Below, piece after piece: positions 1 to 64,000 of a stretch of 64,000 nucleotides of DNA. Both the position numbers and the translations under genes were made by a program. The DNA comes from Pontibacter sp. HSC-36F09 (GTDB lineage: Bacteria; Bacteroidota; Bacteroidia; Cytophagales; Hymenobacteraceae), in NCBI RefSeq assembly GCF_024171605.1, contig NZ_JALKAA010000001.1, forward strand, positions 868,001 through 932,000, written 5' to 3'. Each line of letters begins with the position of its first letter. The first letter of the stretch is position 1. The notes beneath the pieces were generated by a model. The model saw nothing but the letters and a program-made list of their open reading frames with translations, had not been told where the DNA came from and did not search any database.

Positions 1-1
1 C

Positions 2-955
2 AAAATGGTGTGCGTAACGGGGGTTTCGGGCAGTGGCAAGTCCTCGCTCATACACGACACGCTTTACCCAATCCTGAACACGCACTTCTTCCGTGCCAAG
101 CGCGATCCGCTGCCTTACAAGAGCATTGAGGGCTTGGAGCATATTGACAAAGTAATCGAGGTGGACCAGTCGCCGATTGGCCGTACGCCACGCTCCAACC
201 CCGCTACGTATACCGGTGTGTTCACCGAAATCCGCACGCTGTTTGCACAACTGCCAGAGGCCAAGATCAGAGGGTATACGCCGGGCCGTTTCTCGTTTAA
301 CGTGAAGGGCGGACGCTGCGAGGCTTGCGAAGGCGCCGGTATGCGCACGATCGAGATGAACTTCCTGCCGGACGTATACGTGCCCTGCGAGGTCTGCAAA
401 GGCAAGCGCTACAACCGCGAGACGCTGGAAGTCCGCTTCAAAGGCAAGAGCATCACCGACGTACTGGATATGACCGTGGAACAGGCAGTAGATTTCTTCG
501 AGAGTCAGCCACGCATCCTGCGTAAAATTCAGACGCTGAACGAGGTGGGTTTGGGTTATATCACATTGGGCCAGCAAGCCACTACCCTATCAGGTGGCGA
601 GGCGCAGCGCGTGAAGCTGGCTACTGAACTCTCCAAAAAAGACACGGGCCAGACGCTCTATATTCTGGACGAGCCAACAACAGGTCTCCACTTCCAGGAC
701 ATCGAGCACCTGAGCGAGGTACTGCATAAGTTAACTGACAAAGGCAACTCGGTGCTCATCATCGAGCATAACCTGGATCTGATCAAGATCGCTGACTGGA
801 TCATCGACATCGGGCCGGAAGGTGGCGAAGGCGGTGGTACCATTGTGGCGGCTGGCACACCGGAGGATATTGTCAAAAAAGGCAAAGGCTATACCGCCCG
901 CTTCCTGAAAGAGGAACTGAAAACGAGCCACTACCGCGAAAACGGCCAGGCTTAA
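2..955 (+). CDS. uvrA: UvrA, excinuclease ABC subunit A (C-terminal part)
   Basis: This is the last third of the DNA-damage sensor of nucleotide excision repair, an ABC-type ATPase that works with UvrB and UvrC. The reading frame is already open at the window edge, so the ATG at 5 is internal and the gene begins upstream. Visible parts are the second Walker A (GVSGSGKSS, at the very start), the C-terminal zinc module with CEAC and CEVC pairs around residues 107-131, the ABC signature [12 protein letters not shown] near residue 195, and Walker [14 protein letters not shown] near residue 218. The reading frame is intact to its TAA. A strong hairpin follows immediately. Confidence 0.97.
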
Positions 956-972
956 CAGGTATAGCAAGCTAT

Positions 973-1014
973 AAAAAATGCCGCTCCCAGGTATAGGAGC
1001 GGCATTTTTGTTTT
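973..1014. terminator. Bidirectional rho-independent terminator
   Basis: A 10-bp perfect stem (978-987 with 996-1005) is flanked by A-runs on the left and T-runs on the right, so it can stop both uvrA and the converging DUF4142 gene. Its 8-nt loop is made of the recurrent word AGGTATA. Confidence 0.9.
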
Positions 1015-1585
1015 AGATATTCCCGAGCCGGTCTTCGAGTGCTTCCGTTTGCTGCAAGTGTTGTCGCAGGAGCGGGAGCTGCTTGGAGGCGAACTGCTTT
1101 ACTTCCATCACCTGGGCGTTCTCGGCCATGTCCTCGTAGCGTTTCAGTAAACGGTCATGCTCTTCGCGGGTACGCTTGATATAGGCCAGGTCAAAACCTA
1201 TACCTGTTTCGCTACTCACATCGTCGTATACCTTTTGGTGCACCCTGCCTAACTGAGTAGGCACCACGAACTCACGCTCTGTGGCAATGTGCTGCAGGTC
1301 TTCCATCACACGGTTGTGACCATTGCTCATATCCTGGGCCAACTCTTTCACTTCCGGGCTCACGCCTCTCTCCAACGCCAATTCGCCCAGTTGCACATGC
1401 AGCATGTTGGCGCTGGTGGCCTCGGCTACAAAAAGCGCATCGTTTTTCATCCCCGGCATGCCCATGGCTTCAAACTGCTCTACGCTTTGGGCGGCAGCCT
1501 GCTCGATGCTGTCATCGGCGCCACAACTGGCGGTGCCCAGCAGAAGCACGGCACTGGCAAGGTATAGGGTAATTTTTCGGATCAT
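1013..1585 (-). CDS. DUF4142 lipoprotein, copy 1
   Basis: A predicted exported protein of 190 aa in the DUF4142 family, small helical proteins common in Bacteroidetes and Proteobacteria with no established function. I chose the ATG at 1585 because it gives a clean lipoprotein signal, MIRKITLYL...LLLGTASC, with the lipid-accepting cysteine near residue 21. The longer frame to 1639 adds a cysteine-rich leader with no family likeness. The body is almost all helix, with the family's typical features (an M-L-HVQLGELALERG stretch, AQDMSNGHNRVMEDL, and a C-terminal LLRQHLQQTEALEDRL). Its neighbour at 1685 is a paralog in the same orientation, 99 bp upstream. Confidence 0.85.
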   Translation of the reverse strand: MIRKITLYLASAVLLLGTASCGADDSIEQAAAQSVEQFEAMGMPGMKNDALFVAEATSANMLHVQLGELALERGVSPEVKELAQDMSNGHNRVMEDLQHIATEREFVVPTQLGRVHQKVYDDVSSETGIGFDLAYIKRTREEHDRLLKRYEDMAENAQVMEVKQFASKQLPLLRQHLQQTEALEDRLGNI

Positions 1586-1684
1586 ACACGTGGGTTTAAA
1601 ATAGGAGCATCTGCAGCCATGACAGGCGCAGATGCTCAAGATAATTAGATTTTAGGAAATGCCCAGTGTTTGGGATTACACATT

Positions 1685-2266
1685 TTACTTTAGCCCGTCT
1701 TTGATCTGCTGCGCACGCTTGTGGTGCTCGCGCAACTTAGGAAGCGTCTTGGTGGCAAAGGCCTTCACTTCTGCATCATCGTAGTTTGCATCTTCCGTCA
1801 CATCTTCGAACAGGCTGATGTCGCTGTCGTGTGCGCTTACCATTTTGTCCATGTAATCTTTGTCAAATTCGGCCCCTTGCTTTTCGCGCAGGTCACGCAT
1901 CTGGCTCATGTGCTCATTGCTCATGCTGTCTGGCAGCGTGATGTTCTTGCTGAGTGCCAGGTCACTCATTTCTTTGTTAGCCGCCGTATGATCTTTCACC
2001 ATCATAGCGGCAAACTCCTTCACCTGCGGATTTGTAGCACGCTCCTGCGCCAGTTTGCCCGCTTCTACTTCCATCATGCTGCTGCTGGCTGCCTTGGTCA
2101 TAAATTCAGCCTGGTCATCGCGCTCCTCTTCCATGGCAGTGTCTTCAAAACGCTCCTCAGTAACATCCTGCGCCTGATCCACGCTGTCGTTGCCGGAGCC
2201 GCCACAGGCCATGGTGCCAAATAGGAAGGCACAGGCCATTAATCCTGTTGTTGCAATTCTTTTCAT
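1685..2266 (-). CDS. DUF4142 lipoprotein, copy 2
   Basis: A paralog of the gene at 1013 and of the same length (193 aa). The ATG at 2266 gives a lipoprotein signal ending FLFGTMAC; the upstream extension of the frame is AT-rich and unlikely to be coding. The linker after the cysteine is very acidic (DQAQDVTEERFEDTAMEEE). The helical body then repeats the family pattern: EAGKLAQERATNPQVKEFAAMM, VKDHTAANKEMSDLA and a final LPKLREHHKRAQ. The two genes probably arose by tandem duplication. Function is unknown; DUF4142 proteins are often noted next to stress genes, but nothing in this window shows that. Confidence 0.85.
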   Translation of the reverse strand: MKRIATTGLMACAFLFGTMACGGSGNDSVDQAQDVTEERFEDTAMEEERDDQAEFMTKAASSSMMEVEAGKLAQERATNPQVKEFAAMMVKDHTAANKEMSDLALSKNITLPDSMSNEHMSQMRDLREKQGAEFDKDYMDKMVSAHDSDISLFEDVTEDANYDDAEVKAFATKTLPKLREHHKRAQQIKDGLK

Positions 2267-2499
2267 AGTATTATTTCTTGTTAATAGTAAAATAGTTTGA
2301 ACAAATTGGTATACGCCGCTAAAGCCATGGAGTTTATATGATAGGCCTCTTATATATAGGAAGCAGGTAATAATATACTTTGGGGATATCCGGAACAGGA
2401 TACTTGTATACAAAACGCAAGCACTTACGACCACAACTATCTCAGGTATAAAACGATATATACCTACTCGAGTACAGACTCCCGTTTAAGCCATACCTT

Positions 2500-3210
2500 A
2501 TGACACAACTCTTCGCTATGCGCCTCATCACAGCTTTGTTGTTTTGTTCATGCTTATTGATCTGCTCTGCGGCCCACGCGCAAGTAACGGAAGAGGAAAG
2601 AGAAGACCGCACCGAAATGATCAACATAGACCGCGACCATGACAAGACGATCAAGATCCATCCGCTGCATTATGGGGAGGTGTTTGTATCGTATGAGAAG
2701 GTGCGTTCGCCCGGCATCAGCAATGAGTTTGGGCTGAGCTATTTCTACAAACTGCACCTGAAAGGCGATGGCTGGACCTCAAATGCGAAAGACGTGATGG
2801 GCATCGGCATCCGGATGAGCCAACGTTACTATACCTCCAAGAAGAAGTCTCCCCCTTTTGGCTTTTTTCATGGGCCCATGTTCAGTTACCGCTTCATTGT
2901 GTTTGAGCGCAACGTGTTCGACCTGCCCGACCTGCCTCCCAGCGATCCCGACTTCAGGTATGTAGGCCGGCTCTACCAGAACGCGCTGGACCTGAGTTAC
3001 CACCTGGGCTATCAGTTCCGGCTAGGGCGCCACTTTACAACCGAGCTTTCTGGCGGGCTTGGAGGACGCGTCAAAATCGCCAATGCCACCAATGGCGGCG
3101 ATTTGATCAAAGAGAACATCATCGGGCATGTGGTTCACTCCGATGAGGGAGCTGTTATTACGGTAGGCCCTTCCCCACAGCTCAACTTCTCGATCGGCTA
3201 CTCTTTCTGA
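2500..3210 (+). CDS. Exported protein, predicted outer-membrane barrel
   Basis: A 236-aa protein I do not recognise. Its first 28 residues form a signal peptide (a hydrophobic LITALLFCSCLLICSAAHA core, then Q). The ATG at 2518 (MRLITALL) is an equally good start. The mature part alternates short hydrophobic and aromatic strands (FGLSYFYKLHL, MGIGIRMSQRYY, LDLSYHLGYQFRLG, TTELSGGLGGRV, LNFSIGYSF) and ends in Phe, which is typical of Bacteroidetes outer-membrane beta-barrels. It is divergent from the DUF4142 pair. Its TGA touches the last codon of the converging gene at 3211 with no base between them. Confidence 0.75.
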   Translation: MTQLFAMRLITALLFCSCLLICSAAHAQVTEEEREDRTEMINIDRDHDKTIKIHPLHYGEVFVSYEKVRSPGISNEFGLSYFYKLHLKGDGWTSNAKDVMGIGIRMSQRYYTSKKKSPPFGFFHGPMFSYRFIVFERNVFDLPDLPPSDPDFRYVGRLYQNALDLSYHLGYQFRLGRHFTTELSGGLGGRVKIANATNGGDLIKENIIGHVVHSDEGAVITVGPSPQLNFSIGYSF

Positions 3211-3936
3211 TTACTTGTTGATCTTGTTGAGCACGCTGTAGGCCATCAGCTTGCCATTGCGGTAGGTTTCTGACTTTATCCAACCCGTGCCAGGCACAAA
3301 CCACTCCACGGTCTGCATGCGGGTACCGGGCATCTTCATACCCATGGCGCGGGTCTGCACCTCCATGTCCTGGTTTATCTTGAAGCCTTCGTAGGTACCG
3401 GCCGGTACCTCAAACCGCTCTTTTTCGCCAACGGTACGGCCGGTCACCAGCATCGTGATCGTGCTGAAGTTCTGCCCGCTGTTCTTGTCCAGCACATCGA
3501 TGGTAAAGCTCCCGTCTTTTAGTTTTTGGCCGGGGCTAAGGGAGGCCGGGTAATCCATATGGTCGCCCTCCATCTTGATTTCCATGTCTTTGTAGGCGGA
3601 CATCATGTCGGGGTTCATCAGGGAGCGCATGTCCACCCACACGGAGCCGTTTTCGCAGCCTACCTGGTAGCTCCCTTCGTTGGCCATTTTCCCTTTCTCG
3701 TCATACATCTTGGTATGGACAGTCGCCTCCGACTTGCCGCCGTTTTGCCGCACATCGGTTACCTTATACACTACCTTTCCGGTGAGCTTGTTGCGCTGGT
3801 TGTAGCTGAGTATCTCGTACTCGGCATTTTCGGTGAGCAAAAGGTAGCCACTGCAGTCCTGCGCTATGGTAGTGGTTGGCACTGATAAGAATCCGCACAG
3901 CATGGCGATAACAAAAAGAAGGTACATCTTTCTCAT
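3211..3936 (-). CDS. Exported DUF3108/TapB-like protein
   Basis: A 241-aa periplasmic protein with a signal peptide (MYLLFVIAMLCGFLSVPTTTIAQ) and no membrane span. The pattern of a start near YEILSYNQRNKLTGKVVYKV, a middle VPAGTYEGFKINQDMEV and an end VEWFVPGTGWIKSETYRNGKL resembles the DUF3108/TapB-like fold, in which a substrate-binding beta structure ends with 'fPG-GvvK-e'. The biochemical role is not known. It is transcribed against the barrel gene at 2500 with no gap. Family assignment rests on motif recall only. Confidence 0.65.
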   Translation of the reverse strand: MRKMYLLFVIAMLCGFLSVPTTTIAQDCSGYLLLTENAEYEILSYNQRNKLTGKVVYKVTDVRQNGGKSEATVHTKMYDEKGKMANEGSYQVGCENGSVWVDMRSLMNPDMMSAYKDMEIKMEGDHMDYPASLSPGQKLKDGSFTIDVLDKNSGQNFSTITMLVTGRTVGEKERFEVPAGTYEGFKINQDMEVQTRAMGMKMPGTRMQTVEWFVPGTGWIKSETYRNGKLMAYSVLNKINK

Positions 3937-4064
3937 AGTCTTTACCTGTTAAATTGATATCAATAACTTTTCTAAAGATAGTTATAATTTATGCAATACC
4001 CCTATAAACACCTGACTTGCAGGCAGGTGGCCATAATTGACTAGTGACCGGACTGAAACACAGG

Positions 4065-4097
4065 GTATAAAAAAAGCCGGACAATGGCCCGGCTTTG
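4065..4097 (-). terminator. Terminator of the enoyl-CoA hydratase gene
   Basis: An 8-bp stem AAAGCCGG/CCGGCTTT (4073-4080 with 4089-4096) is followed on the minus strand by a run of T. Confidence 0.8.
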
Positions 4098-4124
4098 TAG
4101 GTATAGGTGATAAGGTATAGCGGG

Positions 4125-4907
4125 CTAAGCGCCTGTAAAGTTTGGCTTGCGCTTTTCGTTAAAGGCCGTTACACCCTCTTTGTAATCAGCGGAGTTGCCT
4201 GCTATTTTCTGGCAGTGGGCTTCGTAATCCAGCATTTCGTCCAGCGTGGAGTTAAACGATTTGTTGAGCATCTTTTTCATCAAACCGATGGCTTTGGTAG
4301 GCGCCACAGCATAGCGAGCAGCCAGTTCAGCTACGGCCGCGTCCAGCTCTTCCGGAGCCACTACGCGGTTCACCATACCCAGTTGCAGCGCTTCCTCGGC
4401 GCTCACTTTAGAGCCCAGCGTGCTCAGCTCAAAAGCTTTCAGCGAACCCACTACACGCGGCAAAAAGAAGGAAGAACCCGAGTCAAGGACCAGGCCTACG
4501 TTCACGAACACCTCGATCATGCTAGCTGCGGTTGAGGCTACCACCAGATCGCAGGCGAGGGCGAGGGAACAACCGGCACCGGCGGCTACCCCGTTCAGCT
4601 TGCAGATGATGGGCTTGGGCAGGCTGCGCATGGCCCGGATGATCGGGTTATACCGCTTCTCCAACGACTCCGACAAATCGCGCTTGTCGGCACTCGCGAT
4701 GGCCTTGAGGTCCTGACCGGAGCAGAAGGCTTTGCCGGCGCCTGTCAAAATCACCACGCGCACGCTGTCGTCGCGAGTTACCTGCTTCAGGGCGTCCTGC
4801 AGCTCGTAGCTCTGCTTGTCGTTAAAGGCGTTGAAAACATCGGGTCTGTTCAGCGTGATGGTCGCAATGCCACCCTGCACATCATATAGCAAGCATTCGT
4901 AGTTCAT
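4125..4907 (-). CDS. Enoyl-CoA hydratase/isomerase, PaaG-like
   Basis: A crotonase-fold enzyme (260 aa) acting on acyl-CoA thioesters. The sequence has the oxyanion-hole regions AFCSGQDLKAIA and GVAAGAGCSLALACDLVVAS. The segment VGLVLDSGSSFFLPRVVG, with an Asp where PaaG has its catalytic residue, points to the PaaG type (ring 1,2-epoxyphenylacetyl-CoA isomerase of phenylacetate breakdown) rather than a plain hydratase with two Glu. No other paa genes are in the window, so it may act in general beta-oxidation. The start at 4907 (MNYECLL) fits the family better than the in-frame ATG at 4940. No Shine-Dalgarno sequence is seen. Confidence 0.85.
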   Translation of the reverse strand: MNYECLLYDVQGGIATITLNRPDVFNAFNDKQSYELQDALKQVTRDDSVRVVILTGAGKAFCSGQDLKAIASADKRDLSESLEKRYNPIIRAMRSLPKPIICKLNGVAAGAGCSLALACDLVVASTAASMIEVFVNVGLVLDSGSSFFLPRVVGSLKAFELSTLGSKVSAEEALQLGMVNRVVAPEELDAAVAELAARYAVAPTKAIGLMKKMLNKSFNSTLDEMLDYEAHCQKIAGNSADYKEGVTAFNEKRKPNFTGA

Positions 4908-4974
4908 GTTGTCGTTTGTTTTTGTAGAAGAGATAACCAAAGGTATAGATAATCACCCTGAAGAGCAAAAGCGG

Positions 4975-5595
4975 CTACAGGGCCACAAAGCCCGCCAACA
5001 GTACCAGCAAAAGCCCTGTCAGAAAGCCCGTATACGCCTGCGCCGGGGTATGGGCATGCAAGGCCAGCCTTGCCGAGAGTACCGCCCCTGACACCAACAC
5101 CAGCAGCACGATAGGTATAAGCAAGCCCGACTCGGGCATGAGTTTGTTCATGAGCAAAAGCACTCCCAAGGCTCCTCCCAACCCGATGCCGTGCGCACTG
5201 ATCTTCCAGAAAAAAGAAACGCACCAGGCCACCAGAACAGAGGCTGTGACCACGCCCATCACGAAATAGAAGAGTAGATCAAACACAGACTCTGAGTAAA
5301 ACAGGTAGGTCGTGACGCCGTAGCAAAGGGCGGTAAACAGAAGCGGTCGGCTGCGTTGCTCCCGCCGGTCTATTTCATAAGAATCGATGAAACCGGTTTT
5401 GAACATGGCGAAAGCACCCAGCCCGGGCACCATAAACGTCGTGAAAAAGATCATGCTCAGCACGATCCAGCGACTTTGCAGTGGAAGCGAAATAGAAGAA
5501 ACCGGCAAAAAATAAAGGATGATGGCAAACAGATACGTCGGCATCAGCAGAGGGTGAAACGCAACAGACAAAAAGCGGGCGAGGGAGCGGTTCAA
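4975..5595 (-). CDS. PAP2-like integral membrane protein
   Basis: A 206-aa membrane protein with about six hydrophobic helices. It keeps a degenerate PAP2 phosphatase signature: a basic stretch ending in RP (YEIDRREQRSRP, about residue 80), then KISAHGIG and a final SARLALHAHTPAQAYTG with the motif-3 His. Bacteroidetes carry many such short PAP2-related proteins, possibly acting on undecaprenyl or phosphatidyl phosphates. The motif residues are present but spaced unusually, so catalytic activity is uncertain. It lies just upstream of the PaaG-like gene on the same strand (67-bp gap). Confidence 0.65.
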   Translation of the reverse strand: MNRSLARFLSVAFHPLLMPTYLFAIILYFLPVSSISLPLQSRWIVLSMIFFTTFMVPGLGAFAMFKTGFIDSYEIDRREQRSRPLLFTALCYGVTTYLFYSESVFDLLFYFVMGVVTASVLVAWCVSFFWKISAHGIGLGGALGVLLLMNKLMPESGLLIPIVLLVLVSGAVLSARLALHAHTPAQAYTGFLTGLLLVLLAGFVAL

Positions 5596-5670
5596 GGGGG
5601 AGTTAGTGATTGAGTGAAATAGTGCGTTAGTGAATTAGAAGAGTTCGCTTGTAGGGACAAGGTCGCGATC

Positions 5671-5799
5671 TGTCTGAATCGTGCACCTATAATTCTTTAA
5701 GCTATACCTGTCCTAATCGTGTCCGTCTTTCTATGGATTATACCTGTCTTGGTCATCAACAGATAATCCTGCAGGTTATACTTGTCCTAATCGTGCACC
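5671..5799. repeat. Four degenerate copies of a ~20-bp intergenic repeat
   Basis: Imperfect copies of a unit near TATACCTGTCCTAATCGTG occur at 5671-5687, 5703-5721, about 5739-5755 and 5777-5799. Copies 1 and 4 end in the same TCGTGCACC. They lie between rpoN and the PAP2-like gene, in about 237 bp with no gene. Confidence 0.6.
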
Positions 5800-5832
5800 A
5801 AACAACAATTTAACCATCAACAATTCAACAAT

Positions 5833-7278
5833 TTATAACTCTTTCCGCAGGCGGGCTACCGGTATGTTGAGCTGCTCGCGGTACTTGGCCACGGTACGGC
5901 GGGCGATGTTGTAGCCCTTGTCGTTGAGCATCTTTTCGATTTTCTCATCGGAGAGCGGCTTGCGCTTGCTTTCCTTGTCGATGATCTCCTTGAGGATGTG
6001 CTTTACCTCGCGGCTGCTGGCATCCTCGCCGGAGTCGGTGGCGATGCCTTCGGAGAAAAAGTACTTGAGCGGATAGATGCCGAACTCCGTCTGCACGGCC
6101 TTGCTGTTGGCCACACGGCTCACGGTACTGATGTCCATGCCAATGTCTTCGGCAATGTCCTTCAGGATCATCGGGCGCAGCTTACTTTCGTCACCCTCCA
6201 GGAAAAACTCGTGCTGGTACTTGATGATGGACTCCATGGTGCGCAGCAGCGTGTTCTGGCGCTGGCGGATGGCATCAATAAACCATTTGGCCGCGTCCAG
6301 CTTCTGCTTCACAAAAGTTACCGTCTCCTTCAGCTTCTTGTCCTTCTTGTCTGACTTGTCGTAGGCGTCGAACATGTCGGCATAGGAGCGGCTGATGCGC
6401 AAGTCCGGGGCGTTGCGGGAGTTGAGCGAGAGCTGCAGCTGCCCGTTTTCGTTGGTGAGGATGAAGTCAGGTATAATGTACTGCACCCGAGCCATGCCAG
6501 CTCCACTTCCGCCCGGTTTCGGATTGAGTTTGATGATCACGTCGATGGCTTTTTTCAGCTCATCTTCCGAAACGTTAAACTTCGACTGTATTTTCTGGTA
6601 ATGCTTCTTGGTGAACTCGTCGAACGACTCCTTGATGATGCGCTCAGCCAGCCGGGTCGTTTCGTCCTGCTCGCGGCGCTCGAGTTGCAGCAGCAGGCAT
6701 TCCGGCAGATCGCGGGCGCCTATACCCGCCGGGTCGAAGGTCTGGACCATGTGCAGCACCTGCTCGATCTCCTCTTCGGTGGTCATCACGTTCTGCGAAA
6801 AAGCCAGGTCGTTGGCAATGGAGCTCAGCTCACGGCGTATGTACCCATCACTGTCAATGCTGCCGATGAGCTGCATGCCAATGGTATACTGCTTGTCGTC
6901 GAGCGCCAGGAAACCGAGCTGGTCCATCAGGTTGTCGTTGAGCGAGCTGGACATGGCAATCGGCATTTCGCGGTCTTCCTCATCGCCACCGCGGTCGCCC
7001 TGCATTTTGTAGCCGCTTATCTCGTCATCGTTGAGGTAGTCGTTGATATCGACTTCGTCCTTACCGTAGTCGTCCTCGCTGTCGTAGTCCTCTGATTCTG
7101 AGTCGCTGTATTCATTTTCGGACTCTTCACGGCCTTCTTCAAGCGCCGGGTTCACCTCCATCTCCTCTTTTATGCGCGCCTCGAGCTCAACAGTAGGTAT
7201 CTGCAGCAGCTTGATAAATTGTATCTGCTGCGGCGATAACTTCTGGGATAAGAGTTGTCTTAAATCGAGTCGCTGCAT
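5833..7278 (-). CDS. rpoN: RNA polymerase sigma-54 factor
   Basis: RpoN (481 aa) directs RNA polymerase to -24/-12 promoters, which need an AAA+ activator to open. Region I is at the N terminus and is rich in Gln and Leu (LRQLLSQKLSPQQIQFIKLLQIP). An acidic linker follows (about residues 50-95, many D/E). The core-binding region and a helix-turn-helix (DIAEDIGMDISTVSRVANSK) come next, and the C-terminal RpoN box is ARRTVAKYREQ. Length is normal for the family. No sigma-54 activator is in the window. The gene is divergent from asnS; about 285 bp lie between them and hold a candidate small RNA on the opposite strand. Confidence 0.97.
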   Translation of the reverse strand: MQRLDLRQLLSQKLSPQQIQFIKLLQIPTVELEARIKEEMEVNPALEEGREESENEYSDSESEDYDSEDDYGKDEVDINDYLNDDEISGYKMQGDRGGDEEDREMPIAMSSSLNDNLMDQLGFLALDDKQYTIGMQLIGSIDSDGYIRRELSSIANDLAFSQNVMTTEEEIEQVLHMVQTFDPAGIGARDLPECLLLQLERREQDETTRLAERIIKESFDEFTKKHYQKIQSKFNVSEDELKKAIDVIIKLNPKPGGSGAGMARVQYIIPDFILTNENGQLQLSLNSRNAPDLRISRSYADMFDAYDKSDKKDKKLKETVTFVKQKLDAAKWFIDAIRQRQNTLLRTMESIIKYQHEFFLEGDESKLRPMILKDIAEDIGMDISTVSRVANSKAVQTEFGIYPLKYFFSEGIATDSGEDASSREVKHILKEIIDKESKRKPLSDEKIEKMLNDKGYNIARRTVAKYREQLNIPVARLRKEL

Positions 7279-7341
7279 AGTAGGAAAACGGATATTCGTG
7301 CCGCTTAGTGCACCTTCAAATTTAGGATAATTTTACTTGCA

Positions 7342-7373
7342 TTTACAAAAAAGGTTAAAATATCGTTACTTTG
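7342..7373 (+). promoter_or_regulatory. Possible Bacteroidetes-type promoter for the small RNA
   Basis: TTACTTTG at 7366-7373 is one base from the Bacteroidetes -7 consensus TAnnTTTG. TTTA sits 20 bases upstream at 7342-7345, where TTTG is expected. Transcription would begin near 7380, exactly where the first helix of the candidate RNA starts. Short motifs, so only suggestive. Confidence 0.4.
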
Positions 7374-7379
7374 AGGGAT

Positions 7380-7505
7380 TATTGAAAAGGGGGCTGCGCC
7401 AGGGAGCCAACTATAGTTCACCTGCCCGCTACAGGACTTTCCCTAAGCAGGTTAGGACGGTTGGTTCGGGGCAGCATGGCATCTTTTCCGTCTTCCTCAG
7501 GAGGG
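7380..7505 (+). ncRNA. Candidate rod-shaped small RNA, possibly 6S-like
   Basis: This GC-rich stretch before asnS folds by eye into one long interrupted rod. The nested helices are 7384-7389 with 7483-7488 (GAAAAG/CTTTTC), 7393-7397 with 7471-7475 (GCTGC/GCAGC), 7407-7411 with 7460-7464 (CCAAC/GTTGG) and 7420-7425 with 7447-7452 (ACCTGC/GCAGGT). Asymmetric internal loops lie between them. Size (about 110 nt) and shape recall the 6S-Flavo RNA of Bacteroidetes, which binds RNA polymerase. It could instead be an asnS leader. It lacks the conserved apical loop of SRP RNA. The strand is favoured by the promoter-like element upstream. Confidence 0.4.
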
Positions 7506-7563
7506 CCGGAAATTATACCTTAACCCATAATTTATTCAGACACATTACGCTACTAGAAATAAC

Positions 7564-9003
<1,440 letters not shown>

Positions 9004-9026
9004 CAGAAGCTATACCTTATACTTAC

Positions 9027-9062
9027 AAAAGCCCGGCTATACCTTAGCCGGGCTTTCTTTTT
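9027..9062 (+). terminator. Terminator of asnS
   Basis: A 12-bp stem (AAAGCCCGGCTA 9028-9039 with TAGCCGGGCTTT 9045-9056) with a 5-nt loop, then T-rich. Stem end plus loop read CTATACCT, the window-wide word. Confidence 0.88.
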
Positions 9063-9113
9063 GGCTAGAAATTTGCTAGTTTAACATAAGTAAAATCCCT
9101 TATAAATAGACTT

Positions 9114-10646
9114 ATGCGATATATATTTTTAGCCTTGCTCCTGCTTGGTTTTGCGGCCCCAGAGGTACGTGCACAGCAGGAGTTTGCCAGTCTCGAGCTA
9201 CCCTTGCGCCGGGCTGAAGACCTGGTGTCGGTGGCGGATGGCGATGGCAACGTGTGTCTTTACTTTTTCCAGGGGGGCAAGCTGAATTTTAGCCTGGTAG
9301 ATGCCAAAGGGCAAACTGTGGCGACACAGGAAATCCCCTACCGCAATGGTCAGCAACCCCAGGTGCTGGGCACCCGCGTAACCGATACGGAGTTTGTGTT
9401 CTACAGCCGCTTTGTCAACGGTAACAAAGAGTATGTGCGCCCCTTTGCCGTGAACAGGTATAGCGGTGCCTTCCGCAGCCTGCCCGATGTGCCCTTGCGC
9501 CGCGAAAGAAACGAAACGTTTGTCGGTGCCTTTGCCGATGCGTCGCACTTTTACATGATCTACACCGACAAAAAGGATAACCTGATCTTGCACCGGGAAC
9601 TGGACGAAAGCTACTACGAGAAGAAGACGTTCCAACTGGCCGACCTGCCACGTACCCGCACCAAAGGCGAGCGCCAGCAGGAGCTGATCTTTGTGCACCC
9701 TGACCTGGAGCGCACCGTGTTCGCCGGCCAGCACCGCAGCAAGATCTATACCCGCGGCGACAAGCTATACCTGGTATTTGACGGCTTTTCGCTGCGTGGC
9801 AAGAAAAACGAACTGACTACCGAGATCCTGACACTCGACTGGCCAAGCGGAAAAACGGAGTACCGCACCCTGCCGTCACTAGCTGTAAAAAACGAGGCCA
9901 ATTTCAACTCCTTCCTGCATAGCAATACCCTCTTTCGGGTACAGCTCGAAAAAGACGCGTTTACGCTAACTGCTTTTGACTTCAGCAGCCTTCAGCCGAT
10001 CAAGGAGTACAGGTATACCGCCGATCAGGACATCGACATCAAAGCCACGCCGGTGCACCAGCGGGGAGCGGGTGCCCTATTTTCGTCCGGCAATAGCGTG
10101 ATCGAGAAGACATCTAAAGTGATGCGCAACCTGTCGACTGGCAAACCTGCCATTACGGTGGACGCCTTTAACGACAGCACGCTGCAGCTTACCATCGGTT
10201 CGTACCAGCCGCCGGCCCGCCGGAATCCTGGCGGGGACCCAACCAGACTGGTGCGCACGCCAGATCGCTACATCCAGACCTCCCGTGGACTGTTCCTGAT
10301 GCCCGGCCGCTGGATACCGGCCTATTCGCTGCCGTACAGGTATAACATGTTCCCCTACAACCGCTACTACGACCCGTTCTACAACCAAGCGGGCGAGTCG
10401 GTGGGGCCGGGCATCAGCACCTACTTCAGGGCCGTGCTCGATAGTGAGACGCTCGACAAAGCTTTTGTAGCGAAAGACGATAGTACTGCTGCCACCGTCC
10501 AGGACAAGATAGAGGCATACGAAGAAGAGTTGAAGCAGACGCCAGAGTACAAAACCCTGTACCGCTACGGCAACAACAAGCTGCACTACGGCTACTTCGA
10601 CAAGCGCAGCAAAACTTTTAAGATACTGGAGTTCACACAGAACTAA
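9114..10646 (+). CDS. Exported protein of unknown function
   Basis: A 510-aa protein I cannot assign. It starts with a signal peptide (MRYIFLALLLLGFAAPEVRA, cleavage before QQEF). The mature part looks like repeated beta strands, with stretches such as FYMIYTDKKDNLILHRELDES and YTRGDKLYLVFDGFSLRG that recall propeller blades. A Tyr/Pro-rich segment (PYRYNMFPYNRYYDPFYNQAG, about residues 400-420) interrupts it. It ends in a KLHYGYFDKRSKTFKILEF strand pair. There is no transmembrane helix or lipobox, so it is likely periplasmic or surface-exposed. It is monocistronic, flanked by terminators on both sides. Confidence 0.7.
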   Translation: MRYIFLALLLLGFAAPEVRAQQEFASLELPLRRAEDLVSVADGDGNVCLYFFQGGKLNFSLVDAKGQTVATQEIPYRNGQQPQVLGTRVTDTEFVFYSRFVNGNKEYVRPFAVNRYSGAFRSLPDVPLRRERNETFVGAFADASHFYMIYTDKKDNLILHRELDESYYEKKTFQLADLPRTRTKGERQQELIFVHPDLERTVFAGQHRSKIYTRGDKLYLVFDGFSLRGKKNELTTEILTLDWPSGKTEYRTLPSLAVKNEANFNSFLHSNTLFRVQLEKDAFTLTAFDFSSLQPIKEYRYTADQDIDIKATPVHQRGAGALFSSGNSVIEKTSKVMRNLSTGKPAITVDAFNDSTLQLTIGSYQPPARRNPGGDPTRLVRTPDRYIQTSRGLFLMPGRWIPAYSLPYRYNMFPYNRYYDPFYNQAGESVGPGISTYFRAVLDSETLDKAFVAKDDSTAATVQDKIEAYEEELKQTPEYKTLYRYGNNKLHYGYFDKRSKTFKILEFTQN

Positions 10647-10655
10647 GAATTACGC

Positions 10656-10698
10656 CCAACAAAAAAGCTTCGCCGGATTTGGCGAAGCTTTTTTGTTT
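10656..10698. terminator. Bidirectional terminator
   Basis: A 14-bp perfect stem (10661-10674 with 10681-10694), 6-nt loop, with A-tract and T-tract built into the stem. It serves the converging genes at 9114 and 10715. Confidence 0.92.
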
Positions 10699-10714
10699 TA
10701 ACCAAGGGCTAATT

Positions 10715-11209
10715 TTACAAACCCATCAATTTCTGGATTTTGGCCTGCACGGCGGGGTCCTGCTGGTAAGCCAGCATGATCTGCTCGTAGCGCTCCATCG
10801 TCATACCGTCTTTCTGGATGGCCGTCTGCATATTCTTCTCAATGTCAGGCTGCATTTCCATCATACGCCCGATCGCTTTGTTGAAAGCGGCTTTTTCGGC
10901 GGCCGTTCCTTCGGCTTCGGCCAGTTTCTGCTGCTGGTGCGCCTGCGCCAGGGCGTTAAATTTATCCACGCTCAGTTTTTCCTCTTCCAGAATCACAAGC
11001 ATGGCTTTTTCACTTTCCTGCTGCAGCTCCATCAGGCGCGTGCTGGCATCTACAAATAGCTTGATGTCCTGGTCAGAAATAGCCTGCGTTTGCTGCTGCG
11101 GAGTTTTCTGGGGAGTGACCTGCTGCGCCAAAGCGCTGCCACTAACGGATATCAAACCTACTACAAGTCCTGCCACAGCAGTGACTTTCAGTTTATGGAA
11201 AATATTCAT
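10715..11209 (-). CDS. DUF4168 exported protein
   Basis: A 164-aa helical periplasmic protein. The start at 11209 gives a signal peptide (VTAVAGLVVGLISVSGSALAQQ). The longer frame to 11272 only adds a hydrophobic leader without family likeness. A Gln-rich linker (QQVTPQKTPQQQTQ) precedes two helical stretches, and the end MEMQPDIEKNMQTAIQKDGM with MERYEQIMLAYQQDPAVQAKI is the DUF4168 pattern. DUF4168 proteins are widespread in cyanobacteria, Bacteroidetes and Proteobacteria, with no settled function. Confidence 0.8.
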   Translation of the reverse strand: MNIFHKLKVTAVAGLVVGLISVSGSALAQQVTPQKTPQQQTQAISDQDIKLFVDASTRLMELQQESEKAMLVILEEEKLSVDKFNALAQAHQQQKLAEAEGTAAEKAAFNKAIGRMMEMQPDIEKNMQTAIQKDGMTMERYEQIMLAYQQDPAVQAKIQKLMGL

Positions 11210-11470
11210 AAGACTCGGTGTTAAAAATTTTGAAATGATTAATAAAGAAAGGCAGGTTCTCTCGATTACCACTTAAACTATACATTATTTGAAGGAAATA
11301 GTTTTTAGCTTTTAGTTGCCTGCCGCTCCATGGTCCAATAATCCTGCCACAAACTTATACCGCCCTTCTGTATAACAAAGGATGTCCTTGCTGAATATGA
11401 TACAAAATTTTCAGAAGCTCAAGAGGTTATATAGGTATATCCTACTATATTTATAGTCCAATCCACTTTT

Positions 11471-12736
11471 ATGAAAAACCTATACAAACTTATTGCGCTG
11501 TACTTTGGAGTTCTGCTTTCAGTACCAGCGGCAGCACAAAGTGATTATAAACCCGGTTATGTCGTGCTCCCGCAAGGCGACACACTGCAAGGCCAGGTAA
11601 GTTACCGCACTGACGCGCTTGGCAAATCGATCGGCTTCAGAAGAGACGGCCAGTCGACCACTGCTTCTTATACTGCCAATGATTTAACGGGCTACGGCTT
11701 TCCGGGCGACCGCAACTACCGCACCCGCACACTTGACCATGCTGACACCCTGGCTGCTGAGCATGTGTTCATGGAGGAACTTGTTCGTGGCCCTATCAGC
11801 CTTTTTATTTACAAGAATACGTTTTTTGTCGAAAAGAATGATAATCCGGACAAGCTGCACAAGCTCTATATCACAAAGGAAACCTATGTCAACACTTCCG
11901 GTGTAACAGCCCAAAGAGACATAAACCACCACGTGCGCACCCTGAATATCCTGATGCAGGACTGCTTTGCAATGCTCAGCAAAGTAGAACGCGTAAAGCT
12001 GGCTGAAAAAACCTTGGTGAATCTGGTAAGAGACTACAATAGCTGCATTGGTGGAGTCGATGAACAAATCATTTTTAAGGAGTCCAAAAAGTGGTTTGCT
12101 ATTAGGCCGGGTTTTGTAGCAGCCATTAGCCATACCTCGCTTAACTTCTCGGCCGCTGACGAGCGGTACCTGCACCTGGATCATGCTGAATTTAACACAA
12201 ATACATATCCTACTTTTGGCATGGCCTTGCTGATCAACTCACCCCGCATCAGCGAAAAAGCCTCTATCCTGGTAGAGGGTCGCTACTTTAGCAACAGCTA
12301 CCAGGCAGACCCCAGCTACGTGTGGTATGACTCGTACTACGACAACCAGATTGAGATCGAGCTTTCTGCCATAAAACTCACCACAGCTCTCCGCTACAAT
12401 TTTGCGGGCAAAACCATTCAGCCCTTTGTAAACGCCGGTAGTTTCTTCAACTTCTTCAATAAGCGCGACTACAAGCATACCCAATATTACAGAAGTACAC
12501 AGAGTAGCACGCCCACAGAAAGGAATCGCGACAATACAGAGTTTCTCAGCAAAATGCAGCAAGGTCTGATGCTAGGCGCCGGCTCTTACCTGCACCTAAA
12601 CAAGCACCGACTATCACTGGAGGCTCGCTACGAGTTGGGCCTGGATTTGCATGAGCACAGGGCTGTCAACAAGATCAACACCGCACTTGACTCAGATACC
12701 AGATCGGTATCGCTGTTATTAGGGTTCTATTTCTAG
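11471..12736 (+). CDS. Predicted outer-membrane protein, paralog family member 1
   Basis: A 421-aa protein with a signal peptide ending at AAAQ (residue 23). An N-terminal domain starts YKPGYVVLPQGDTLQGQVSYR and looks like the small beta domain of Bacteroidetes proteins that begin with a 'GD-G' element. A linking LVNLVRDYNSCIGG (about residue 185) follows. The C-terminal half has alternating amphipathic strands that read as a beta-barrel (ILVEGRYFSNSY, LTTALRYNFAGK, SVSLLLGFYF). It is related to the genes at 12838 and 25866. Function is unknown. It lies 101 bp before its paralog on the same strand. Confidence 0.75.
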   Translation: MKNLYKLIALYFGVLLSVPAAAQSDYKPGYVVLPQGDTLQGQVSYRTDALGKSIGFRRDGQSTTASYTANDLTGYGFPGDRNYRTRTLDHADTLAAEHVFMEELVRGPISLFIYKNTFFVEKNDNPDKLHKLYITKETYVNTSGVTAQRDINHHVRTLNILMQDCFAMLSKVERVKLAEKTLVNLVRDYNSCIGGVDEQIIFKESKKWFAIRPGFVAAISHTSLNFSAADERYLHLDHAEFNTNTYPTFGMALLINSPRISEKASILVEGRYFSNSYQADPSYVWYDSYYDNQIEIELSAIKLTTALRYNFAGKTIQPFVNAGSFFNFFNKRDYKHTQYYRSTQSSTPTERNRDNTEFLSKMQQGLMLGAGSYLHLNKHRLSLEARYELGLDLHEHRAVNKINTALDSDTRSVSLLLGFYF

Positions 12737-12837
12737 GCGGCAATTCTTAAAACATCTATACCTTAAAAAATCAAAGTTGGGGCTATAGTAGACTCCATCC
12801 CCGATTATCTTCCCTACTACCTATTACCCAATCTTTT

Positions 12838-14112
12838 ATGAAACAAATTTTACTCGCCAGCCTGGCTCTGGTTACCTTTCTTATTCCTTTTCATGCCGCT
12901 GCCCAAACTTACAGACCTGGCTTTATAGTACAGGCCGACGGCGACACAACCAAAGGGTTCGTACGCTACCGCGAAGGCAAACTGACCTATCAAAGCTGTA
13001 TCTTTAAAACGACAGAAGACGCAGGGGCAAAAGAATACCTGCCTACCGACATACAGGCCTATGGCATTGTGGGAGAGGCTCCTTTTATGAGCAAACAGGT
13101 GCCGAGCGGTGAGGGAGTCTCAAACCCCATGTTTATAGAGGTGTTAGAACAAGGAAAGCTCATGCTCTATACCCAGAACAATCTGCTATACCTAGAGAAA
13201 GAAGACAGCGGCCTGAAGCACCTGTACCTGCAAAACGATGACCAGGATATAACGATGCACATCGGGGAGCAAAAGACAGTCAGCACCTCTACCCAACACC
13301 TGATCCTGATCCACTCCCTCACCCTCGACTGCCCGGTGCCCGACAAATTGATGCTGAAAGTGAGGCAGCGCCTGCATGTGCCGGATGTAACGGCTATTGT
13401 CCGAAATTACAATGCCTGCGCAGCACCAACCAGTGCCATCTCATACAAAATGGATCATTCATGGCTCAAGACAGAACTGGGCGTATTTGCGGGTAGCTAT
13501 TCAACGGCGCTTCAGTTCAACCACAACACCACCATCCACAAGTTTTACGGGGCGGATTTTTCCATGACACACAATTTTGTTTTTGGAGGGGTATTAAACT
13601 TCACCTCACCAAAGAAAAGCGAGCGTTTGTCTGTGCAAATGGAGCCGATGTATAGCCAGGAGCGACACATCGGGAGCTTCAATTATCCCAGAGATTCCTA
13701 CACGATCAGTGGAGACTATACCATAGCGATGACGCGCTTGTCTTTGCCTATCATGCTCCGTTACACGGTCACCACCAACGGCAGATTCAGTCCTTACGTT
13801 GGTGCAGGTATAGTCACTGACTACATACTGGACAGCAATGTGACGGGAACTCAGCAAACCGAGTACTATGCTACCGGCCATGTACAAAACAGCAAGCTTA
13901 GAGAAAATGAAGTTGGTACCACGTTTTCGCATGCGTTCACGACCGCTGTGGGCACTAAATTTCGGATAGCCGAAAAACACGCTGCTTTACTGCAGTTCAG
14001 GTATGAGTATGGCCGCTATCTAGCTACAGACCTCAGTAATTCAGATTCCAGGGTTTGGCTGACCGACAAGCACCAAGGCTTTTACCTGATGGCTGCTTAC
14101 CTGTTCAAATAA
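12838..14112 (+). CDS. Predicted outer-membrane protein, paralog family member 2
   Basis: A 424-aa paralog of the preceding gene. It shares the architecture: a signal peptide ending HAAAQ, an N-terminal YRPGFIVQADGDTTKGFVRYR element, a middle VTAIVRNYNACAAP motif matching VRDYN in the first copy, and a C-terminal barrel ending MAAYLFK. Identity outside the conserved elements looks low, so the duplication is old. Its own terminator follows. No enzyme or receptor motif is visible; an adhesin, porin or sensor role cannot be separated from sequence alone. Confidence 0.75.
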   Translation: MKQILLASLALVTFLIPFHAAAQTYRPGFIVQADGDTTKGFVRYREGKLTYQSCIFKTTEDAGAKEYLPTDIQAYGIVGEAPFMSKQVPSGEGVSNPMFIEVLEQGKLMLYTQNNLLYLEKEDSGLKHLYLQNDDQDITMHIGEQKTVSTSTQHLILIHSLTLDCPVPDKLMLKVRQRLHVPDVTAIVRNYNACAAPTSAISYKMDHSWLKTELGVFAGSYSTALQFNHNTTIHKFYGADFSMTHNFVFGGVLNFTSPKKSERLSVQMEPMYSQERHIGSFNYPRDSYTISGDYTIAMTRLSLPIMLRYTVTTNGRFSPYVGAGIVTDYILDSNVTGTQQTEYYATGHVQNSKLRENEVGTTFSHAFTTAVGTKFRIAEKHAALLQFRYEYGRYLATDLSNSDSRVWLTDKHQGFYLMAAYLFK

Positions 14113-14114
14113 GC

Positions 14115-14158
14115 ACAGCCCGGCTATACCTCTCCTGCCATAGCCGGCTGGCTTTTTA
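14115..14158 (+). terminator. Terminator after paralog 2
   Basis: Stem CGGCTAT/ATAGCCG (14121-14127 with 14140-14146) with flanking AGCC/GGCT pairing, then TTTTTAA. The left arm and loop again carry CTATACCT. Confidence 0.75.
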
Positions 14159-14167
14159 ATTCTATCT

Positions 14168-14234
14168 CCAGAATGCCTGTGCATCTTTGAGTCGAAGTTT
14201 AGCGGCTAGAAAAAGGAATGTACAGGCATTCTGG
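14168..14234. repeat. 13-bp perfect inverted repeat, 41-bp spacer
   Basis: CCAGAATGCCTGT at 14168-14180 is matched by its exact complement at 14222-14234. The arms extend three bases inward with one mismatch. It lies downstream of two converging genes and is not followed by a T-run in either direction. Confidence 0.6.
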
Positions 14235-14262
14235 TTTCAGACTAGTTACAGGAACAAGTCCC

Positions 14263-15648
14263 CTATACCTCCTGCGACTGATAACCCTTCAGCTTCTCTT
14301 TCTCCACGAGTTGCTTTTCCAGTAGTTTCTGCACTTCCGGCTTGTCGAAGTCTTCCACGGTTTTGATGTGCTTCATCACCTTTTTCATAATGGCGTCCTG
14401 CAGGCGGCCCGTCTCGAGGGCATAAGAGTACGGCAGGTCGGTGAAAGTCACCATGGAGTAGAGCGGAATCCACTTATCCGGGTATTGCTGGTTGATCTTG
14501 CCCTCAATCTTTTTGCGGAGCAGGAAGCGCGGGTCGGCCACTTTGTCGCGCATCTCGATGAAGTTCATCACGGCCAGGTCGGCGATGGCGTCGGCGTCGG
14601 GTTTGCGTTGGCGCTCAAACTTCTTAAACAGGCTTCCCCAATCTCCGTCAAAGTTTTCGAGCATTTGGTCAAGCACGGTGATATCCTCAAAACCAGCGTT
14701 CATCCCCTGCCCGTAGAACGGCACCACCGCATGGCTGGCGTCACCTATCAGCAAGGCCTTGTCTTCAAACGACCATGGGAAGCACTTTACCGTCACCAAC
14801 GAACCGATGGGGTTGGAGAAATAATCCTCCGCCAGATTAGGCATTAATGGGACAGCATCCGGGAAGGTTTGCAGGAAGAAGTTGAGCAGGTCATCGTCGG
14901 TTTTGATGCTCTCAAAAGAAAGCGCGCCCTCGTAGGGGAAAAACAAGGTACAGGTGAAGCTGCCATCCAGGTTAGGCAGGGCGATCATCATGTAGTTGCC
15001 GCGCGGCCAGATGTGCAGGGCGTGTTTTTCCAGTAGCCAGCCACCGCCTGCTGCCGCAGGTATGGTCAGCTCTTTGTAGCCGTACTCGAGGTAGCTCTGG
15101 GAGTAATTGTAGCGCTCGGTTTTCTGCATGGCGTTGCGCACCATCGAGAAAGCGCCGTCGGCCCCGAAAAGCAGTTCTGTCTGCAGTTCCTCCAATCCGC
15201 CTGTTTCGTGGTTGCGAAGCGTGGCTTTGTTCCGATGCAGGTCCAAATCGAGTAGCTGCCTGTTAAAATGGTAGGTGATGTTGGGGTTCGGCTCTGACAA
15301 ATCCATCAGGGCAGCGTTCAATCCGGCACGCGATACCGAGTAGATGGACTGCCCCTCTTTGCCGTAGGGCTGAAACGTGAGGTTGCCCTGCTCGTCGTGC
15401 ATCATGCGGCCGTGCATAGGTATAGCTACCTTGCGCACAGCCTCTTCTATACCTATGCCGCGCAACGCCCGGAAACCGCGGTCGCTCAGTGCGAGGTTAA
15501 TCGAACGGCCACCATCTAGCAGGGTCTTGCGCATGTCGGGCCGGCGTTCGTAAATATCCACTTTATGGCCGCGCTTGGCCAGGTATAGCGACAAAAGCGA
15601 ACCAACCAGTCCGGCTCCCATGATGGTGATGTTCTTTCTCTCGGCCAT
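14263..15648 (-). CDS. kmo: Kynurenine 3-monooxygenase
   Basis: KMO (461 aa) is an FAD- and NADPH-dependent hydroxylase that turns L-kynurenine into 3-hydroxykynurenine. The start at 15648 (MAERKNITIMGAGLVGSLL) puts the FAD-binding GxGxxG at residues 10-15. The second FAD motif is ALLIGDASHAVVPFYGQGMNAGFEDI, which is highly characteristic of KMO. The C terminus is basic and lacks an obvious membrane anchor. The frame extends upstream to 15804 but overlaps the 3' end of the AlkB-like gene, so the shorter form is preferred. KynU lies 8.8 kb away on the same strand, so the pathway is dispersed. Confidence 0.93.
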   Translation of the reverse strand: MAERKNITIMGAGLVGSLLSLYLAKRGHKVDIYERRPDMRKTLLDGGRSINLALSDRGFRALRGIGIEEAVRKVAIPMHGRMMHDEQGNLTFQPYGKEGQSIYSVSRAGLNAALMDLSEPNPNITYHFNRQLLDLDLHRNKATLRNHETGGLEELQTELLFGADGAFSMVRNAMQKTERYNYSQSYLEYGYKELTIPAAAGGGWLLEKHALHIWPRGNYMMIALPNLDGSFTCTLFFPYEGALSFESIKTDDDLLNFFLQTFPDAVPLMPNLAEDYFSNPIGSLVTVKCFPWSFEDKALLIGDASHAVVPFYGQGMNAGFEDITVLDQMLENFDGDWGSLFKKFERQRKPDADAIADLAVMNFIEMRDKVADPRFLLRKKIEGKINQQYPDKWIPLYSMVTFTDLPYSYALETGRLQDAIMKKVMKHIKTVEDFDKPEVQKLLEKQLVEKEKLKGYQSQEV

Positions 15649-15725
15649 AGTGCAAGGGTATAGATTTCCTATTCGTAAAGAAACGTTTTCCAATCGGGAA
15701 AGGCAATACTCGGCGCCAATATACC

Positions 15726-16325
15726 TTAGCCCACAATGGTACGGAAAGTCAGGTTGATGCGGGGCGCGATGGGGCGGCTGGTTTTGGGAAGTTGATGCTG
15801 CCAATGCTGCTGCGTGGCACCCTGCATCAACAGCAAACTGCCATGTTGCAGGGTGAGTTTAACCGCAGGCAGGTCTTTGTGTTTACGGTGCCGGAAAGCG
15901 AATCCCCGCTCTCCGCCAAAACTAATGGAGGCTATACCCGGCCCGAGCGTTTTCTCGTCGTCTGAATGCCAGCCCATGCTGTCCTGCCCGTGGCGATAGT
16001 AGTTTAGCAGCACACTGTTATACCTGTCACCGGAGGTGGCTTCTACCCGCTCCTTCAGTTCCAACAGCACAGGCATCCAGGGCTGGGGCGCATTGTACAG
16101 GCCAGAATAGGTATAGCCTTTGTCGCCGTACCAGGCCGTAAGCCGTGGCAGAGGCAGTTGCTTGCCAAACATTCTGATTTTCTCCTGTTGCCAGTCGATT
16201 TCTTTGGTTAGCCGCTGCAGGTATAGGTCGCTTTCTTCTTTGCTGAAAAAGTGCGGGGCATAGTATACCTCGGCCTCCGGCATATCGAGTCTGGAGAAGA
16301 CTGTTTGATATGATTTATCTATCAT
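15726..16325 (-). CDS. AlkB-like 2-oxoglutarate/Fe(II) dioxygenase
   Basis: A 199-aa oxygenase of the AlkB type, which removes alkyl damage from DNA or RNA bases. It resembles the compact ALKBH2/3-like bacterial form. The iron ligands are visible in WHSDDE (HxD, about residue 119) and in the HWQH segment. The 2-oxoglutarate-binding RINLTFR is at the C terminus. NYYRHGQDSMGWHSDDEKTLG is the family's nucleotide-recognition region. It lies 3 bp after the stop of the broken antiporter gene on the same strand, so the two may share a transcript. Confidence 0.88.
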   Translation of the reverse strand: MIDKSYQTVFSRLDMPEAEVYYAPHFFSKEESDLYLQRLTKEIDWQQEKIRMFGKQLPLPRLTAWYGDKGYTYSGLYNAPQPWMPVLLELKERVEATSGDRYNSVLLNYYRHGQDSMGWHSDDEKTLGPGIASISFGGERGFAFRHRKHKDLPAVKLTLQHGSLLLMQGATQQHWQHQLPKTSRPIAPRINLTFRTIVG

Positions 16326-16328
16326 TTG

Positions 16329-17618
16329 CTACAGCTTGTTTGCGCCGCTGTCCGCATCTTGTTTTTTCAGGTATCCCCTTCTGTAAAGAATGCGGCGACG
16401 GGTTGAGTCTAAGTAATCCATTACGCGGGAAGCCGTAACACCGTGCAAGATGATTGACACCATTACGATGAAGCCTACAATAGACCAAAGCCTATCCGCG
16501 TCGACAAAGTCTATTTTTGACAGAGCGAAGGCAAGGTAGAAAAAAGAGCCGATGCCCCTTATCCCAAAAAAGCTGATGGCCATCTTTTCGCGCCAGGAAC
16601 AACTTACGTTATAAATAGCCACCAAACTGGTGAGCGGCCGAATCACAAACAGGAAGGCAAGACTGACAAAAACATCGTTCCAGGTTAGATGATCCAATAT
16701 ACCACTCACCAGGCTGCCTCCAAACAGTATCAGCAGCACGACCATGATGATGCGCTCCACCTGCAACACAAAATCGTGCATTTCGGTGTGGTATTCATGT
16801 TCCTCTTCGTAGCTGCTCAGAGTCAGCGCCGTAAAGAAAACCGCCATAAAACCGTAGCCTCCGATCATTTCGGTCACCCCATACGATACCAGCGTGGCTG
16901 ACAGCCCTACGAATCCGTCCCTTGTCTTGGGAAAGGCTACTTTCCTAGGAAGGTAAAAGATGAGGTAGGCCAGCCCCCGCCCGATCAGATAGCCCATCCC
17001 AACGCCAGCCAGTATGCGATATATGAGGTCGCGCAGCAACCATTCTGCAAACCAGGGTTCGCTGGTGCCCGCAGCAACAGCCACTACAATGGCCAGCCAG
17101 GTAAACGGGAAGGCCATCCCATCGTTGAGCCCGGCTTCGGCCGTAAGTGAAAAGCGCACATCGTCCTCTTCTTTGTCATTGGGAGGCCCTACCTGCACCT
17201 GTTCGGCCAGCACAGGGTCTGTAGGTGCCATTACGGCTCCTAATAATATAGCGGCGGCGGGTGCCAGAGCCAGCAGTCACCATCCAAGGGCTGCCAGTAT
17301 ACCAATTGAAAGCAGCATGGTGACGGAGACCAGCAGGAAAGGGATTTTCCAGTTATGCCAGCTGAATTTACGCCTGATCTTTAACCCTGTGCCCATCAGT
17401 GATATGATCACACTCAGCTCCGTCAGATGCACAGCATAAGCTTCATGCCAAAGCGGGTCAGGTAAGGGCAAGTCTAGTGGTAAAAGGTATATAATGGCGC
17501 CCAGGGCCAGAAACAGGATTGGGTAAGAAAGGAAGCTTTTCTCCAAAAGCGTGGGCACCCAGGCCATTGCCAGCGCTGCAAAGCCAATGATCGTAAGAGC
17601 AATTATGTATATATCCAT
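16329..17618 (-). pseudogene. CPA1-type Na+/H+ antiporter interrupted by an in-frame TGA
   Basis: Two adjacent open stretches on the minus strand, 17277-17618 and 16329-17231, lie in the same frame. They are separated only by TGA at 17277-17279. Read through, they give about 429 residues of a cation:proton antiporter with about a dozen helices and the family core LLLGAVMAPTDPVLA and AEAGLNDGMAFPF. The stop falls after LGW, inside a helix where relatives commonly carry Trp or another hydrophobic residue, so one base change (TGG to TGA) explains it. The downstream part alone would lack the first helices. It may be a recent pseudogene or a sequencing error. Confidence 0.85.
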
Positions 17619-17744
17619 TAAGAGAGGCGGTGGAGTAAGACGATGTAAAGGGCAACGTTGCTAAAAGCTGCACTTTGACCTCTTGCCTTAGGGAATTCCC
17701 GGCAAGGGTACTTATCTTTACAGATAACATCAGCTATAATACCA

Positions 17745-19133
17745 TTGGAAGCATTAGAAAGTTTTTTTGTTGCATTTAGCGACGCCGCATGGGGTATGCC
17801 CTTATTGATACTCCTGATGGGCGGCGGCTGCTATTTTATGCTTTACTCGGGTTTCCTACCTTTCCGCTACCTGCGGCACACCATCAACGTGCTGCGAGGC
17901 AGATACGACGACCCCAACGACCCCGGCGATATAAACCACTACCAGGCACTGTCGGCTACACTGGCGGCTACTGTGGGTATGGGCAACATCAGCGGCGTAG
18001 CAGTGGCCATTGCCATTGGCGGGCCGGGTGTGCTGTTCTGGATGTGGGTGAGCGCCTTTGTTGGAATGGCGACTAAGTTCTTCACCTGCACACTCTCGGT
18101 AATGTACCGCGGCTACGACAGCGTAGGCCACCTCGAAGGCGGCCCCATGTATGTGATAGAAACCGGGCTGGGCAAAAAGTGGAAACCGTTGGCTGGGTTG
18201 TTCGCTGTGGCTGGCTTATTTGGCACATTGCCGATCTTCCAGGCCAACCAACTCACGCAGGTGGTGCGTGAAGTGCTCCTGGAGCCCCACGGCTATACCA
18301 CTGCCGACCTGTTCTATACTAACCTTACCATCGGGCTAGGGCTCGTGTTCATCACTTCATTGGTGATTTTTGGAGGTATACAGCGCATTGGCCAGGTGGC
18401 GGGTAAAATGGTGCCTAGTATGGTGGTGCTCTACATGCTGGCCGTTTTCTACATCATGTTCGCTAACTATACCGCCATACCGGATGCCTTCGCGCTTATT
18501 TTCAGGGATGCCTTCACAGCGCAAACCATGCTCGGCGGCGCAGTGGGTGCCATCATCATAGCCGGTGCGCGCAGGGCAGCTTTCTCAAACGAGGCAGGTA
18601 TAGGCACGGCCTCTATGATGCACGGCGCCGCCAAAACCGACGAGCCCATCCGCGAAGGACTGGTAGCCATGCTCGGCCCCTTCATCGACACCATTGTGGT
18701 GTGTACGCTCACAGGCCTGGCCATTATTATAACGGGCACCTGGCAGACCTCCAATGCCAACGGTGTGACCATGACGGCCACTGCCTTTAATAATGCCATG
18801 CCGGGCTTCGGCAGCTATGTGCTGGTGGTCTGTGTTCTGATTTTTGCCTTTACATCGCTCTTTTCTTACTCTTACTACGGCACCAAGTGCTTCAGCTACC
18901 TCTTCGGTGCGAAATACAAGCACTATTACAACTACTTTTATGTCCTTACCATCGTGTTCGGCGCCACGGCCACCATCACAGCCGTAATCGCCCTGATCGA
19001 CGGCATGTATGCCATGATGGCAATCCCGACCATGGTCTCGGCGCTGCTGCTATCGCCTAAGGTAATGGCGGCCGCTCGGGATTACTTCAAAAGGATGAAA
19101 GAGTTTAAGCAAGTAGAAAAGCAGAAAGTATAG
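17745..19133 (+). CDS. Sodium:alanine/glycine symporter (AGCS family)
   Basis: A 462-aa inner-membrane Na+-coupled amino-acid importer with about 11 helices. Family signatures are visible: the early PLLILLMGGGCYFMLYSGF-like region, ATVGMGNISGVAVAIAIGGPGVLFWMW, and FSNEAGIGTASMMHGAA (about residue 285). The start is TTG at 17745 (no ATG is in frame upstream); the translated start matches the usual amphipathic N terminus. It is monocistronic. A strong terminator follows. Confidence 0.92.
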   Translation: MEALESFFVAFSDAAWGMPLLILLMGGGCYFMLYSGFLPFRYLRHTINVLRGRYDDPNDPGDINHYQALSATLAATVGMGNISGVAVAIAIGGPGVLFWMWVSAFVGMATKFFTCTLSVMYRGYDSVGHLEGGPMYVIETGLGKKWKPLAGLFAVAGLFGTLPIFQANQLTQVVREVLLEPHGYTTADLFYTNLTIGLGLVFITSLVIFGGIQRIGQVAGKMVPSMVVLYMLAVFYIMFANYTAIPDAFALIFRDAFTAQTMLGGAVGAIIIAGARRAAFSNEAGIGTASMMHGAAKTDEPIREGLVAMLGPFIDTIVVCTLTGLAIIITGTWQTSNANGVTMTATAFNNAMPGFGSYVLVVCVLIFAFTSLFSYSYYGTKCFSYLFGAKYKHYYNYFYVLTIVFGATATITAVIALIDGMYAMMAIPTMVSALLLSPKVMAAARDYFKRMKEFKQVEKQKV

Positions 19134-19169
19134 AAGCTCAAGAAAGCTTTATATCTTACTCCTTGAGAA

Positions 19170-19222
19170 TTAAAAAAGACGGAGCCAGTTCTTTAAGGGA
19201 ACTGGCTCCGTCTTTTTTAGTA
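19170..19222. terminator. Strong bidirectional terminator
   Basis: A 20-bp perfect stem (19172-19191 with 19199-19218) and 7-nt loop, with A- and T-tracts at the ends. It separates the symporter from the converging MscS gene. Confidence 0.95.
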
Positions 19223-19279
19223 GTTAATGGGTTTCTCCTACTTCACAAGGATGTACCCGGCTTTATCCATCCGATACTC

Positions 19280-20221
19280 TTATTCCATTCCCCTTCTCCC
19301 GCTCTCCATATGCTGCATCTCGCTTTCTTGCCCTTCGGTGGCGCTGTAGAAACGTGTGGTTGGGTAGGCAAAGCGAATATCGGATGTAGCCAGGAACTCC
19401 GTCAGAGTATCTTCCCAGATCTTGTTCTCGCTCTCGCGGCGGCCGTTAAGGTTAATAAGGTAGCGCAGTGTGAGCTGTATGCCGTTCTCTCTTACTTTGA
19501 TAAACACTTTGGGGTCGAAGCTCCTGTAAAAGATAAGGTGTTGCTGTGCCTCGATGCGCACGCGCTGTTCCTGTTCTTCGTTCAGCCGCTCGGAGTGACG
19601 CAGGGCAATCTCCTTTAAAATGCCCTTGGCTTTTTGCCAGTTACTCTCAAAGGTAATACGCAACTGCACTTCATGCCACAGAAACGGGAAGCCGTAGTTG
19701 TAGTTGACCTGCCCCTGCGTGAACACCTGGCTGTTGGGGATATGCACCACGCGGCCTGTGGCCTGCTCCGAATCCACCCACTCGCCCAACTCGTTGATGG
19801 TGAACTGGAAAAAGCCGATGTCGATCACGTCGCCGGTATAAAGGCCTATTTTGATGCGGTCGCCAACTTTAAAAGGGCGCTTCCAGATCAGGAACACCCA
19901 GCCCATCATGTTCAGGATGGGGTCACGGAGCACCACCACCAAACCGACTGAGAAGATACCCAGGAACGTGGTGATGGACTTGAAACCTTCGAACCAGATG
20001 TTGGCCAGAAAGATAATGCCCAGCCCCGTTACCACGTAGTTGGTCGTTTTCTTCCACTGGTACAGCTTGCGCGTGTCCGTCTGCTGCCGCGAGGCTAGTC
20101 GCAACAGCACCCGGCTGATGATCCAGAGCGCCAGCAATGCGATCACCGACTTCAAAACGTTTTCCTGTATCTGGGCTGACAGGTGGAAGTTCTCCTCTAT
20201 CCAGTATTCTATGTTTCGCAT
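19280..20221 (-). CDS. MscS-type mechanosensitive channel (short form)
   Basis: A 313-aa small-conductance mechanosensitive channel that opens under membrane tension after osmotic downshock. Three hydrophobic helices cover about residues 20-115. The pore-lining helix includes FLGIFSVGLVVVLRDPILNMMGWVF. The beta domain follows (FKVGDRIKIGLYTGDVIDIGFFQFTI) with the family 'GD-V' pattern and VHIPNSQVFTQ. It is 47 bp downstream of the CPA2 antiporter on the same strand and may be co-transcribed with it, which fits joint ion and osmotic control. Confidence 0.9.
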   Translation of the reverse strand: MRNIEYWIEENFHLSAQIQENVLKSVIALLALWIISRVLLRLASRQQTDTRKLYQWKKTTNYVVTGLGIIFLANIWFEGFKSITTFLGIFSVGLVVVLRDPILNMMGWVFLIWKRPFKVGDRIKIGLYTGDVIDIGFFQFTINELGEWVDSEQATGRVVHIPNSQVFTQGQVNYNYGFPFLWHEVQLRITFESNWQKAKGILKEIALRHSERLNEEQEQRVRIEAQQHLIFYRSFDPKVFIKVRENGIQLTLRYLINLNGRRESENKIWEDTLTEFLATSDIRFAYPTTRFYSATEGQESEMQHMESGRRGME

Positions 20222-20268
20222 CGTGCTTATTTCTTTCTCAGGCTAAAATCGTAAAAAAAGCGCTTTTC

Positions 20269-22509
20269 TCAAACCTTCTGACGGACCGCCTCCAGTTGTC
20301 GCACGCGCCACGGGCTACCTACAATCCAAACTATATCGCCCTCCTCAATCACTAACTCCGAGTCGGGGTTAAGGATGCGCCTACCTTTCTTCTCTATACC
20401 TACAATCAGGCCCTGCGCTTTCTCACGCACGCCCGATTCGCGTACCGTACGGCCATGCAGCAGCGAATCAGACGATATAATCAGCTTCTGTAAACCGACT
20501 TCTTCCCGGATGGTTGCGCCGTCCACAGTAGGTATAGACGCCTCTTTTATAAAATCTCCGAAAGCTGCGATTTGCTCGTCTGTGCCGAATACGTAAATTT
20601 TATCACCTGGAAATATGCGTTCGTCGCCCGCCGGGGCCATTATCGTGCGGTCTTCCCGCTCTATAACGGCCACATTGATGCCATATTTTTCGCGTATCTG
20701 CAGTTCGATCATGCTCTTGCCGACCACTGCAGCGTTTGGTGCTACTTCAAAACTGGTCAGGTGTGCGTCCCAGGGTACCAGGGTATGGGCCATGCTGCTG
20801 GCAGCCGCTATTTCCCGGGCATTCAGATTCGACATAAACCGGTTCTCAATCCGGATGTAGAAGTTCTGAATTCTTTTGGAGAAAAGCACCAGCAGACCAA
20901 TGATAAGCAGACTCACCACAAGCGCCACCTGCACCGAAACCACCCGGTTGAGCAAAAAGCCAATAACCAGGATGGCTATACCTACTCTGGTAAACTCCAG
21001 CACGATAATCAGGCTGCGGTAGTTGCGGTTAGCCCAGATACGGCCCTGCGCCTCTTTTTGCGGATGGTATACGGCCATCGCCCACAGGAAGGGCAGCATA
21101 AGAATCAGGGCGATGGTAACCGTAGCCACGCGTCCCCAGATGCCCGGCATGACTTCTTCGGTCATGAACGGGTATAGGTAGTTTTGAGACAGCAGCACGA
21201 TCGCCACCAGCAAAACAGAGGACACCACCATGTTGACCACATAGGAGCGCAGCAGTATTTTCCAGTCGCTGGCCGTGCCAATGGACCTGGCACCGGAGCT
21301 GTACTCGTTGAGCCGCTTCTTCCACTTTCTCGGCAGCGCCCGCTCCACCACTTCGTAGAGCGGCTCGGACATTTTGATCATATAAGGTGTAGTGAACGTC
21401 GTGATAGCCGATACCGCCACTGCCACAGGGTATAGGAAGTCGCTGGTTACCTTGAGCGATAGGCCGAGGGTGGCGATGATGAACGAGAACTCCCCGATCT
21501 GCGACACGCTCATACCTGACTGGATGGAGGTTTTGAGTCCCTGCCCCGCCATCAGACCACCAGTCGAGATGCTGACAAGTTTCCCTACCAGCGTCACGAC
21601 CGTGATCAGGGCAATCGGCCCGGCGTACTCCACAATCATCGCCGGGTTGATCAGGATGCCCACCGATACAAAAAAGATGGCGCCGAACAGGTCTTTCACG
21701 GACATGATCAGGTGCTCGATCTTCTCGGCTTTGGTGGTTTCGGCCAGGATGGAGCCCATGATGAAGGCCCCCAGCGCCGGCGAGAAGCCCACCTGCGCCG
21801 CCAGAATCACCATCAGGAAGCAAAGCGCGATGGCAACGATCAGCAGCGTCTCGTCATTCATCAGTTTGCTGGCCTTCTTGAGCAGCGTAGGTATAAGAAA
21901 GATACCCGCCAGAAACCACACCGCCAGAAAAAAGGCGAGTTTGAGCACGGCCAGCAGCATTTCGGTGCCGGCAAACTGCTGGCTCACGGCCAGCGTCGAT
22001 AGCAGCACCATCAAGAGGATAGCTACCAGGTCTTCCACGATGAGTACTCCAAATACCAGCCCGGCAAAGCGCTTAGATTTTACGCCCAGTTCGTCGAATG
22101 CCCGAATGATAATAGTGGTAGAGGATATGGAAAGGATACCGCCCAAAAATACGCTGTCCATGGTGTTCCAGCCCAGCAACTTGCCCGTGAGGTAACCCAG
22201 CAGGAGCATCACGACCACTTCGACCCCAGCCATGATGGAGGAAGACCCTCCCACTTTCACGAGTTTTTTAAAGCTGAACTCCAAGCCAAGGCTGAACAGC
22301 AGGAAAATAACCCCAATCTCGGCCCATACATTGATGTTCTCTATCTCCACTATGGTCGGAAACAACTTAACGTGCGGCCCCACCAGCAGACCCGCAATGA
22401 TGTATCCCAGCACCAGCGGCTGCCTCAGTTTCTTAAAAACAAGCGTCATGATGCCGGCTGCACCAAGAATCAACCCGAGGTCCAGGACCAGATTGGGTAG
22501 GTGGGTCAT
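20269..22509 (-). CDS. CPA2-type cation:proton antiporter with TrkA-C domains
   Basis: A 746-aa K+/Na+:H+ antiporter of the KefB/KefC type. The membrane part has about 12-13 helices (GYIIAGLLVGPHVKLFP, FLLFSLGLEFSF and ALGAFIMGSILAET are diagnostic). Four further helices (about residues 420-560) and two C-terminal TrkA-C-like regulatory domains (about residues 590-665 and 670-745) follow. No complete nucleotide-binding RCK-N domain (GxGxxG) is seen, so regulation may go through the TrkA-C parts alone. This extra membrane block is an enlargement over plain KefB. Confidence 0.88.
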   Translation of the reverse strand: MTHLPNLVLDLGLILGAAGIMTLVFKKLRQPLVLGYIIAGLLVGPHVKLFPTIVEIENINVWAEIGVIFLLFSLGLEFSFKKLVKVGGSSSIMAGVEVVVMLLLGYLTGKLLGWNTMDSVFLGGILSISSTTIIIRAFDELGVKSKRFAGLVFGVLIVEDLVAILLMVLLSTLAVSQQFAGTEMLLAVLKLAFFLAVWFLAGIFLIPTLLKKASKLMNDETLLIVAIALCFLMVILAAQVGFSPALGAFIMGSILAETTKAEKIEHLIMSVKDLFGAIFFVSVGILINPAMIVEYAGPIALITVVTLVGKLVSISTGGLMAGQGLKTSIQSGMSVSQIGEFSFIIATLGLSLKVTSDFLYPVAVAVSAITTFTTPYMIKMSEPLYEVVERALPRKWKKRLNEYSSGARSIGTASDWKILLRSYVVNMVVSSVLLVAIVLLSQNYLYPFMTEEVMPGIWGRVATVTIALILMLPFLWAMAVYHPQKEAQGRIWANRNYRSLIIVLEFTRVGIAILVIGFLLNRVVSVQVALVVSLLIIGLLVLFSKRIQNFYIRIENRFMSNLNAREIAAASSMAHTLVPWDAHLTSFEVAPNAAVVGKSMIELQIREKYGINVAVIEREDRTIMAPAGDERIFPGDKIYVFGTDEQIAAFGDFIKEASIPTVDGATIREEVGLQKLIISSDSLLHGRTVRESGVREKAQGLIVGIEKKGRRILNPDSELVIEEGDIVWIVGSPWRVRQLEAVRQKV

Positions 22510-22582
22510 ATAGTAGTGTCGTACTTAAACATTCGGTCTGAAATCAATACGGAAGCAGGTTGCCAACCTGACAATATACATT

Positions 22583-22630
22583 AAAAAAACGACCGCATAC
22601 AGGCCTCATACCCGGAAATCAGCGGTCAGG
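22583..22630 (-). terminator. Terminator of the YbdG-like channel gene
   Basis: On the minus strand GACCGC/GCGGTC (22622-22627 with 22591-22596) pairs across about 25 nt and is followed by GTTTTTTTAA. Confidence 0.7.
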
Positions 22631-22692
22631 CATTTATCTGTTATACTTAACCTAAAGCCGGCGCGATGCATATTTCTCTAACTACCGAGACC

Positions 22693-24018
22693 TTAATTTT
22701 GCATGGTCTCTGCCATAGGATAGCGCACGCCCGCTGTACCTGCCGCATTGAAGTGCAAACTCCGCACATCGTCCGCAGCCGGCATCTCAAACACCTCCAG
22801 GTCGAAGTACTTGACCGCTGCCAGCAAGTGGTCAAAAATATCGGCCATGATGCCTTCGTACTCCACCCACACGATGCTGTTAGCAAACAGGTATAGCTCG
22901 ATCGGCATGCCGGTGGTGGTGGGCTCGAGCTGACGCACCATCATGATCATTTCTTTGTGGGTGCCCGGATGCTGCTTGATATAGGCATCGATGTACTTTC
23001 TGAACACGCCCACGTTGGTCAGGCTGCGGCCGTTAATAAGCAGACTCTTGTCAATCTCGTTCTCTTTGTTGAATCGACTGATTTCGTTCTGCCGCTCTTC
23101 CAAGTAGCTTTTCAGCAACTGAATTTTGCTCAGTTCGGCTACTTCATCGGCTGATAAATAGCGGATGCTCGATATTTTGATGTAGACAGAACGCTTGATG
23201 CGTCGCCCACCCGAGGTCTGCATGCCCCGCCAGTTTTTGAAGGAGTCGGAGATCAGGTAATAAGTAGGTATAGTGGTGATGGTTTTGTCGAAGTTCTGCA
23301 CTTTCACTGTGGTCAGGTTTATCTCGGTCACTTCGCCGTCTGCGCCATACTTGTCCATGGTTACCCAGTCGCCAATGCGCACCATGTCGTTAGACGAAAC
23401 CTGTATGCTGGCCACAAATCCCATGATGGTGTCTTTGAAGATCAACATCAGAATGGCCGAAGCCGCACCCATGGCCGTGATAAAGGCCCAGGCGTCTTTG
23501 CCGGTGAGGGTAGAGAAAATAAGCAGACCGACTATAAAGTACAAGAAGATGGTGATTACCTGCAGGAAACTCTCAATTGGTTTTTCTTTAAAGGTTTCGG
23601 TTGTTTTCAGAAAATCCTTGCAGGTGCGCAGCACCGCACGGGCCACCCACATCCATAGCAGGATCAGGTATATGTCGGTGAACTTATTAAGGGCCGGAAT
23701 CCAGGTCGGGAAGTCGGCAAACACAATAGGTATAGCCTGCACTACAATAATGAGCGGCACGATGCGGGCCAGGTATACCACCACCCGGTTGCGTGCCATG
23801 AATTCTACCAGCCTGGTGCTGGACTTGGCCGCAAACTTATGGGCGGTGCCCACAAAGATTTTTCTGGCCAAAAAATCAGCCAGGTAGATCAAAATGGCTG
23901 CCCCTGTAATTAAGGCAAACAGGTTGATGTACATGGCGGCCTGTTCAGGCACTCCTAAGCTCAACAATTGGTCTGATGTCCAGCTACTGATCGCATCATT
24001 CGAATAAGTAGTGTTCAT
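22693..24018 (-). CDS. MscS-type mechanosensitive channel (YbdG-like)
   Basis: A 441-aa channel longer than classical MscS, with five predicted helices. The start at 24018 (MNTTYSNDAI) is preferred over 24066. The pore segment ILMLIFKDTIMGFVASIQVSSNDMVRIGDW and the beta-domain TTIPTYYLISDSFKNWRGMQTSGGRRIKRSVYI resemble E. coli YbdG, a miniconductance channel that responds to hyperosmotic stress. It lies behind the CPA2 antiporter on the same strand with a terminator between them, so it has separate expression. Confidence 0.88.
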   Translation of the reverse strand: MNTTYSNDAISSWTSDQLLSLGVPEQAAMYINLFALITGAAILIYLADFLARKIFVGTAHKFAAKSSTRLVEFMARNRVVVYLARIVPLIIVVQAIPIVFADFPTWIPALNKFTDIYLILLWMWVARAVLRTCKDFLKTTETFKEKPIESFLQVITIFLYFIVGLLIFSTLTGKDAWAFITAMGAASAILMLIFKDTIMGFVASIQVSSNDMVRIGDWVTMDKYGADGEVTEINLTTVKVQNFDKTITTIPTYYLISDSFKNWRGMQTSGGRRIKRSVYIKISSIRYLSADEVAELSKIQLLKSYLEERQNEISRFNKENEIDKSLLINGRSLTNVGVFRKYIDAYIKQHPGTHKEMIMMVRQLEPTTTGMPIELYLFANSIVWVEYEGIMADIFDHLLAAVKYFDLEVFEMPAADDVRSLHFNAAGTAGVRYPMAETMQN

Positions 24019-24372
24019 AGTAAGGGGGTTAAGAATTTTGGAAATGAATCGGTATGGTGCTGCCAACAGGATATCCGGCGGCGCAACGCTTCAGGAGCAT
24101 CTGGCAGGCCTTAGCCTATACCTGTCAACTGGTGGCCACTAGTAGTAGTAGCACCTATGCGGGCAGTAAAATGATATAGACCGCGCTATGCTGCCGGTAA
24201 TGACCATCGCACTACAAAAGTAGGACTTTTGCTTCTAAAATACAGCTTAAACCTCAATTCCTGGGTCGGTTATGCTATACCAGCGTCAGGTATTCGTTTT
24301 TCCTGGTCAGTTCTCTGACATGATTGGTCATCACAGCGCCATACCTGCGTTATGGGTATAAGAGCGCGTCGC

Positions 24373-24430
24373 AACAAGCTGATGATTGAAGCGGACACCT
24401 TTCAGCGGCCGCTTCAATCATCAGCTTGTT
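24373..24430. repeat. 22-bp perfect inverted repeat
   Basis: The arms at 24373-24394 and 24409-24430 are exact reverse complements with a 14-nt loop. They lie 40 bp after the stop of kynU (minus strand). No T-run follows, so it is not a standard terminator. The rest of the roughly 450-bp gap 24019-24469 shows nothing gene-like. Confidence 0.7.
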
Positions 24431-24469
24431 AAAACAGATTTTGTGCTTGACTGCGTGATGCAGGGCGGT

Positions 24470-25747
24470 TTAACGATGCCCTTCCAGGCAGGCGTGCAGG
24501 ATTTCGGAGAAGCGGTATACCTCCTCGAAGCTGTTGTAAAGCGGCGTAGGTGCAACACGAATTACGCTCGGCTCCCGGAAATCTACGATAATACCGGCTT
24601 CCATTAGTTTATCAAATAGCTCGCGGGCGTCTTGCTTCACAAGGAGCGATATCTGGCAGCCGCGGGCCTGCGGGTCGCGTGGCGTAATCATCTCGAGCAC
24701 GTCTTTGCTCACCTGCACATCATTAATCAGGAACTCCAGGTAGCCTGTCAGCTTCTCGCTCTTAGCGCGCAGATTCGCTATACCTGCTTCGTCAAAAATC
24801 TCAAGCGATGCGCGGTGCACGGCCATTGGCAGAATCTGGGCATTGCTAAGCTGCCAGCCTTCAGCACCAGGTATAGGTATAAAGCCTTTCTTCATCTGGA
24901 AGCGCACGCTTGCATCGTGGCCCCACCAGCCGGCAAAGCGCGGCAGATCAGAATTGTTGGCATGGCGCTCGTGCACGAACACACCTGAAGTACCGCCCGG
25001 TCCGGAGTTCAGGTATTTGTAGGTACACCACACAGCAAAGTCCACGTCCCAGTCGTGCAGTTGCATAGGCACGTTGCCGGCGGCATGCGCCAGGTCAAAA
25101 CCTACTACAGCACCCACTTCGTGCCCCACTTGTGCGATGGCCTGCATGTCGTATACCTGCCCGGTGTAGTAATTGATGCCACCCATCATTACGAGTGCCA
25201 GTTCGTCGCCATGCTCACGAATGCTATTCAGAATATCTTCGGTGCGCAGCGTGTGCTCGCCTTCTCTGGGGAACAACTCCACAATGGCCTCCTCCGGGGT
25301 ATAGCCATGGAATTTCACCTGTGTCTCGATCGCATACTGGTCCGACGGGAAAGCCCCGCCTTCCATGATGATCTTGATGCGCTTGCCCTCCGGTCTGTAA
25401 AACGACACGAGCATGAGGTGCAGGTTTACAGTAAGCTGGTTCATGATCACCACTTCCTGCGCCTTTGCTCCCACCACACGGGCAGCGCCGTCTGTTAGCA
25501 ATTTGTGATAGTTGAACCAAGGGTCTTCGCCTTTAAAGTGGCCTTCTACGGCATAATTCGCCCATTTATACATCTCGTTATCGATGTACATCTGCGCCGA
25601 CTTTGGCTGCAAACCAAGCGAGTTGCCACAAAAGTAAATAGCGTCGCGGCCGTTTACCTGCGGAAAATAAAAGCGGTCTTTGAAATGCTTAAGCGGGTCG
25701 AGGTTATCTTGTTCCTGCGCAAAGGCAAGGCTATTCTGGTAGTTCAT
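24470..25747 (-). CDS. kynU: Kynureninase
   Basis: KynU (425 aa) is a PLP enzyme that cleaves kynurenine or 3-hydroxykynurenine to anthranilate or 3-hydroxyanthranilate plus alanine. IYFCGNSLGLQPKSA lies at the N terminus. The PLP lysine lies in VWCTYKYLNSGPGGTSGVFVHERH, about residue 245. The Asp in VVGFDLAHAAGNVP positions the cofactor, and RFAGWWGHDASVRFQM is a family signature. Length matches human and Pseudomonas enzymes. With kmo and the dioxygenase in this window it makes 3-hydroxyanthranilate the likely product. Confidence 0.96.
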   Translation of the reverse strand: MNYQNSLAFAQEQDNLDPLKHFKDRFYFPQVNGRDAIYFCGNSLGLQPKSAQMYIDNEMYKWANYAVEGHFKGEDPWFNYHKLLTDGAARVVGAKAQEVVIMNQLTVNLHLMLVSFYRPEGKRIKIIMEGGAFPSDQYAIETQVKFHGYTPEEAIVELFPREGEHTLRTEDILNSIREHGDELALVMMGGINYYTGQVYDMQAIAQVGHEVGAVVGFDLAHAAGNVPMQLHDWDVDFAVWCTYKYLNSGPGGTSGVFVHERHANNSDLPRFAGWWGHDASVRFQMKKGFIPIPGAEGWQLSNAQILPMAVHRASLEIFDEAGIANLRAKSEKLTGYLEFLINDVQVSKDVLEMITPRDPQARGCQISLLVKQDARELFDKLMEAGIIVDFREPSVIRVAPTPLYNSFEEVYRFSEILHACLEGHR

Positions 25748-25865
25748 TTTTTTGGTGCGGGTATGGGTGTTATCTAAAGGCGGCGTCAGCCCCTTAATTC
25801 ATCTCCTGCGAAGATAGAAAATAACTGGGCAAAGTTTATTAAGCCCCCGCCCGGTAACCGCCATG

Positions 25866-26945
25866 TTATTTCCAGTTTGTCTTCCCAAAATCATACTTCA
25901 GGCCGAGGCTGAATGATCTTGGCAATTCTTCCAGAACCAACAGGTGGTTGATTTCGGCATAAACAGCCATTCTTGGAAATAGTTTCGATTCAAATCCGAG
26001 ACCGGGGCTAAGGCGGAGTGCAGCCCCGAATCCGTTTTCATTATAGCCTTCCTCAGGGTGACTATAAGACACGTAACCAGCATCTATGAGGTGAACGAGC
26101 ACATAAGCGCTGTATTTTTCTGCTTTCTTAAAGGCCATTTCGTACCGCAAACCCAGGGCATACGAATGCGCATTCTCTTCCCCAAATCTATAAGAAGAGT
26201 AGTCTAGGGACGCCTTAATAGAATGCCTGCTGTGCTTGGAGAAGTAATACTGAAGGCCAGCCATATTTCCGTAGCCACGTGCTTCAATCGGAATGTTCTT
26301 GCTGAAGCCATACTTGCTGTATTGCGTAAAAAAGACCCAGTTCGGTTCTTTCCCGGCTTTCTTATCGCCTTGCCACTCGTAGCTAGCATCCCCCTGGTTG
26401 TATTCCCGAATTATCTTAGTCAGACTACCCTCTTTCAAAGTTGTCTTCTCCAACTGCTGCATAATGTCTATGCGGTCATACATCAGCGAGCTGAGCGTGC
26501 CGATGTACTTATGGTCTTTCCGCAAATACTTTTTGCCACCCTGGTTTTCATACATGCTGTTATTCTCGAGTTTATGCAGTGCATTGTCTTTCGATACATA
26601 GTAGTATTCTGATGAATTCTCTTCTCTTTTATAGAGTGAAACCTTAGGCGACTCGATCAGCACCTTCAGCACCAGCGAGACACTATCAGCATTCGTTGAA
26701 TAGCGCCTAGCAACAAACTTTTCACCGTTATCAAGCTTTATCTCAGAGATTTGCTCTGCAGTAAATACTTGCTTGGCACCCTGCTCACCGGAGAGGCGAA
26801 TTTCATTGGGCTCGTCGTAAAAATAAGTGATGGACCCTGTCAGGTTATCTCCATTTTTCAGGGCTATTGCCCCCTTTTGGCTTTGGATCTGGGCATAGAG
26901 AGCAACCGGAAAGAATAGAAGAAAGAGTATAAGTTTGAGTTTCAT
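25866..26945 (-). CDS. Predicted outer-membrane protein, paralog family member 3
   Basis: A 359-aa relative of the genes at 11471 and 12838, encoded 12 kb away. The start at 26945 gives a signal peptide (MKLKLILFLLFFPVALYAQ). The N-terminal KGAIALKNGDNLTGSITYF element and the middle LTKIIREYNQGDAS motif match those of the other copies. The C-terminal barrel ends SFSLGLKYDFGK. It sits between kynU and the decarboxylase gene without clear functional connection. Function is unknown. Confidence 0.72.
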   Translation of the reverse strand: MKLKLILFLLFFPVALYAQIQSQKGAIALKNGDNLTGSITYFYDEPNEIRLSGEQGAKQVFTAEQISEIKLDNGEKFVARRYSTNADSVSLVLKVLIESPKVSLYKREENSSEYYYVSKDNALHKLENNSMYENQGGKKYLRKDHKYIGTLSSLMYDRIDIMQQLEKTTLKEGSLTKIIREYNQGDASYEWQGDKKAGKEPNWVFFTQYSKYGFSKNIPIEARGYGNMAGLQYYFSKHSRHSIKASLDYSSYRFGEENAHSYALGLRYEMAFKKAEKYSAYVLVHLIDAGYVSYSHPEEGYNENGFGAALRLSPGLGFESKLFPRMAVYAEINHLLVLEELPRSFSLGLKYDFGKTNWK

Positions 26946-27115
26946 AAAAAAGGTAGGGTTATAAATTTCGGGTGCAAATATAATCCAACTCCCAGATACT
27001 TGCACTATCTATATCGCACATCTTTTGTTATAAAGAGCGCACGCGGTATACGCAAGTAAAATAGACCTTTACAGAGGAGAGAATACCTAAATAGTTGCTG
27101 AAAAGAATGCCCGAT

Positions 27116-28204
27116 TTATACCTTAGCCTTCGAAATATCCACTGAGCCCTTCACAAAAAGGCTCTTCTCCAGATTCAGCCATTCTAGGGCAGTGCCGTGC
27201 AGCATGCGGTCTTTGGTGGCGCGATCGTAGGGCATAGATTCGATTAATTTGCCGGGCTCCAGTTCGCCGAGCGGGAAAGGATAGTCAGTGCCGAGGGCAA
27301 TGCTGTTGGCGCCCACCAGATTCACGAGGTACTCCAGCGCCTGAGGGTCGTGTACGAGGGAGTCGAAGTAGAATTTGCCGAGGTACTCGCGGGGGTTCAC
27401 GTTGTTGTCTATGGCACACAAGTCAGGCCGTACTTCGAAACCGTGGCAGATACGACCGATGGTGGCCGGAAAGGAGCCGCCGCCGTGGGCAAAAGCTACT
27501 CGTAGCTTCGGCAAACGCTCGAGCACACCACCGAAAATCATGGAGCAAATGGCCAGGCTGGTTTCTGCGGGCATACCTACGAGCCAGGGCAGCCAGTATT
27601 TGCTCATTTTCTCTTTGCCGTACATATCCCAGGGGTGCACAAACACAGCCGCCCCCAGTTCTTCGGCCGCCTGAAAAATCGGGAACAGCTCGGGCGCGTC
27701 CAGGTTCCAGTCGTTGATATGTGAACCGATCTGTATACCTGCCATACCCAGTTCCTTCATGCAACGCTCCAGCTCTTTAATCGCCAAATTAGGGTCCTGC
27801 ATCGGAAGGGTGCCAAGGCCGATGAAGCGGTCGGGGTAGTCGGCGACTATACCTGCGATGTGGTCGTTGAGCATGCGCGACAGGTCGTAGGTATGCTCCG
27901 GCTTGGCCCAGTAGTTGAACATGACAGGCACCGTGCTCAGCACCTGTACGCCCACCTGGTGATGGCTACACTCGTGCATGCGCACTTTGGGGTCCCAGCA
28001 ATTGTCCTGAATCTCGCGGAAAAACTTATCGTCCATCATCATGCGGGCGCAGCACGGTTTGTGGTGCTCGAGCCTCACAAAACCGCCATACCCGTAGCGC
28101 TCCCGCAAATCGGGCCAGGTGGCGGGCAGGATGTGCGTGTGTATATCAATCTTGAACAGATTGCTTTCGGCAGGTATAGAGACGTCAGGCTTTCGGTTTT
28201 GCAT
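27116..28204 (-). CDS. 2-Amino-3-carboxymuconate-6-semialdehyde decarboxylase (ACMSD)
   Basis: A 362-aa zinc-dependent amidohydrolase-fold decarboxylase. It converts the product of 3-hydroxyanthranilate cleavage into 2-aminomuconate semialdehyde, diverting it from quinolinate. The N-terminal metal site is IDIHTHILP (about residues 19-27). Further ligands come from AAVFVHPWDMYG (His) and the late GTDYPFPLGELEPGKLI (Asp). AFAHGGGSFPATIGRICHG is also diagnostic. Length and motifs match human and Pseudomonas ACMSD closely. The start at 28204 leaves an 18-residue leader, longer than in the usual family, so a shorter start is possible. Confidence 0.93.
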   Translation of the reverse strand: MQNRKPDVSIPAESNLFKIDIHTHILPATWPDLRERYGYGGFVRLEHHKPCCARMMMDDKFFREIQDNCWDPKVRMHECSHHQVGVQVLSTVPVMFNYWAKPEHTYDLSRMLNDHIAGIVADYPDRFIGLGTLPMQDPNLAIKELERCMKELGMAGIQIGSHINDWNLDAPELFPIFQAAEELGAAVFVHPWDMYGKEKMSKYWLPWLVGMPAETSLAICSMIFGGVLERLPKLRVAFAHGGGSFPATIGRICHGFEVRPDLCAIDNNVNPREYLGKFYFDSLVHDPQALEYLVNLVGANSIALGTDYPFPLGELEPGKLIESMPYDRATKDRMLHGTALEWLNLEKSLFVKGSVDISKAKV

Positions 28205-28871
28205 GCTGGTAAAGGAACGAAAAAGCGGCTATACAGCGTACGGCCAGATCAGGCAATCCAACAATATAAGCATTTTATAGATTCTACGTGAGTTTTGGGG
28301 AAGGATTTGTGAATAACCGGGATCTCCATATAGGACCCCTACCCCAAGGATTTTTAGGATTAAAAAGAATTATCATGATTTCGGCAGAAACTGGGTCCCT
28401 CAAGCCTCTCCTTATCTAAGGTGAGGGATCACGTCATTTCAATCTTCGCCTAAAAATAGGGAAGGAGCTTGTGCACGATTAACATCCCCCTACCCCCTTA
28501 AAAGGGGGACTTTGCATAAGTTGCATAGCAAAAAAGCTTAGCTATCGAAACTATACCCAGTCCTCGGGTTGAGCGCCTTGTATTGTTGCGGTGCCCGTAA
28601 GGGCAGCCCGGAGCGGAGCTACAAGAGGCCCCCTACCCCCGGAGCAGCTTCAATACACAGCGCGATGCCCAAGGACGATGCCCCCCTTATATAGGGCCCC
28701 TACCCCAGCACGAGCGCCCCAAAGTAAGAGACGAAGCTCCAGGTATAATAGCACTGGTATAGCCGCAGCCAGCAAGTATAGCTTATTGCCATTAGCAACA
28801 GTCGGTAGCTAAATCCAGATTTCTCACTAGCGTTCGAAATGACAGTGCGTATTTCGGATTGACAAACAACG
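28205..28871. other. Gene-free region with C-rich repeats
   Basis: No convincing coding frame is present in this 667-bp gap between ACMSD and HAAO. It contains four exact copies of CCCCTACCCC (28336, 28487, 28630, 28697) and small inverted repeats. One example is TGCCC/GGGCA within a larger pairing between about 28577 and 28625. See the repeat entry. Confidence 0.6.
28331..28706. repeat. Cluster of four CCCCTACCCC elements
   Basis: Exact decamers at 28336-28345, 28487-28496, 28630-28639 and 28697-28706. Copies 1 and 4 share a longer frame near ATATAGGRCCCCTACCCCA. I saw the decamer nowhere else while reading the window. Confidence 0.75.
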
Positions 28872-29399
28872 TTATGCAGGCTTCACCGGTGGTTGCAACA
28901 CCTCACCACACTTCTTACAAGTCCGCAAATCTTCATTATCCCAGAAGTTATTCATAATCACGGGCAGCTGCTTCACGATATCCGTTACTTCCGTAAAATC
29001 CTCGTGCAGCTTGTTGCCGCAGTTCTCGCAAAACCACATAAAACCGTCCTTCTCCCCTTCTCTACGGTAGCGCTCAATCACCAGACCGACTGTGTTGGCA
29101 GGGCGTTGCGGTGAATGCGGTACCCTTGCCGGCAACAGGAAAATCTCACCCTCTTTGATAGGAATATCCACTGGTTTGCCGTCTTCTATAATCTTCAGCA
29201 CAATATCGCCTTCCACCTGGTAGAAAAACTCCTCACCTTCGTCGTAATGATAGTCCTTGCGGGCGTTGGGACCGCCGACCACCATCACAATAAAGTCGTC
29301 GTTGCCTTTGTATACCTGCTGGTTGCCCACAGGAGGCTTCAGTAAATGGCGGTGTTCCTCTATCCACTGCTTGAAATTGAAAGCGCGCTGTATGGCCAT
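28872..29399 (-). CDS. 3-Hydroxyanthranilate 3,4-dioxygenase (HAAO)
   Basis: A 175-aa cupin enzyme that opens the ring of 3-hydroxyanthranilate. The catalytic iron ligands are exactly where expected, His51, Glu57 (YHYDEGEEFFY) and His95 (ARVPHSPQRP). A second rubredoxin-like iron site is given by two C-x-x-C pairs (CENC about residue 131, CKKC about residue 166), as in bacterial homologs. The enzyme supplies the substrate of ACMSD, encoded next to it on the same strand but 667 bp away. It is divergent from the SDR gene, with a 121-bp shared promoter region. Confidence 0.96.
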   Translation of the reverse strand: MAIQRAFNFKQWIEEHRHLLKPPVGNQQVYKGNDDFIVMVVGGPNARKDYHYDEGEEFFYQVEGDIVLKIIEDGKPVDIPIKEGEIFLLPARVPHSPQRPANTVGLVIERYRREGEKDGFMWFCENCGNKLHEDFTEVTDIVKQLPVIMNNFWDNEDLRTCKKCGEVLQPPVKPA

Positions 29400-29520
29400 A
29401 GTTTTATCGGGTTAGGTTGATAGCTTGAATGTACGGAAAAGTATACAAAAATGGTAACTCAGGTATAGCACGAGCTCAGGCCACCGTGCAAGTTTGGAGG
29501 CTTTTGCGTACATTTAAGCT

Positions 29521-30309
29521 ATGAACTTAGACCTAAACGATAAAAGAGCCATCGTGTGCGGCAGCACGCAAGGTATAGGCAAAGCCATCGCTGTAGAACT
29601 GGCGCAACTAGGTGCCAGCGTGACACTGGTAGCTCGCAACGAAGCCAAGCTACAGGAAATAACCCAGGAGTTGGACAATAGCAAAGGCCAGCAGCACGAT
29701 TATCTGGTGGCTGATTTCAGTAAGCCGGAAGAACTGGTGCAGCAACTACAGGTATACCTGCAGCAACACGAGCAGGTGCATATCCTCATCAACAACACCG
29801 GCGGGCCAGCAGGCGGACCAATCGTGAATGCCAAACCAGAAGAGTTTCTCAGCGCTTTTAACATGCACCTCATCAACAACCACAACCTGGCACAAGCAGT
29901 CATTCCGCTGATGAAAAAGGCAGGTTACGGTCGCATTATCAATATTATTAGCACGTCGGTGAAGCAGCCCCTACAGAACCTGGGCGTGTCGAACACCATC
30001 CGTGGTGCCGTGGCTAGTTGGGCCAAAACTATGGCCAACGAACTGGGGCAGTTCGGCATCACGGTGAACAACGTGCTCCCCGGCGCTACCCGCACTGGTC
30101 GTCTGGAATCTATCATCGAGAACAAAGCGAAAAAAACCGAAAGTGCTGTGGATAAGGTAGAAGAAGAGATGATGTCCGAAATCCCAGCCCGCCGCTTCGC
30201 CGAACCCGAAGAAGTAGCGGCAGCCGCAGCGTTTTTGGCTACGCCAGCGGCTGCTTATATCAACGGCATCAATGTGCCGGTTGATGGGGGCAGGACGGGG
30301 AGTTTGTAG
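29521..30309 (+). CDS. Atypical SDR oxidoreductase lacking YxxxK
   Basis: A 262-aa short-chain dehydrogenase/reductase. The Rossmann glycine motif is present (GSTQGIGKAIA, residues 14-24), as are the NNTGGPAGGP segment and Ser144. The catalytic Tyr-x-x-x-Lys is replaced by Ser157-x-x-x-Arg161 (SNTIR), as seen in a minority subgroup of SDRs. Normal oxidoreductase chemistry is therefore doubtful. It lies between HAAO and the aminomuconate semialdehyde dehydrogenase, which suggests but does not prove a part in kynurenine catabolism. The C-terminal VPVDGG motif is normal. Confidence 0.85.
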   Translation: MNLDLNDKRAIVCGSTQGIGKAIAVELAQLGASVTLVARNEAKLQEITQELDNSKGQQHDYLVADFSKPEELVQQLQVYLQQHEQVHILINNTGGPAGGPIVNAKPEEFLSAFNMHLINNHNLAQAVIPLMKKAGYGRIINIISTSVKQPLQNLGVSNTIRGAVASWAKTMANELGQFGITVNNVLPGATRTGRLESIIENKAKKTESAVDKVEEEMMSEIPARRFAEPEEVAAAAAFLATPAAAYINGINVPVDGGRTGSL

Positions 30310-30329
30310 AGATTGTTGATTGTTAATAG

Positions 30330-30827
30330 TTGATTGTTGTTTTCAAGACAGTGGAATTGCCTCAGCTCAAAAATATACAAACAGGTATCATTAATGGGTT
30401 AATCTTAGCATGTAGCTTAATCTGTGCAAGCTGTGGATTAATGGGTGCGGGAAGCTATCCGCATGCAGAGACTTTTGAAATAAAGGCGCCAGAGGCGAAA
30501 GTTATACAGGCTGTAATGGATTATAAAGCAAAACACCCTGAAAGTGTTGTCCCATTACATAGTTTAACTGACTACAAAAAAGATAGTAATGACTACTGGT
30601 ATAACATATACTTTTACTTGCCAGAAACAAACCAGATCGTGCACTGCTGGACAAGGCCTAGCGGTAAAAATGAGACTACTTTTGCAATTGTTGGAATAAA
30701 TGAAGGCTTAGAGTTAGGTAACTGGAGAAGAGTAAACAGCGACTTTGGTTATTTTGAAAACAGAGAGATACTGAAACATCTGGAAGAAAAGTTTGTAAAT
30801 CCGATTCAACAAATTGCCCTTCAATAA
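30330..30827 (+). CDS. Small AT-rich lipoprotein-like protein
   Basis: A 165-aa protein I do not recognise. The first start is TTG at 30330; GTG at 30351 is an alternative. A hydrophobic segment with a possible lipobox (LICASC) suggests export. The body has short aromatic-rich strands (WYNIYFYLPETNQIVHCWTRP) and a C-terminal acidic helix. The DNA is strikingly AT-rich (45 G+C among the 120 bases 30481-30600) compared with its neighbours and carries no copy of the window-wide word AGGTATA. Both facts suggest a later acquisition between two pathway genes. Confidence 0.65.
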   Translation: MIVVFKTVELPQLKNIQTGIINGLILACSLICASCGLMGAGSYPHAETFEIKAPEAKVIQAVMDYKAKHPESVVPLHSLTDYKKDSNDYWYNIYFYLPETNQIVHCWTRPSGKNETTFAIVGINEGLELGNWRRVNSDFGYFENREILKHLEEKFVNPIQQIALQ

Positions 30828-30872
30828 AACCCACCCTATTTACACATAGATTTTAATTCTTAATTCCTCCTC

Positions 30873-32318
30873 GTGCAGCACATACATAACTACATCGACG
30901 GCCAGTTGGTAATGCCTGTGGCGGGGCGGTACATCGACAACTACAACCCAGCTCTGGGCGAAGTATACTCGCTTATACCTAACTCCGACGAACAGGACGT
31001 CGAGCAGGCGGTGCAGGCGGCTTTGAAGGCTTTCCCAGCCTGGTCGAATACGCCTGCCGAGAAGCGGGGTCAGATTATGATGCGCATTGCTGACCTGATT
31101 GACCAGAATCTGGACAAACTGGCCGAAGCCGAATCCATAGACAATGGCAAGCCGCTTAAGCTGGCAAAGTCGGTGGATATACCGCGGGCGAGTAGCAACA
31201 TGCGCTTCTATGGTACGGCCATCCAGCATTTCGCTTCGGAAGCGCATTACATGGAAGGCACCGACGCCATCAACTATACCGTGCGCCATCCGCATGGGGT
31301 GGTGGGCTGCATTTCGCCCTGGAACCTGCCGCTATACCTGTTCACCTGGAAAATTGCTCCTGCCCTGGCCGCTGGCAATTGTGTGGTGGCGAAGCCCTCG
31401 GAAGTGACGCCGATGACGGCTTACATGTTGTCCGAAATCTGCATCGAAGCGGGCTTGCCGGCGGGTGTGCTCAATATTGTGCATGGCTACGGCCACAAGG
31501 TAGGCGCTGCTATGACGGCCCACCCGAAAGTACCCGTTATCTCTTTCACAGGCGGCACGGCCACCGGACGCACTATTGCGGCCACAGCGGCGCCTATGTT
31601 CAAAAAGCTGTCGCTGGAGCTGGGCGGAAAAAACCCAAACATCATCTTCGCGGATTGCGACTTCAACAATGCGCTCCATACCTCCATCCACTCCTCGTTC
31701 GCCAACCAGGGGCAGATTTGCCTCTGTGGCTCCCGTATTTTTATTGAACGTCCGCTGTACGAGAAATTCCGCGACGCTTTTGTAGAGAAAGTAAAGGCCA
31801 TGCAAGTAGGCGACCCGATGGAAGAGGGCACGAAATTAGGCGCGGTGGTGTCGGAACAGCACATGAAAAAAGTGTTGTCTTATATTGAGCTAGCCAAACA
31901 AGAGGGCGGCACCATCCTGACGGGTGGTCATCAGGTACAGGTAGCGGGACGTTGCGAAAAAGGATGGTTCATCGCCCCGACCATCGTCGAAGGACTGCCT
32001 TACAACTGCCGCACCAACACCGAAGAGATTTTTGGTCCGGTTGTTACGCTCACTCCTTTCGACACGGAAGAAGAAGTCATTCAATACGCCAACTGCACCG
32101 ACTACGGTCTCTCCGCCACCATCTGGACACAGAACCTGCAGCGGGCGCACCGCGTTGCGCACCAGGTAAATGCGGGCATCATCTGGGTCAACACCTGGCT
32201 CCTGCGCGACCTGCGCACACCTTTCGGTGGTATGAAAAACTCTGGTGTGGGACGCGAAGGCGGTTTTGAGGCGCTAAGATTCTTCACCGAACCGCAGAAT
32301 GTTTGTGTGAAATTGTAG
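30873..32318 (+). CDS. 2-Aminomuconic 6-semialdehyde dehydrogenase (ALDH)
   Basis: A 481-aa NAD-dependent aldehyde dehydrogenase. The catalytic Cys is in SFANQGQICLCGSR (about residue 286), the general-base Glu in LSLELGGKNPNIIF (about residue 251), and the NAD site is SFTGGTATGR. Similarity to ALDH8A1-type aminomuconate semialdehyde dehydrogenases, plus linkage to ACMSD and HAAO, gives the assignment. It oxidises the ACMSD product to 2-aminomuconate. The start is GTG at 30873. No 2-aminomuconate deaminase is nearby. Confidence 0.85.
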   Translation: MQHIHNYIDGQLVMPVAGRYIDNYNPALGEVYSLIPNSDEQDVEQAVQAALKAFPAWSNTPAEKRGQIMMRIADLIDQNLDKLAEAESIDNGKPLKLAKSVDIPRASSNMRFYGTAIQHFASEAHYMEGTDAINYTVRHPHGVVGCISPWNLPLYLFTWKIAPALAAGNCVVAKPSEVTPMTAYMLSEICIEAGLPAGVLNIVHGYGHKVGAAMTAHPKVPVISFTGGTATGRTIAATAAPMFKKLSLELGGKNPNIIFADCDFNNALHTSIHSSFANQGQICLCGSRIFIERPLYEKFRDAFVEKVKAMQVGDPMEEGTKLGAVVSEQHMKKVLSYIELAKQEGGTILTGGHQVQVAGRCEKGWFIAPTIVEGLPYNCRTNTEEIFGPVVTLTPFDTEEEVIQYANCTDYGLSATIWTQNLQRAHRVAHQVNAGIIWVNTWLLRDLRTPFGGMKNSGVGREGGFEALRFFTEPQNVCVKL

Positions 32319-32562
32319 CTATACCTGTGTTGTCATTGAAAACACGCCCAAGACACGAATCGAAGGCGTCAACATAAGCAAATGCTCTTTCGAATTTATC
32401 AATCCGAAATTAAACTGTAGGGGATTGCCTAATCCCCATGTATCGGCACACGCGGGTCTGGAGATCCGCAGCGGTTAAAATTCGGATAGAAATATCCGAA
32501 TCAGCATCTTCTGAATCCTTATTGCCTTTACCTCCACCTGATTTTCTCCGTACTTTTGCAGC

Positions 32563-33834
32563 ATGGACTTTAAAAGAAGAAGGCTGGCTGTTACGCTACG
32601 GAACCAGATTAACTATCCTTTACAGTTTAACCCATTTGTATTCAGCAAGATTTTCCTGCTGTGGGTAGCTATTGGCATCATGGGAGGCGTGATAGCCGGA
32701 CTTTACTGGATGGTGCTGGAGGGCTTTATGCATTTTCTTGCGCCAGTGCAGGGGCTCTGGGTTATCCCTTTGATGGCCTCAGCTGGTCTGCTGGCGGGTC
32801 TCATTATCCACTACCTCGGCGACCCCGGCGAGATGGACCTCATCGTGAACAACATCCGTTTCAAAGGCGGGCATCTGGAGCCCAGGAACAACCCCTCCAT
32901 GATTCTGTCGTCGTGGTTGTGTATTGCGAGTGGTGGCAGCGCCGGCCCTGAGGCACCGCTGGTACAGGTGGTGGGCTCTACCGGCACCTGGATTGCCAAA
33001 AAACTTAAAATCAGGGGAGAAGACCTGCGCTCGCTCACCATTGCAGGTATGGCTTCCGCTTTCACCGCGCTTTTTGGCGCTCCGCTTGGCGGCACCTTGT
33101 TTGCCCTCGAAATCCTGCACCACAAGCATGTGGTGGAGTATTACCAGGCACTTATACCTGCGTTTGTAGCCAGTTGCTCCAGCTACGTCATATTTATATT
33201 GATCACCCATATTGGCATTGGCCCAACCTGGAATTTCCCGGTATACTCCACTCCTGAACTGAACGACTTTTTCTACGCCATGCTGTATGCACTGGCAGGT
33301 ACGGCAGCGGGTTGGCTGTTTATCTTCACGGTGCGCCAATGCAGAAATATGTTCAGAAAATTCAGTGTGCCGATCTATGTAAAGATGGCTGTAGGTGGCC
33401 TGCTGATTGGTACCATCGCTTACTATGTGCCCCTCTCCCGTTACTTTAGTCACGATGAGTTGAACATACTGCTGGAAGAGCAATTCTCGCTTCAATTCCT
33501 GCTTATCTTGCTGGGTGCCAAGATTCTGGCTATCGCTTTCACGGTTACTTCCGGCTGGCGTGGGGGCTTCATTATTCCCCTGTTTTTTGTGGGTGCTACG
33601 GTGGGTATGATTGTGAACGCGGCTTTTCCTGGTCAGAACCTCCCCCTGATTATGGTAAGCTGTATGGCGGCCATCAACGCCTGTGTTACCCGCACGCCCA
33701 TCAGCACTATCATCCTGCTGTCTACCCTGACTGGTTTCCATCATTTCATCCCCATCATGTTCGCCAGCCTGACCGGTTTTTTCCTGGCGCCTAAAACACC
33801 GCTCATCAATGCGCAACTGGGCCTGAAAGAATAG
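32563..33834 (+). CDS. ClC-family chloride channel/transporter
   Basis: A 423-aa ClC protein with about 12 membrane helices. The selectivity and gating motif GGSAGPEAPL (about residues 125-134) keeps the glutamate used in Cl-/H+ exchange. The second signature GWRGGFIIPLFFVGATVG fits the GxFxP segment. The residue in the E203 position cannot be judged by eye, so channel versus exchanger is open. No CBS domains are fused. It stands alone on the plus strand; the 244-bp gap before it shows no clear gene. Confidence 0.9.
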   Translation: MDFKRRRLAVTLRNQINYPLQFNPFVFSKIFLLWVAIGIMGGVIAGLYWMVLEGFMHFLAPVQGLWVIPLMASAGLLAGLIIHYLGDPGEMDLIVNNIRFKGGHLEPRNNPSMILSSWLCIASGGSAGPEAPLVQVVGSTGTWIAKKLKIRGEDLRSLTIAGMASAFTALFGAPLGGTLFALEILHHKHVVEYYQALIPAFVASCSSYVIFILITHIGIGPTWNFPVYSTPELNDFFYAMLYALAGTAAGWLFIFTVRQCRNMFRKFSVPIYVKMAVGGLLIGTIAYYVPLSRYFSHDELNILLEEQFSLQFLLILLGAKILAIAFTVTSGWRGGFIIPLFFVGATVGMIVNAAFPGQNLPLIMVSCMAAINACVTRTPISTIILLSTLTGFHHFIPIMFASLTGFFLAPKTPLINAQLGLKE

Positions 33835-33912
33835 AACTTATACCTATTAAGCTGTGCCATTATCACTTTCAAGCGTAAAACTAGCTATACAATGGTCTGA
33901 AACCGCTTGAGC

Positions 33913-34794
33913 ATGTCTATACCTTGTGCCACACTTTCCTATATACTCACTGCCTTGGAAACGAGCCGGGAGGATTTGTATGCACAAGGTATAGACCCGG
34001 ACTCGCTGGTGGCCATCTACAATGATTTTCTGACTCGGAAAGATGAGCTTAACGCCATCTCCCATATAACGGCCAATACCTTGCTGCAAGCCCCGGGTGC
34101 TCAGGCCATCAGGTATAGGATAAAAGACCCGCTCCACCTGCTCCGCAAAGTTATCCGCAAAAAAGCTGAGTATCCGGAACGGATTATTGACCACCGCAGC
34201 TACCTCGACTGGATAAATGACCTGGTAGGTATACGGGTGCTATACCTGTACAAAGAATCGTGGCGTAGCCTAGGGCAGTACATAGAGGAGGTATGGCCAC
34301 TGAAACGTCCGCCGGTCGCTTATATTCACGAGAGCGATACAGGTATGCTTGTGGAGGAACTGGCAAAGGAAGGATGTATTCTCCGGCGGCATCCGCTGGG
34401 CTATAGGGCAGTCCACTATGTCATCAGTACACAGCCGCACCGCCAGCGTTATTTTGTGGAGATACAATTGCGCACACTTTTCGAGGAGGGTTGGAGCGAG
34501 ATAGACCATACGGTGCGCTACCCTGACCGCGCCTGCAACGGCTTCGCTAGGGACCTGCTGGCCGTGCTGAACCGCCTTACCGGCAACGCCGATGACATAG
34601 CCACCCTCATTAAGTTATTCTTCGATAAGATGCAGGCAAAGAAATCCGGACAGTCGACCGCCACCTCGTGGACGCAAGAAGAGCGACATGAACTTGAAGA
34701 CGAGGTAGAAAAGCTTCCGGTAACGCCCGAAGAGAGGCAACGGCTGCGCGAGCACATCCGGCAGCTGCCGGGAAGCACCCATTCGGCAGACTAG
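33913..34794 (+). CDS. Stand-alone (p)ppGpp synthetase-like protein (RelA/SpoT domain)
   Basis: A 293-aa protein with only a RelA/SpoT synthetase domain and no HD hydrolase or TGS regulatory domains, as in small alarmone synthetases. Evidence: RYRIKDPLHLLRKVIRKK, the DLVGIRVLYLYKESWRSLGQYI stretch, GYRAVHYVI and VEIQLRTLFEEGWSEIDHTVRYP, which carry the metal and substrate residues of the family. A charged C-terminal tail (about residues 240-293, rich in Glu) could mediate oligomerisation. ATG at 33913 is the likely start; TTG at 33907 also fits. It converges on the next gene with one base between stops. Confidence 0.88.
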   Translation: MSIPCATLSYILTALETSREDLYAQGIDPDSLVAIYNDFLTRKDELNAISHITANTLLQAPGAQAIRYRIKDPLHLLRKVIRKKAEYPERIIDHRSYLDWINDLVGIRVLYLYKESWRSLGQYIEEVWPLKRPPVAYIHESDTGMLVEELAKEGCILRRHPLGYRAVHYVISTQPHRQRYFVEIQLRTLFEEGWSEIDHTVRYPDRACNGFARDLLAVLNRLTGNADDIATLIKLFFDKMQAKKSGQSTATSWTQEERHELEDEVEKLPVTPEERQRLREHIRQLPGSTHSAD

Positions 34795-34795
34795 G

Positions 34796-35596
34796 CTACT
34801 GTTTCTTGTCCGGCACCAGGTTGTGCGCTACCAGTTTCCAGTTGCCGTCTATCGCTTTCCATACCTTCAGGTAATAGCCGGTTTCTTCCTGTTTGCCACT
34901 GTTGTAGGTATAGCTGCCGTAGGTATAGGCCATATCAGCTGCCGGCGAAACATCGTGCCCGATGGTGGTATAATTGATGTTCCCGGCAGGCTCTATACGC
35001 AGTTCCTTATACCTGACAGGATACTGACCCGCCCGGTAAATCAGGGTTTCGTCGTCATAAGGCTGCACCCGCAGTACATCTTTCTGCAGTAGATCCTGCG
35101 CTGTTCCTTTACTTGTTTTAACGCCAGCTGTTGGCTTATATGCCTCCGGTTTTATCTGATCTACTGGATAAGAACTCCCGTGGTCAATAGCTACTTTCCA
35201 CTGCCCGTCAGGCTGTTTCTTCCACACCGACAGATAAAAGCCTGCTCCTGCCGGCTGCTCATCCTTTGGGTTGACTCTCACCTCGTAAGGCCCGGTGGTA
35301 TAGCCCCAGTCCAGGGAGCTGGAAATATCGGCATAAACAGGATACCAGGAGAGTTTGGCGCTGCTTTCCGGCCTGCTGCCATAGCCCTCTTTGCCATTCA
35401 CCGGTTCAGGCAGAAATACAATTGCGTCATCTGCTAAAAACTCCAAAAAAGCTGCCTGTATACCTTCTTCCACAGAAGTTGTTGCAAAGCTTATTTCAGC
35501 TTCTACCAGCTCAGCAAGCGCTTTATCACGGTTTTGGCCCATACCCTGAAAAGCATAGAGTACAAACGGCAAGATCAGGAAAAGTAGTTTTTTCAT
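34796..35596 (-). CDS. Exported protein with two NTF2/SnoaL-like domains
   Basis: A 266-aa periplasmic protein with a signal peptide (MKKLLFLILPFVLYAFQGMGQ). The mature part is a tandem of two related domains. Each ends in the same pattern of Tyr-rich strands then VWK-x-x-DG-WK: LDWGYTTGPYEV with FYLSVWKKQPDGQWKV (about residues 93-133), and ADMAYTYGSYTYN with YYLKVWKAIDGNWKL (about residues 219-255). This matches the DUF4440/SnoaL-like fold, often an enzyme or binding scaffold. No catalytic residues are clear. A relic of internal duplication is likely. Confidence 0.7.
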   Translation of the reverse strand: MKKLLFLILPFVLYAFQGMGQNRDKALAELVEAEISFATTSVEEGIQAAFLEFLADDAIVFLPEPVNGKEGYGSRPESSAKLSWYPVYADISSSLDWGYTTGPYEVRVNPKDEQPAGAGFYLSVWKKQPDGQWKVAIDHGSSYPVDQIKPEAYKPTAGVKTSKGTAQDLLQKDVLRVQPYDDETLIYRAGQYPVRYKELRIEPAGNINYTTIGHDVSPAADMAYTYGSYTYNSGKQEETGYYLKVWKAIDGNWKLVAHNLVPDKKQ

Positions 35597-35690
35597 AGTG
35601 CACAGGTATAGCCATCATAAATTTAACAGATATACGCCGTATACCTTCAGCTGTCAACTCATTTTAATAGTCACTTCACTTATAATATTG

Positions 35691-35748
35691 CCTATACCTA
35701 AACAAAAAGGCCCGCCATTACTGACAGGCCTTTTCGTTTAGGTATAGG
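35691..35748 (-). terminator. Composite hairpin after DPP IV, built on the recurrent word
   Basis: The outer arms CCTATACCTAAAC (35691-35703) and its complement (35736-35748) enclose an inner 8-bp stem AAAAGGCC/GGCCTTTT (35705-35712 with 35727-35734). On the minus strand it lies downstream of the DPP IV gene and ends T-rich. Confidence 0.8.
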
Positions 35749-35797
35749 TTTTATCTTTTGTCCTTTGTCAAAAAGCCCTCTGTCAAATAATTAAACC

Positions 35798-38035
35798 TTA
35801 TTGATTCTGCGACTCTGTGGTCGGGTTAATCAGGTTGCGCTCCAAGAAGTCAGTCATCATTTTGAAGCGGTGCAGGCTCGTGATGCCGCCACCCACGCCG
35901 TGGTTGCGGTTCGGGTAGTAGAAGCTTTCGAACTGCTTGTTGGCGCTGATCAGGGCGTCCTGCATTTCTACTGCGTTCTGGAAGTGCACGTTATCGTCGC
36001 CGGTTCCGTGGATCAACAACAGCTTGCCCTGCAGTTTGTCGGCAAAGAACAGCGGTGAGTTATCGTCGTAACCCGATGCGTTCTCCTGCGGTGTTTTCAG
36101 GTAGCGCTCGGTATAGATCGTGTCGTAATAGCGCCAGTTCGTAACCGGAGCAACAGATATACCTGCTGCAAACACGCCATTTCCTTTCGTCAGACCAAGC
36201 AAAGTCATGTAGCCACCGTAGCTGTGACCCCAGATGCCGATGCGGTTTTTGTCTACGTACGACTGGTTGCCCAACCACTTGGCTGCTTCAATCTGGTCCT
36301 CAATTTCGTACTTGCCAAGGTTTGCATAAGTCACTTTCTTGAACTCAGCACCACGGGCACCTGTACCACGATTGTCCACGCTCACTACTATAACGCCCTT
36401 GTTGGCCAGCACCTGGTACCACAGGTAGTTTGCACCGCCCCAGCTGTTGTTTACTGTCTGCGAGCCCGGGCCACCGTACACAAACATCAGTACCGGGTAT
36501 TTCTTGTTCGGATCAAAATCAGTTGGTTTGATCATCCAGCCGTTCAGTTGTGTGCCGTCCTGAGTCTTCATAGTAAAGAACTCCTGCTTGGCAATGTCAT
36601 ACTGGGCCAGCGTGTTTTTCAACTTCTGGTTATCTTCCAGCACTTTCACCAGTTTGCCGTCTTTGGCCGTGTGCAGACTTACTGTTGGCACCTCGTTGGC
36701 AGCTGACTGGTAATCGAGGAAGTATTTGAAGTCGTTGCTCATGTTCACGCGGTGCGTACCGGCTTTATCAGTCAGGCGGGTTTTCTTCTTGCCTTTGCTG
36801 TTGATGCTGTACAAGTGGCGCTCCAGTGGCGATACCTCTGTAGACATGTAGAACAAGCGATCGTTCTTCTCGTCGTAACCGATGTAGCTGCTCATTTCCC
36901 AGTTGCCCTTCGTGATCTGACGCACCAGTTTGCCGTTCATGTTGTGCAGGTATAGGTGGTTAAAGCCATCCTTTTCAGAAGAGTGAATGAAGTGCTTGCC
37001 GTCTTTCAGGTATGTCAGGTCGTCGGTGATGTCGATGTAGGCTTTGTCTGTCTCTTTCAGCACCACGTTGGTTTTGCCGGTTGTGGCGTTGGCGTGCAGG
37101 ATTTCCAGCGTGTTCTGCAGGCGGTTCATCTTCTGGATCGAAAGCAGGTTGCTGTCGTTGGTCCACTTGATGCGCGGCAGGTATATGTCCGTTTCGTTGC
37201 CGGTATCCATCTTCACCGTCTGGCCATTGCCCACGTTATACACCGATACGGTTATGATAGAGTTGGCCTCACCGGCTTTCGGATATTTGAATTTGTTGTC
37301 CTGCGGGTATAGCTCGCCCCACATCTGCATGTTAAACTCCGGCACGTTGGTCTCGTCGAAGGTATAGAAAGCGATCTTAGAGCCGTCTGGTGACCAGTGG
37401 AAACCCTGTGCAAACGAGAATTCCTCTTCGTATACCCAATCGGCGTAACCGTTGATGATGGAGTTGAACTTACCGGTGTTGGTGATCTGTGTTTCCTTCA
37501 TGTTGGCAAGGTCCACGAAGAACATGTTACCTTCGCGCGCAAAAGCCACACGCTTGGCATCCGGAGAGAAAGTAGCGTAAAGCTGCTTACCGCCGTTGCT
37601 CAGCTTGGTCAGTTTCTTCGAGGCGATGTCATACACATAAAACTCAGCCTTGGAAGAGCGGCGGTAGATCTGCTCGCGCTCGGTAGAGAACAGCACCTTT
37701 TTCTCATCAGAGCTAAAGGTATAGCCATCGAATTTGATCGGCTTGTCGCTGCCCTCAGGCTTCAGGTCCTCGCCCTCGATGATCGTGTTCACTGGCTGGC
37801 CTGTCGTCACGTCGTAGCGCACAATGTCGTTCACGCCGTTTTTCTCGTCGGCTACCTGTGAGCTGTAGTAGCGGCCGTCGTTCATCCAGTTGACGCCGTA
37901 CACCGATTTAGCCGAGAAGGTGCCCTTCTGGTAGATGTCCTCCAGCGTGACTTCTTTCTTCTGCTGGGCCTGCGCCACAAAAGCGAAGCACAAGAGCATC
38001 ACAGCCAGAAAATTGGTTTTAAGGTTGATATGCAT
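35798..38035 (-). CDS. Dipeptidyl peptidase IV (S9B serine protease)
   Basis: A 745-aa exported prolyl dipeptidase with a signal peptide (NFLAVMLLCFAFVAQAQ). An eight-bladed propeller domain (about residues 40-490) ends in the alpha/beta-hydrolase domain. The catalytic Ser lies in GIWGHSYGGYMTLLG (about residue 615), the Asp in HGTGDDNVHFQNAVEM, and the His in NRNHGVGGG. It removes N-terminal X-Pro dipeptides in the periplasm, probably for nutrient peptides. It has its own terminator and no linked transport genes. Confidence 0.93.
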   Translation of the reverse strand: MHINLKTNFLAVMLLCFAFVAQAQQKKEVTLEDIYQKGTFSAKSVYGVNWMNDGRYYSSQVADEKNGVNDIVRYDVTTGQPVNTIIEGEDLKPEGSDKPIKFDGYTFSSDEKKVLFSTEREQIYRRSSKAEFYVYDIASKKLTKLSNGGKQLYATFSPDAKRVAFAREGNMFFVDLANMKETQITNTGKFNSIINGYADWVYEEEFSFAQGFHWSPDGSKIAFYTFDETNVPEFNMQMWGELYPQDNKFKYPKAGEANSIITVSVYNVGNGQTVKMDTGNETDIYLPRIKWTNDSNLLSIQKMNRLQNTLEILHANATTGKTNVVLKETDKAYIDITDDLTYLKDGKHFIHSSEKDGFNHLYLHNMNGKLVRQITKGNWEMSSYIGYDEKNDRLFYMSTEVSPLERHLYSINSKGKKKTRLTDKAGTHRVNMSNDFKYFLDYQSAANEVPTVSLHTAKDGKLVKVLEDNQKLKNTLAQYDIAKQEFFTMKTQDGTQLNGWMIKPTDFDPNKKYPVLMFVYGGPGSQTVNNSWGGANYLWYQVLANKGVIVVSVDNRGTGARGAEFKKVTYANLGKYEIEDQIEAAKWLGNQSYVDKNRIGIWGHSYGGYMTLLGLTKGNGVFAAGISVAPVTNWRYYDTIYTERYLKTPQENASGYDDNSPLFFADKLQGKLLLIHGTGDDNVHFQNAVEMQDALISANKQFESFYYPNRNHGVGGGITSLHRFKMMTDFLERNLINPTTESQNQ

Positions 38036-38134
38036 GTGTATAAGGGTTGTTAACGTTTAGTTTGCTAATTTATCAGAATAATGTGGTATTGCCATACCTT
38101 GCTGCCAAAACCATACCGTACACAGGTATAGCCC

Positions 38135-38170
38135 AACAAAAAAGCGGCATCCCTTTCGGAATCTGCCGCC
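38135..38170 (-). terminator. Terminator of the FadL/OmpP1-like gene
   Basis: GCGGCA/TGCCGC (38143-38148 with 38163-38168) followed on the minus strand by TTTTTTG. Confidence 0.8.
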
Positions 38171-38197
38171 TTTCTGAAAACAGGAAAAAAATCTTGC

Positions 38198-39700
38198 TTA
38201 GAAGTTATAGCCAAAAGTCACCATAACGGTGTTGAGTTTGTCTTCGATGTCTACCACCGGCACAAATACGGTCGGGTCGTTAAAGTTATAGGGGCTGTAC
38301 AAGCTGTTAGCCGTGGAGCTGGTAAAAGCCACATCAGCATAGTACTTGTTCAGGCGTATACCTGTGCCCAGCGTAAAGGTATTGATGCCTCCGTCGAAAT
38401 CAGCATTTTTGTAAGGGTCGCCGGTTATGGCATAACCCGCTCTGAAACGGAACACTTCGTAACGTCCCTCAGCCCCCACCTTAAAGTTAAGCGCTGACTG
38501 GTAGTTGCCAGAGATGCGGTCGTTCACGCTGTTAAAATAGCTGCTGTTGCCACCAAAGTCATCGCTTTCAGAGTAGCGGGCATTGGAGTAGTTTACATAC
38601 TCAAGGTCAGCTGCTATAAACCCATACTTTTGCAGGAAGAAGGCCACACCACCCGATGCACGAAACGGTGTAGTCAATTTGTAGGAAAACTCCCCCGGAA
38701 GCTCTGCAGCGCTGTAATTCTCTCCTGGCAAAAACTGGCTGTACATGGAACGCTGATACGTTTCGTCGAAATTGTACAGCGTCGGCGTTTGAACAGAAGC
38801 CCCCAATCGGATGACATCAGAAGGACGGAAGATCATACCCAGTTTCAGGTTAACACCCGTACCGCGTGATCTGTACTCGTCACGAAGCTCCAGGCTAGTA
38901 AAATCAGAATTGGCACTGGCCTCCGCTTCTCTGAATATCCGCTCCTGTCTGAAGTCAGAAGTGACCACACCAAGTGAAGCACCCAGGTATATTTTGTCGC
39001 GGTAACTGGTACCACCCGCTATGTCAATCTGGTTCTGCGATCCTCTCCTGATAATTTCTTCCGTTTGGTTGATTTCACCCTCACGGTAGGTAGGTATAGC
39101 GAAACCGTCTTCGTCGAAATCAAACAGAAAGGTGCCGTAAGCCAGGCCCTCCATGGAAGTGAATCCATTATCGAACTCATTATCCAGATCGGTTTGCGTG
39201 CGGCCACGGAGGTTTGCCAGTTCGGTAAAATACTCCACTATAGTTGGATCTTGTCCACCAGCGGTGTTGCGGTAAGAGGTTCTGCTGTTGAAGTTATTGA
39301 GCCTGCTGAAGCTGATGCCAAAAGTAGCGCCACGCCAGTCACTGCCCTCGTTGGCTTGCCGGTCGGCAAACACAAAGCCGATATGGGGTACAGCCACATT
39401 ATTGCGTTCATCATTCGTCGAAAAGCCACCCACGCGACCTGTTGAGGAGGAGAAGCTGAGGCCTGGGGTGATGCTGAATTCCGACCGTCTGAACATTCCA
39501 AGACCGGCTGGATTGGAGGCCATGGTAGAGACATCCGCTCCGAGTGCTGTTTGTGCTCCTCCTATACCTTGAATACGTGCAGATCCGGTGATTCCGTAAC
39601 GGGTGTAGCGCAGGGCATCTACCTCGTCCTGGGCAAAGGCGGTTCCGCCCCAGCCCAGCATAAGTGCCAGGCTGGCGGAAACAATCTTAGTAATTTTCAT
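38198..39700 (-). CDS. OmpP1/FadL-family outer-membrane porin
   Basis: A 500-aa outer-membrane transporter for hydrophobic compounds. After a signal peptide (LALMLGWGGTAFAQ) comes the family N-terminal hatch pattern: LRYTRYGITGSARIQGIGGAQTALGADVSTMASNPAGLGMFRRSEF, near residues 30-75. Strand-rich sequence follows and ends MVTFGYNF, with the C-terminal Phe expected for barrel insertion. It is upstream of DPP IV on the same strand but separated by a terminator. A long-chain fatty-acid or aromatic substrate is possible; the sequence does not decide. Confidence 0.88.
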   Translation of the reverse strand: MKITKIVSASLALMLGWGGTAFAQDEVDALRYTRYGITGSARIQGIGGAQTALGADVSTMASNPAGLGMFRRSEFSITPGLSFSSSTGRVGGFSTNDERNNVAVPHIGFVFADRQANEGSDWRGATFGISFSRLNNFNSRTSYRNTAGGQDPTIVEYFTELANLRGRTQTDLDNEFDNGFTSMEGLAYGTFLFDFDEDGFAIPTYREGEINQTEEIIRRGSQNQIDIAGGTSYRDKIYLGASLGVVTSDFRQERIFREAEASANSDFTSLELRDEYRSRGTGVNLKLGMIFRPSDVIRLGASVQTPTLYNFDETYQRSMYSQFLPGENYSAAELPGEFSYKLTTPFRASGGVAFFLQKYGFIAADLEYVNYSNARYSESDDFGGNSSYFNSVNDRISGNYQSALNFKVGAEGRYEVFRFRAGYAITGDPYKNADFDGGINTFTLGTGIRLNKYYADVAFTSSTANSLYSPYNFNDPTVFVPVVDIEDKLNTVMVTFGYNF

Positions 39701-39717
39701 GGATTAGTGGTTAGTGG

Positions 39718-40992
39718 TTAGTTTCCTCCTCTATTTCCACGGCCACCGCCGCTGGAGTTAGTTCGTGCCGGAGGGCTTGATGTACCAGAGTTTCTGGATG
39801 GTGGCGAGTAGCTCGGCTGCGAACGCTGCACCGGCTCACTACGCTGGTAACTTGGTTGAGAACGTTGCACCGGCTGGCTGCGCTGGTAGCTTGGCTGCGA
39901 GCGTTGTACTGGCTCACGCTGAATCTGCTGACGCTGTACTGGCTGCTGCTGTATTCTCTCCTGGCGTTGTGTAGGCTGCTGTATACGCTGCTGGCGCTCC
40001 CGTGGCTGCGTAGCTGGCGACACATACTCTTCTCTTGACTGATTTATGCGCTGCACAGGCTGCTGACCTTCAGGTTGCTGGCGCGATGGCCTCACCTGGC
40101 CGCTCTGCGGATCGTAACCACGGTTGGTAGTTGCCGGTCTGGCTGGCAAAGCACGGCCGGAGTTCTCTCCTGCGTTGATCTCCTGGGTTCTTGAATTCGT
40201 ATTGCCGTTGGCACGCTCTGTTCTGCTTGGGCGGGCATAGTCTGCACCTTGTGTGCGCTGCTCGTTGCTAACTGCTTCTGATCGGTTTGGCCGGCCAGTT
40301 ACACGCTCCGGGTTGCCGGTTGCCGGCACCACACTGCGCTCGCCACGCGGTCCGTACTGTACCTGACGCTGCTGCACCACTACCGGGCGGTCATAGATAA
40401 AGCGGTTTCCGCCATAGTAGCCTCGGTTATACCCATTATAGTAGCCTGCATAGTAGTTATTGTATGGCCAGTACCTGTTACCCCAGAATGGATCATACAT
40501 ACCATAGTGGTGTCCCCAGCGATTCCAGCCAGAGCCCCAGCCCATACCCAAACCGATGCTCACGTGCAAGCCGCTTCTTCTGTGCATGAACGGATCATAC
40601 ATGTAAGGATCATAGAAAGGGTCATAATAGTAAGGATCGTAATACGGACTTACACTGCGGTGAACGTAAGAAGATGTCCAGTACGGGTCCACATAGGCGT
40701 AGTTCGGATTATTCCAGGTTGCCTGTGGGCGATAGGTGCGTCCGTCGTAGTACTCGTCGGAGGCATAGTTCTGCGTGACATCACCAGTGGCGGCCTGTTG
40801 GTTTTCCTCGGCAGAAGCATATTGCTGCTGTTGGGGAGCCTGAGCCTGAGGCTGCACATATTCGGTACGGTCTGATGAGCTGTAATACATATCATCATAC
40901 TCCGTCGACTGCATAGCTACCGGGCTGCTGCAACCAACCGCGAAAAGTGCAATCACAGGGGCTATTGCGGTGTATATGTTTATTTTTTTCAT
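39718..40992 (-). CDS. Low-complexity surface lipoprotein, Tyr/Gln/Arg-rich
   Basis: A 424-aa protein with a lipoprotein signal (YTAIAPVIALFAVGC, Cys about 21). The N-terminal half has Tyr/Asp/Pro runs (YYDPFYDPYMYDPF) and a Gly/Trp/Tyr-rich stretch. The C-terminal half is Gln/Arg/Ser-rich, with tandem copies of a 12-residue unit PVQRSQPSYQRS, about residues 355-395 (36-bp DNA repeats near 39808-39935). It ends in a GGGRGNRGG tail. Such proteins are usually disordered and surface-exposed. It is near, but 17 bp from, the FadL-like gene on the same strand. Confidence 0.75.
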   Translation of the reverse strand: MKKINIYTAIAPVIALFAVGCSSPVAMQSTEYDDMYYSSSDRTEYVQPQAQAPQQQQYASAEENQQAATGDVTQNYASDEYYDGRTYRPQATWNNPNYAYVDPYWTSSYVHRSVSPYYDPYYYDPFYDPYMYDPFMHRRSGLHVSIGLGMGWGSGWNRWGHHYGMYDPFWGNRYWPYNNYYAGYYNGYNRGYYGGNRFIYDRPVVVQQRQVQYGPRGERSVVPATGNPERVTGRPNRSEAVSNEQRTQGADYARPSRTERANGNTNSRTQEINAGENSGRALPARPATTNRGYDPQSGQVRPSRQQPEGQQPVQRINQSREEYVSPATQPRERQQRIQQPTQRQERIQQQPVQRQQIQREPVQRSQPSYQRSQPVQRSQPSYQRSEPVQRSQPSYSPPSRNSGTSSPPARTNSSGGGRGNRGGN

Positions 40993-41177
40993 GGCCTTCT
41001 GTGTTTCTAAAATGCTTCTATATCAAAGATATAAACACAATAGCGCAAAACCTTATCAATAGTATAATATATTAACGTAATTTTGGGCCGGAATGATTTT
41101 AAATCTTCTCTATGTGGAGAGCAATATTCATTCCAAAAAGATTTACAATTACGGATATACAATAAATAATTTTAAAA

Positions 41178-42656
41178 ATGAGTAAAGGGCTGCCAAAAAG
41201 AAGCGAAGACTACTCCTTATGGTATAACGAACTGGTGAAAAAAGCCGGTCTGGCGGAGAACTCCTCCGTTCGCGGCTGTATGGTTATCAAGCCATACGGA
41301 TTCGCCATCTGGGAAAAAATGCAACGTCAGCTAGACGATATGTTCAAGGCTACGGGCCATGAAAATGCGTACTTCCCGCTGTTTGTGCCCAAGAGCTTAT
41401 TTGAGGCCGAGGAGCAGAACGCTGAAGGCTTTGCCAAGGAGTGCGCCGTTGTGACGCATTATCGTCTGCAATCAGATCCTGACAAGCCTGGAAAACTGCG
41501 CGTGGACCCGAATGCTAAACTTGAAGAAGAACTGATTGTTCGACCAACTTCTGAGGCCGTGATCTGGGACACTTATAAAGGCTGGATCCAGAGCTACCGC
41601 GACCTGCCATTGCTCATAAACCAGTGGGCAAACGTGGTGCGCTGGGAAATGCGTACGCGTCTGTTCCTGCGCACGACGGAGTTCCTCTGGCAGGAGGGCC
41701 ACACAGCCCATGCTACCGCTGAGGAGGCTATCGCTGAAACCAAGCAGATGCTGGAGGTATACGCCACCTTTGCTGAGCAATACATTGCCCTGCCGGTTAT
41801 CCGCGGGGTAAAAACACCAAACGAGCGCTTCGCCGGCGCCCTCGACACCTACTGCATCGAAGGTTTGATGCAGGATGGCAAGGCCCTGCAGGCAGGCACT
41901 TCCCACTTCCTGGGCCAAAACTTTGCAAAGGCCTTTGATGTGAAGTTTGCCACCAAAGAAGGTGGACTGGAGTACGTATGGGGCACTTCGTGGGGTGTGA
42001 GTACGCGCCTGATGGGTGCGCTTGTGATGGCTCACTCCGACGATGAGGGATTAGTACTTCCTCCAAAACTGGCTCCAATCCAGGTGGTGATAGTGCCGAT
42101 CTACAAAGGCGAAGAGCAACTGGCCCAGATCAGCGAGAAAGTAGAGCAGCTCCGAAAAGAACTGATGGCCAAAGGCATCAGCGTGAAGTTCGACGACCGC
42201 GATACCGAGCGACCTGGCTTTAAGTTTGCCGAGTGGGAGCTGAAGGGCGTGCCGGTGCGCATCGCCATTGGTGCCCGCGACCTGGAGAACGGCACGGCCG
42301 AAGTCGCCCGCCGCGACACCAAGGAGAAGAGCACCCAGCAATTCGACAGCCTGGCAACCTACATTCCCGCCCTGCTCGAGGAGATTCAGGAGAACATCTA
42401 CAACCGCGCGCTGAACTACCGGGAGGAACACACCACCAAAGTAGACAGCTACGAGGAGTTCAAGCAGGTGCTCGACACCAAAGGCGGTTTTGTGCTGGCC
42501 CATTGGGATGGCACACCGGAGACCGAAGAACGCATCAAGGAGGAAACCAAAGCTACAATCCGCTGCATAGCCCTGGATACGCCGGAAGAAGACGGTGTGG
42601 ACATGGTTACAGGAAAGCCATCGAAACAGAGAGTGTACTTCGCAAAAGCTTACTAA
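41178..42656 (+). CDS. proS: Prolyl-tRNA synthetase, archaeal/eukaryotic type
   Basis: ProRS (492 aa) charges tRNA-Pro. The class II catalytic core starts [43 protein letters not shown]. Motif 2 is around [55 protein letters not shown]. The anticodon domain (about residues 290-400) and a C-terminal zinc-type extension ending in KAY follow. No INS editing domain lies between motifs 2 and 3, which marks the archaeal/eukaryotic form, common in Bacteroidetes. It is a single-gene unit with a terminator. Confidence 0.97.
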
Positions 42657-42701
42657 TTGTTGATTGATATTGGCTGATTATTTTCAGCTGCTGAATACAA
42701 A

Positions 42702-42738
42702 GAGCGCCGCTTTCCAGACAGGGAGGCGGCGCTTTTAC
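42702..42738 (+). terminator. Terminator of proS
   Basis: AGCGCCGC/GCGGCGCT (42704-42711 with 42727-42734) followed by TTTTAC. Confidence 0.85.
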
Positions 42739-42865
42739 TTTCTGTCCAGTCCGGATTTCACCCGCTGCTACGCCATACATACTTCCCTTTGCTATCGGTA
42801 TCCAACAATTAACAATCAACAATTATCAATTATTTGCTATATTTACCTAAACCAACTCCAAAACT

Positions 42866-43339
42866 ATGCTCATAGACTGGCTTACAGTAGTGCTGCTTAT
42901 TGGCATCGGCCTTGTCCTGATCGTGGTGGAGCTCATATTCGTGCCGGGCATTACCATTGTGGGCGTTCTGGGCGTTATACTGGTAGGTGTGGGCGTCTGG
43001 ATCAGCTACGCCGCCTTGGGTACAGAAACGGGGCATCTCGTATTAGCAGGCTCGATTATAGCCGGAGGGCTGACGCTTTTCTACAGTTTCAGGTCGGACG
43101 CCTGGTCGCGGTTTGCGCTCAAAGACAGTAATAAAAGCCGGGTGAACGAAGAAAACCCCCACTTGCTGGAGGTAGGCGAAGAAGGTATAACCGTATCGGC
43201 GCTGCGCCCACAGGGCACGGCCATTTTTAAGGAGCGGCGTCACGAAGTACAGTCAACCGGCACCTTTCTGCCACCCAATACGCCCGTGCGCATCATCAAA
43301 ATAGTAGCGAATAAAATCACAGTAGAAGCAATTACCTAA
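42866..43339 (+). CDS. NfeD-family membrane protein
   Basis: A 157-aa NfeD protein of the short form, usually the partner of a flotillin. Two or three N-terminal helices (WLTVVLLIGIGLVLIVVELIFVPGITIVGVLGVILVGVGVWISY) precede a C-terminal OB-fold domain (about residues 95-157) with a GEEGITVSALRPQGTAIFKERRHEVQS stretch. The protease domain of long NfeD is absent. It is encoded 9 bp before floA, in the classic nfeD-flotillin operon. The two proteins organise membrane microdomains. Confidence 0.92.
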   Translation: MLIDWLTVVLLIGIGLVLIVVELIFVPGITIVGVLGVILVGVGVWISYAALGTETGHLVLAGSIIAGGLTLFYSFRSDAWSRFALKDSNKSRVNEENPHLLEVGEEGITVSALRPQGTAIFKERRHEVQSTGTFLPPNTPVRIIKIVANKITVEAIT

Positions 43340-43348
43340 AACAACTCA

Positions 43349-44335
43349 ATGGAAAATTTTTCACTCTTATTCCTCATTGCGGGCGGCATCATCCTGCTGT
43401 TCATCTTCCTTTACTTTGTTCCCATCAGTCTTTGGATTACGGCACTGTTCTCTGGCGTTAAAGTAGGCCTGCTGGAGCTGGTATTCATGCGCATCCGCAA
43501 GGTGCCACCAAGCCTTATCGTCAACTCCATGATCAATGCCACCAAGGCAGGTATAGACGTGACCACCACCGAACTTGAAACTCACTACCTGGCTGGCGGT
43601 AATGTACCCAATGTAATCCGGGCGCTTATCTCAGCTGACAAAGCCAATATTCCGCTTTCCTTTAAGCAAGCCACAGCTATTGACCTGGCAGGTCGTGATG
43701 TGTTTGAGGCCGTGACAACTTCTGTAAATCCGAAGGTAATTAATACACCCAACGTGGCCGCTGTAGCGCAGGATGGTATTCAGCTCATCGCCAAAGCCCG
43801 TGTAACGGTGCGCGCCAACATTATGCAGTTGGTAGGTGGTGCTGGTGAGGAGACGATTCTGGCTCGTGTGGGTGAGGGTATCGTAACATCCATCGGTTCA
43901 TCTGCATCGCACAAGAGCGTGCTGGAAAACCCTGATATGATTTCGAAACTAGTGCTACAGAAAGGCCTCGATGCAGGCACGGCTTACGAAATCCTGTCTA
44001 TTGATATTGCCGATATTGATGTAGGAGAGAACATCGGTGCTAAGCTACAGATCGACCAGGCAGGCGCCGACCTGAAAGTAGCCGAGGCAAAAGCTGAAGA
44101 GCGACGCGCCATGGCTGTTGCCGTGGAGCAGGAAATGAAAGCCAAGGCACAGGAGGCCCGTGCCTCCGTTATCGCAGCCGAAGTAGAGATTCCGCAGGCC
44201 ATCGCAGCGGCCTTCCGTAGCGGTAACCTCGGCATCATGGACTACTACAAGATGCAGAACATTCAGTCAGACACTGATATGCGCAACTCTATTGCCAACC
44301 CTAGTCAGGGCGGACCAAACAAACCGAAGGAATAA
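43349..44335 (+). CDS. floA: Flotillin-like protein FloA
   Basis: FloA (328 aa, UPF0365/YqfA family) scaffolds lipid-raft-like membrane domains. Two short N-terminal hydrophobic segments ([20 protein letters not shown], then [19 protein letters not shown]) are followed by the conserved [20 protein letters not shown] and a SPFH core (about residues 60-220, [24 protein letters not shown]). A coiled-coil heavy in Ala/Glu (about residues 230-290, [26 protein letters not shown]) comes next. Length and motifs are normal. It is the second gene of the operon with nfeD. Confidence 0.95.
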
Positions 44336-44350
44336 ATCTTTAGCACACAT

Positions 44351-44398
44351 AACAATGGCGGCTATACCTGATGCAGGTATAGCCGCTGTTGTTTTTGG
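44351..44398 (+). terminator. Terminator after floA, formed from two facing copies of the word
   Basis: The arms 44351-44370 and 44374-44393 pair over 13 bp around GCGGCTATACCTG, then a 2-base mismatch, then 5 bp, with a 3-nt loop and a T-run. Confidence 0.85.
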
Positions 44399-44574
44399 CC
44401 AATTCAGACTGGTTTTTGTGCTTTCTGTTGGCTCCTGCCACCGAGCGGTATCCGACTACCAAACTCTAAGTAGCGGTGTTACAGGTAACAATAGACTATA
44501 GCAGATGGTAGTGTATGATGACGCATTCAGAGCAGTTTAGCTATACCTGTACTCATACATACCTATACCTGCTA

Positions 44575-44618
44575 AAAGACAAAAGCCCGCAGCGCTTATG
44601 GCTACGGGCTTTTGTCCG
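44575..44618 (-). terminator. Terminator of the lipoprotein gene
   Basis: A 12-bp stem GACAAAAGCCCG/CGGGCTTTTGTC (44578-44589 with 44605-44616). On the minus strand the T-run lies within the right arm. Confidence 0.85.
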
Positions 44619-44643
44619 TTTATGCGTTACGTCAATTTAAATC

Positions 44644-45480
44644 TTAGCTTTCTTTCAGCGTGATCGTGCGCGTTACTGTGTTGTAAGGACCAGGTATAAC
44701 AGCGCCGGCGTTGTTGATCAGCTCCAGCTTAATGGTGGTTTCGCCCATTGGCAAGCCTTCGATAATATGTGGCATCCACTTGTCAAGGATGAACTCGTTG
44801 CCGTTGATCGTCGCACGCACCTTGTTGCCGGTAGTCGACAGGTCGGTGTTCACCAGGTAGAAATCCAGCATAATACGTCGGGTGTCGCTGCCTACGTACT
44901 CGCCTTTCGGACGGCTATAGAACATGTGCTGCCCCTCCATGTCGAAGTCCATGCGCTGCTGCGGACGGCCCACTGTCACCATGCGCAGGTCGTAAGCGCC
45001 TTTGTGCTTCAGGCTTTCGTGGTAAGAGCGCGATATGAAAGAAAGCACTACGTGCTCGCCTTCCTCCATCTCTTTCGTGAAGGAAGTCTCGTAGTGAGCG
45101 GTGTAAGGCTCGTTGTCAACGATGTTGTGAATGTGCTGTCCCTCCTTTGAGTTAGCCATCAACTCCGAGTTGGAGTGAGGCGTCATGCGCGTGAGCTGGA
45201 AGTTAGACAGTTCGTATACAAACTCAACCGGGCCAGGCTGTACTACGCCGTTCTCTGGAGGAGTATTCAGTCGCAGCTGGGACTCCGGGTATTTCTGGGA
45301 ATCGTCGAAAGCGAACACACGCAATCCGCCTTTGCTCATCACGGCTCCCGTCGGGGTCGGCCCTGTGGTGGTTGCCATCACCGGGGTGCGTGTTTCATCA
45401 TCCTGCATCTGGCGTGTGGTGTCGCAGGAAGCAAAAGCCAGCATAAGGGCCGAAGCAAAGAGTAAGTAGGTTTTTTTCAT
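44644..45480 (-). CDS. Lipoprotein of unknown function
   Basis: A 278-aa protein with a clear lipobox (LMLAFASC, Cys19). A Thr/Asp-rich linker leads to two beta-sandwich-like parts (about residues 50-150 and 160-278). These are rich in His and acidic residues (EFVYELSNFQLTRMTPHSNSELMANSKEGQHIHNIVDNEPY), which could bind metal. I cannot place it in a named family with confidence. Its neighbour on the opposite strand is a 2-oxoglutarate oxygenase, divergent, sharing about 98 bp. Confidence 0.7.
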   Translation of the reverse strand: MKKTYLLFASALMLAFASCDTTRQMQDDETRTPVMATTTGPTPTGAVMSKGGLRVFAFDDSQKYPESQLRLNTPPENGVVQPGPVEFVYELSNFQLTRMTPHSNSELMANSKEGQHIHNIVDNEPYTAHYETSFTKEMEEGEHVVLSFISRSYHESLKHKGAYDLRMVTVGRPQQRMDFDMEGQHMFYSRPKGEYVGSDTRRIMLDFYLVNTDLSTTGNKVRATINGNEFILDKWMPHIIEGLPMGETTIKLELINNAGAVIPGPYNTVTRTITLKES

Positions 45481-45578
45481 CTAGAGGGGGTTTGAATTAG
45501 CAAATAGCCAATATACTGTTTTTATTTGTATATTGCGCACTACGTAATATTAACGTAAAAGTATACAAAAAAGACTAT

Positions 45579-46562
45579 ATGAGCGAGATTTTGTTTGATG
45601 AAGTTCCTTCATTGGACCTGGCTGATTTTACATCGGGGGATGAGGGGCGCAGAACGCGTTTTGTGCAGGAGTTGGGAAACGCTTATCAGAACATTGGCTT
45701 TATCGCCTTGAAAAACCACGGCCTGAGCGATGACCTGACGGAAAGACTCTACGCAGCCGTTAAAAAATTCTTTGCCTTACCAGATGAGGTGAAGCAGAAG
45801 TATGAAAACCCTGAACTGGCCGGCCAGCGAGGCTATGTGGGTAAGGGGAAAGAGAAGGCCAAGGGTTTCAACACCGGTGACCTGAAAGAGTTCTATCACG
45901 TGGGTCAGGAACTGAGCGGTATACCTGACAACGACCCGATTAAAGCAGAATATCCGGAGAACATCTGGCCAGCCGAGGTACAGGAGTTGAAAGAAACTAC
46001 CTTGGAAGCATACACCAAACTGGAGGCAGCCGGCAAGCAGGTACTACGCGCCATCGCCATCCACCTGGGCTTAGAAGAAACTTATTTCGATGACAAAGTA
46101 AAGTATGGCAACAGCATTCTGCGTCCGATCCACTACTTCCCGATCGAAAACCCGGACAGTGTACCGGCTGATGCAGTGCGTGCCGCAGAGCACGGCGACA
46201 TTAACCTGATCACGCTCCTGATGGGTGCCAGTGCTGACGGTCTGCAGGTACTGCGCCGCGATGGCAAGTGGATTCCGATAACGGCGCTGCCAGAGCAAGT
46301 GGTAGTGAACGTGGGCGACATGCTGGCCCGCCTGACCAACAACAAGCTAAAGTCGACCATTCATCGTGTGGTAAACCCTCCGCGTGAGTTGATGCATACC
46401 TCCCGCTACTCTATTCCGTTCTTCATGCACCCCCGTTCTGAAATGGACCTGACCTGCCTGGAAAGTTGCATTGACGAGCAAAACCCAAAAGCCTATCCGG
46501 ATGCTACTGCAGGCGAGTACCTGAACGAGCGCCTGGTGGAACTGGGACTTAAAAAAGCTTAA
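45579..46562 (+). CDS. 2-Oxoglutarate/Fe(II)-dependent oxygenase (isopenicillin-N-synthase type)
   Basis: A 327-aa oxygenase of the IPNS-like superfamily. The N-terminal DIOX_N region (NIGFIALKNHGLSDDL) is followed by the jelly-roll core. The iron triad is His and Asp in AAEHGDINLITLLMG (HxD, about residue 206) and a distal His in STIHRVVNP (about residue 263). The 2-oxoglutarate-binding Arg is in RYSIPFFMHP. Substrate is unknown; Bacteroidetes homologs are usually annotated only by family. A terminator follows. Confidence 0.9.
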   Translation: MSEILFDEVPSLDLADFTSGDEGRRTRFVQELGNAYQNIGFIALKNHGLSDDLTERLYAAVKKFFALPDEVKQKYENPELAGQRGYVGKGKEKAKGFNTGDLKEFYHVGQELSGIPDNDPIKAEYPENIWPAEVQELKETTLEAYTKLEAAGKQVLRAIAIHLGLEETYFDDKVKYGNSILRPIHYFPIENPDSVPADAVRAAEHGDINLITLLMGASADGLQVLRRDGKWIPITALPEQVVVNVGDMLARLTNNKLKSTIHRVVNPPRELMHTSRYSIPFFMHPRSEMDLTCLESCIDEQNPKAYPDATAGEYLNERLVELGLKKA

Positions 46563-46580
46563 CTGAACTGAAACCAGTAA

Positions 46581-46617
46581 GAAGAGAGATGGTGCCCGCG
46601 CTGTCTCTCTTTTTTTG
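46581..46617 (+). terminator. Terminator of the 2OG oxygenase gene
   Basis: AGAGAGA/TCTCTCT (46583-46589 with 46604-46610) followed by a seven-base T-run. Confidence 0.85.
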
Positions 46618-46627
46618 AACCTACGGC

Positions 46628-47797
46628 ATGAGTCTGCGCTACTACATCTTCCTGAAAGACGTACTATTGCTCGCCCTGACCTCGTTCGGCGGACCGCAGG
46701 CGCATATCGCTTTGATGCTCCGGCTGCTGGTGAACAAGCGCCGCTATTTAACGGAGCAGGAACTCATCGAACTCAATGCCCTTTGCCAGATATTGCCTGG
46801 CCCCACCTCCACGCAAACCCTCACAGCTATTGGCTATCGCATCGGCGGACCCAACCTGGCTTACCTGACCCTACTGGTATGGTTACTGCCTGCCTCCTGC
46901 ATAATGGCTGCTGCGGCACTGGGCATTTCCTACATGCAGAAAAATAACATCTCGCTTGATTTTTTGCGCTTTATACAGCCCATGGCGGTTGGTTTCGTTT
47001 CGTATGCAGCCTATGCCATCAGCTCCAAAGTAGTCAATACCAAGCTGGCCATTGGCATTATGGTGGTCTCCGGTATACTGGCCTACTTTTTCCATTCTCC
47101 CTGGGTATACCCTCTACTCCTGATTTCCGGAGGGGCTATTACGGCGCTCCGCTTCAGACAGCATCCGCAGGAGAAGGACAAAAAACTCCGCATACAGTGG
47201 GCAAACTTTATCCTCTATGTGGCAGTACTGATCGTAGCAGCTGTGCTGGGTGGGGCCACCTCATCCCTTCCAATCAGACTGTTCGAGAACTTTTACCGGA
47301 ACGGCAGCTTGGTATTTGGGGGCGGGCAGGTACTCATCCCCCTGATGTTCACCGAGTTTGTCGACTTTAAAAAATATCTGACAGGTGAAGAGTTTCTGTC
47401 CGGATTTGCTGTTGCGCAGGCCCTTCCTGGGCCGGTTTTTTCCTTCTGCGCTTTTATCGGGAACCTGGCTATGCGGGAACATGGGGTATGGGGACAGCTG
47501 CTGGGCTCACTGGTAGCCACGGTCGGCATTTTCCTGCCCGGCACATTCCTTATCTTCTTCGTAATTCGTTTTTGGGACGACCTGAAAAAATACAGGGTTG
47601 TGCGGGCATCGCTGGAAGGCATTAATGCCGTCAGTTCAGGTATGGTGGTGGCGGCAGCCATTATGCTTTACCATCCCATCGACAATACCCCGCTTAATTT
47701 CGGCATTGTAGTGGCCACCTTTTGTGTCTTGCTTTTCACCCGTATACCTGCGCCCATCATTATCCTGGTAGGCTTTGCGCTAGGCTTTATATTTTAA
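46628..47797 (+). CDS. chrA: Chromate ion transporter (ChrA family)
   Basis: A 389-aa long-form CHR protein with two tandem chromate-transport domains and about 10-12 helices. The first domain carries the early SFGGPQAHIALM and NALCQILPGPTSTQTLTAIGYRIGG. The second repeats it as VFGGGQVLIPLMFTEFVDF and GFAVAQALPGPVFSFCAFIGNLA. These paired FGG and PGP motifs define the family. Export of chromate is the textbook activity, but many CHR proteins transport sulfate-like or unknown anions. There are no linked chr regulators. Confidence 0.9.
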   Translation: MSLRYYIFLKDVLLLALTSFGGPQAHIALMLRLLVNKRRYLTEQELIELNALCQILPGPTSTQTLTAIGYRIGGPNLAYLTLLVWLLPASCIMAAAALGISYMQKNNISLDFLRFIQPMAVGFVSYAAYAISSKVVNTKLAIGIMVVSGILAYFFHSPWVYPLLLISGGAITALRFRQHPQEKDKKLRIQWANFILYVAVLIVAAVLGGATSSLPIRLFENFYRNGSLVFGGGQVLIPLMFTEFVDFKKYLTGEEFLSGFAVAQALPGPVFSFCAFIGNLAMREHGVWGQLLGSLVATVGIFLPGTFLIFFVIRFWDDLKKYRVVRASLEGINAVSSGMVVAAAIMLYHPIDNTPLNFGIVVATFCVLLFTRIPAPIIILVGFALGFIF

Positions 47798-47829
47798 CGC
47801 TCGCTATACCTGTATTCAGGCTATACCTA

Positions 47830-47867
47830 AATAAAAAGCTGCCATGCAATTGCACAGGCAGCTTTCC
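47830..47867 (-). terminator. Terminator of rfbA
   Basis: AAAGCTGCC/GGCAGCTTT (47835-47843 with 47857-47865) followed on the minus strand by TTTAT. Confidence 0.8.
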
Positions 47868-47889
47868 TGTTAAAATGGTTGAGCTATAC

Positions 47890-48765
47890 CTACCGTATTG
47901 TTTTTTCTTTCATGATGCGAAGCAAATACTCACCATAGCCACTTTTTCGCAATGGCTCGGCTGCGGCCTTTAGCTGCTCGTCTGCGATGAAGCCCATGCG
48001 CCAGGCCACCTCCTCGATGCAGCCGATCTTGAGCCCCTGCCGCTCCTCGATCACCTGTACAAACGTGGCCGCCTGCATCAGCGAAGCTACTGTGCCCGTA
48101 TCGAGCCAGGCCGTGCCCCTATTCAGCACGCTCACCTTCAGCTTGCCGCGTCTCAAGTACTCGCGGTTAACGTCCGTAATTTCGTACTCGCCCCTAGCGC
48201 TAGGCTCCAGATTTTTGGCGATGCTGACCACCTCGTTGTCGTAGAAGTAGAGGCCAGGCACGGCGTAGTTTGACTTAGGCTCCCGCGGCTTCTCCTCTAT
48301 GGAGACGGCCTTTCCGCTCTCGTCGAACTCGACCACCCCGTAGCGCTCAGGGTCTTGGACGTGGTAGGCATAGACCACGCCGCCCTCGGGGTCGGCGTTC
48401 TGGCGCAGCACCGCCCCCATCCCGGCCCCGTAGAAGATGTTGTCTCCCAGCACCAATGCGACCTTATCATCCCCGATGAATTCCTCCCCGATCACAAAGG
48501 CCTGTGCCAGCCCGTTGGGTACCTCCTGCACCTTGTAGGAGAACTTGCAGCCGATCCGGCTTCCGTCCCCGAGCAAGCGCTCAAACAGGGGCAGGTCGTG
48601 GGGCGTGGAGATAATCAATATTTCCCGGATTCCGGCCAACATAAGAGTCGAAAGCGGGTAGTAGATCATGGGCTTGTCGTAGACGGGCATGAGCTGCTTG
48701 CTCACGGCCAGCGTCAGGGGGTGCAGGCGGGTGCCGGAGCCACCAGCCAGAATAATGCCTTTCAT
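47890..48765 (-). CDS. rfbA: Glucose-1-phosphate thymidylyltransferase (RmlA)
   Basis: RfbA (291 aa) makes dTDP-glucose from dTTP and glucose-1-phosphate. The nucleotide-binding signature [16 protein letters not shown] is at the N terminus, followed by [16 protein letters not shown]. The active-site region [16 protein letters not shown] holds the metal-binding Asp, and [10 protein letters not shown] is typical near residue 220. It lies 105 bp downstream of rfbB on the same strand. The stretch is unusually GC-rich (82 G+C in 120 bases at 48301-48420). Confidence 0.96.
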
Positions 48766-48870
48766 GAATTCAATTGTTAAATTGTTGAATGGTTAAATTT
48801 TTAGTTGGCCGACCGGCACTAGCTACTGCTGTCAGCCATAGCGTCGTCCAGTTTCCAGCCATATAACCAT

Positions 48871-49920
48871 TTACCGCTTCTCGTATTGCTCGCGGTAGTA
48901 GTCGCGGTAGTGACCCGAGGTGACCTCTGCAAGCCAGTCCTCGTTTGCCAGGTACCAGTCCACGGTCAGGCGCAGGCCCTCCTCAAAAGTCACTGACGGC
49001 TCCCAGCCGAGCTCATCCATCAGTTTGGAGGAGTCGATAGCATAGCGGGCATCGTGGCCGGCGCGGTCCTTCACGAAGGTGATCAGCTTCCGCGACTCGC
49101 CCGGCTGCCTTCCTAGCTTCTCGTCCATCACGTCGCAAAGCAGTTCTATCAAATCAATATTGCGCCACTCGTTCACCCCGCCCACGTTGTAAGTCTCACC
49201 CAGTTTGCCTCGGTGGAAGATACAGTCGATGGCCCGCGCGTGATCTTTCACGTAAAGCCAGTCCCGCACATTCTCGCCCTTCCCGTACACGGGCACGGGC
49301 TTTACGCTCTTGATGTTGTGGATCGCAAGCGGAATCAGCTTCTCGGGAAAATGGTTGGGACCGTAGTTGTTGGAGCAGTTGCTGAGCTTGACGGGCAGGC
49401 CGTAGGTATGGTGCCAGGCCCGCACGAAGTGGTCCGAGGCGGCCTTGGAGGCCGAGTAGGGCGAGCGCGGGTCGTAGGCCGTGGACTCGGTGAAGAGCCC
49501 ATCTGTGCCCAGCGAGCCGTATACCTCGTCGGTAGAAACATGGTAGAACAATTTGCCTTCGTAGTCGCCGGCCCAATGTCTCCGGCAGGCTTCCAGCAGG
49601 TTGACTGTGCCCATCACGTTAGTCTGCACGAAGGCCATCGGCCCGGCAATCGAGCGGTCCACGTGCGACTCGGCCGCCAGGTGGATGACCGCCTCAAATC
49701 TGTGCTCAGAAAATATCTCCTCTAGGAAGGCGGCGTCGGTGATGTCGCCCCTGAGGAAGGTGTAGTTCTCCCTACTCTCCACGTCCACCAGGTTCTGCAG
49801 GTTGCCCGCGTAGGTGAGCGCGTCGAGGTTGAAGATGTTGTAGCCGGGGTAAGCTTCCACAAATAGCCGCACCACGTGCGAGCCAATGAAGCCGGCTCCC
49901 CCGGTGATCAGTAAGTTCAT
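48871..49920 (-). CDS. rfbB: dTDP-glucose 4,6-dehydratase (RmlB)
   Basis: RfbB (349 aa) is an extended SDR that makes dTDP-4-keto-6-deoxyglucose. The NAD motif GGAGFIGSHVVRLF is at the N terminus. HLAAESHVDRS and the active-site STDEVYGSLG with YSASKAASDHFVRAWHHTYGLP (Tyr-x-x-x-Lys) are specific for RmlB. Length is normal. rfbC and rfbD (epimerase and reductase to rhamnose) are not in the window, so the sugar may continue elsewhere. GC-rich codons and few copies of the window-wide word set it apart from galE. Confidence 0.97.
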   Translation of the reverse strand: MNLLITGGAGFIGSHVVRLFVEAYPGYNIFNLDALTYAGNLQNLVDVESRENYTFLRGDITDAAFLEEIFSEHRFEAVIHLAAESHVDRSIAGPMAFVQTNVMGTVNLLEACRRHWAGDYEGKLFYHVSTDEVYGSLGTDGLFTESTAYDPRSPYSASKAASDHFVRAWHHTYGLPVKLSNCSNNYGPNHFPEKLIPLAIHNIKSVKPVPVYGKGENVRDWLYVKDHARAIDCIFHRGKLGETYNVGGVNEWRNIDLIELLCDVMDEKLGRQPGESRKLITFVKDRAGHDARYAIDSSKLMDELGWEPSVTFEEGLRLTVDWYLANEDWLAEVTSGHYRDYYREQYEKR

Positions 49921-49923
49921 AAG

Positions 49924-50955
49924 CTATACTTGCTTTGCTGTTTCCTTCAAATGCATTTGCCAGTCCCAAGCACTTTTCATAGCTTCTTCCAAGGTGCTGG
50001 TGGTCTTAAAGCCCAACTCTTCCGTCGCTTTAGTCACATCGGCGTATATTTTTGGCACATCACCCGGGCGACGAGGACCTATCTTATAGTTGAGTTTCTC
50101 GCCGGTGGCACGCTCAAAAGCCTGCGCAGCCTCCAGCACCGTGTTGCCCGTGCCTGTGCCCACGTTGAAGAACTCGATGTTTTCAGCCTTGCCGGACAAG
50201 AGCCTCTCAATTGCCACCACGTGTGCTTTGGCCAGATCCACCACATGCACGTAGTCGCGGATGCAGGTGCCGTCCGGGGTGTCGTAATCGTTGCCAAAGA
50301 TGGTTAGCTGCTCCCGTGTACCTGCGGCTGTTTGGGTGATAAAGGGCACCAGGTTGTTCGGAACTCCTAACGGAAGCTCGCCTATTTTGGCGGAAGGATG
50401 CGCTCCGATCGGGTTGAAGTAGCGCAGCGCAGTCGTGTACATATCGCTGCCACTGGTTGCCAGATCTGTCAGGATTTCTTCGCAGATCTTCTTGGTGTTG
50501 CCGTAAGGCGAGTTGGCCTTCTGCACCGGGGTCTGCTCTGTTACCGGCAGCTTGTCAGGTATACCGTATACCGTGCAGGATGAGGAGAACACTAACTTAT
50601 TCACGTTAAACTCTTGCATTACCTGCAGCAAAGCCACCAGCGAGCCCACGTTGTTGTGGTAGTACTTGAGCGGCTCTTCCACCGACTCACCCACGGCCTT
50701 GTAGGCAGCAAAATGGATAACGCCCGCTATACCTGTTTCCTCTTCAAAGACCTGGCGCAGTGCGGCCGTATCCGTACAGTCGATGCGGTGGCAGGTAGCT
50801 TCACTGCCCAGTATGTCGGCTATACCTTGCAGAGAACGCTCTTCGGTGTTGGAGAAATTGTCGATGATGATGGGTTCGTAGCCTGCCTGTACCAGCTCAA
50901 CCACGGTGTGAGAGCCAATGTAGCCCGCCCCTCCTGTCACTAAAATCTTCTTCAT
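49924..50955 (-). CDS. galE: UDP-glucose 4-epimerase
   Basis: GalE (343 aa) interconverts UDP-glucose and UDP-galactose, using bound NAD. The start at 50955 (MKKILVTGGAGYIGSHTVVEL) is preferred over 50970. GxxGxxG is at residues 8-14. The catalytic residues are in VFSSSCTVYGIP (Ser/Thr) and SPYGNTKKICEEIL (Tyr-x-x-x-Lys). It lies upstream of rfbB with only 3 bp between rfbB's start and the galE stop, so galE-rfbB-rfbA are probably one transcript for surface polysaccharide sugars. It has ordinary composition, unlike rfbA/B. Confidence 0.96.
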   Translation of the reverse strand: MKKILVTGGAGYIGSHTVVELVQAGYEPIIIDNFSNTEERSLQGIADILGSEATCHRIDCTDTAALRQVFEEETGIAGVIHFAAYKAVGESVEEPLKYYHNNVGSLVALLQVMQEFNVNKLVFSSSCTVYGIPDKLPVTEQTPVQKANSPYGNTKKICEEILTDLATSGSDMYTTALRYFNPIGAHPSAKIGELPLGVPNNLVPFITQTAAGTREQLTIFGNDYDTPDGTCIRDYVHVVDLAKAHVVAIERLLSGKAENIEFFNVGTGTGNTVLEAAQAFERATGEKLNYKIGPRRPGDVPKIYADVTKATEELGFKTTSTLEEAMKSAWDWQMHLKETAKQV

Positions 50956-51013
50956 ATGATTTGTTTTCAAGCTCTTTTAAAGCCTTCTCGTTTTGTAGCT
51001 GCCTGGTGGCAAA

Positions 51014-51448
51014 CTACTGTTTTACAACTTGTATGTTCTGGTTGATCAACAATAGGTCAGCGATCACTTCCTGATTATGCTCCGGTGCAATGTATATTTC
51101 ATCAAAGCGGTTGTACCTAATCACCAGTCCATTACGGGCTAGCGCTGGCTTCATCCCCACCCAACTCGTTTTCCCTTCCTCTATCCGGGTGATGCTCCCT
51201 ACTTCTACTGCCCCTCTCCAGGGGCCGGACTTATACCTAAGCTTGCCGTCCTGGAGCCAATAAAAAGTGCCAAAGTAAACCCAGGCGATAAGGGTAACCG
51301 GTGCAAGTAGCGGAAGCAGCATATAGAGCTTCTCTGCAAAAGCCTCCCTGTCGAGCAGGAAGACAGCGACTGGCAGCAAGAGCATCCCGATCAATATAAA
51401 TTTGATCAGGCCTTTCCGGTTGGCTGCGTATACCTTGGGTTGGCTCAT
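51014..51448 (-). CDS. Membrane protein with a bacterial PH-like domain
   Basis: A 144-aa protein with two N-terminal helices (KGLIKFILIGMLLLPVAVFLL and LYMLLPLLAPVTLIAWVYFGTFYWL) and a C-terminal domain reading LRYKSGPWRGAVEVGSITRIEEGKTSWVGMKPALARNGLVIRYNRFDEIYIAPEH. That is the bPH_4-type pattern of bacterial pleckstrin-homology-like proteins; function is unknown. The ATG at 51448 gives MSQPKV; one codon earlier at 51451 is also possible. It is upstream of galE on the same strand, separated by 58 bp. Confidence 0.72.
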   Translation of the reverse strand: MSQPKVYAANRKGLIKFILIGMLLLPVAVFLLDREAFAEKLYMLLPLLAPVTLIAWVYFGTFYWLQDGKLRYKSGPWRGAVEVGSITRIEEGKTSWVGMKPALARNGLVIRYNRFDEIYIAPEHNQEVIADLLLINQNIQVVKQ

Positions 51449-51613
51449 CATACTAAGTTTACAATACACTTAAGCTATACCCGGCTCCGCATACTTATTC
51501 TGCTCTATAACGGGCCTTCACAAAAATATAATATTAAAATGTATTTATTGTTACGAGTGACCCGGCCTCAGTGGTATGGCCGGAGAAGCCACTGCTCAAT
51601 CAAAAGAAGGATT

Positions 51614-52468
51614 TTAAAGCTCCCCTTTCACGATTCTGTCTTTGCCGAAAAGGTCCTGTACTACCTGCGCCTGCGTGAAACCGGCCTCCAACAACAATTG
51701 CCGCACTTCGTGACCATACTGTTCATTTATTTCGAAGTATAACCGTCCGCCCTTCTTAAGCAAATCTGCCCCCACCTCCGCGATGCGTCTGTAATATTTC
51801 AGTGGATCTTCGTCGGGCACAAACAGGGCCAGATGGGGCTCAAACGCCAGCACATTGGCGCGCATCAGGGCTTTCTCCTGCTCCTTCACATAGGGCGGGT
51901 TGCTGGTAATAATATCCAGAGAGTGAGCCGCTATACCTTGTATTGGCTCGAAAACATCCTGCTCCAGCCAGGCCACCGGCAACTTTAGCTGACGGGCATT
52001 GGTGCGGGCTACTTTCAACGCCCCTTCCGACACTTCCAATCCGTATACCCGGTCGTTCTGCAGATGAGCGGCCAGCGCCAAAGGTATACAGCCGCTGCCT
52101 GTGCAGATATCGAGCACCTGCAAACCACTTCGTCCCTGGTGTTCGCGCACGACCAGATCCACCAACTCTTCTGTTTCGGGGCGAGGAATCAGCACACGTT
52201 CGTCCACCTGCAAGTCGAGGCCGTAGAAGTGGGCGGTGCCGAGCACGTACTGCACAGGTTCCTGTTTTTTTAATCGCTCCACCGCCTGTTGCACCTGCGC
52301 TTCCTGCTCCGGATTTAATTCTTCCTGCTGGGCCAGACTCAGCTGCATCCGGCTTTTCTGTAGCACATGCTCCAGCACGAGCTGTGCAATGGCGCCGGCC
52401 TCCGGTTCAGGGTAAGCCTCCTGTATGTTTTCGCGGATGTGTTGAGATGTTTGCTGTATGGTGGCCAC
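51614..52468 (-). CDS. prmC: Release-factor glutamine methyltransferase (PrmC/HemK)
   Basis: PrmC (284 aa) methylates the GGQ glutamine of release factors RF1 and RF2 with S-adenosylmethionine. An N-terminal helical release-factor-binding domain (about residues 1-90) is followed by the Rossmann methyltransferase domain. The SAM motif is VLDICTGSGCIPLALAAHL, and the glutamine-binding ITSNPPYVKEQEKA is the NPPY hallmark. It is divergent from ribD with 206 bp between. Confidence 0.94.
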   Translation of the reverse strand: MATIQQTSQHIRENIQEAYPEPEAGAIAQLVLEHVLQKSRMQLSLAQQEELNPEQEAQVQQAVERLKKQEPVQYVLGTAHFYGLDLQVDERVLIPRPETEELVDLVVREHQGRSGLQVLDICTGSGCIPLALAAHLQNDRVYGLEVSEGALKVARTNARQLKLPVAWLEQDVFEPIQGIAAHSLDIITSNPPYVKEQEKALMRANVLAFEPHLALFVPDEDPLKYYRRIAEVGADLLKKGGRLYFEINEQYGHEVRQLLLEAGFTQAQVVQDLFGKDRIVKGEL

Positions 52469-52674
52469 AGGTATAGGTTTTGTGTGATTTTAGGTACCTT
52501 TGCAAAAGTAAAATTTTATTGCATATAAGCATCCGGACAAAAGAACTTTAGACAAAGGGAACAAGCCTTTTAAGTATAAAGCGGCCTACATCCAGATCTG
52601 ATGAACACTTAGTAAAGAGATGGTACTCCGAACGATGGGCACCTATTTTATTCAGTAACTTTTAACTTTCTAAC

Positions 52675-53727
52675 TTGACTGACGAACTGTACATGCGGCG
52701 TGCGCTGGAACTGGCCAGACTGGGCAGTGGCTATACCTACCCCAACCCGATGGTGGGCTGTGTGGTGGTACACGAAGGGCGCATTATCGGGGAAGGTTGG
52801 CACCGCCAGTTTGGTGGTCCGCATGCCGAAGTCAATGCCATTGCCAATGTGCCCGACAAAAGCCTGCTGCCCAAAAGCCGGGTGTACGTGACCCTGGAGC
52901 CTTGCTCGCACTTTGGCAAAACCCCGCCTTGTGCCGATTTGCTGATCAGCAGCGGTGTGCGCGATGTGGTGGTTTGCAACACGGACCCCAACCCCAAAGT
53001 AGCCGGACGCGGCATCAGGAAGTTGTTTGAAGCAGGAGCTCAGGTAAAAGTGGGTGTACTGGAAAACGAAGGGCTGGAACTGAACAAACGATTCTTTACC
53101 TTTCATACCTATAAACGGCCTTACATTCTGCTCAAATGGGCGGAGTCGGCAGACGGATTTATCAGCGGCCCCAACAACCAGCAGGTGCAGATCAGCGGCC
53201 CACTGTCGCGCAGGCTGGTGCACAAATGGCGCTCCGAGGAGCAGGCCATTATGGTGGGCAGCCACACGGCGGCCTGCGACAATCCGCGCCTCGATACCCG
53301 CTTCTGGCCCGGGCACAGTCCGCTGCGTGTGGTCATCGACCGCAAGCTGCAACTGCCCGACCATCTGCATTTGTTCGACAAAAGCCTGCCGACGGTGGTA
53401 TATACCTACCAGCACCGGGAGCAGCAGCACGAGCACCTGGCTTATGTGCAGCTTCGCGAAGATGCGCCACTGCTACCACAACTGCTACAGGACCTGCACC
53501 AGCGCCAGGTCTTGTCGTTGCTCGTGGAAGGTGGCACTTACCTGATCAAAAGTCTGTTGAAGGAAAACCTGTGGGACGAAGCGATTTGTTTCAAAAGCGA
53601 GGGCTTGGTGTTGCGCGACGGAACGCCAGCTCCAGGTATGGCGCACAGTCACTTGATCGAAGTACAGACCACTGGCGCCGACAGGCTTTTGCATTACCGG
53701 AATAGTATCTCAGAACTTAACTTTTAA
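52675..53727 (+). CDS. ribD: Bifunctional riboflavin deaminase/reductase
   Basis: RibD (350 aa) performs two steps of riboflavin synthesis, deamination and then side-chain reduction. The N-terminal deaminase (about residues 1-145) has its zinc ligands in PHAEVNAI and LEPCSHFGKTPPCADLLI. The C-terminal NADPH reductase (about residues 150-350) begins RPYILLKWAESADGFI and has SLLVEGGTYLIKSLL. The start is TTG at 52675 (MTDELYMRRAL), since it aligns with RibD N termini; the ATG at 52693 is shorter. No FMN riboswitch is obvious upstream, and no other rib genes are in the window. Confidence 0.95.
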   Translation: MTDELYMRRALELARLGSGYTYPNPMVGCVVVHEGRIIGEGWHRQFGGPHAEVNAIANVPDKSLLPKSRVYVTLEPCSHFGKTPPCADLLISSGVRDVVVCNTDPNPKVAGRGIRKLFEAGAQVKVGVLENEGLELNKRFFTFHTYKRPYILLKWAESADGFISGPNNQQVQISGPLSRRLVHKWRSEEQAIMVGSHTAACDNPRLDTRFWPGHSPLRVVIDRKLQLPDHLHLFDKSLPTVVYTYQHREQQHEHLAYVQLREDAPLLPQLLQDLHQRQVLSLLVEGGTYLIKSLLKENLWDEAICFKSEGLVLRDGTPAPGMAHSHLIEVQTTGADRLLHYRNSISELNF

Positions 53728-53802
53728 ACCCTGCGCGAAAGGACTATACTGCACAGGTATAGATCTCCTCCATCGCGCACTTATACCTATACCTTACCCA
53801 TT

Positions 53803-54285
53803 ATGGCTGAATCACTTATAGTAGACCAGAACCTTAGCAAAGAAGAAAAATATAAAGCGCTCGTTCCCCAGATTGAGGCGCTGGTAACCGGCGAAACCGA
53901 CCTGATTGCCAACCTTTCCAACATGATGGCCGCCCTGCGCCAGGGCATGGGCTTCTTCTGGGTGGGTGTGTATTTCAACAAAGAAAGGCAGCTGGTGCTG
54001 GGACCATTCCAGGGGCCGGTGGCCTGTACGCGTATACCTTACCACAAGGGCGTATGTGGTGCCTGCTATACCCGCCGCGAAACTATACTAGTGCCGGATG
54101 TGGAGGCCTTTCCGGGTCACATCGCTTGCAGCAGCGACTCTAAATCTGAGATCGTGATACCGGTGATAAAAAACGGTGAAGTGAAACTCGTGCTGGATGT
54201 GGACAGCGACAAGCTCAACGATTTTGATGAAGTAGACCAGAAGTACCTCGAGCAGTTGATGAAGCTGGTGGAAAGCTGGTATTAA
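53803..54285 (+). CDS. msrC: Free methionine-(R)-sulfoxide reductase (GAF-type)
   Basis: A 160-aa fRMsr, a single GAF domain that reduces free Met-R-sulfoxide. The core is FFWVGVYFNKERQLVLGPFQGPVACTRIPYHKGVCGACYTRRETILVPDVEAFPGHIACSSDSKSEIVIPV. The three cysteines used in the family (in PVACTR, GVCGAC and HIACSS) are all present. The start at 53803 fits. It is 75 bp after ribD on the same strand. A perfect hairpin follows. Confidence 0.92.
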   Translation: MAESLIVDQNLSKEEKYKALVPQIEALVTGETDLIANLSNMMAALRQGMGFFWVGVYFNKERQLVLGPFQGPVACTRIPYHKGVCGACYTRRETILVPDVEAFPGHIACSSDSKSEIVIPVIKNGEVKLVLDVDSDKLNDFDEVDQKYLEQLMKLVESWY

Positions 54286-54298
54286 ACCTTCCTAAATA

Positions 54299-54348
54299 GC
54301 AAAAGAAATGGCCTTGTCTCTGCTCTGAGACAAGGCCATTTCTTTTTG
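54299..54348. terminator. Strong bidirectional terminator
   Basis: A 20-bp perfect stem (54301-54320 with 54327-54346), 6-nt loop, T-run on the right and A-run on the left. Serves msrC and the converging barrel gene. Confidence 0.95.
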
Positions 54349-54368
54349 ACGCTATACCTGAAAGCATT

Positions 54369-54953
54369 CTACAGCCTCACCCGCACGCCCAGCGCCAGGT
54401 TAAAGATCTTGCCCGGACTCAGGTATTTCGGGTTCTGGATGTACGAAATCAGGTACTCTGCGCTGGTATTCAATTCGTAATATAGCCCAAACCGCTGCAG
54501 TTTCTCCACACGGGCAAAGTCCAATTGGCCACCCAGGTGCAGGTATAGGTGCAATGCCGTCGGGAATCCGTAATAGCCTTTCTCGTATTTATCACGCGGT
54601 TCCACAATAAAGTACTCCTCCCCAAAGGTATAGCCCAGTTGCAAACCGGCGCGTAGCGGCTGCCAGTCCAGCGACCTGACAAGTATCGCTTTAAAAGGTA
54701 TAGCGGTGGCTTTAAGCGCTGCCGTCCAGATATGGTCCCCTCCGATGCTCTCCGGCAGGTAGCCCACAAACAGGTCCGTCTCCAGCTTTTCGTCAAAAAA
54801 GCTCCGCCCTATACCTACCGACGCAAACCCGATGCTGCCCGCATACTGTACTTTGGCATGGTAGGGCGAAAATGACATATCCTGGCTGTATACCGCCTGA
54901 GGGCTAAGCAGAAGAAGCAGGCTAATGAGTGCTATGACAAAGATCCGCTCCAT
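54369..54953 (-). CDS. Exported protein, predicted outer-membrane barrel
   Basis: A 194-aa protein with a signal peptide (MERIFVIALISLLLLLSPQAVYSQ) and amphipathic strand-like stretches (VQYAGSIGFASVGIGRSF, TDLFVGYLPES, AGLQLGYTFGEEYFI, FNLALGVRVRL). I do not recognise the family. The start at 54953 follows the stop of the upstream phosphoesterase gene by one base, which suggests translational coupling. It is likely a partner of that enzyme. Confidence 0.7.
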   Translation of the reverse strand: MERIFVIALISLLLLLSPQAVYSQDMSFSPYHAKVQYAGSIGFASVGIGRSFFDEKLETDLFVGYLPESIGGDHIWTAALKATAIPFKAILVRSLDWQPLRAGLQLGYTFGEEYFIVEPRDKYEKGYYGFPTALHLYLHLGGQLDFARVEKLQRFGLYYELNTSAEYLISYIQNPKYLSPGKIFNLALGVRVRL

Positions 54954-54954
54954 G

Positions 54955-55767
54955 TTAGTAGGCAATCCGCTTATAATCGTAGCCCCCCTCCCATACCCTC
55001 AGGTAGGTGAATTCGCGCTGCTTCACGGTGGAGGTAGCCAGGTATAGCAGGGTAGAATCGTAACGAAAGTCGGCTCTGAAGCTATGAATATGCCCATGCA
55101 AACTCAGCTGCACCCGTTCGCTGTCTTTTAATGTGTTGTGGAAGGCTCTTTCTAGGGCTGTATCAAAATCATTGTCATACGGCGGTATGTGCGACACCGC
55201 AATTGCCTGCTCCCAGTTATCGCCGTTCTGATGCATTAGTTGGCTGCTCAGCCAGTCAATATCGGGCACTTTGCCATTGTAGTTGTACTCCAGGCTGTTG
55301 GTGTCGATGAAGACAAAGCGGGTATGGCCGTAGTCGAAGGTGTAGTTAAAGTCGCCGTACATTTGCTGGTATACCTTGCGCCCGTTGGCCAGCAGGTCGT
55401 GGTTGCCGACTACGGTCAAGTAGGGCCACTTCAGCCCTTTCATGATGTCGTGCACCCAACGGAATTCCTGCGACATGCCGAAATCAGAAATATCGCCCTG
55501 GTGAATGACGAAATCGATGTAGGGAAACGTGTTGGCTTTGTCGACGAAAGCGTTGGCGGCATCATAGAAGCGCTGGGTGTCGCCCATTACGAGCAGGTGC
55601 AGCGTGTCGCCGGGCTGCTGGGTCTGCAGTCGCGCCAGGTTGCGTGCGGTCAGGTCTCGCTCGTCTTCGTTTAGTATAATCTGATTCGGGTGGTATTCGA
55701 ACAACTCTTCGCAGGCCGGAAGTAGGGCCAGGCTCAGCAAAAGGAACAGGAGGTAAAAATATTTCAT
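54955..55767 (-). CDS. Lipoprotein metallophosphoesterase
   Basis: A 270-aa exported phosphoesterase with a lipobox (LALLPAC). The calcineurin-like fold has metal motifs HLLVMGDTQRFYDAAN (GD, where most relatives have GDxH), IHQGDISDFG (GD), TVVGNHDLLAN (GNH[DE]) and VQLSLHGHIHSFRAD (GHxH). A missing His in the first motif may weaken the first metal site. Substrate unknown: phosphodiesters, nucleotides or phospholipids are all possible. It starts at 55767; the frame to 55791 adds an unlikely leader. It is upstream of the barrel gene and probably co-transcribed. Confidence 0.85.
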   Translation of the reverse strand: MKYFYLLFLLLSLALLPACEELFEYHPNQIILNEDERDLTARNLARLQTQQPGDTLHLLVMGDTQRFYDAANAFVDKANTFPYIDFVIHQGDISDFGMSQEFRWVHDIMKGLKWPYLTVVGNHDLLANGRKVYQQMYGDFNYTFDYGHTRFVFIDTNSLEYNYNGKVPDIDWLSSQLMHQNGDNWEQAIAVSHIPPYDNDFDTALERAFHNTLKDSERVQLSLHGHIHSFRADFRYDSTLLYLATSTVKQREFTYLRVWEGGYDYKRIAY

Positions 55768-55940
55768 AGGTGCTAGTGACGCCGTGATCATGCTTTTGTC
55801 CTAACGTTCTTCAATGAAGAATGTTAGTTAACTGCTCACACACGTCATTATACATTGTAAATTTAATGTTTAAACGTCAAACTTACTTCCGAACGGCTGC
55901 TTATATTTACGAGCGGTCTGGCTAAGGTATAGCCTATCAG

Positions 55941-55982
55941 CAAAAAGGCCCCGCCGGAGATCGTCTCTGGCGGGGCCTTCTT
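55941..55982 (-). terminator. Terminator of psd
   Basis: GGCCCCGCCGGAGA pairs with TCTCTGGCGGGGCC (one G-T pair) between 55947 and 55977. A five-base T-run follows on the minus strand. Confidence 0.88.
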
Positions 55983-56013
55983 AGGTCTTTGCTTGTAAAG
56001 CTAATTGCTGATT

Positions 56014-56697
56014 TTATCCGAAAAATGTTGGGGTTTCGGTCTTGAGTTGGGCGATGACGGTCTGGCCGCCTTTTGTTTTCTGCCCGAGCTCCACTTTCAC
56101 TTCTGTGTCCAGCGGCAGAAAGATGTCCACGCGCGAACCGAACTTGATGAAACCGAACTCCTCGCCCTGGCTTACCTCATCGCCCTCGTTCACATACCAC
56201 ACAATGCGCCGCGCCATCGCACCGGCAATCTGGCGGAAGAGCACCTCGGGTCCGGCAGTTGACTCTACTACCACCGTGGTGCGCTCGTTTTGCGTGCTCG
56301 ACTTCGGGTGCCAGGCCACGAAGTAGTTACCCGGGTGGTATTTGAAGTAACTTACGATACCTGAAACCGGGTTGCGTGTAATGTGTACGTTGATCGGTGA
56401 CATGAAAATAGAGATCTGCTTGCGCTTGTCTTTGAAGTATTCGGTCTCCTCTACTTCCTCAATCACCACCACTTTGCCGTCGGCAGGTGCCACGATCAGG
56501 TCTTCGTGCAACAGCAGATTGCGGTAAGGGCTGCGGAAAAATTGCAGAATGAGCAGGAAGAGCACTACCGAAACACCGGAGAAAATCTTGTTGAAGGTAT
56601 TGTTGTCAGCGTTGAAATGGTAGAGCAACAGGTTGAGTACCACCAAAATCAACAGTGTAAAAAATAGAATCCTTCTTCCTTCTTTATGAATTTTCAT
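56014..56697 (-). CDS. psd: Phosphatidylserine decarboxylase, short form
   Basis: A 227-aa proenzyme of the Psd short family that makes phosphatidylethanolamine. Two N-terminal helices (about residues 10-52) anchor it. The C-terminal self-cleavage site Gly-Ser in FGFIKFGSRVDIFLP is where the pyruvoyl cofactor forms (short-type Psd). ISIFMSPINVHITRNPVSG is the conserved catalytic region. It is 121 bp downstream of gdh on the same strand, with cdsA further upstream, so two phospholipid genes flank the dehydrogenase. Confidence 0.93.
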   Translation of the reverse strand: MKIHKEGRRILFFTLLILVVLNLLLYHFNADNNTFNKIFSGVSVVLFLLILQFFRSPYRNLLLHEDLIVAPADGKVVVIEEVEETEYFKDKRKQISIFMSPINVHITRNPVSGIVSYFKYHPGNYFVAWHPKSSTQNERTTVVVESTAGPEVLFRQIAGAMARRIVWYVNEGDEVSQGEEFGFIKFGSRVDIFLPLDTEVKVELGQKTKGGQTVIAQLKTETPTFFG

Positions 56698-56730
56698 CCG
56701 TGAAAACTAAATGCTACAGGTCCTTTATAA

Positions 56731-56772
56731 GTTATAATAGCCCATCCAGTTCAGTAGATGGGCTATTATCTG
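56731..56772 (-). terminator. Hairpin downstream of gdh
   Basis: A 13-bp stem ATAATAGCCCATC/GATGGGCTATTAT (56734-56746 with 56757-56769), 10-nt loop, weak T-tract. Confidence 0.65.
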
Positions 56773-56818
56773 TTCCAAAATTATATAATCTTTCGATTAT
56801 TTTACTAAAAATCTTCGC

Positions 56819-58093
56819 TTAGAAGCCACCGCGGAACTTATACGTCATGGCTACTTTATCGATGGCCACAATATAAGCAGCTATACGCATCGGTACGTTG
56901 TACTTTTGCGAAGCGGCGTACACGCGCTCAAACGACTCGTTCATGATGCGCTCGGCACGCTCGTTCACGCGGTCCAGCGTCCACTTAAAGCCCATGCGGT
57001 TCTGCACCCACTCAAAGTACGACACGGTTACACCACCGGAGTTCGCCAGGATGTCCGGCACCACCATGATGCCTTTCTCGTTGATGATATTGTCGGCTTT
57101 GTAAGAAGTGGGGCCATTGGCACCTTCCACGATCAGGCGGGCCTGAATCTGGTCCACGTTCTTGATCGTGATCACGTCCTCCACAGCAGCTGGCACCAGC
57201 ACGTCCACTTTGGAAACCAGCAGCTCGTCGTTGCTGATTTTCTCGGCGTTCTTGTAGCCCTCCAGGCGGCCTTTGTTGTTGTTTTTGTATTCAATGGCCT
57301 CTTCGATGTCGATGCCGTTGTCGTTCCAGTAAGCACCGCTTACATCGCTCACACCCAGAATCTTCACACCGCGCTCGGCCATCAGTTTGGCAGCCCAGGC
57401 ACCCACGTTACCAAAGCCCTGTATCACAGCCGTTGATTTGGCCGGGTCCATACCCAGTTTATCCATGGCTGCCATCGCCGATACCATTACACCACGGCCA
57501 GTTGCCTCCACACGGCCAAGCGAACCACCCAGCACCAATGGTTTGCCTGTTACCACAGCGTGTATGGTAGAGCCTTTCATGCGGGAGTATTCGTCCATCA
57601 GCCAGGCCATTTCGCGTGGGCCAGTACCCATGTCAGGCGCAGGTATATCCTGGTCAGGGCCGAAGGTATCCACCAGCGCCTGGGTATAAGCTCTGGTCAG
57701 ACGCTCCATTTCACCGGCAGACATCGAGAAAGGATCGCAGATGACACCACCTTTGGCGCCACCGTACGGTATATCCACCACGGCACACTTCCAGGTCATC
57801 CAGGCAGCCAGGGCTTTTACCTCGTCCAGGAACACGTCTGGTGCAAAGCGCACACCACCTTTGGACGGGCCCAGGATAGTGGAGTGAATAACACGGTAAC
57901 CTTCAAATACGCGTACTTTTCCATCGTCCATCGTAACAGGTACGTTCACGATCACCTGACGCGTTGGCGTTTTGAGTACATTGTAAACTTCCTCATCCAA
58001 CCCAAGGATCTCTGCCGCGATGTTGAAACGCGACATCATCGATTCAAATGGGTTCTCCCTGTCCTTTATCGGTGCTGGCTCTTTGTATAACAT
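56819..58093 (-). CDS. Glutamate dehydrogenase (Glu/Leu/Phe/Val dehydrogenase family)
   Basis: A 424-aa enzyme that interconverts glutamate and 2-oxoglutarate plus ammonia. The substrate domain has GPSKGGVRFAPDVFLDEVKALA and the catalytic Lys region WKCAVVDIPYGGAKGGVICDP. The NAD-binding domain begins TAVIQGFGNVGAWAAKLMAERGVKILGVSDVSG (GxGxxG). The start at 58093 (MLYKEPAPIKD) replaces the longer frame to 58126. The length of about 425 aa fits the bacterial hexameric class. Cofactor (NAD or NADP) cannot be told with certainty. Confidence 0.93.
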   Translation of the reverse strand: MLYKEPAPIKDRENPFESMMSRFNIAAEILGLDEEVYNVLKTPTRQVIVNVPVTMDDGKVRVFEGYRVIHSTILGPSKGGVRFAPDVFLDEVKALAAWMTWKCAVVDIPYGGAKGGVICDPFSMSAGEMERLTRAYTQALVDTFGPDQDIPAPDMGTGPREMAWLMDEYSRMKGSTIHAVVTGKPLVLGGSLGRVEATGRGVMVSAMAAMDKLGMDPAKSTAVIQGFGNVGAWAAKLMAERGVKILGVSDVSGAYWNDNGIDIEEAIEYKNNNKGRLEGYKNAEKISNDELLVSKVDVLVPAAVEDVITIKNVDQIQARLIVEGANGPTSYKADNIINEKGIMVVPDILANSGGVTVSYFEWVQNRMGFKWTLDRVNERAERIMNESFERVYAASQKYNVPMRIAAYIVAIDKVAMTYKFRGGF

Positions 58094-58187
58094 TATTTTA
58101 AGCTTGATTTTATCGGTGGTTAACAATTATGGTGGTAAAGTTATGTAATTATTATATACACACACCTACACCTTAATCAACAATAAA

Positions 58188-59015
58188 TTAGAAAATTTTA
58201 ATGAATGCGACAATAAACGGAACGGCCAGCACCAGGCTGTCGAAGCGGTCGAGAATGCCTCCGTGGCCAGGCAGCAGCGTGCCCGAATCCTTTACGCCCA
58301 GGCTCCGCTTCAGCAAGGACTCCACTAGGTCGCCCAGCACGCCGAAAACCGCTACGATGATCGCTATGCCAATCCACTGATAGAGTTCCAGGTCGAGGAA
58401 GAACATGGACAGTACCCAGCCAACAATGATCGTCAGGATCGTGCCACCAATCCAGCCTTCCCAGGTTTTGCCGGGGGAGATGCGCTCGAAGAGTTTGTTT
58501 TTGCCGAAGTTTTTGCCCGCGATGTAAGCGCCCGTATCCGATGACCAGATCAACAAAAGCAGCCCCAGGATAGGCTGCCAGCGGTACTCACCCTGCAGGT
58601 AGCCCAGTAGCTGGAGCAGCGAGAAAGGCACGGCGATGTAGACCACGCCCAGTAAGGTAAAAGCGATGTTCGTGAAAGGCTGCGGCTGTTTACGGTATAG
58701 CTCCAGTACAAAAACCAGGAAAAGGGCCGGCAGGAAAAGGTATAGCAGTTCGGTCGGGGCGTCTGCTTGCTCAAACATGAAAACGAAAATGAAGATTCCA
58801 GCTGCCAATAGGGTGCCGTATACCTTGTTGGCCTTTATACCTGCCGCACCGGCCAGTCTGTAAAACTCCAGCGTGCCCAGCACGGTGAGCCCCAGAAACA
58901 GAATGAAGAAGGTCCACTCACTAAAGATGATGCCGCCGATAAAGAGGGCCGCCCCTAATACTCCGACAATCAGGCGTTGCTGTAAATTACTAAGGGCAGA
59001 TAGCTTGGTGCTCAT
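58188..59015 (-). CDS. cdsA: Phosphatidate cytidylyltransferase
   Basis: CdsA (275 aa) makes CDP-diacylglycerol, the precursor of all main phospholipids. It has about seven or eight helices. The signature is at the C-terminal end: SDTGAYIAGKNFGKNKLFERISPGKTWEGWIGG, then DLVESLLKRSLGVKDSGTLLPGHGGILDRFDS (the CDP-diglyceride synthetase pattern). It is 45 bp downstream of the CPBP protease and upstream of gdh and psd, all on the same strand. Confidence 0.96.
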   Translation of the reverse strand: MSTKLSALSNLQQRLIVGVLGAALFIGGIIFSEWTFFILFLGLTVLGTLEFYRLAGAAGIKANKVYGTLLAAGIFIFVFMFEQADAPTELLYLFLPALFLVFVLELYRKQPQPFTNIAFTLLGVVYIAVPFSLLQLLGYLQGEYRWQPILGLLLLIWSSDTGAYIAGKNFGKNKLFERISPGKTWEGWIGGTILTIIVGWVLSMFFLDLELYQWIGIAIIVAVFGVLGDLVESLLKRSLGVKDSGTLLPGHGGILDRFDSLVLAVPFIVAFIKIF

Positions 59016-59060
59016 GCGATAAGGGTTGCCGGCAGCATCAGCCGGGTGATTTGTCTGGAT

Positions 59061-60026
59061 TTAACTGTTCTCCCGCTCTCCTGCGGCTTCGGCTATGCTT
59101 TCGGGGCGTGTAGGCGTTTGCATAAACTGCTTGTAAAGGTAGTAGATTACGGCCGCACTCAACACCGCCGATATCAGAATGGTCATAACCGGCATCGGCT
59201 CCGTCGACTCGACATTGAAGTCGATGGCGCCCGTCTGCTGCAGGTATAGCAGGAATACGGTGAAGCCATTGTTGAAGAAGTGCGCGATGATCGGCACCCA
59301 GATATTGCCCGACCACAGGTATAGGTAACCGAACAAAGCGCCCAGCAGCACGCGTGGTATAAAACCGAAGAACTGCACGTGTATGGCCGAGAAGATAATG
59401 GCTGCCACCCACACGGCCACGTGCGCATTGCCGGACCAGCGGTGCACCTGTCGCTGCAGCACCCCCCTGAACACCAACTCTTCGCCGATGGCAGGTATAA
59501 CAGCAATCACTAACAGGCCCATCAGCAGGCGCGGCAAGGTTCCGAAGTTGGCAATCAGTTTGGTCAGCTCGGCCAGTTCATCTTCTTTAGCACGCGCCCA
59601 CTCCTCAAACCCTCGCATAAAGTCTGGCAAACCAAGCTCAGCGTTCCAGTTGATGATGAGTGAGTTGGCCGGCATGATAAAGATGATAACCAAGCCCGAT
59701 AACAGCAGTAGCGCCGCCGTGGGCAGGTGTTTCCAGTTCAGGTAATGGCCGATGTTCACACCCGCCAGTCGCAGCATCAACAGCGGCCCAAGCACAAAAG
59801 AGCAGAACTGCACCAGGCCCTGAAAGAACAAAAGCGCATCAGCAGCTTCCGGATGTTCCGTCGGGTTAGCCAGCAGATTGGTCAGGTCGATCACCTCGAT
59901 TCCGAGCACCGTCGTTACTAGCGCCAGGTATATGAAACTGGCCACAAAATAGCCGCCCAGCATAAATGCCAGCAACAACAGCAGCACTAAAAATGGGTGT
60001 CGATCTTCGGAGATGAAACCTTTCAT
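59061..60026 (-). CDS. CPBP-family intramembrane metalloprotease
   Basis: A 321-aa membrane protein of the CAAX protease / bacteriocin-processing (Abi) family with about eight helices. The catalytic motifs are EELVFRGVLQRQVH (EExxxR), FSAIHVQFFGFIPRVLLGALFG (FxxxH) and NIWVPIIAHFFNNG (HxxxN). Substrates are unknown. It lies just upstream of cdsA on the same strand (45-bp gap). N-terminal helices form an extra domain about 100 residues long before the catalytic core. Confidence 0.9.
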   Translation of the reverse strand: MKGFISEDRHPFLVLLLLLAFMLGGYFVASFIYLALVTTVLGIEVIDLTNLLANPTEHPEAADALLFFQGLVQFCSFVLGPLLMLRLAGVNIGHYLNWKHLPTAALLLLSGLVIIFIMPANSLIINWNAELGLPDFMRGFEEWARAKEDELAELTKLIANFGTLPRLLMGLLVIAVIPAIGEELVFRGVLQRQVHRWSGNAHVAVWVAAIIFSAIHVQFFGFIPRVLLGALFGYLYLWSGNIWVPIIAHFFNNGFTVFLLYLQQTGAIDFNVESTEPMPVMTILISAVLSAAVIYYLYKQFMQTPTRPESIAEAAGERENS

Positions 60027-60079
60027 AGAGAAGATTAGGTTTAATTGACGTAAATTTACGTGAAATTTTAAATTTTGCT

Positions 60080-61069
60080 TTGGTAAAGATAGCGAACATA
60101 GAACTGGGCGAGTTTCCGCTGCTGCTGGCTCCTATGGAAGACGTGAGCGATCCGCCTTTCCGAAAAGTGTGCAAGGCCAACGGGGCAGACCTGATGTATA
60201 CCGAGTTCATCTCTTCTGAGGGTCTGATACGTGATGCCGCCAAAAGTGTGCAAAAACTCGACATTTTTGACTACGAACGCCCGATCGGCATCCAGATCTT
60301 CGGCTCCGACATCGACTCGATGCGCGAGGCCGCCATCGTGTCGTCGCAGGCAGGCCCCGACCTGATCGACATTAACTACGGTTGCCCTGTGAAGAACGTG
60401 GCCTGCAAGGGCGCCGGCGCCGCGCTGCTACGCGATGTGCCCAAGATGGTGAAGATGACCGAGGAGATTGTAAAAGCCACCCACCTGCCCGTGACCGTGA
60501 AGACGCGCCTGGGCTGGGACGAGGACACAAAATACATCGTGGAGACGGCCGAAAGACTGCAGGATATAGGTATAAAAGCCCTGAGCATCCACGGCCGCAC
60601 CCGCGTGCAGATGTATAAAGGCGAAGCCGACTGGAGCCTGATTGCCGAGGTGAAGAACAACCCGCGCATGCATATCCCGATCTTTGGCAACGGCGACATC
60701 GACTCGCCGCAGAAGGCGCTCGAGTACAAGAACAGGTATGGCGTAGACGGTATTATGATTGGCCGCGCCTCTATTGGGCACCCCTGGATTTTCAATGAGA
60801 TCAAGCACTACATGGCCACCGGTGAAGTATTGCCAGCGCCGACACTGGAGGAACGAGTAGAAGTATGCCGCCAGCACTTCACGCACTCCCTGGAGTGGAA
60901 GGGTGATAAGCTGGGTATTTTCGAGATGCGTCGCCACTACACCAACTATTTCCGCGGTCTGCCACACTTTAAGCCGCTGCGCATGAAGTTGGTGCAGTCC
61001 GAAGACATCCAGGAAATTTACGACACGCTGGACGAGATCGCCCATACCATGGCGTATGAGGAAGCCTAA
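60080..61069 (+). CDS. dusB: tRNA-dihydrouridine synthase B
   Basis: DusB (329 aa) reduces uridine to dihydrouridine in tRNA, with FMN. The start is TTG at 60080 (MVKIANIELGEFPLLLAPMEDVSD), which matches the family N terminus; no ATG is in a suitable place. GPDLIDINYGCPVKNVACKGAGAALL holds the catalytic Cys (NxGCP). HGRTRVQMYKGEADW and FGNGDIDSPQKALEYKNRYGVDGIMIGRASIGHPW bind FMN. A terminator-like hairpin follows. Confidence 0.95.
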   Translation: MVKIANIELGEFPLLLAPMEDVSDPPFRKVCKANGADLMYTEFISSEGLIRDAAKSVQKLDIFDYERPIGIQIFGSDIDSMREAAIVSSQAGPDLIDINYGCPVKNVACKGAGAALLRDVPKMVKMTEEIVKATHLPVTVKTRLGWDEDTKYIVETAERLQDIGIKALSIHGRTRVQMYKGEADWSLIAEVKNNPRMHIPIFGNGDIDSPQKALEYKNRYGVDGIMIGRASIGHPWIFNEIKHYMATGEVLPAPTLEERVEVCRQHFTHSLEWKGDKLGIFEMRRHYTNYFRGLPHFKPLRMKLVQSEDIQEIYDTLDEIAHTMAYEEA

Positions 61070-61142
61070 CCAGTTGAGGAGTCAGAGAGTTTAGGAATTT
61101 AGGAGTGACGAGTTAAAGAATTTGAACTCCTGCCAAAATTAA

Positions 61143-61192
61143 TTAAGGAGTTGGAGCATCAGCATACGTGTTGAGACTTCAACTCCTTTTAT
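61143..61192 (+). terminator. Terminator of dusB
   Basis: AAGGAGTTG-type arms (61145-61156 with 61177-61188) followed by TTTTATAT. An outer inverted repeat (AGAGAGTTTA, 61084-61093, with its complement at 61230-61239) encloses it. Confidence 0.7.
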
Positions 61193-61252
61193 ATTTGCTG
61201 ACGAGTTTAGAAGTCCAACATCCAACTCTTAAACTCTCTAACTTCTAAACAT

Positions 61253-62164
61253 ATTCTTATCAAAACGATACCTTCTCCCCCACATGAGCAAACAAGCACA
61301 CCGGCTATTGCCTGGATACTGGTCGTAATACTCGCCCTGATCTGGGGCACCTCTTTTATACTCATCAAGAAAGGCCTGGTCGTTTACTCTTCCGGTGAGC
61401 TGGGGGCTTTGCGTATGGTCATTGCCTGTACCGCGTTACTGCCCTTTGCTATCAAGAATGTGCGCAAGGTGGAACCGGGACGCTGGAAGTTTCTGCTGGG
61501 CAGCGGTCTTCTTGGCAACTTCCTCCCGGCTTTTCTGTTTGCCATCGCTGAGACACGCCTGGCCAGTGGGCTGGCTGGCGTACTCAACTCGCTAACAGCC
61601 CTGTTCACGTTGCTGGTAGGTGCCGCCTTGTTTGGCCAGTCTATCACCTGGATGCGCATGCTCGGCATCGTGGTAGGTATAGCGGGTACGGCTGTGCTCA
61701 TCTTCTCAGGCAATGGCAACGCCGAACTCGACAACATGTACTATGGGCTGTACATCGTGCTGGCCACCATTTTCTACGGTATCAGCGCCAACCTCATCAA
61801 GTTCCGACTGCACGGCATCAAGGCGATTGCTGTTTCCAGTCTGGCTTTGCTCACAGTGGGTCCTGTTGCACTCGTATACCTGTTCACCACCGATTTCTGG
61901 TACAAACTTCACCATGTGCCGGGCGCCTGGGAAGCGCTGATGTACATTGCCATACTGGCCGTGTTCAGTACAGCCATCGCCTTGGTGCTCTTCAATAAAC
62001 TGATCCACATCTCCACCACCCTGTTTGCCAGCTCCACCACCTACCTTATACCTGTAGTGGCGCTTATGTGGGGAGTTTTGGACGGCGAGGAAATTCATCT
62101 TTGGCACTATGTGGGCATGGTTATCATTCTGGCAGGGGTGTTTATTGTGAACCGGGCAAAGTAA
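61253..62164 (+). CDS. EamA/DMT-family transporter with uncertain start
   Basis: A ten-helix drug/metabolite-type inner-membrane transporter with two EamA domains. The frame holds the expected first helix (AWILVVILALIWGTSFILIKKGL) before the first canonical start, a TTG at 61409, and continues without ATG/GTG/TTG back to a TAG. The nearest ATG (61284) is in another frame and would need a one-base insertion or two-base deletion to join. I give ATT 61253 as the frame's outer limit. The gene may use a rare start, be frameshifted, or hold a sequencing error. Later EamA features (NSLTALFTLLVGAALFGQ, YVGMVIILAGVFIVN) are intact. Confidence 0.75.
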   Translation: MLIKTIPSPPHEQTSTPAIAWILVVILALIWGTSFILIKKGLVVYSSGELGALRMVIACTALLPFAIKNVRKVEPGRWKFLLGSGLLGNFLPAFLFAIAETRLASGLAGVLNSLTALFTLLVGAALFGQSITWMRMLGIVVGIAGTAVLIFSGNGNAELDNMYYGLYIVLATIFYGISANLIKFRLHGIKAIAVSSLALLTVGPVALVYLFTTDFWYKLHHVPGAWEALMYIAILAVFSTAIALVLFNKLIHISTTLFASSTTYLIPVVALMWGVLDGEEIHLWHYVGMVIILAGVFIVNRAK

Positions 62165-62196
62165 TTTCCGAGAATCAATAAGGCTATACCTTCATC

Positions 62197-62233
62197 AGCA
62201 GCCTCTGTCCTACCCGGGCAGAGGCTGTTTTAT
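62197..62233 (+). terminator. Terminator of the EamA gene
   Basis: CAGCCTCTG/CAGAGGCTG (62199-62207 with 62219-62227) followed by TTTTATTTC. Confidence 0.85.
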
Positions 62234-62325
62234 TTCATCCCGGCAAGATATGCCAGTATCAGAATTTTCTAATCTCTCGATAATTTACTTATTTAAGGGT
62301 TTACAAGAACCGACCCAACCACCCT

Positions 62326-64000
62326 ATGAGGTTATTACAAACCCTTTTGAGTCTTGCGCTGCTGCTGTTTCTCTCCTTTCAGGCAACGGCACAGGAAGAC
62401 AATTCAGAACTTGCCATACAGGAGCTCAAGCTGCAGGCCGTGAACGATACGGCCTTTATGCTGCACGTCACCAACGAGTCGGGCAACCTGGTCAGGTATA
62501 GCGGCCCCCTGTCGGTGCGCATCAACGGCGACTTGCAGGAAATCAGCTTTACGGAAGGCGAGGCCCGCTTCTCTATACCTCAAAAGGCTAACCTGGTACA
62601 GGTGAGCGCCAATATCGGCACCCATACCATAGCCCGCCTATACCGTCTCGATGCCGAGTCCGAGCACGGCGTGCGCCACTTCCCGATGTGGCTCTCCATA
62701 CTGCCGCCACTTATTGCTATCATCCTGGCCCTTATTTTCAGGGAGGTGCTGCTGTCGCTTTTTGCCGGTATCTGGGTAGGTGGTTTTGTGATCTACGGCC
62801 TTTCCTTGAAGGCATTTTTCACCAGCCTGTTAGCCGTGGCCGACACTTATCTTGTTGGTGCCCTCACCGATCGGGATCATATTTCCGTCGTCATTTTCTC
62901 GATGCTGATAGGCGGCATGGTGGCCATTATCTCCAAAAACGGGGGCATGGCAGGCGTCGTGAACAAGCTCTCGCGCTACGCACACTCCGCCCGGAGCTCG
63001 CAGCTAGTAACATGGGTTTTGGGTGTCGCCATCTTTTTTGACGATTACGCCAACTCCCTGATCGTAGGCAACACCATGCGCCCCGTTACAGACAAGCACC
63101 GCGTGTCGCGCGAAAAACTGGCCTACATCGTGGACAGCACCGCCGCTCCTGTGGCCGCCATCGCGTTCGTAACCACCTGGATCGGCGCTGAGCTGGGCTA
63201 TATCAAGGATGCCACTGTCACGCTGGGTATAGAGGAGGGGGCTTATTCGATGTTTTTAAACTCCCTGCAGTATGCCTACTACCCGGTGCTCACGCTGGTG
63301 TTTATGCTGATGCTGATCTGGATGAACCGCGATTATGGACTGATGTACAAAGCCGAGCGCCGCGCCCGCACGACAGGCGCCGTGAGCAACCACCGTCCCG
63401 ACAGCCGCAGCGACGCCCGCCAACACCTGGAAATGGCCGAGTTCGAAGCCATTGACCCTGACCGAAGCCGCGCCTTTAATGCGTTGATACCTGTTCTGGT
63501 GGTTATTTTCGGAACCGTCATCGGCCTGCTCTACACGGGTTATAATCCCGAAACCTGGGCTGACCCAAGTATAGGCTTCTTCCGAAAACTCTCCATCACC
63601 ATCGGCGATTCCAACTCCTATACCGCACTGATCTGGGCATCACTTTCAGGGGTGGTTGTGGCGATAGTCCTTACAGTGAGCCAGCGCATCATGAGCATCT
63701 ACGAAACGATGGAATCGCTGCTGACGGGCTTTAAAACGATGTTGCCGGCCATGCTGATCCTGATCCTGGCTTGGTCGCTGGCGCAGGTAACCAAAGAGCT
63801 TTACACGGCCGAGTACCTCACCTCGCTTTTCTCTGGCAATGTTTCGCCGCGCTGGCTCCCTGAGATTACCTTTTTCCTGGCTGGCATCATAGCCTTTTCA
63901 ACTGGCTCGAGCTGGGGCACCATGGCCATTCTATATCCGCTGATGCTGCCTGCCACCTGGTATGTAAGCCAGCAGCATGGCATGAGCGTGGAGGAGACCA
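62326..64000 (+). CDS. NhaC-type Na+/H+ antiporter with exported N-terminal domain (3' end cut)
   Basis: The frame from ATG 62326 stays open to the window end (558 codons), so the gene is incomplete. Residues 1-24 are a signal peptide (LLLFLSFQATAQ). Residues 25-120 form a beta-rich domain without helices (AIQELKLQAVNDTAFMLHVTNESG, then LSVRINGDLQEISF). The NhaC antiporter begins near residue 122: MWLSILPPLIAIILALIFREV, then FFDDYANSLIVGNTMRPVTDKHRVSREKLAYIVDSTAAPVAA and FSTGSSWGTMAILYPLMLP. Bacterial NhaC proteins normally start with membrane helices, so the leader is unusual. Confidence 0.88.
   Translation, partial: MRLLQTLLSLALLLFLSFQATAQEDNSELAIQELKLQAVNDTAFMLHVTNESGNLVRYSGPLSVRINGDLQEISFTEGEARFSIPQKANLVQVSANIGTHTIARLYRLDAESEHGVRHFPMWLSILPPLIAIILALIFREVLLSLFAGIWVGGFVIYGLSLKAFFTSLLAVADTYLVGALTDRDHISVVIFSMLIGGMVAIISKNGGMAGVVNKLSRYAHSARSSQLVTWVLGVAIFFDDYANSLIVGNTMRPVTDKHRVSREKLAYIVDSTAAPVAAIAFVTTWIGAELGYIKDATVTLGIEEGAYSMFLNSLQYAYYPVLTLVFMLMLIWMNRDYGLMYKAERRARTTGAVSNHRPDSRSDARQHLEMAEFEAIDPDRSRAFNALIPVLVVIFGTVIGLLYTGYNPETWADPSIGFFRKLSITIGDSNSYTALIWASLSGVVVAIVLTVSQRIMSIYETMESLLTGFKTMLPAMLILILAWSLAQVTKELYTAEYLTSLFSGNVSPRWLPEITFFLAGIIAFSTGSSWGTMAILYPLMLPATWYVSQQHGMSVEET

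Follow-up and report, generated by a model that had tools for sequence, protein, structure and literature searches.

The DUS of the Neisseriaceae occur in dialects that follow the species tree with the core of the word unchanged, and some relatives carry no word (PMC3630211). The Pontibacter word AGGTATA (TATACCT on the other strand) shares these features, being a short, non-palindromic word in strong excess, with dialects that follow the tree, a fixed core and wordless relatives. It differs in belonging to another phylum, in having seven or eight letters instead of ten and a dissimilar sequence, and in that Pontibacter gave no full-length pilus ATPase match and has no known ComP-like receptor; the function of its word is one that we infer. 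The USS of the Pasteurellaceae is likewise a dense short motif with hundreds to thousands of copies, but its sequence is different and its flanking A/T tracts are not seen at the Pontibacter word. Chi sites are short, non-palindromic, over-represented and chromosomal, and so is the Pontibacter word, which unlike Chi shows no clear strand bias, a large excess and dialects inside one genus. Finally, HIP1 and the alternate HIPs of cyanobacteria resemble it in density, in the replacement words of some lineages and in deviations at the edges (PMC4390886). Unlike these GC-rich palindromes, however, the Pontibacter word has a TATA core, and neither AGGTATAG nor AAGTATAA is palindromic; some copies of AACTATAG sit within the palindrome AACTATAGTT.

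Excess of the word in the window and the genome

The window, i.e., the whole stretch of DNA that was analysed, comprises 64,000 nt of Pontibacter sp. HSC-36F09 (NZ_JALKAA010000001.1, 868,001 to 932,000 of the forward strand). Throughout positions 1..64000, in coding and non-coding DNA, it holds 144 copies of AGGTATA/TATACCT (72 on each strand), compared with 12.0 expected from a second-order and 26.1 from a third-order Markov model. Of these, 84 belong to AGGTATAG (46 forward and 38 reverse, with 2.3 and 6.1 expected, respectively), which ranks first among the 8-mers of the window under both models. The excess announced by the original prediction is thus borne out, and so, exactly, are its local counts: the first 10.4 kb (1..10400) hold 23 seven-mers and 14 eight-mers, and the stretch at 53.7-55.1 kb holds 10 seven-mers (53755..55046; starts at 53755, 53782, 53788, 54033, 54353, 54541, 54626, 54696, 54810 and 55040). 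Among the 560 8-mers that permute the same letters, AGGTATAG with its 84 copies is followed in the window by a runner-up with 18. In the whole genome we counted 5,222 copies (2,713 forward and 2,509 reverse) versus 102 of the reversed word (48 and 54), so that both orientations of this non-palindromic word are common genome-wide, as for DUS and USS. The 144 copies in the window are spaced almost at random (mean 431 b, CV 1.06), and conservation of the flanks extends no further than about one or two letters before the word and three after it.

That the excess arises from codon use, base composition or a family of repeats is hardly credible. Its one support is the maximal-order Markov model, which builds the expectation from the word's own sub-words and under which AGGTATAG has no prominence in the window; this is as expected, since the word itself raises its sub-words, and the 6-mer list under the same model is topped by CTATAC, AGGTAT and GGTATA. 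With the window divided according to our own ORF set, AGGTATAG occurs 52 times in coding DNA (1.7 expected) and 31 times in non-coding DNA (0.6 expected), its density being higher between genes, and 200 synonymous-codon shuffles gave a mean of 2.2 copies and a maximum of 7. Codon use, composition and a Markov artefact are ruled out by these shuffles, the non-coding excess and the same-letter counts, and a repeat family is also at odds with the short extent of flank conservation and the use of all frames. Consequently, neither of the two outcomes that had been named against the excess, a Markov-corrected count near expectation or enrichment through codon use alone, was found.

The word does lie in both orientations and in genes as well as gaps, as had been proposed, but the claim that it is usually read as Gly-Ile or Ile-Pro was too strong: these pairs account for 26 and 24 of the 103 coding sites in the window, i.e., 50 or about half, and all six frame and orientation classes are represented. 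Because sites occupy every frame and orientation of coding DNA, a promoter role was rejected. Terminators formed by inverted pairs were rejected too; examples of intergenic pairs in opposite orientation exist at 2444..2465 (starts 2444 + and 2459 -) and 44363..44381 (starts 44363 - and 44375 +), and the 36 neighbours less than 100 b apart in the window include 10 '+-' and 5 '-+' pairs, with no marked excess. The second-longest word-free gap (25152-27117) encloses a 379-aa ORF on the reverse strand (25866..27005) with no Pfam match which, among the 42 other genomes with at least 19 kb sampled, matches only G063 (80%) and G015 (28%).

Dialects and their chromosomal distribution

A gene read as AsnRS from its translation alone (7564..9003, + strand) served as the anchor for locating the equivalent stretch in 49 other Pontibacter genomes. 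In 49 of the 50 genomes of the genus, our own window counted in and G068 left out, the dominant word is AGGTATA in 12, AAGTATA in 20, AACTATA in 5, AAGTATA together with AACTATA in 2 and a weak other word in 2, and 8 have no dominant word; G004 and G036 were assigned from stretches away from the anchor, and G009, G016, G022, G059, G065 and G070 from 4.4 kb only. The single word first noticed is one member of a dialect family that spans the genus. P. indicus and P. lucknowensis belong to the AGG dialect. The dialects are visible in whole-genome counts as well (those of AGGTATAG covering 37 of the 50 genomes), and they are clade-coherent on a tree of eight proteins with an unreliable root and some weak deep nodes. 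G004 was left out of this tree and G036 entered it without data, so that the placement of G036, and the midpoint root that fell on it, are meaningless. Even the eight species with no dominant word are mildly enriched for some words in whole-genome counts, most strongly G007 (AAGTATAA 1,201 vs 252 for the reversed word; AGGTATAG 593 vs 175). One-mismatch words are raised mainly at the edge letters, with ratios of about 1 in the TAT core, and no near-miss word is depleted in all three dialects. Word-rich species tend to have smaller genomes (Spearman -0.66 over 44 of the 50 genomes, uncorrected for kinship). Our literature searches found no published description of such a word in this phylum.

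Samples of 20 kb from each of the second contigs of three AAG genomes, which are probable plasmids, contain 0.05, 0.05 and 0 AAGTATAA per kb, compared with 1.13, 0.40 and 0.70 on the chromosome samples. In one complete AAC genome, 20 chromosomal stretches carry 30-82 words per 20 kb each, and the 16 of them with a clear GC skew show a strand split of 535 vs 478 (p 0.08). The original proposal of a genome-wide signal at a density like that of HIP1, which might serve recombination, methylation, uptake or chromosome organisation, is partly supported. The signal itself is borne out with its 5,222 copies, and roles of the Chi or orientation type are disfavoured, since the strand bias in this complete relative is weak.

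We regard a Chi-like recombination signal, read by AddAB and shielding self DNA during break repair, as quite improbable. The word is short, non-palindromic and scarce on the probable plasmids, and all 50 genomes encode a nuclease of the PF12705 family (about 960-1,020 aa) that we take for AddB; yet this nuclease is also carried by the species with no dominant word. Moreover, Chi sites as a rule favour the leading strand, and a dialect change as quick as this inside one genus would be unusual for them. Any choice among uptake, methylation and another binding protein is itself inferred.

Re-spelling and turnover of sites

The AAG and AGG words are re-spelled partly in place, at matching gene positions. 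In comparisons that share sites and ancestry, AGG sites are spelled AAGTATA in 610 of 3,309 cases (18%) with 13 AAG species versus 77 of 1,458 (5%) with the 8 species of no dominant word, and in the window alone in 85 of 477 (11 AAG species) versus 9 of 195 (the same class, 8 species; p 2e-6). Therefore, dialects changed partly in place; the AACTATA words, for their part, stand mostly at new places and not at existing sites.

Within the AGG clade the word is lost about half as often as control words (46 of 342 vs 405 of 1,509, over six focal rows whose triples overlap in species), and losses weigh more than gains there because near-misses turn into the word no more often than in controls (4 of 281 vs 468 of 32,916). 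In AAG species the loss is not below that of controls (12 of 66 vs 44 of 296), and near-miss gains in AAG and AAC species taken together look raised (6 of 98 vs 58 of 4,938, p 0.001). A stricter polarised test, with at least four other species agreeing, gave little information (losses of 22 of 183 vs 68 of 461 and gains of 1 of 111 vs 128 of 9,930), and coding-only triples gave a picture similar to that of the loss and gain counts above. Retention is modestly higher at non-coding sites (74 of 161 vs 286 of 815), being lower in one of six pairs. That a single mutational source such as deamination acts strongly is ruled out: losses by one mismatch inside the AGG clade are spread over all seven positions, each near-miss escapes depletion in at least one of the three dialects and AGG gains are unraised.

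These patterns bear directly on the main rival to uptake, namely that all or part of the word is the target of a DNA methyltransferase, that methylation-dependent mismatch repair, or selection in favour of a methylated site, creates and keeps it, and that dialects follow methyltransferase changes. Cyanobacterial HIPs combine a similar density, alternates in some lineages and edge deviations with specific methyltransferases (PMC4390886); one-mismatch words in Pontibacter are likewise concentrated at the edges, and the seemingly raised gains in AAG and AAC species agree with such an origin. On the other hand, neither the AGG nor the AAG word is a palindrome, gains in the AGG clade are unraised, the source near-miss should be depleted and none is in all three dialects, and the probable plasmids are word-poor in the same cells, all of which makes this origin somewhat unlikely in our judgement.

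We also consider it unlikely that another sequence-specific binder, such as a nucleoid or repair factor, owns these chromosome-wide sites with no role in uptake. The spread of words over all 20 chromosomal stretches, their random spacing and both orientations, the higher intergenic density, the retention of sites and the very existence of dialects would suit such a factor; however, no bacterial factor is known to us that combines sites this dense with a specificity that changes so fast, and the sparing of plasmids is not obviously expected from it.

Competence genes and the putative reader

Our preferred reading, tentative but quite possible, is that AGGTATA(G) labels the Pontibacter chromosome as 'self'. 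A sequence-specific DNA-binding protein would recognise the short site, and selection or drive on that recognition would keep the sites in being. The most likely reader would be the DNA-uptake step of natural transformation, through which own DNA would enter the cell in preference to other DNA, and the words would be maintained in the chromosome as DNA that carries them recombines; the taste of the reader would drift among lineages, giving rise to the AAG, AGG and AAC dialects with sites partly re-spelled in place. It is possible, though we advance it with more reserve, that Pontibacter possesses a pilus-independent, sequence-specific bacteroidote uptake system whose receptor specificity evolves and re-spells its sites. 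If so, re-spelling in place would set up species barriers, and this would be, to our knowledge, the first sequence-based family of uptake words outside Neisseriaceae and Pasteurellaceae, in a phylum whose DNA-uptake machine is largely uncharted. Since 50 species genomes of one genus display re-spelling, mixture, loss or weakness of a dense word, selection, uptake drive and a repair origin can be tested against one another by comparison.

Competence genes are present in Pontibacter, whose transformability is presumed. A ComEC match and DprA are each present in all 50 genomes and stop-free in 48, and an HHH protein of 304-346 aa, with three HHH_3 motifs in our own genome, is unbroken in 49. The competent bacteroidote R. 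anatipestifer is reported to require ComEC, DprA, ComF, RecA and a three-HHH protein predicted to be periplasmic, along with other proteins that have no known homologues (PMC8459023), and R. columbina favours its own DNA (PMC7965970); among the matches listed for uptake or competence there was no report on Pontibacter.

G009 and G021 have stops in both ComEC and DprA, and G021 also has no unbroken HHH frame, so that the set may decay together, with the reservation that stops in draft genomes can be sequence errors. Despite its stops, G009 is still rich in words (1,096 per Mb). Genome counts are suggestive of word decay in G021, where 461 words per Mb stand against 1,009 in the sister species G070, but site retention in G021 is not clearly lower, and G019, whose genes are unbroken, has as few words (449 per Mb). 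The species with no dominant word also retain unbroken ComEC, DprA and HHH genes.

Across the 50 genomes we found no type IV pilus uptake motor of the kind expected for DUS and USS: for the pilus/secretion ATPase family PF00437 there was no full-length match, and all 50 genomes gave only fragments of less than 70 residues, which lie just above the cut-off in three. DUF5689, which forms part of one of the uptake proteins of Riemerella, was found in 22 of the 50, with a distribution that does not follow that of the word. No receptor candidate emerged among the families searched, and none of ComEC, HHH_3, PF12705, DprA, T2SSE and DUF5689 separates species with a dominant word from those without. 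As a separate observation, the neighbourhood of ComEC in our own genome includes two Omp85-like proteins.

Excess of AGGTATA in the window and the genome

The original prediction was that AGGTATA and its reverse complement TATACCT are massively over-represented in the window, and our recount gave exactly the same figures. Over the 64 kb there were 144 copies of AGGTATA against 12 expected, and 84 copies of its 8-mer form AGGTATAG against 2.3 expected (second-order Markov). The excess persisted after Markov correction: AGGTATAG ranked first among the 8-mers of the window under second- and third-order models. It was not the top 8-mer of the window under the maximal-order model, which uses the word's own sub-words. 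The word also lies in gaps, as had been noted, and does not reflect codon use alone: AGGTATAG occurred 31 times in non-coding DNA (0.6 expected) and 52 times in coding DNA (1.7 expected), as divided by the ORF set made for this analysis. Codon use as its source was rejected, with 200 synonymous-codon shuffles of the window yielding a mean of 2.2 copies and a maximum of 7. AGGTATA was denser between genes (4.7 copies per kb) than within them (1.86) and about randomly spaced along the window; the best consensus around it was C-AGGTATA-G-C, the outer letters being weak. The full assembly of 4.43 Mb (19 contigs) contained 5,222 copies of AGGTATAG, against 102 for the word read backwards.

Dialects across Pontibacter and wider occurrence

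The AsnRS encoded in the window shares 99% identity with the Pontibacter sp. BT731 protein and 97% with its P. indicus counterpart. Among 58 relatives counted over whole genomes (36 of the same genus, 22 of the same order), AGGTATAG ran into the thousands (2,823 to 5,128) in eight of the 36, and stood at 173-833 in the other 28 and at 43-419 in the 22 order-level relatives. Pontibacter genomes low in AGGTATAG mostly have words of their own. In stretches sampled from 49 of the 50 genus genomes, our own window among them, the dominant word was AGGTATA (AGG) in 12, AAGTATA (AAG) in 20 and AACTATA (AAC) in five; two genomes (G026 and G032) carried AAGTATA and AACTATA together, eight had no dominant word, and weak GGTATAC in G036 (L218) and weak CTATATA in G069 (L220) are possibly further weak dialects. 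These calls match the whole-genome counts, which gave 2,246-7,030 copies of AAGTATAA in the 20 AAG species, and 6,288-8,208 of AACTATAG across the five AAC species; G026, G032 and G071 had 2,617, 2,002 and 907 copies of AACTATAG, and by such counts G065 and G071 are likewise mixed. The eight species without a dominant word showed a mild excess in places, largest in G007 (AAGTATAA 1,201 against 252 reversed, whole genome).

In a species tree built from eight concatenated proteins, the clade of AGG species (support 1.0) adjoined two AAG species, G006 and G071; another clade (also 1.0) united the AAC species with the mixed members of their group, and those lacking a dominant word fell into two regions, one weakly joined. 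Because the root of this tree is unreliable, we can but guess, from the spread of AAG, that it was the first dialect. Word-rich genomes averaged 4.59 Mb (n=36) and word-poor ones 5.71 Mb (n=11), kinship ignored and three AGG genomes without whole-genome counts excluded.

In 20 genomes drawn from five further genera of this family, 20 kb of each, the Pontibacter words were absent. At 76 non-Pontibacter loci matched by the AsnRS search, AGGTATAG had 0-3 copies and no dialect word was among the top two listed per locus, AAG and AAC being judged by that listing alone. Something similar may occur elsewhere in the family, since ACCTAGGG was over-represented in two of four sampled genomes of one other genus (18 against 0.4 in G074, L250; 14 against 0.4 in G083, L252; 20 kb each) and CCTACCC in one genome of yet another (G145, L263; 31 against 3.1 expected in 20 kb). 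At the distant Bacteroidota loci L105 and L137, CTCACAAC (12 against 0.3) and CAGCCCCG (13 against 0.7) are possibly local repeats. Among the matches listed, open-licence texts on Pontibacter motifs, uptake, competence or methylome, and on Bacteroidetes uptake sequences and Chi or over-represented octamers, did not describe the word, and no open-licence paper matched two of the six words looked for.

Fate of sites and letter tolerance

Sites were compared at the same codons across species, in mutually non-independent comparisons. AGG sites were intact in other AGG species in 2,420 of 3,374 comparisons; between the window and each of eight species, the word was intact at 48-83% and permuted control words at 21-42%. 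AGG sites were spelled AAGTATA in 610 of 3,309 comparisons with AAG species and in 77 of 1,458 with species without a dominant word, and AAC words stood mostly at new places (AAGTATA there in AAG species in 25 of 724). Polarising changes with an outgroup gave 46 losses among 342 AGG cases, compared with 405 among 1,509 for control words (p 6e-8); gains from near-misses numbered 4 of 281, compared with 468 of 32,916. These totals cover six of eight AGG rows (the other two being the same pair with another outgroup). Losses therefore exceed gains in the AGG clade, where either word creation ended or free near-misses were exhausted. Gains in AAG and AAC species together were 6 of 98 against 58 of 4,938 (p 0.001); loss was not below controls in AAG species (12/66 against 44/296) and was below them in AAC species (9/55 against 41/121). 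Non-coding retention was modestly higher than control (74/161 against 286/815), and under control in one of six pairs (G011).

Taking genomes with no dominant word as the baseline, words one mismatch away were raised mainly at edge letters: 1.3- to 2.5-fold at the first letter, 2.4- to 4.6-fold for the last letter A to G, and in some dialects at letter two or three as well; TAT-core substitutions ran from 0.5 to 2.0. This pattern resembles a binding site with graded tolerance. A mutational source was rejected as a strong force: it would show a neighbour depleted in all three dialects, and none was found among the one-mismatch words of AGG, AAG and AAC. That a HIP-like methylation or repair process makes the word seems to us rather unlikely.

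Candidate readers of the word and competence genes

In three AAG genomes, the density of AAGTATAA per kb was 0.05, 0.05 and 0 on the second contigs (74, 204 and 116 kb; 20 kb sampled from each), probably plasmids, and 1.13, 0.40 and 0.70 in chromosome samples. A protein reading the word would best account for this scarcity together with the graded tolerance, retention and in-place re-spelling. We tentatively suggest, as a reading somewhat short of probable, that the word serves DNA uptake, by analogy with the DUS dialects described in PMC3630211; a binding protein of some other role is an unlikely reader. In the complete AAC genome G030, AACTATA numbered 30-82 in each of 20 stretches of 20 kb; over the 16 with clear GC skew, the G-rich strand had 535 copies and the C-rich strand 478. 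That the word is Chi we consider very unlikely. The 20 stretches (L221-L240) contain a GC-rich inverted repeat surrounding GGTCGCGACC, about 11 copies in 400 kb.

As set out in portions of PMC8459023, transformation of the bacteroidote Riemerella requires ComEC, DprA, ComF, RecA and a predicted periplasmic three-HHH protein, as well as proteins without homology to known machinery. R. columbina is reported to prefer its own DNA, although its authors also give PilB/PilT-like homologues in Flavobacterium johnsoniae (PMC7965970), and in R. anatipestifer transformation is reduced in two tonB mutants, in one of them perhaps via iron (PMC8383284). Sharing several of these genes, Pontibacter has parts of a comparable inner machine. 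ComEC, DprA and a PF12705 nuclease were matched in all 50 genus genomes, and an HHH protein of 304-346 aa, with three HHH_3 motifs in our own genome, was unbroken in 49 of 50; the pilus/secretion ATPase PF00437 gave nothing but short fragments in all 50, three just over the cut-off. None of these five distinguishes species that have a dominant word from those that lack one (50 genomes). ComEC and DprA carry stops in G009 (ComEC at L293) and G021, and in G021 the HHH gene is broken as well (L291 and L289, with ComEC); since the breaks coincide in this way, competence genes may decay together.
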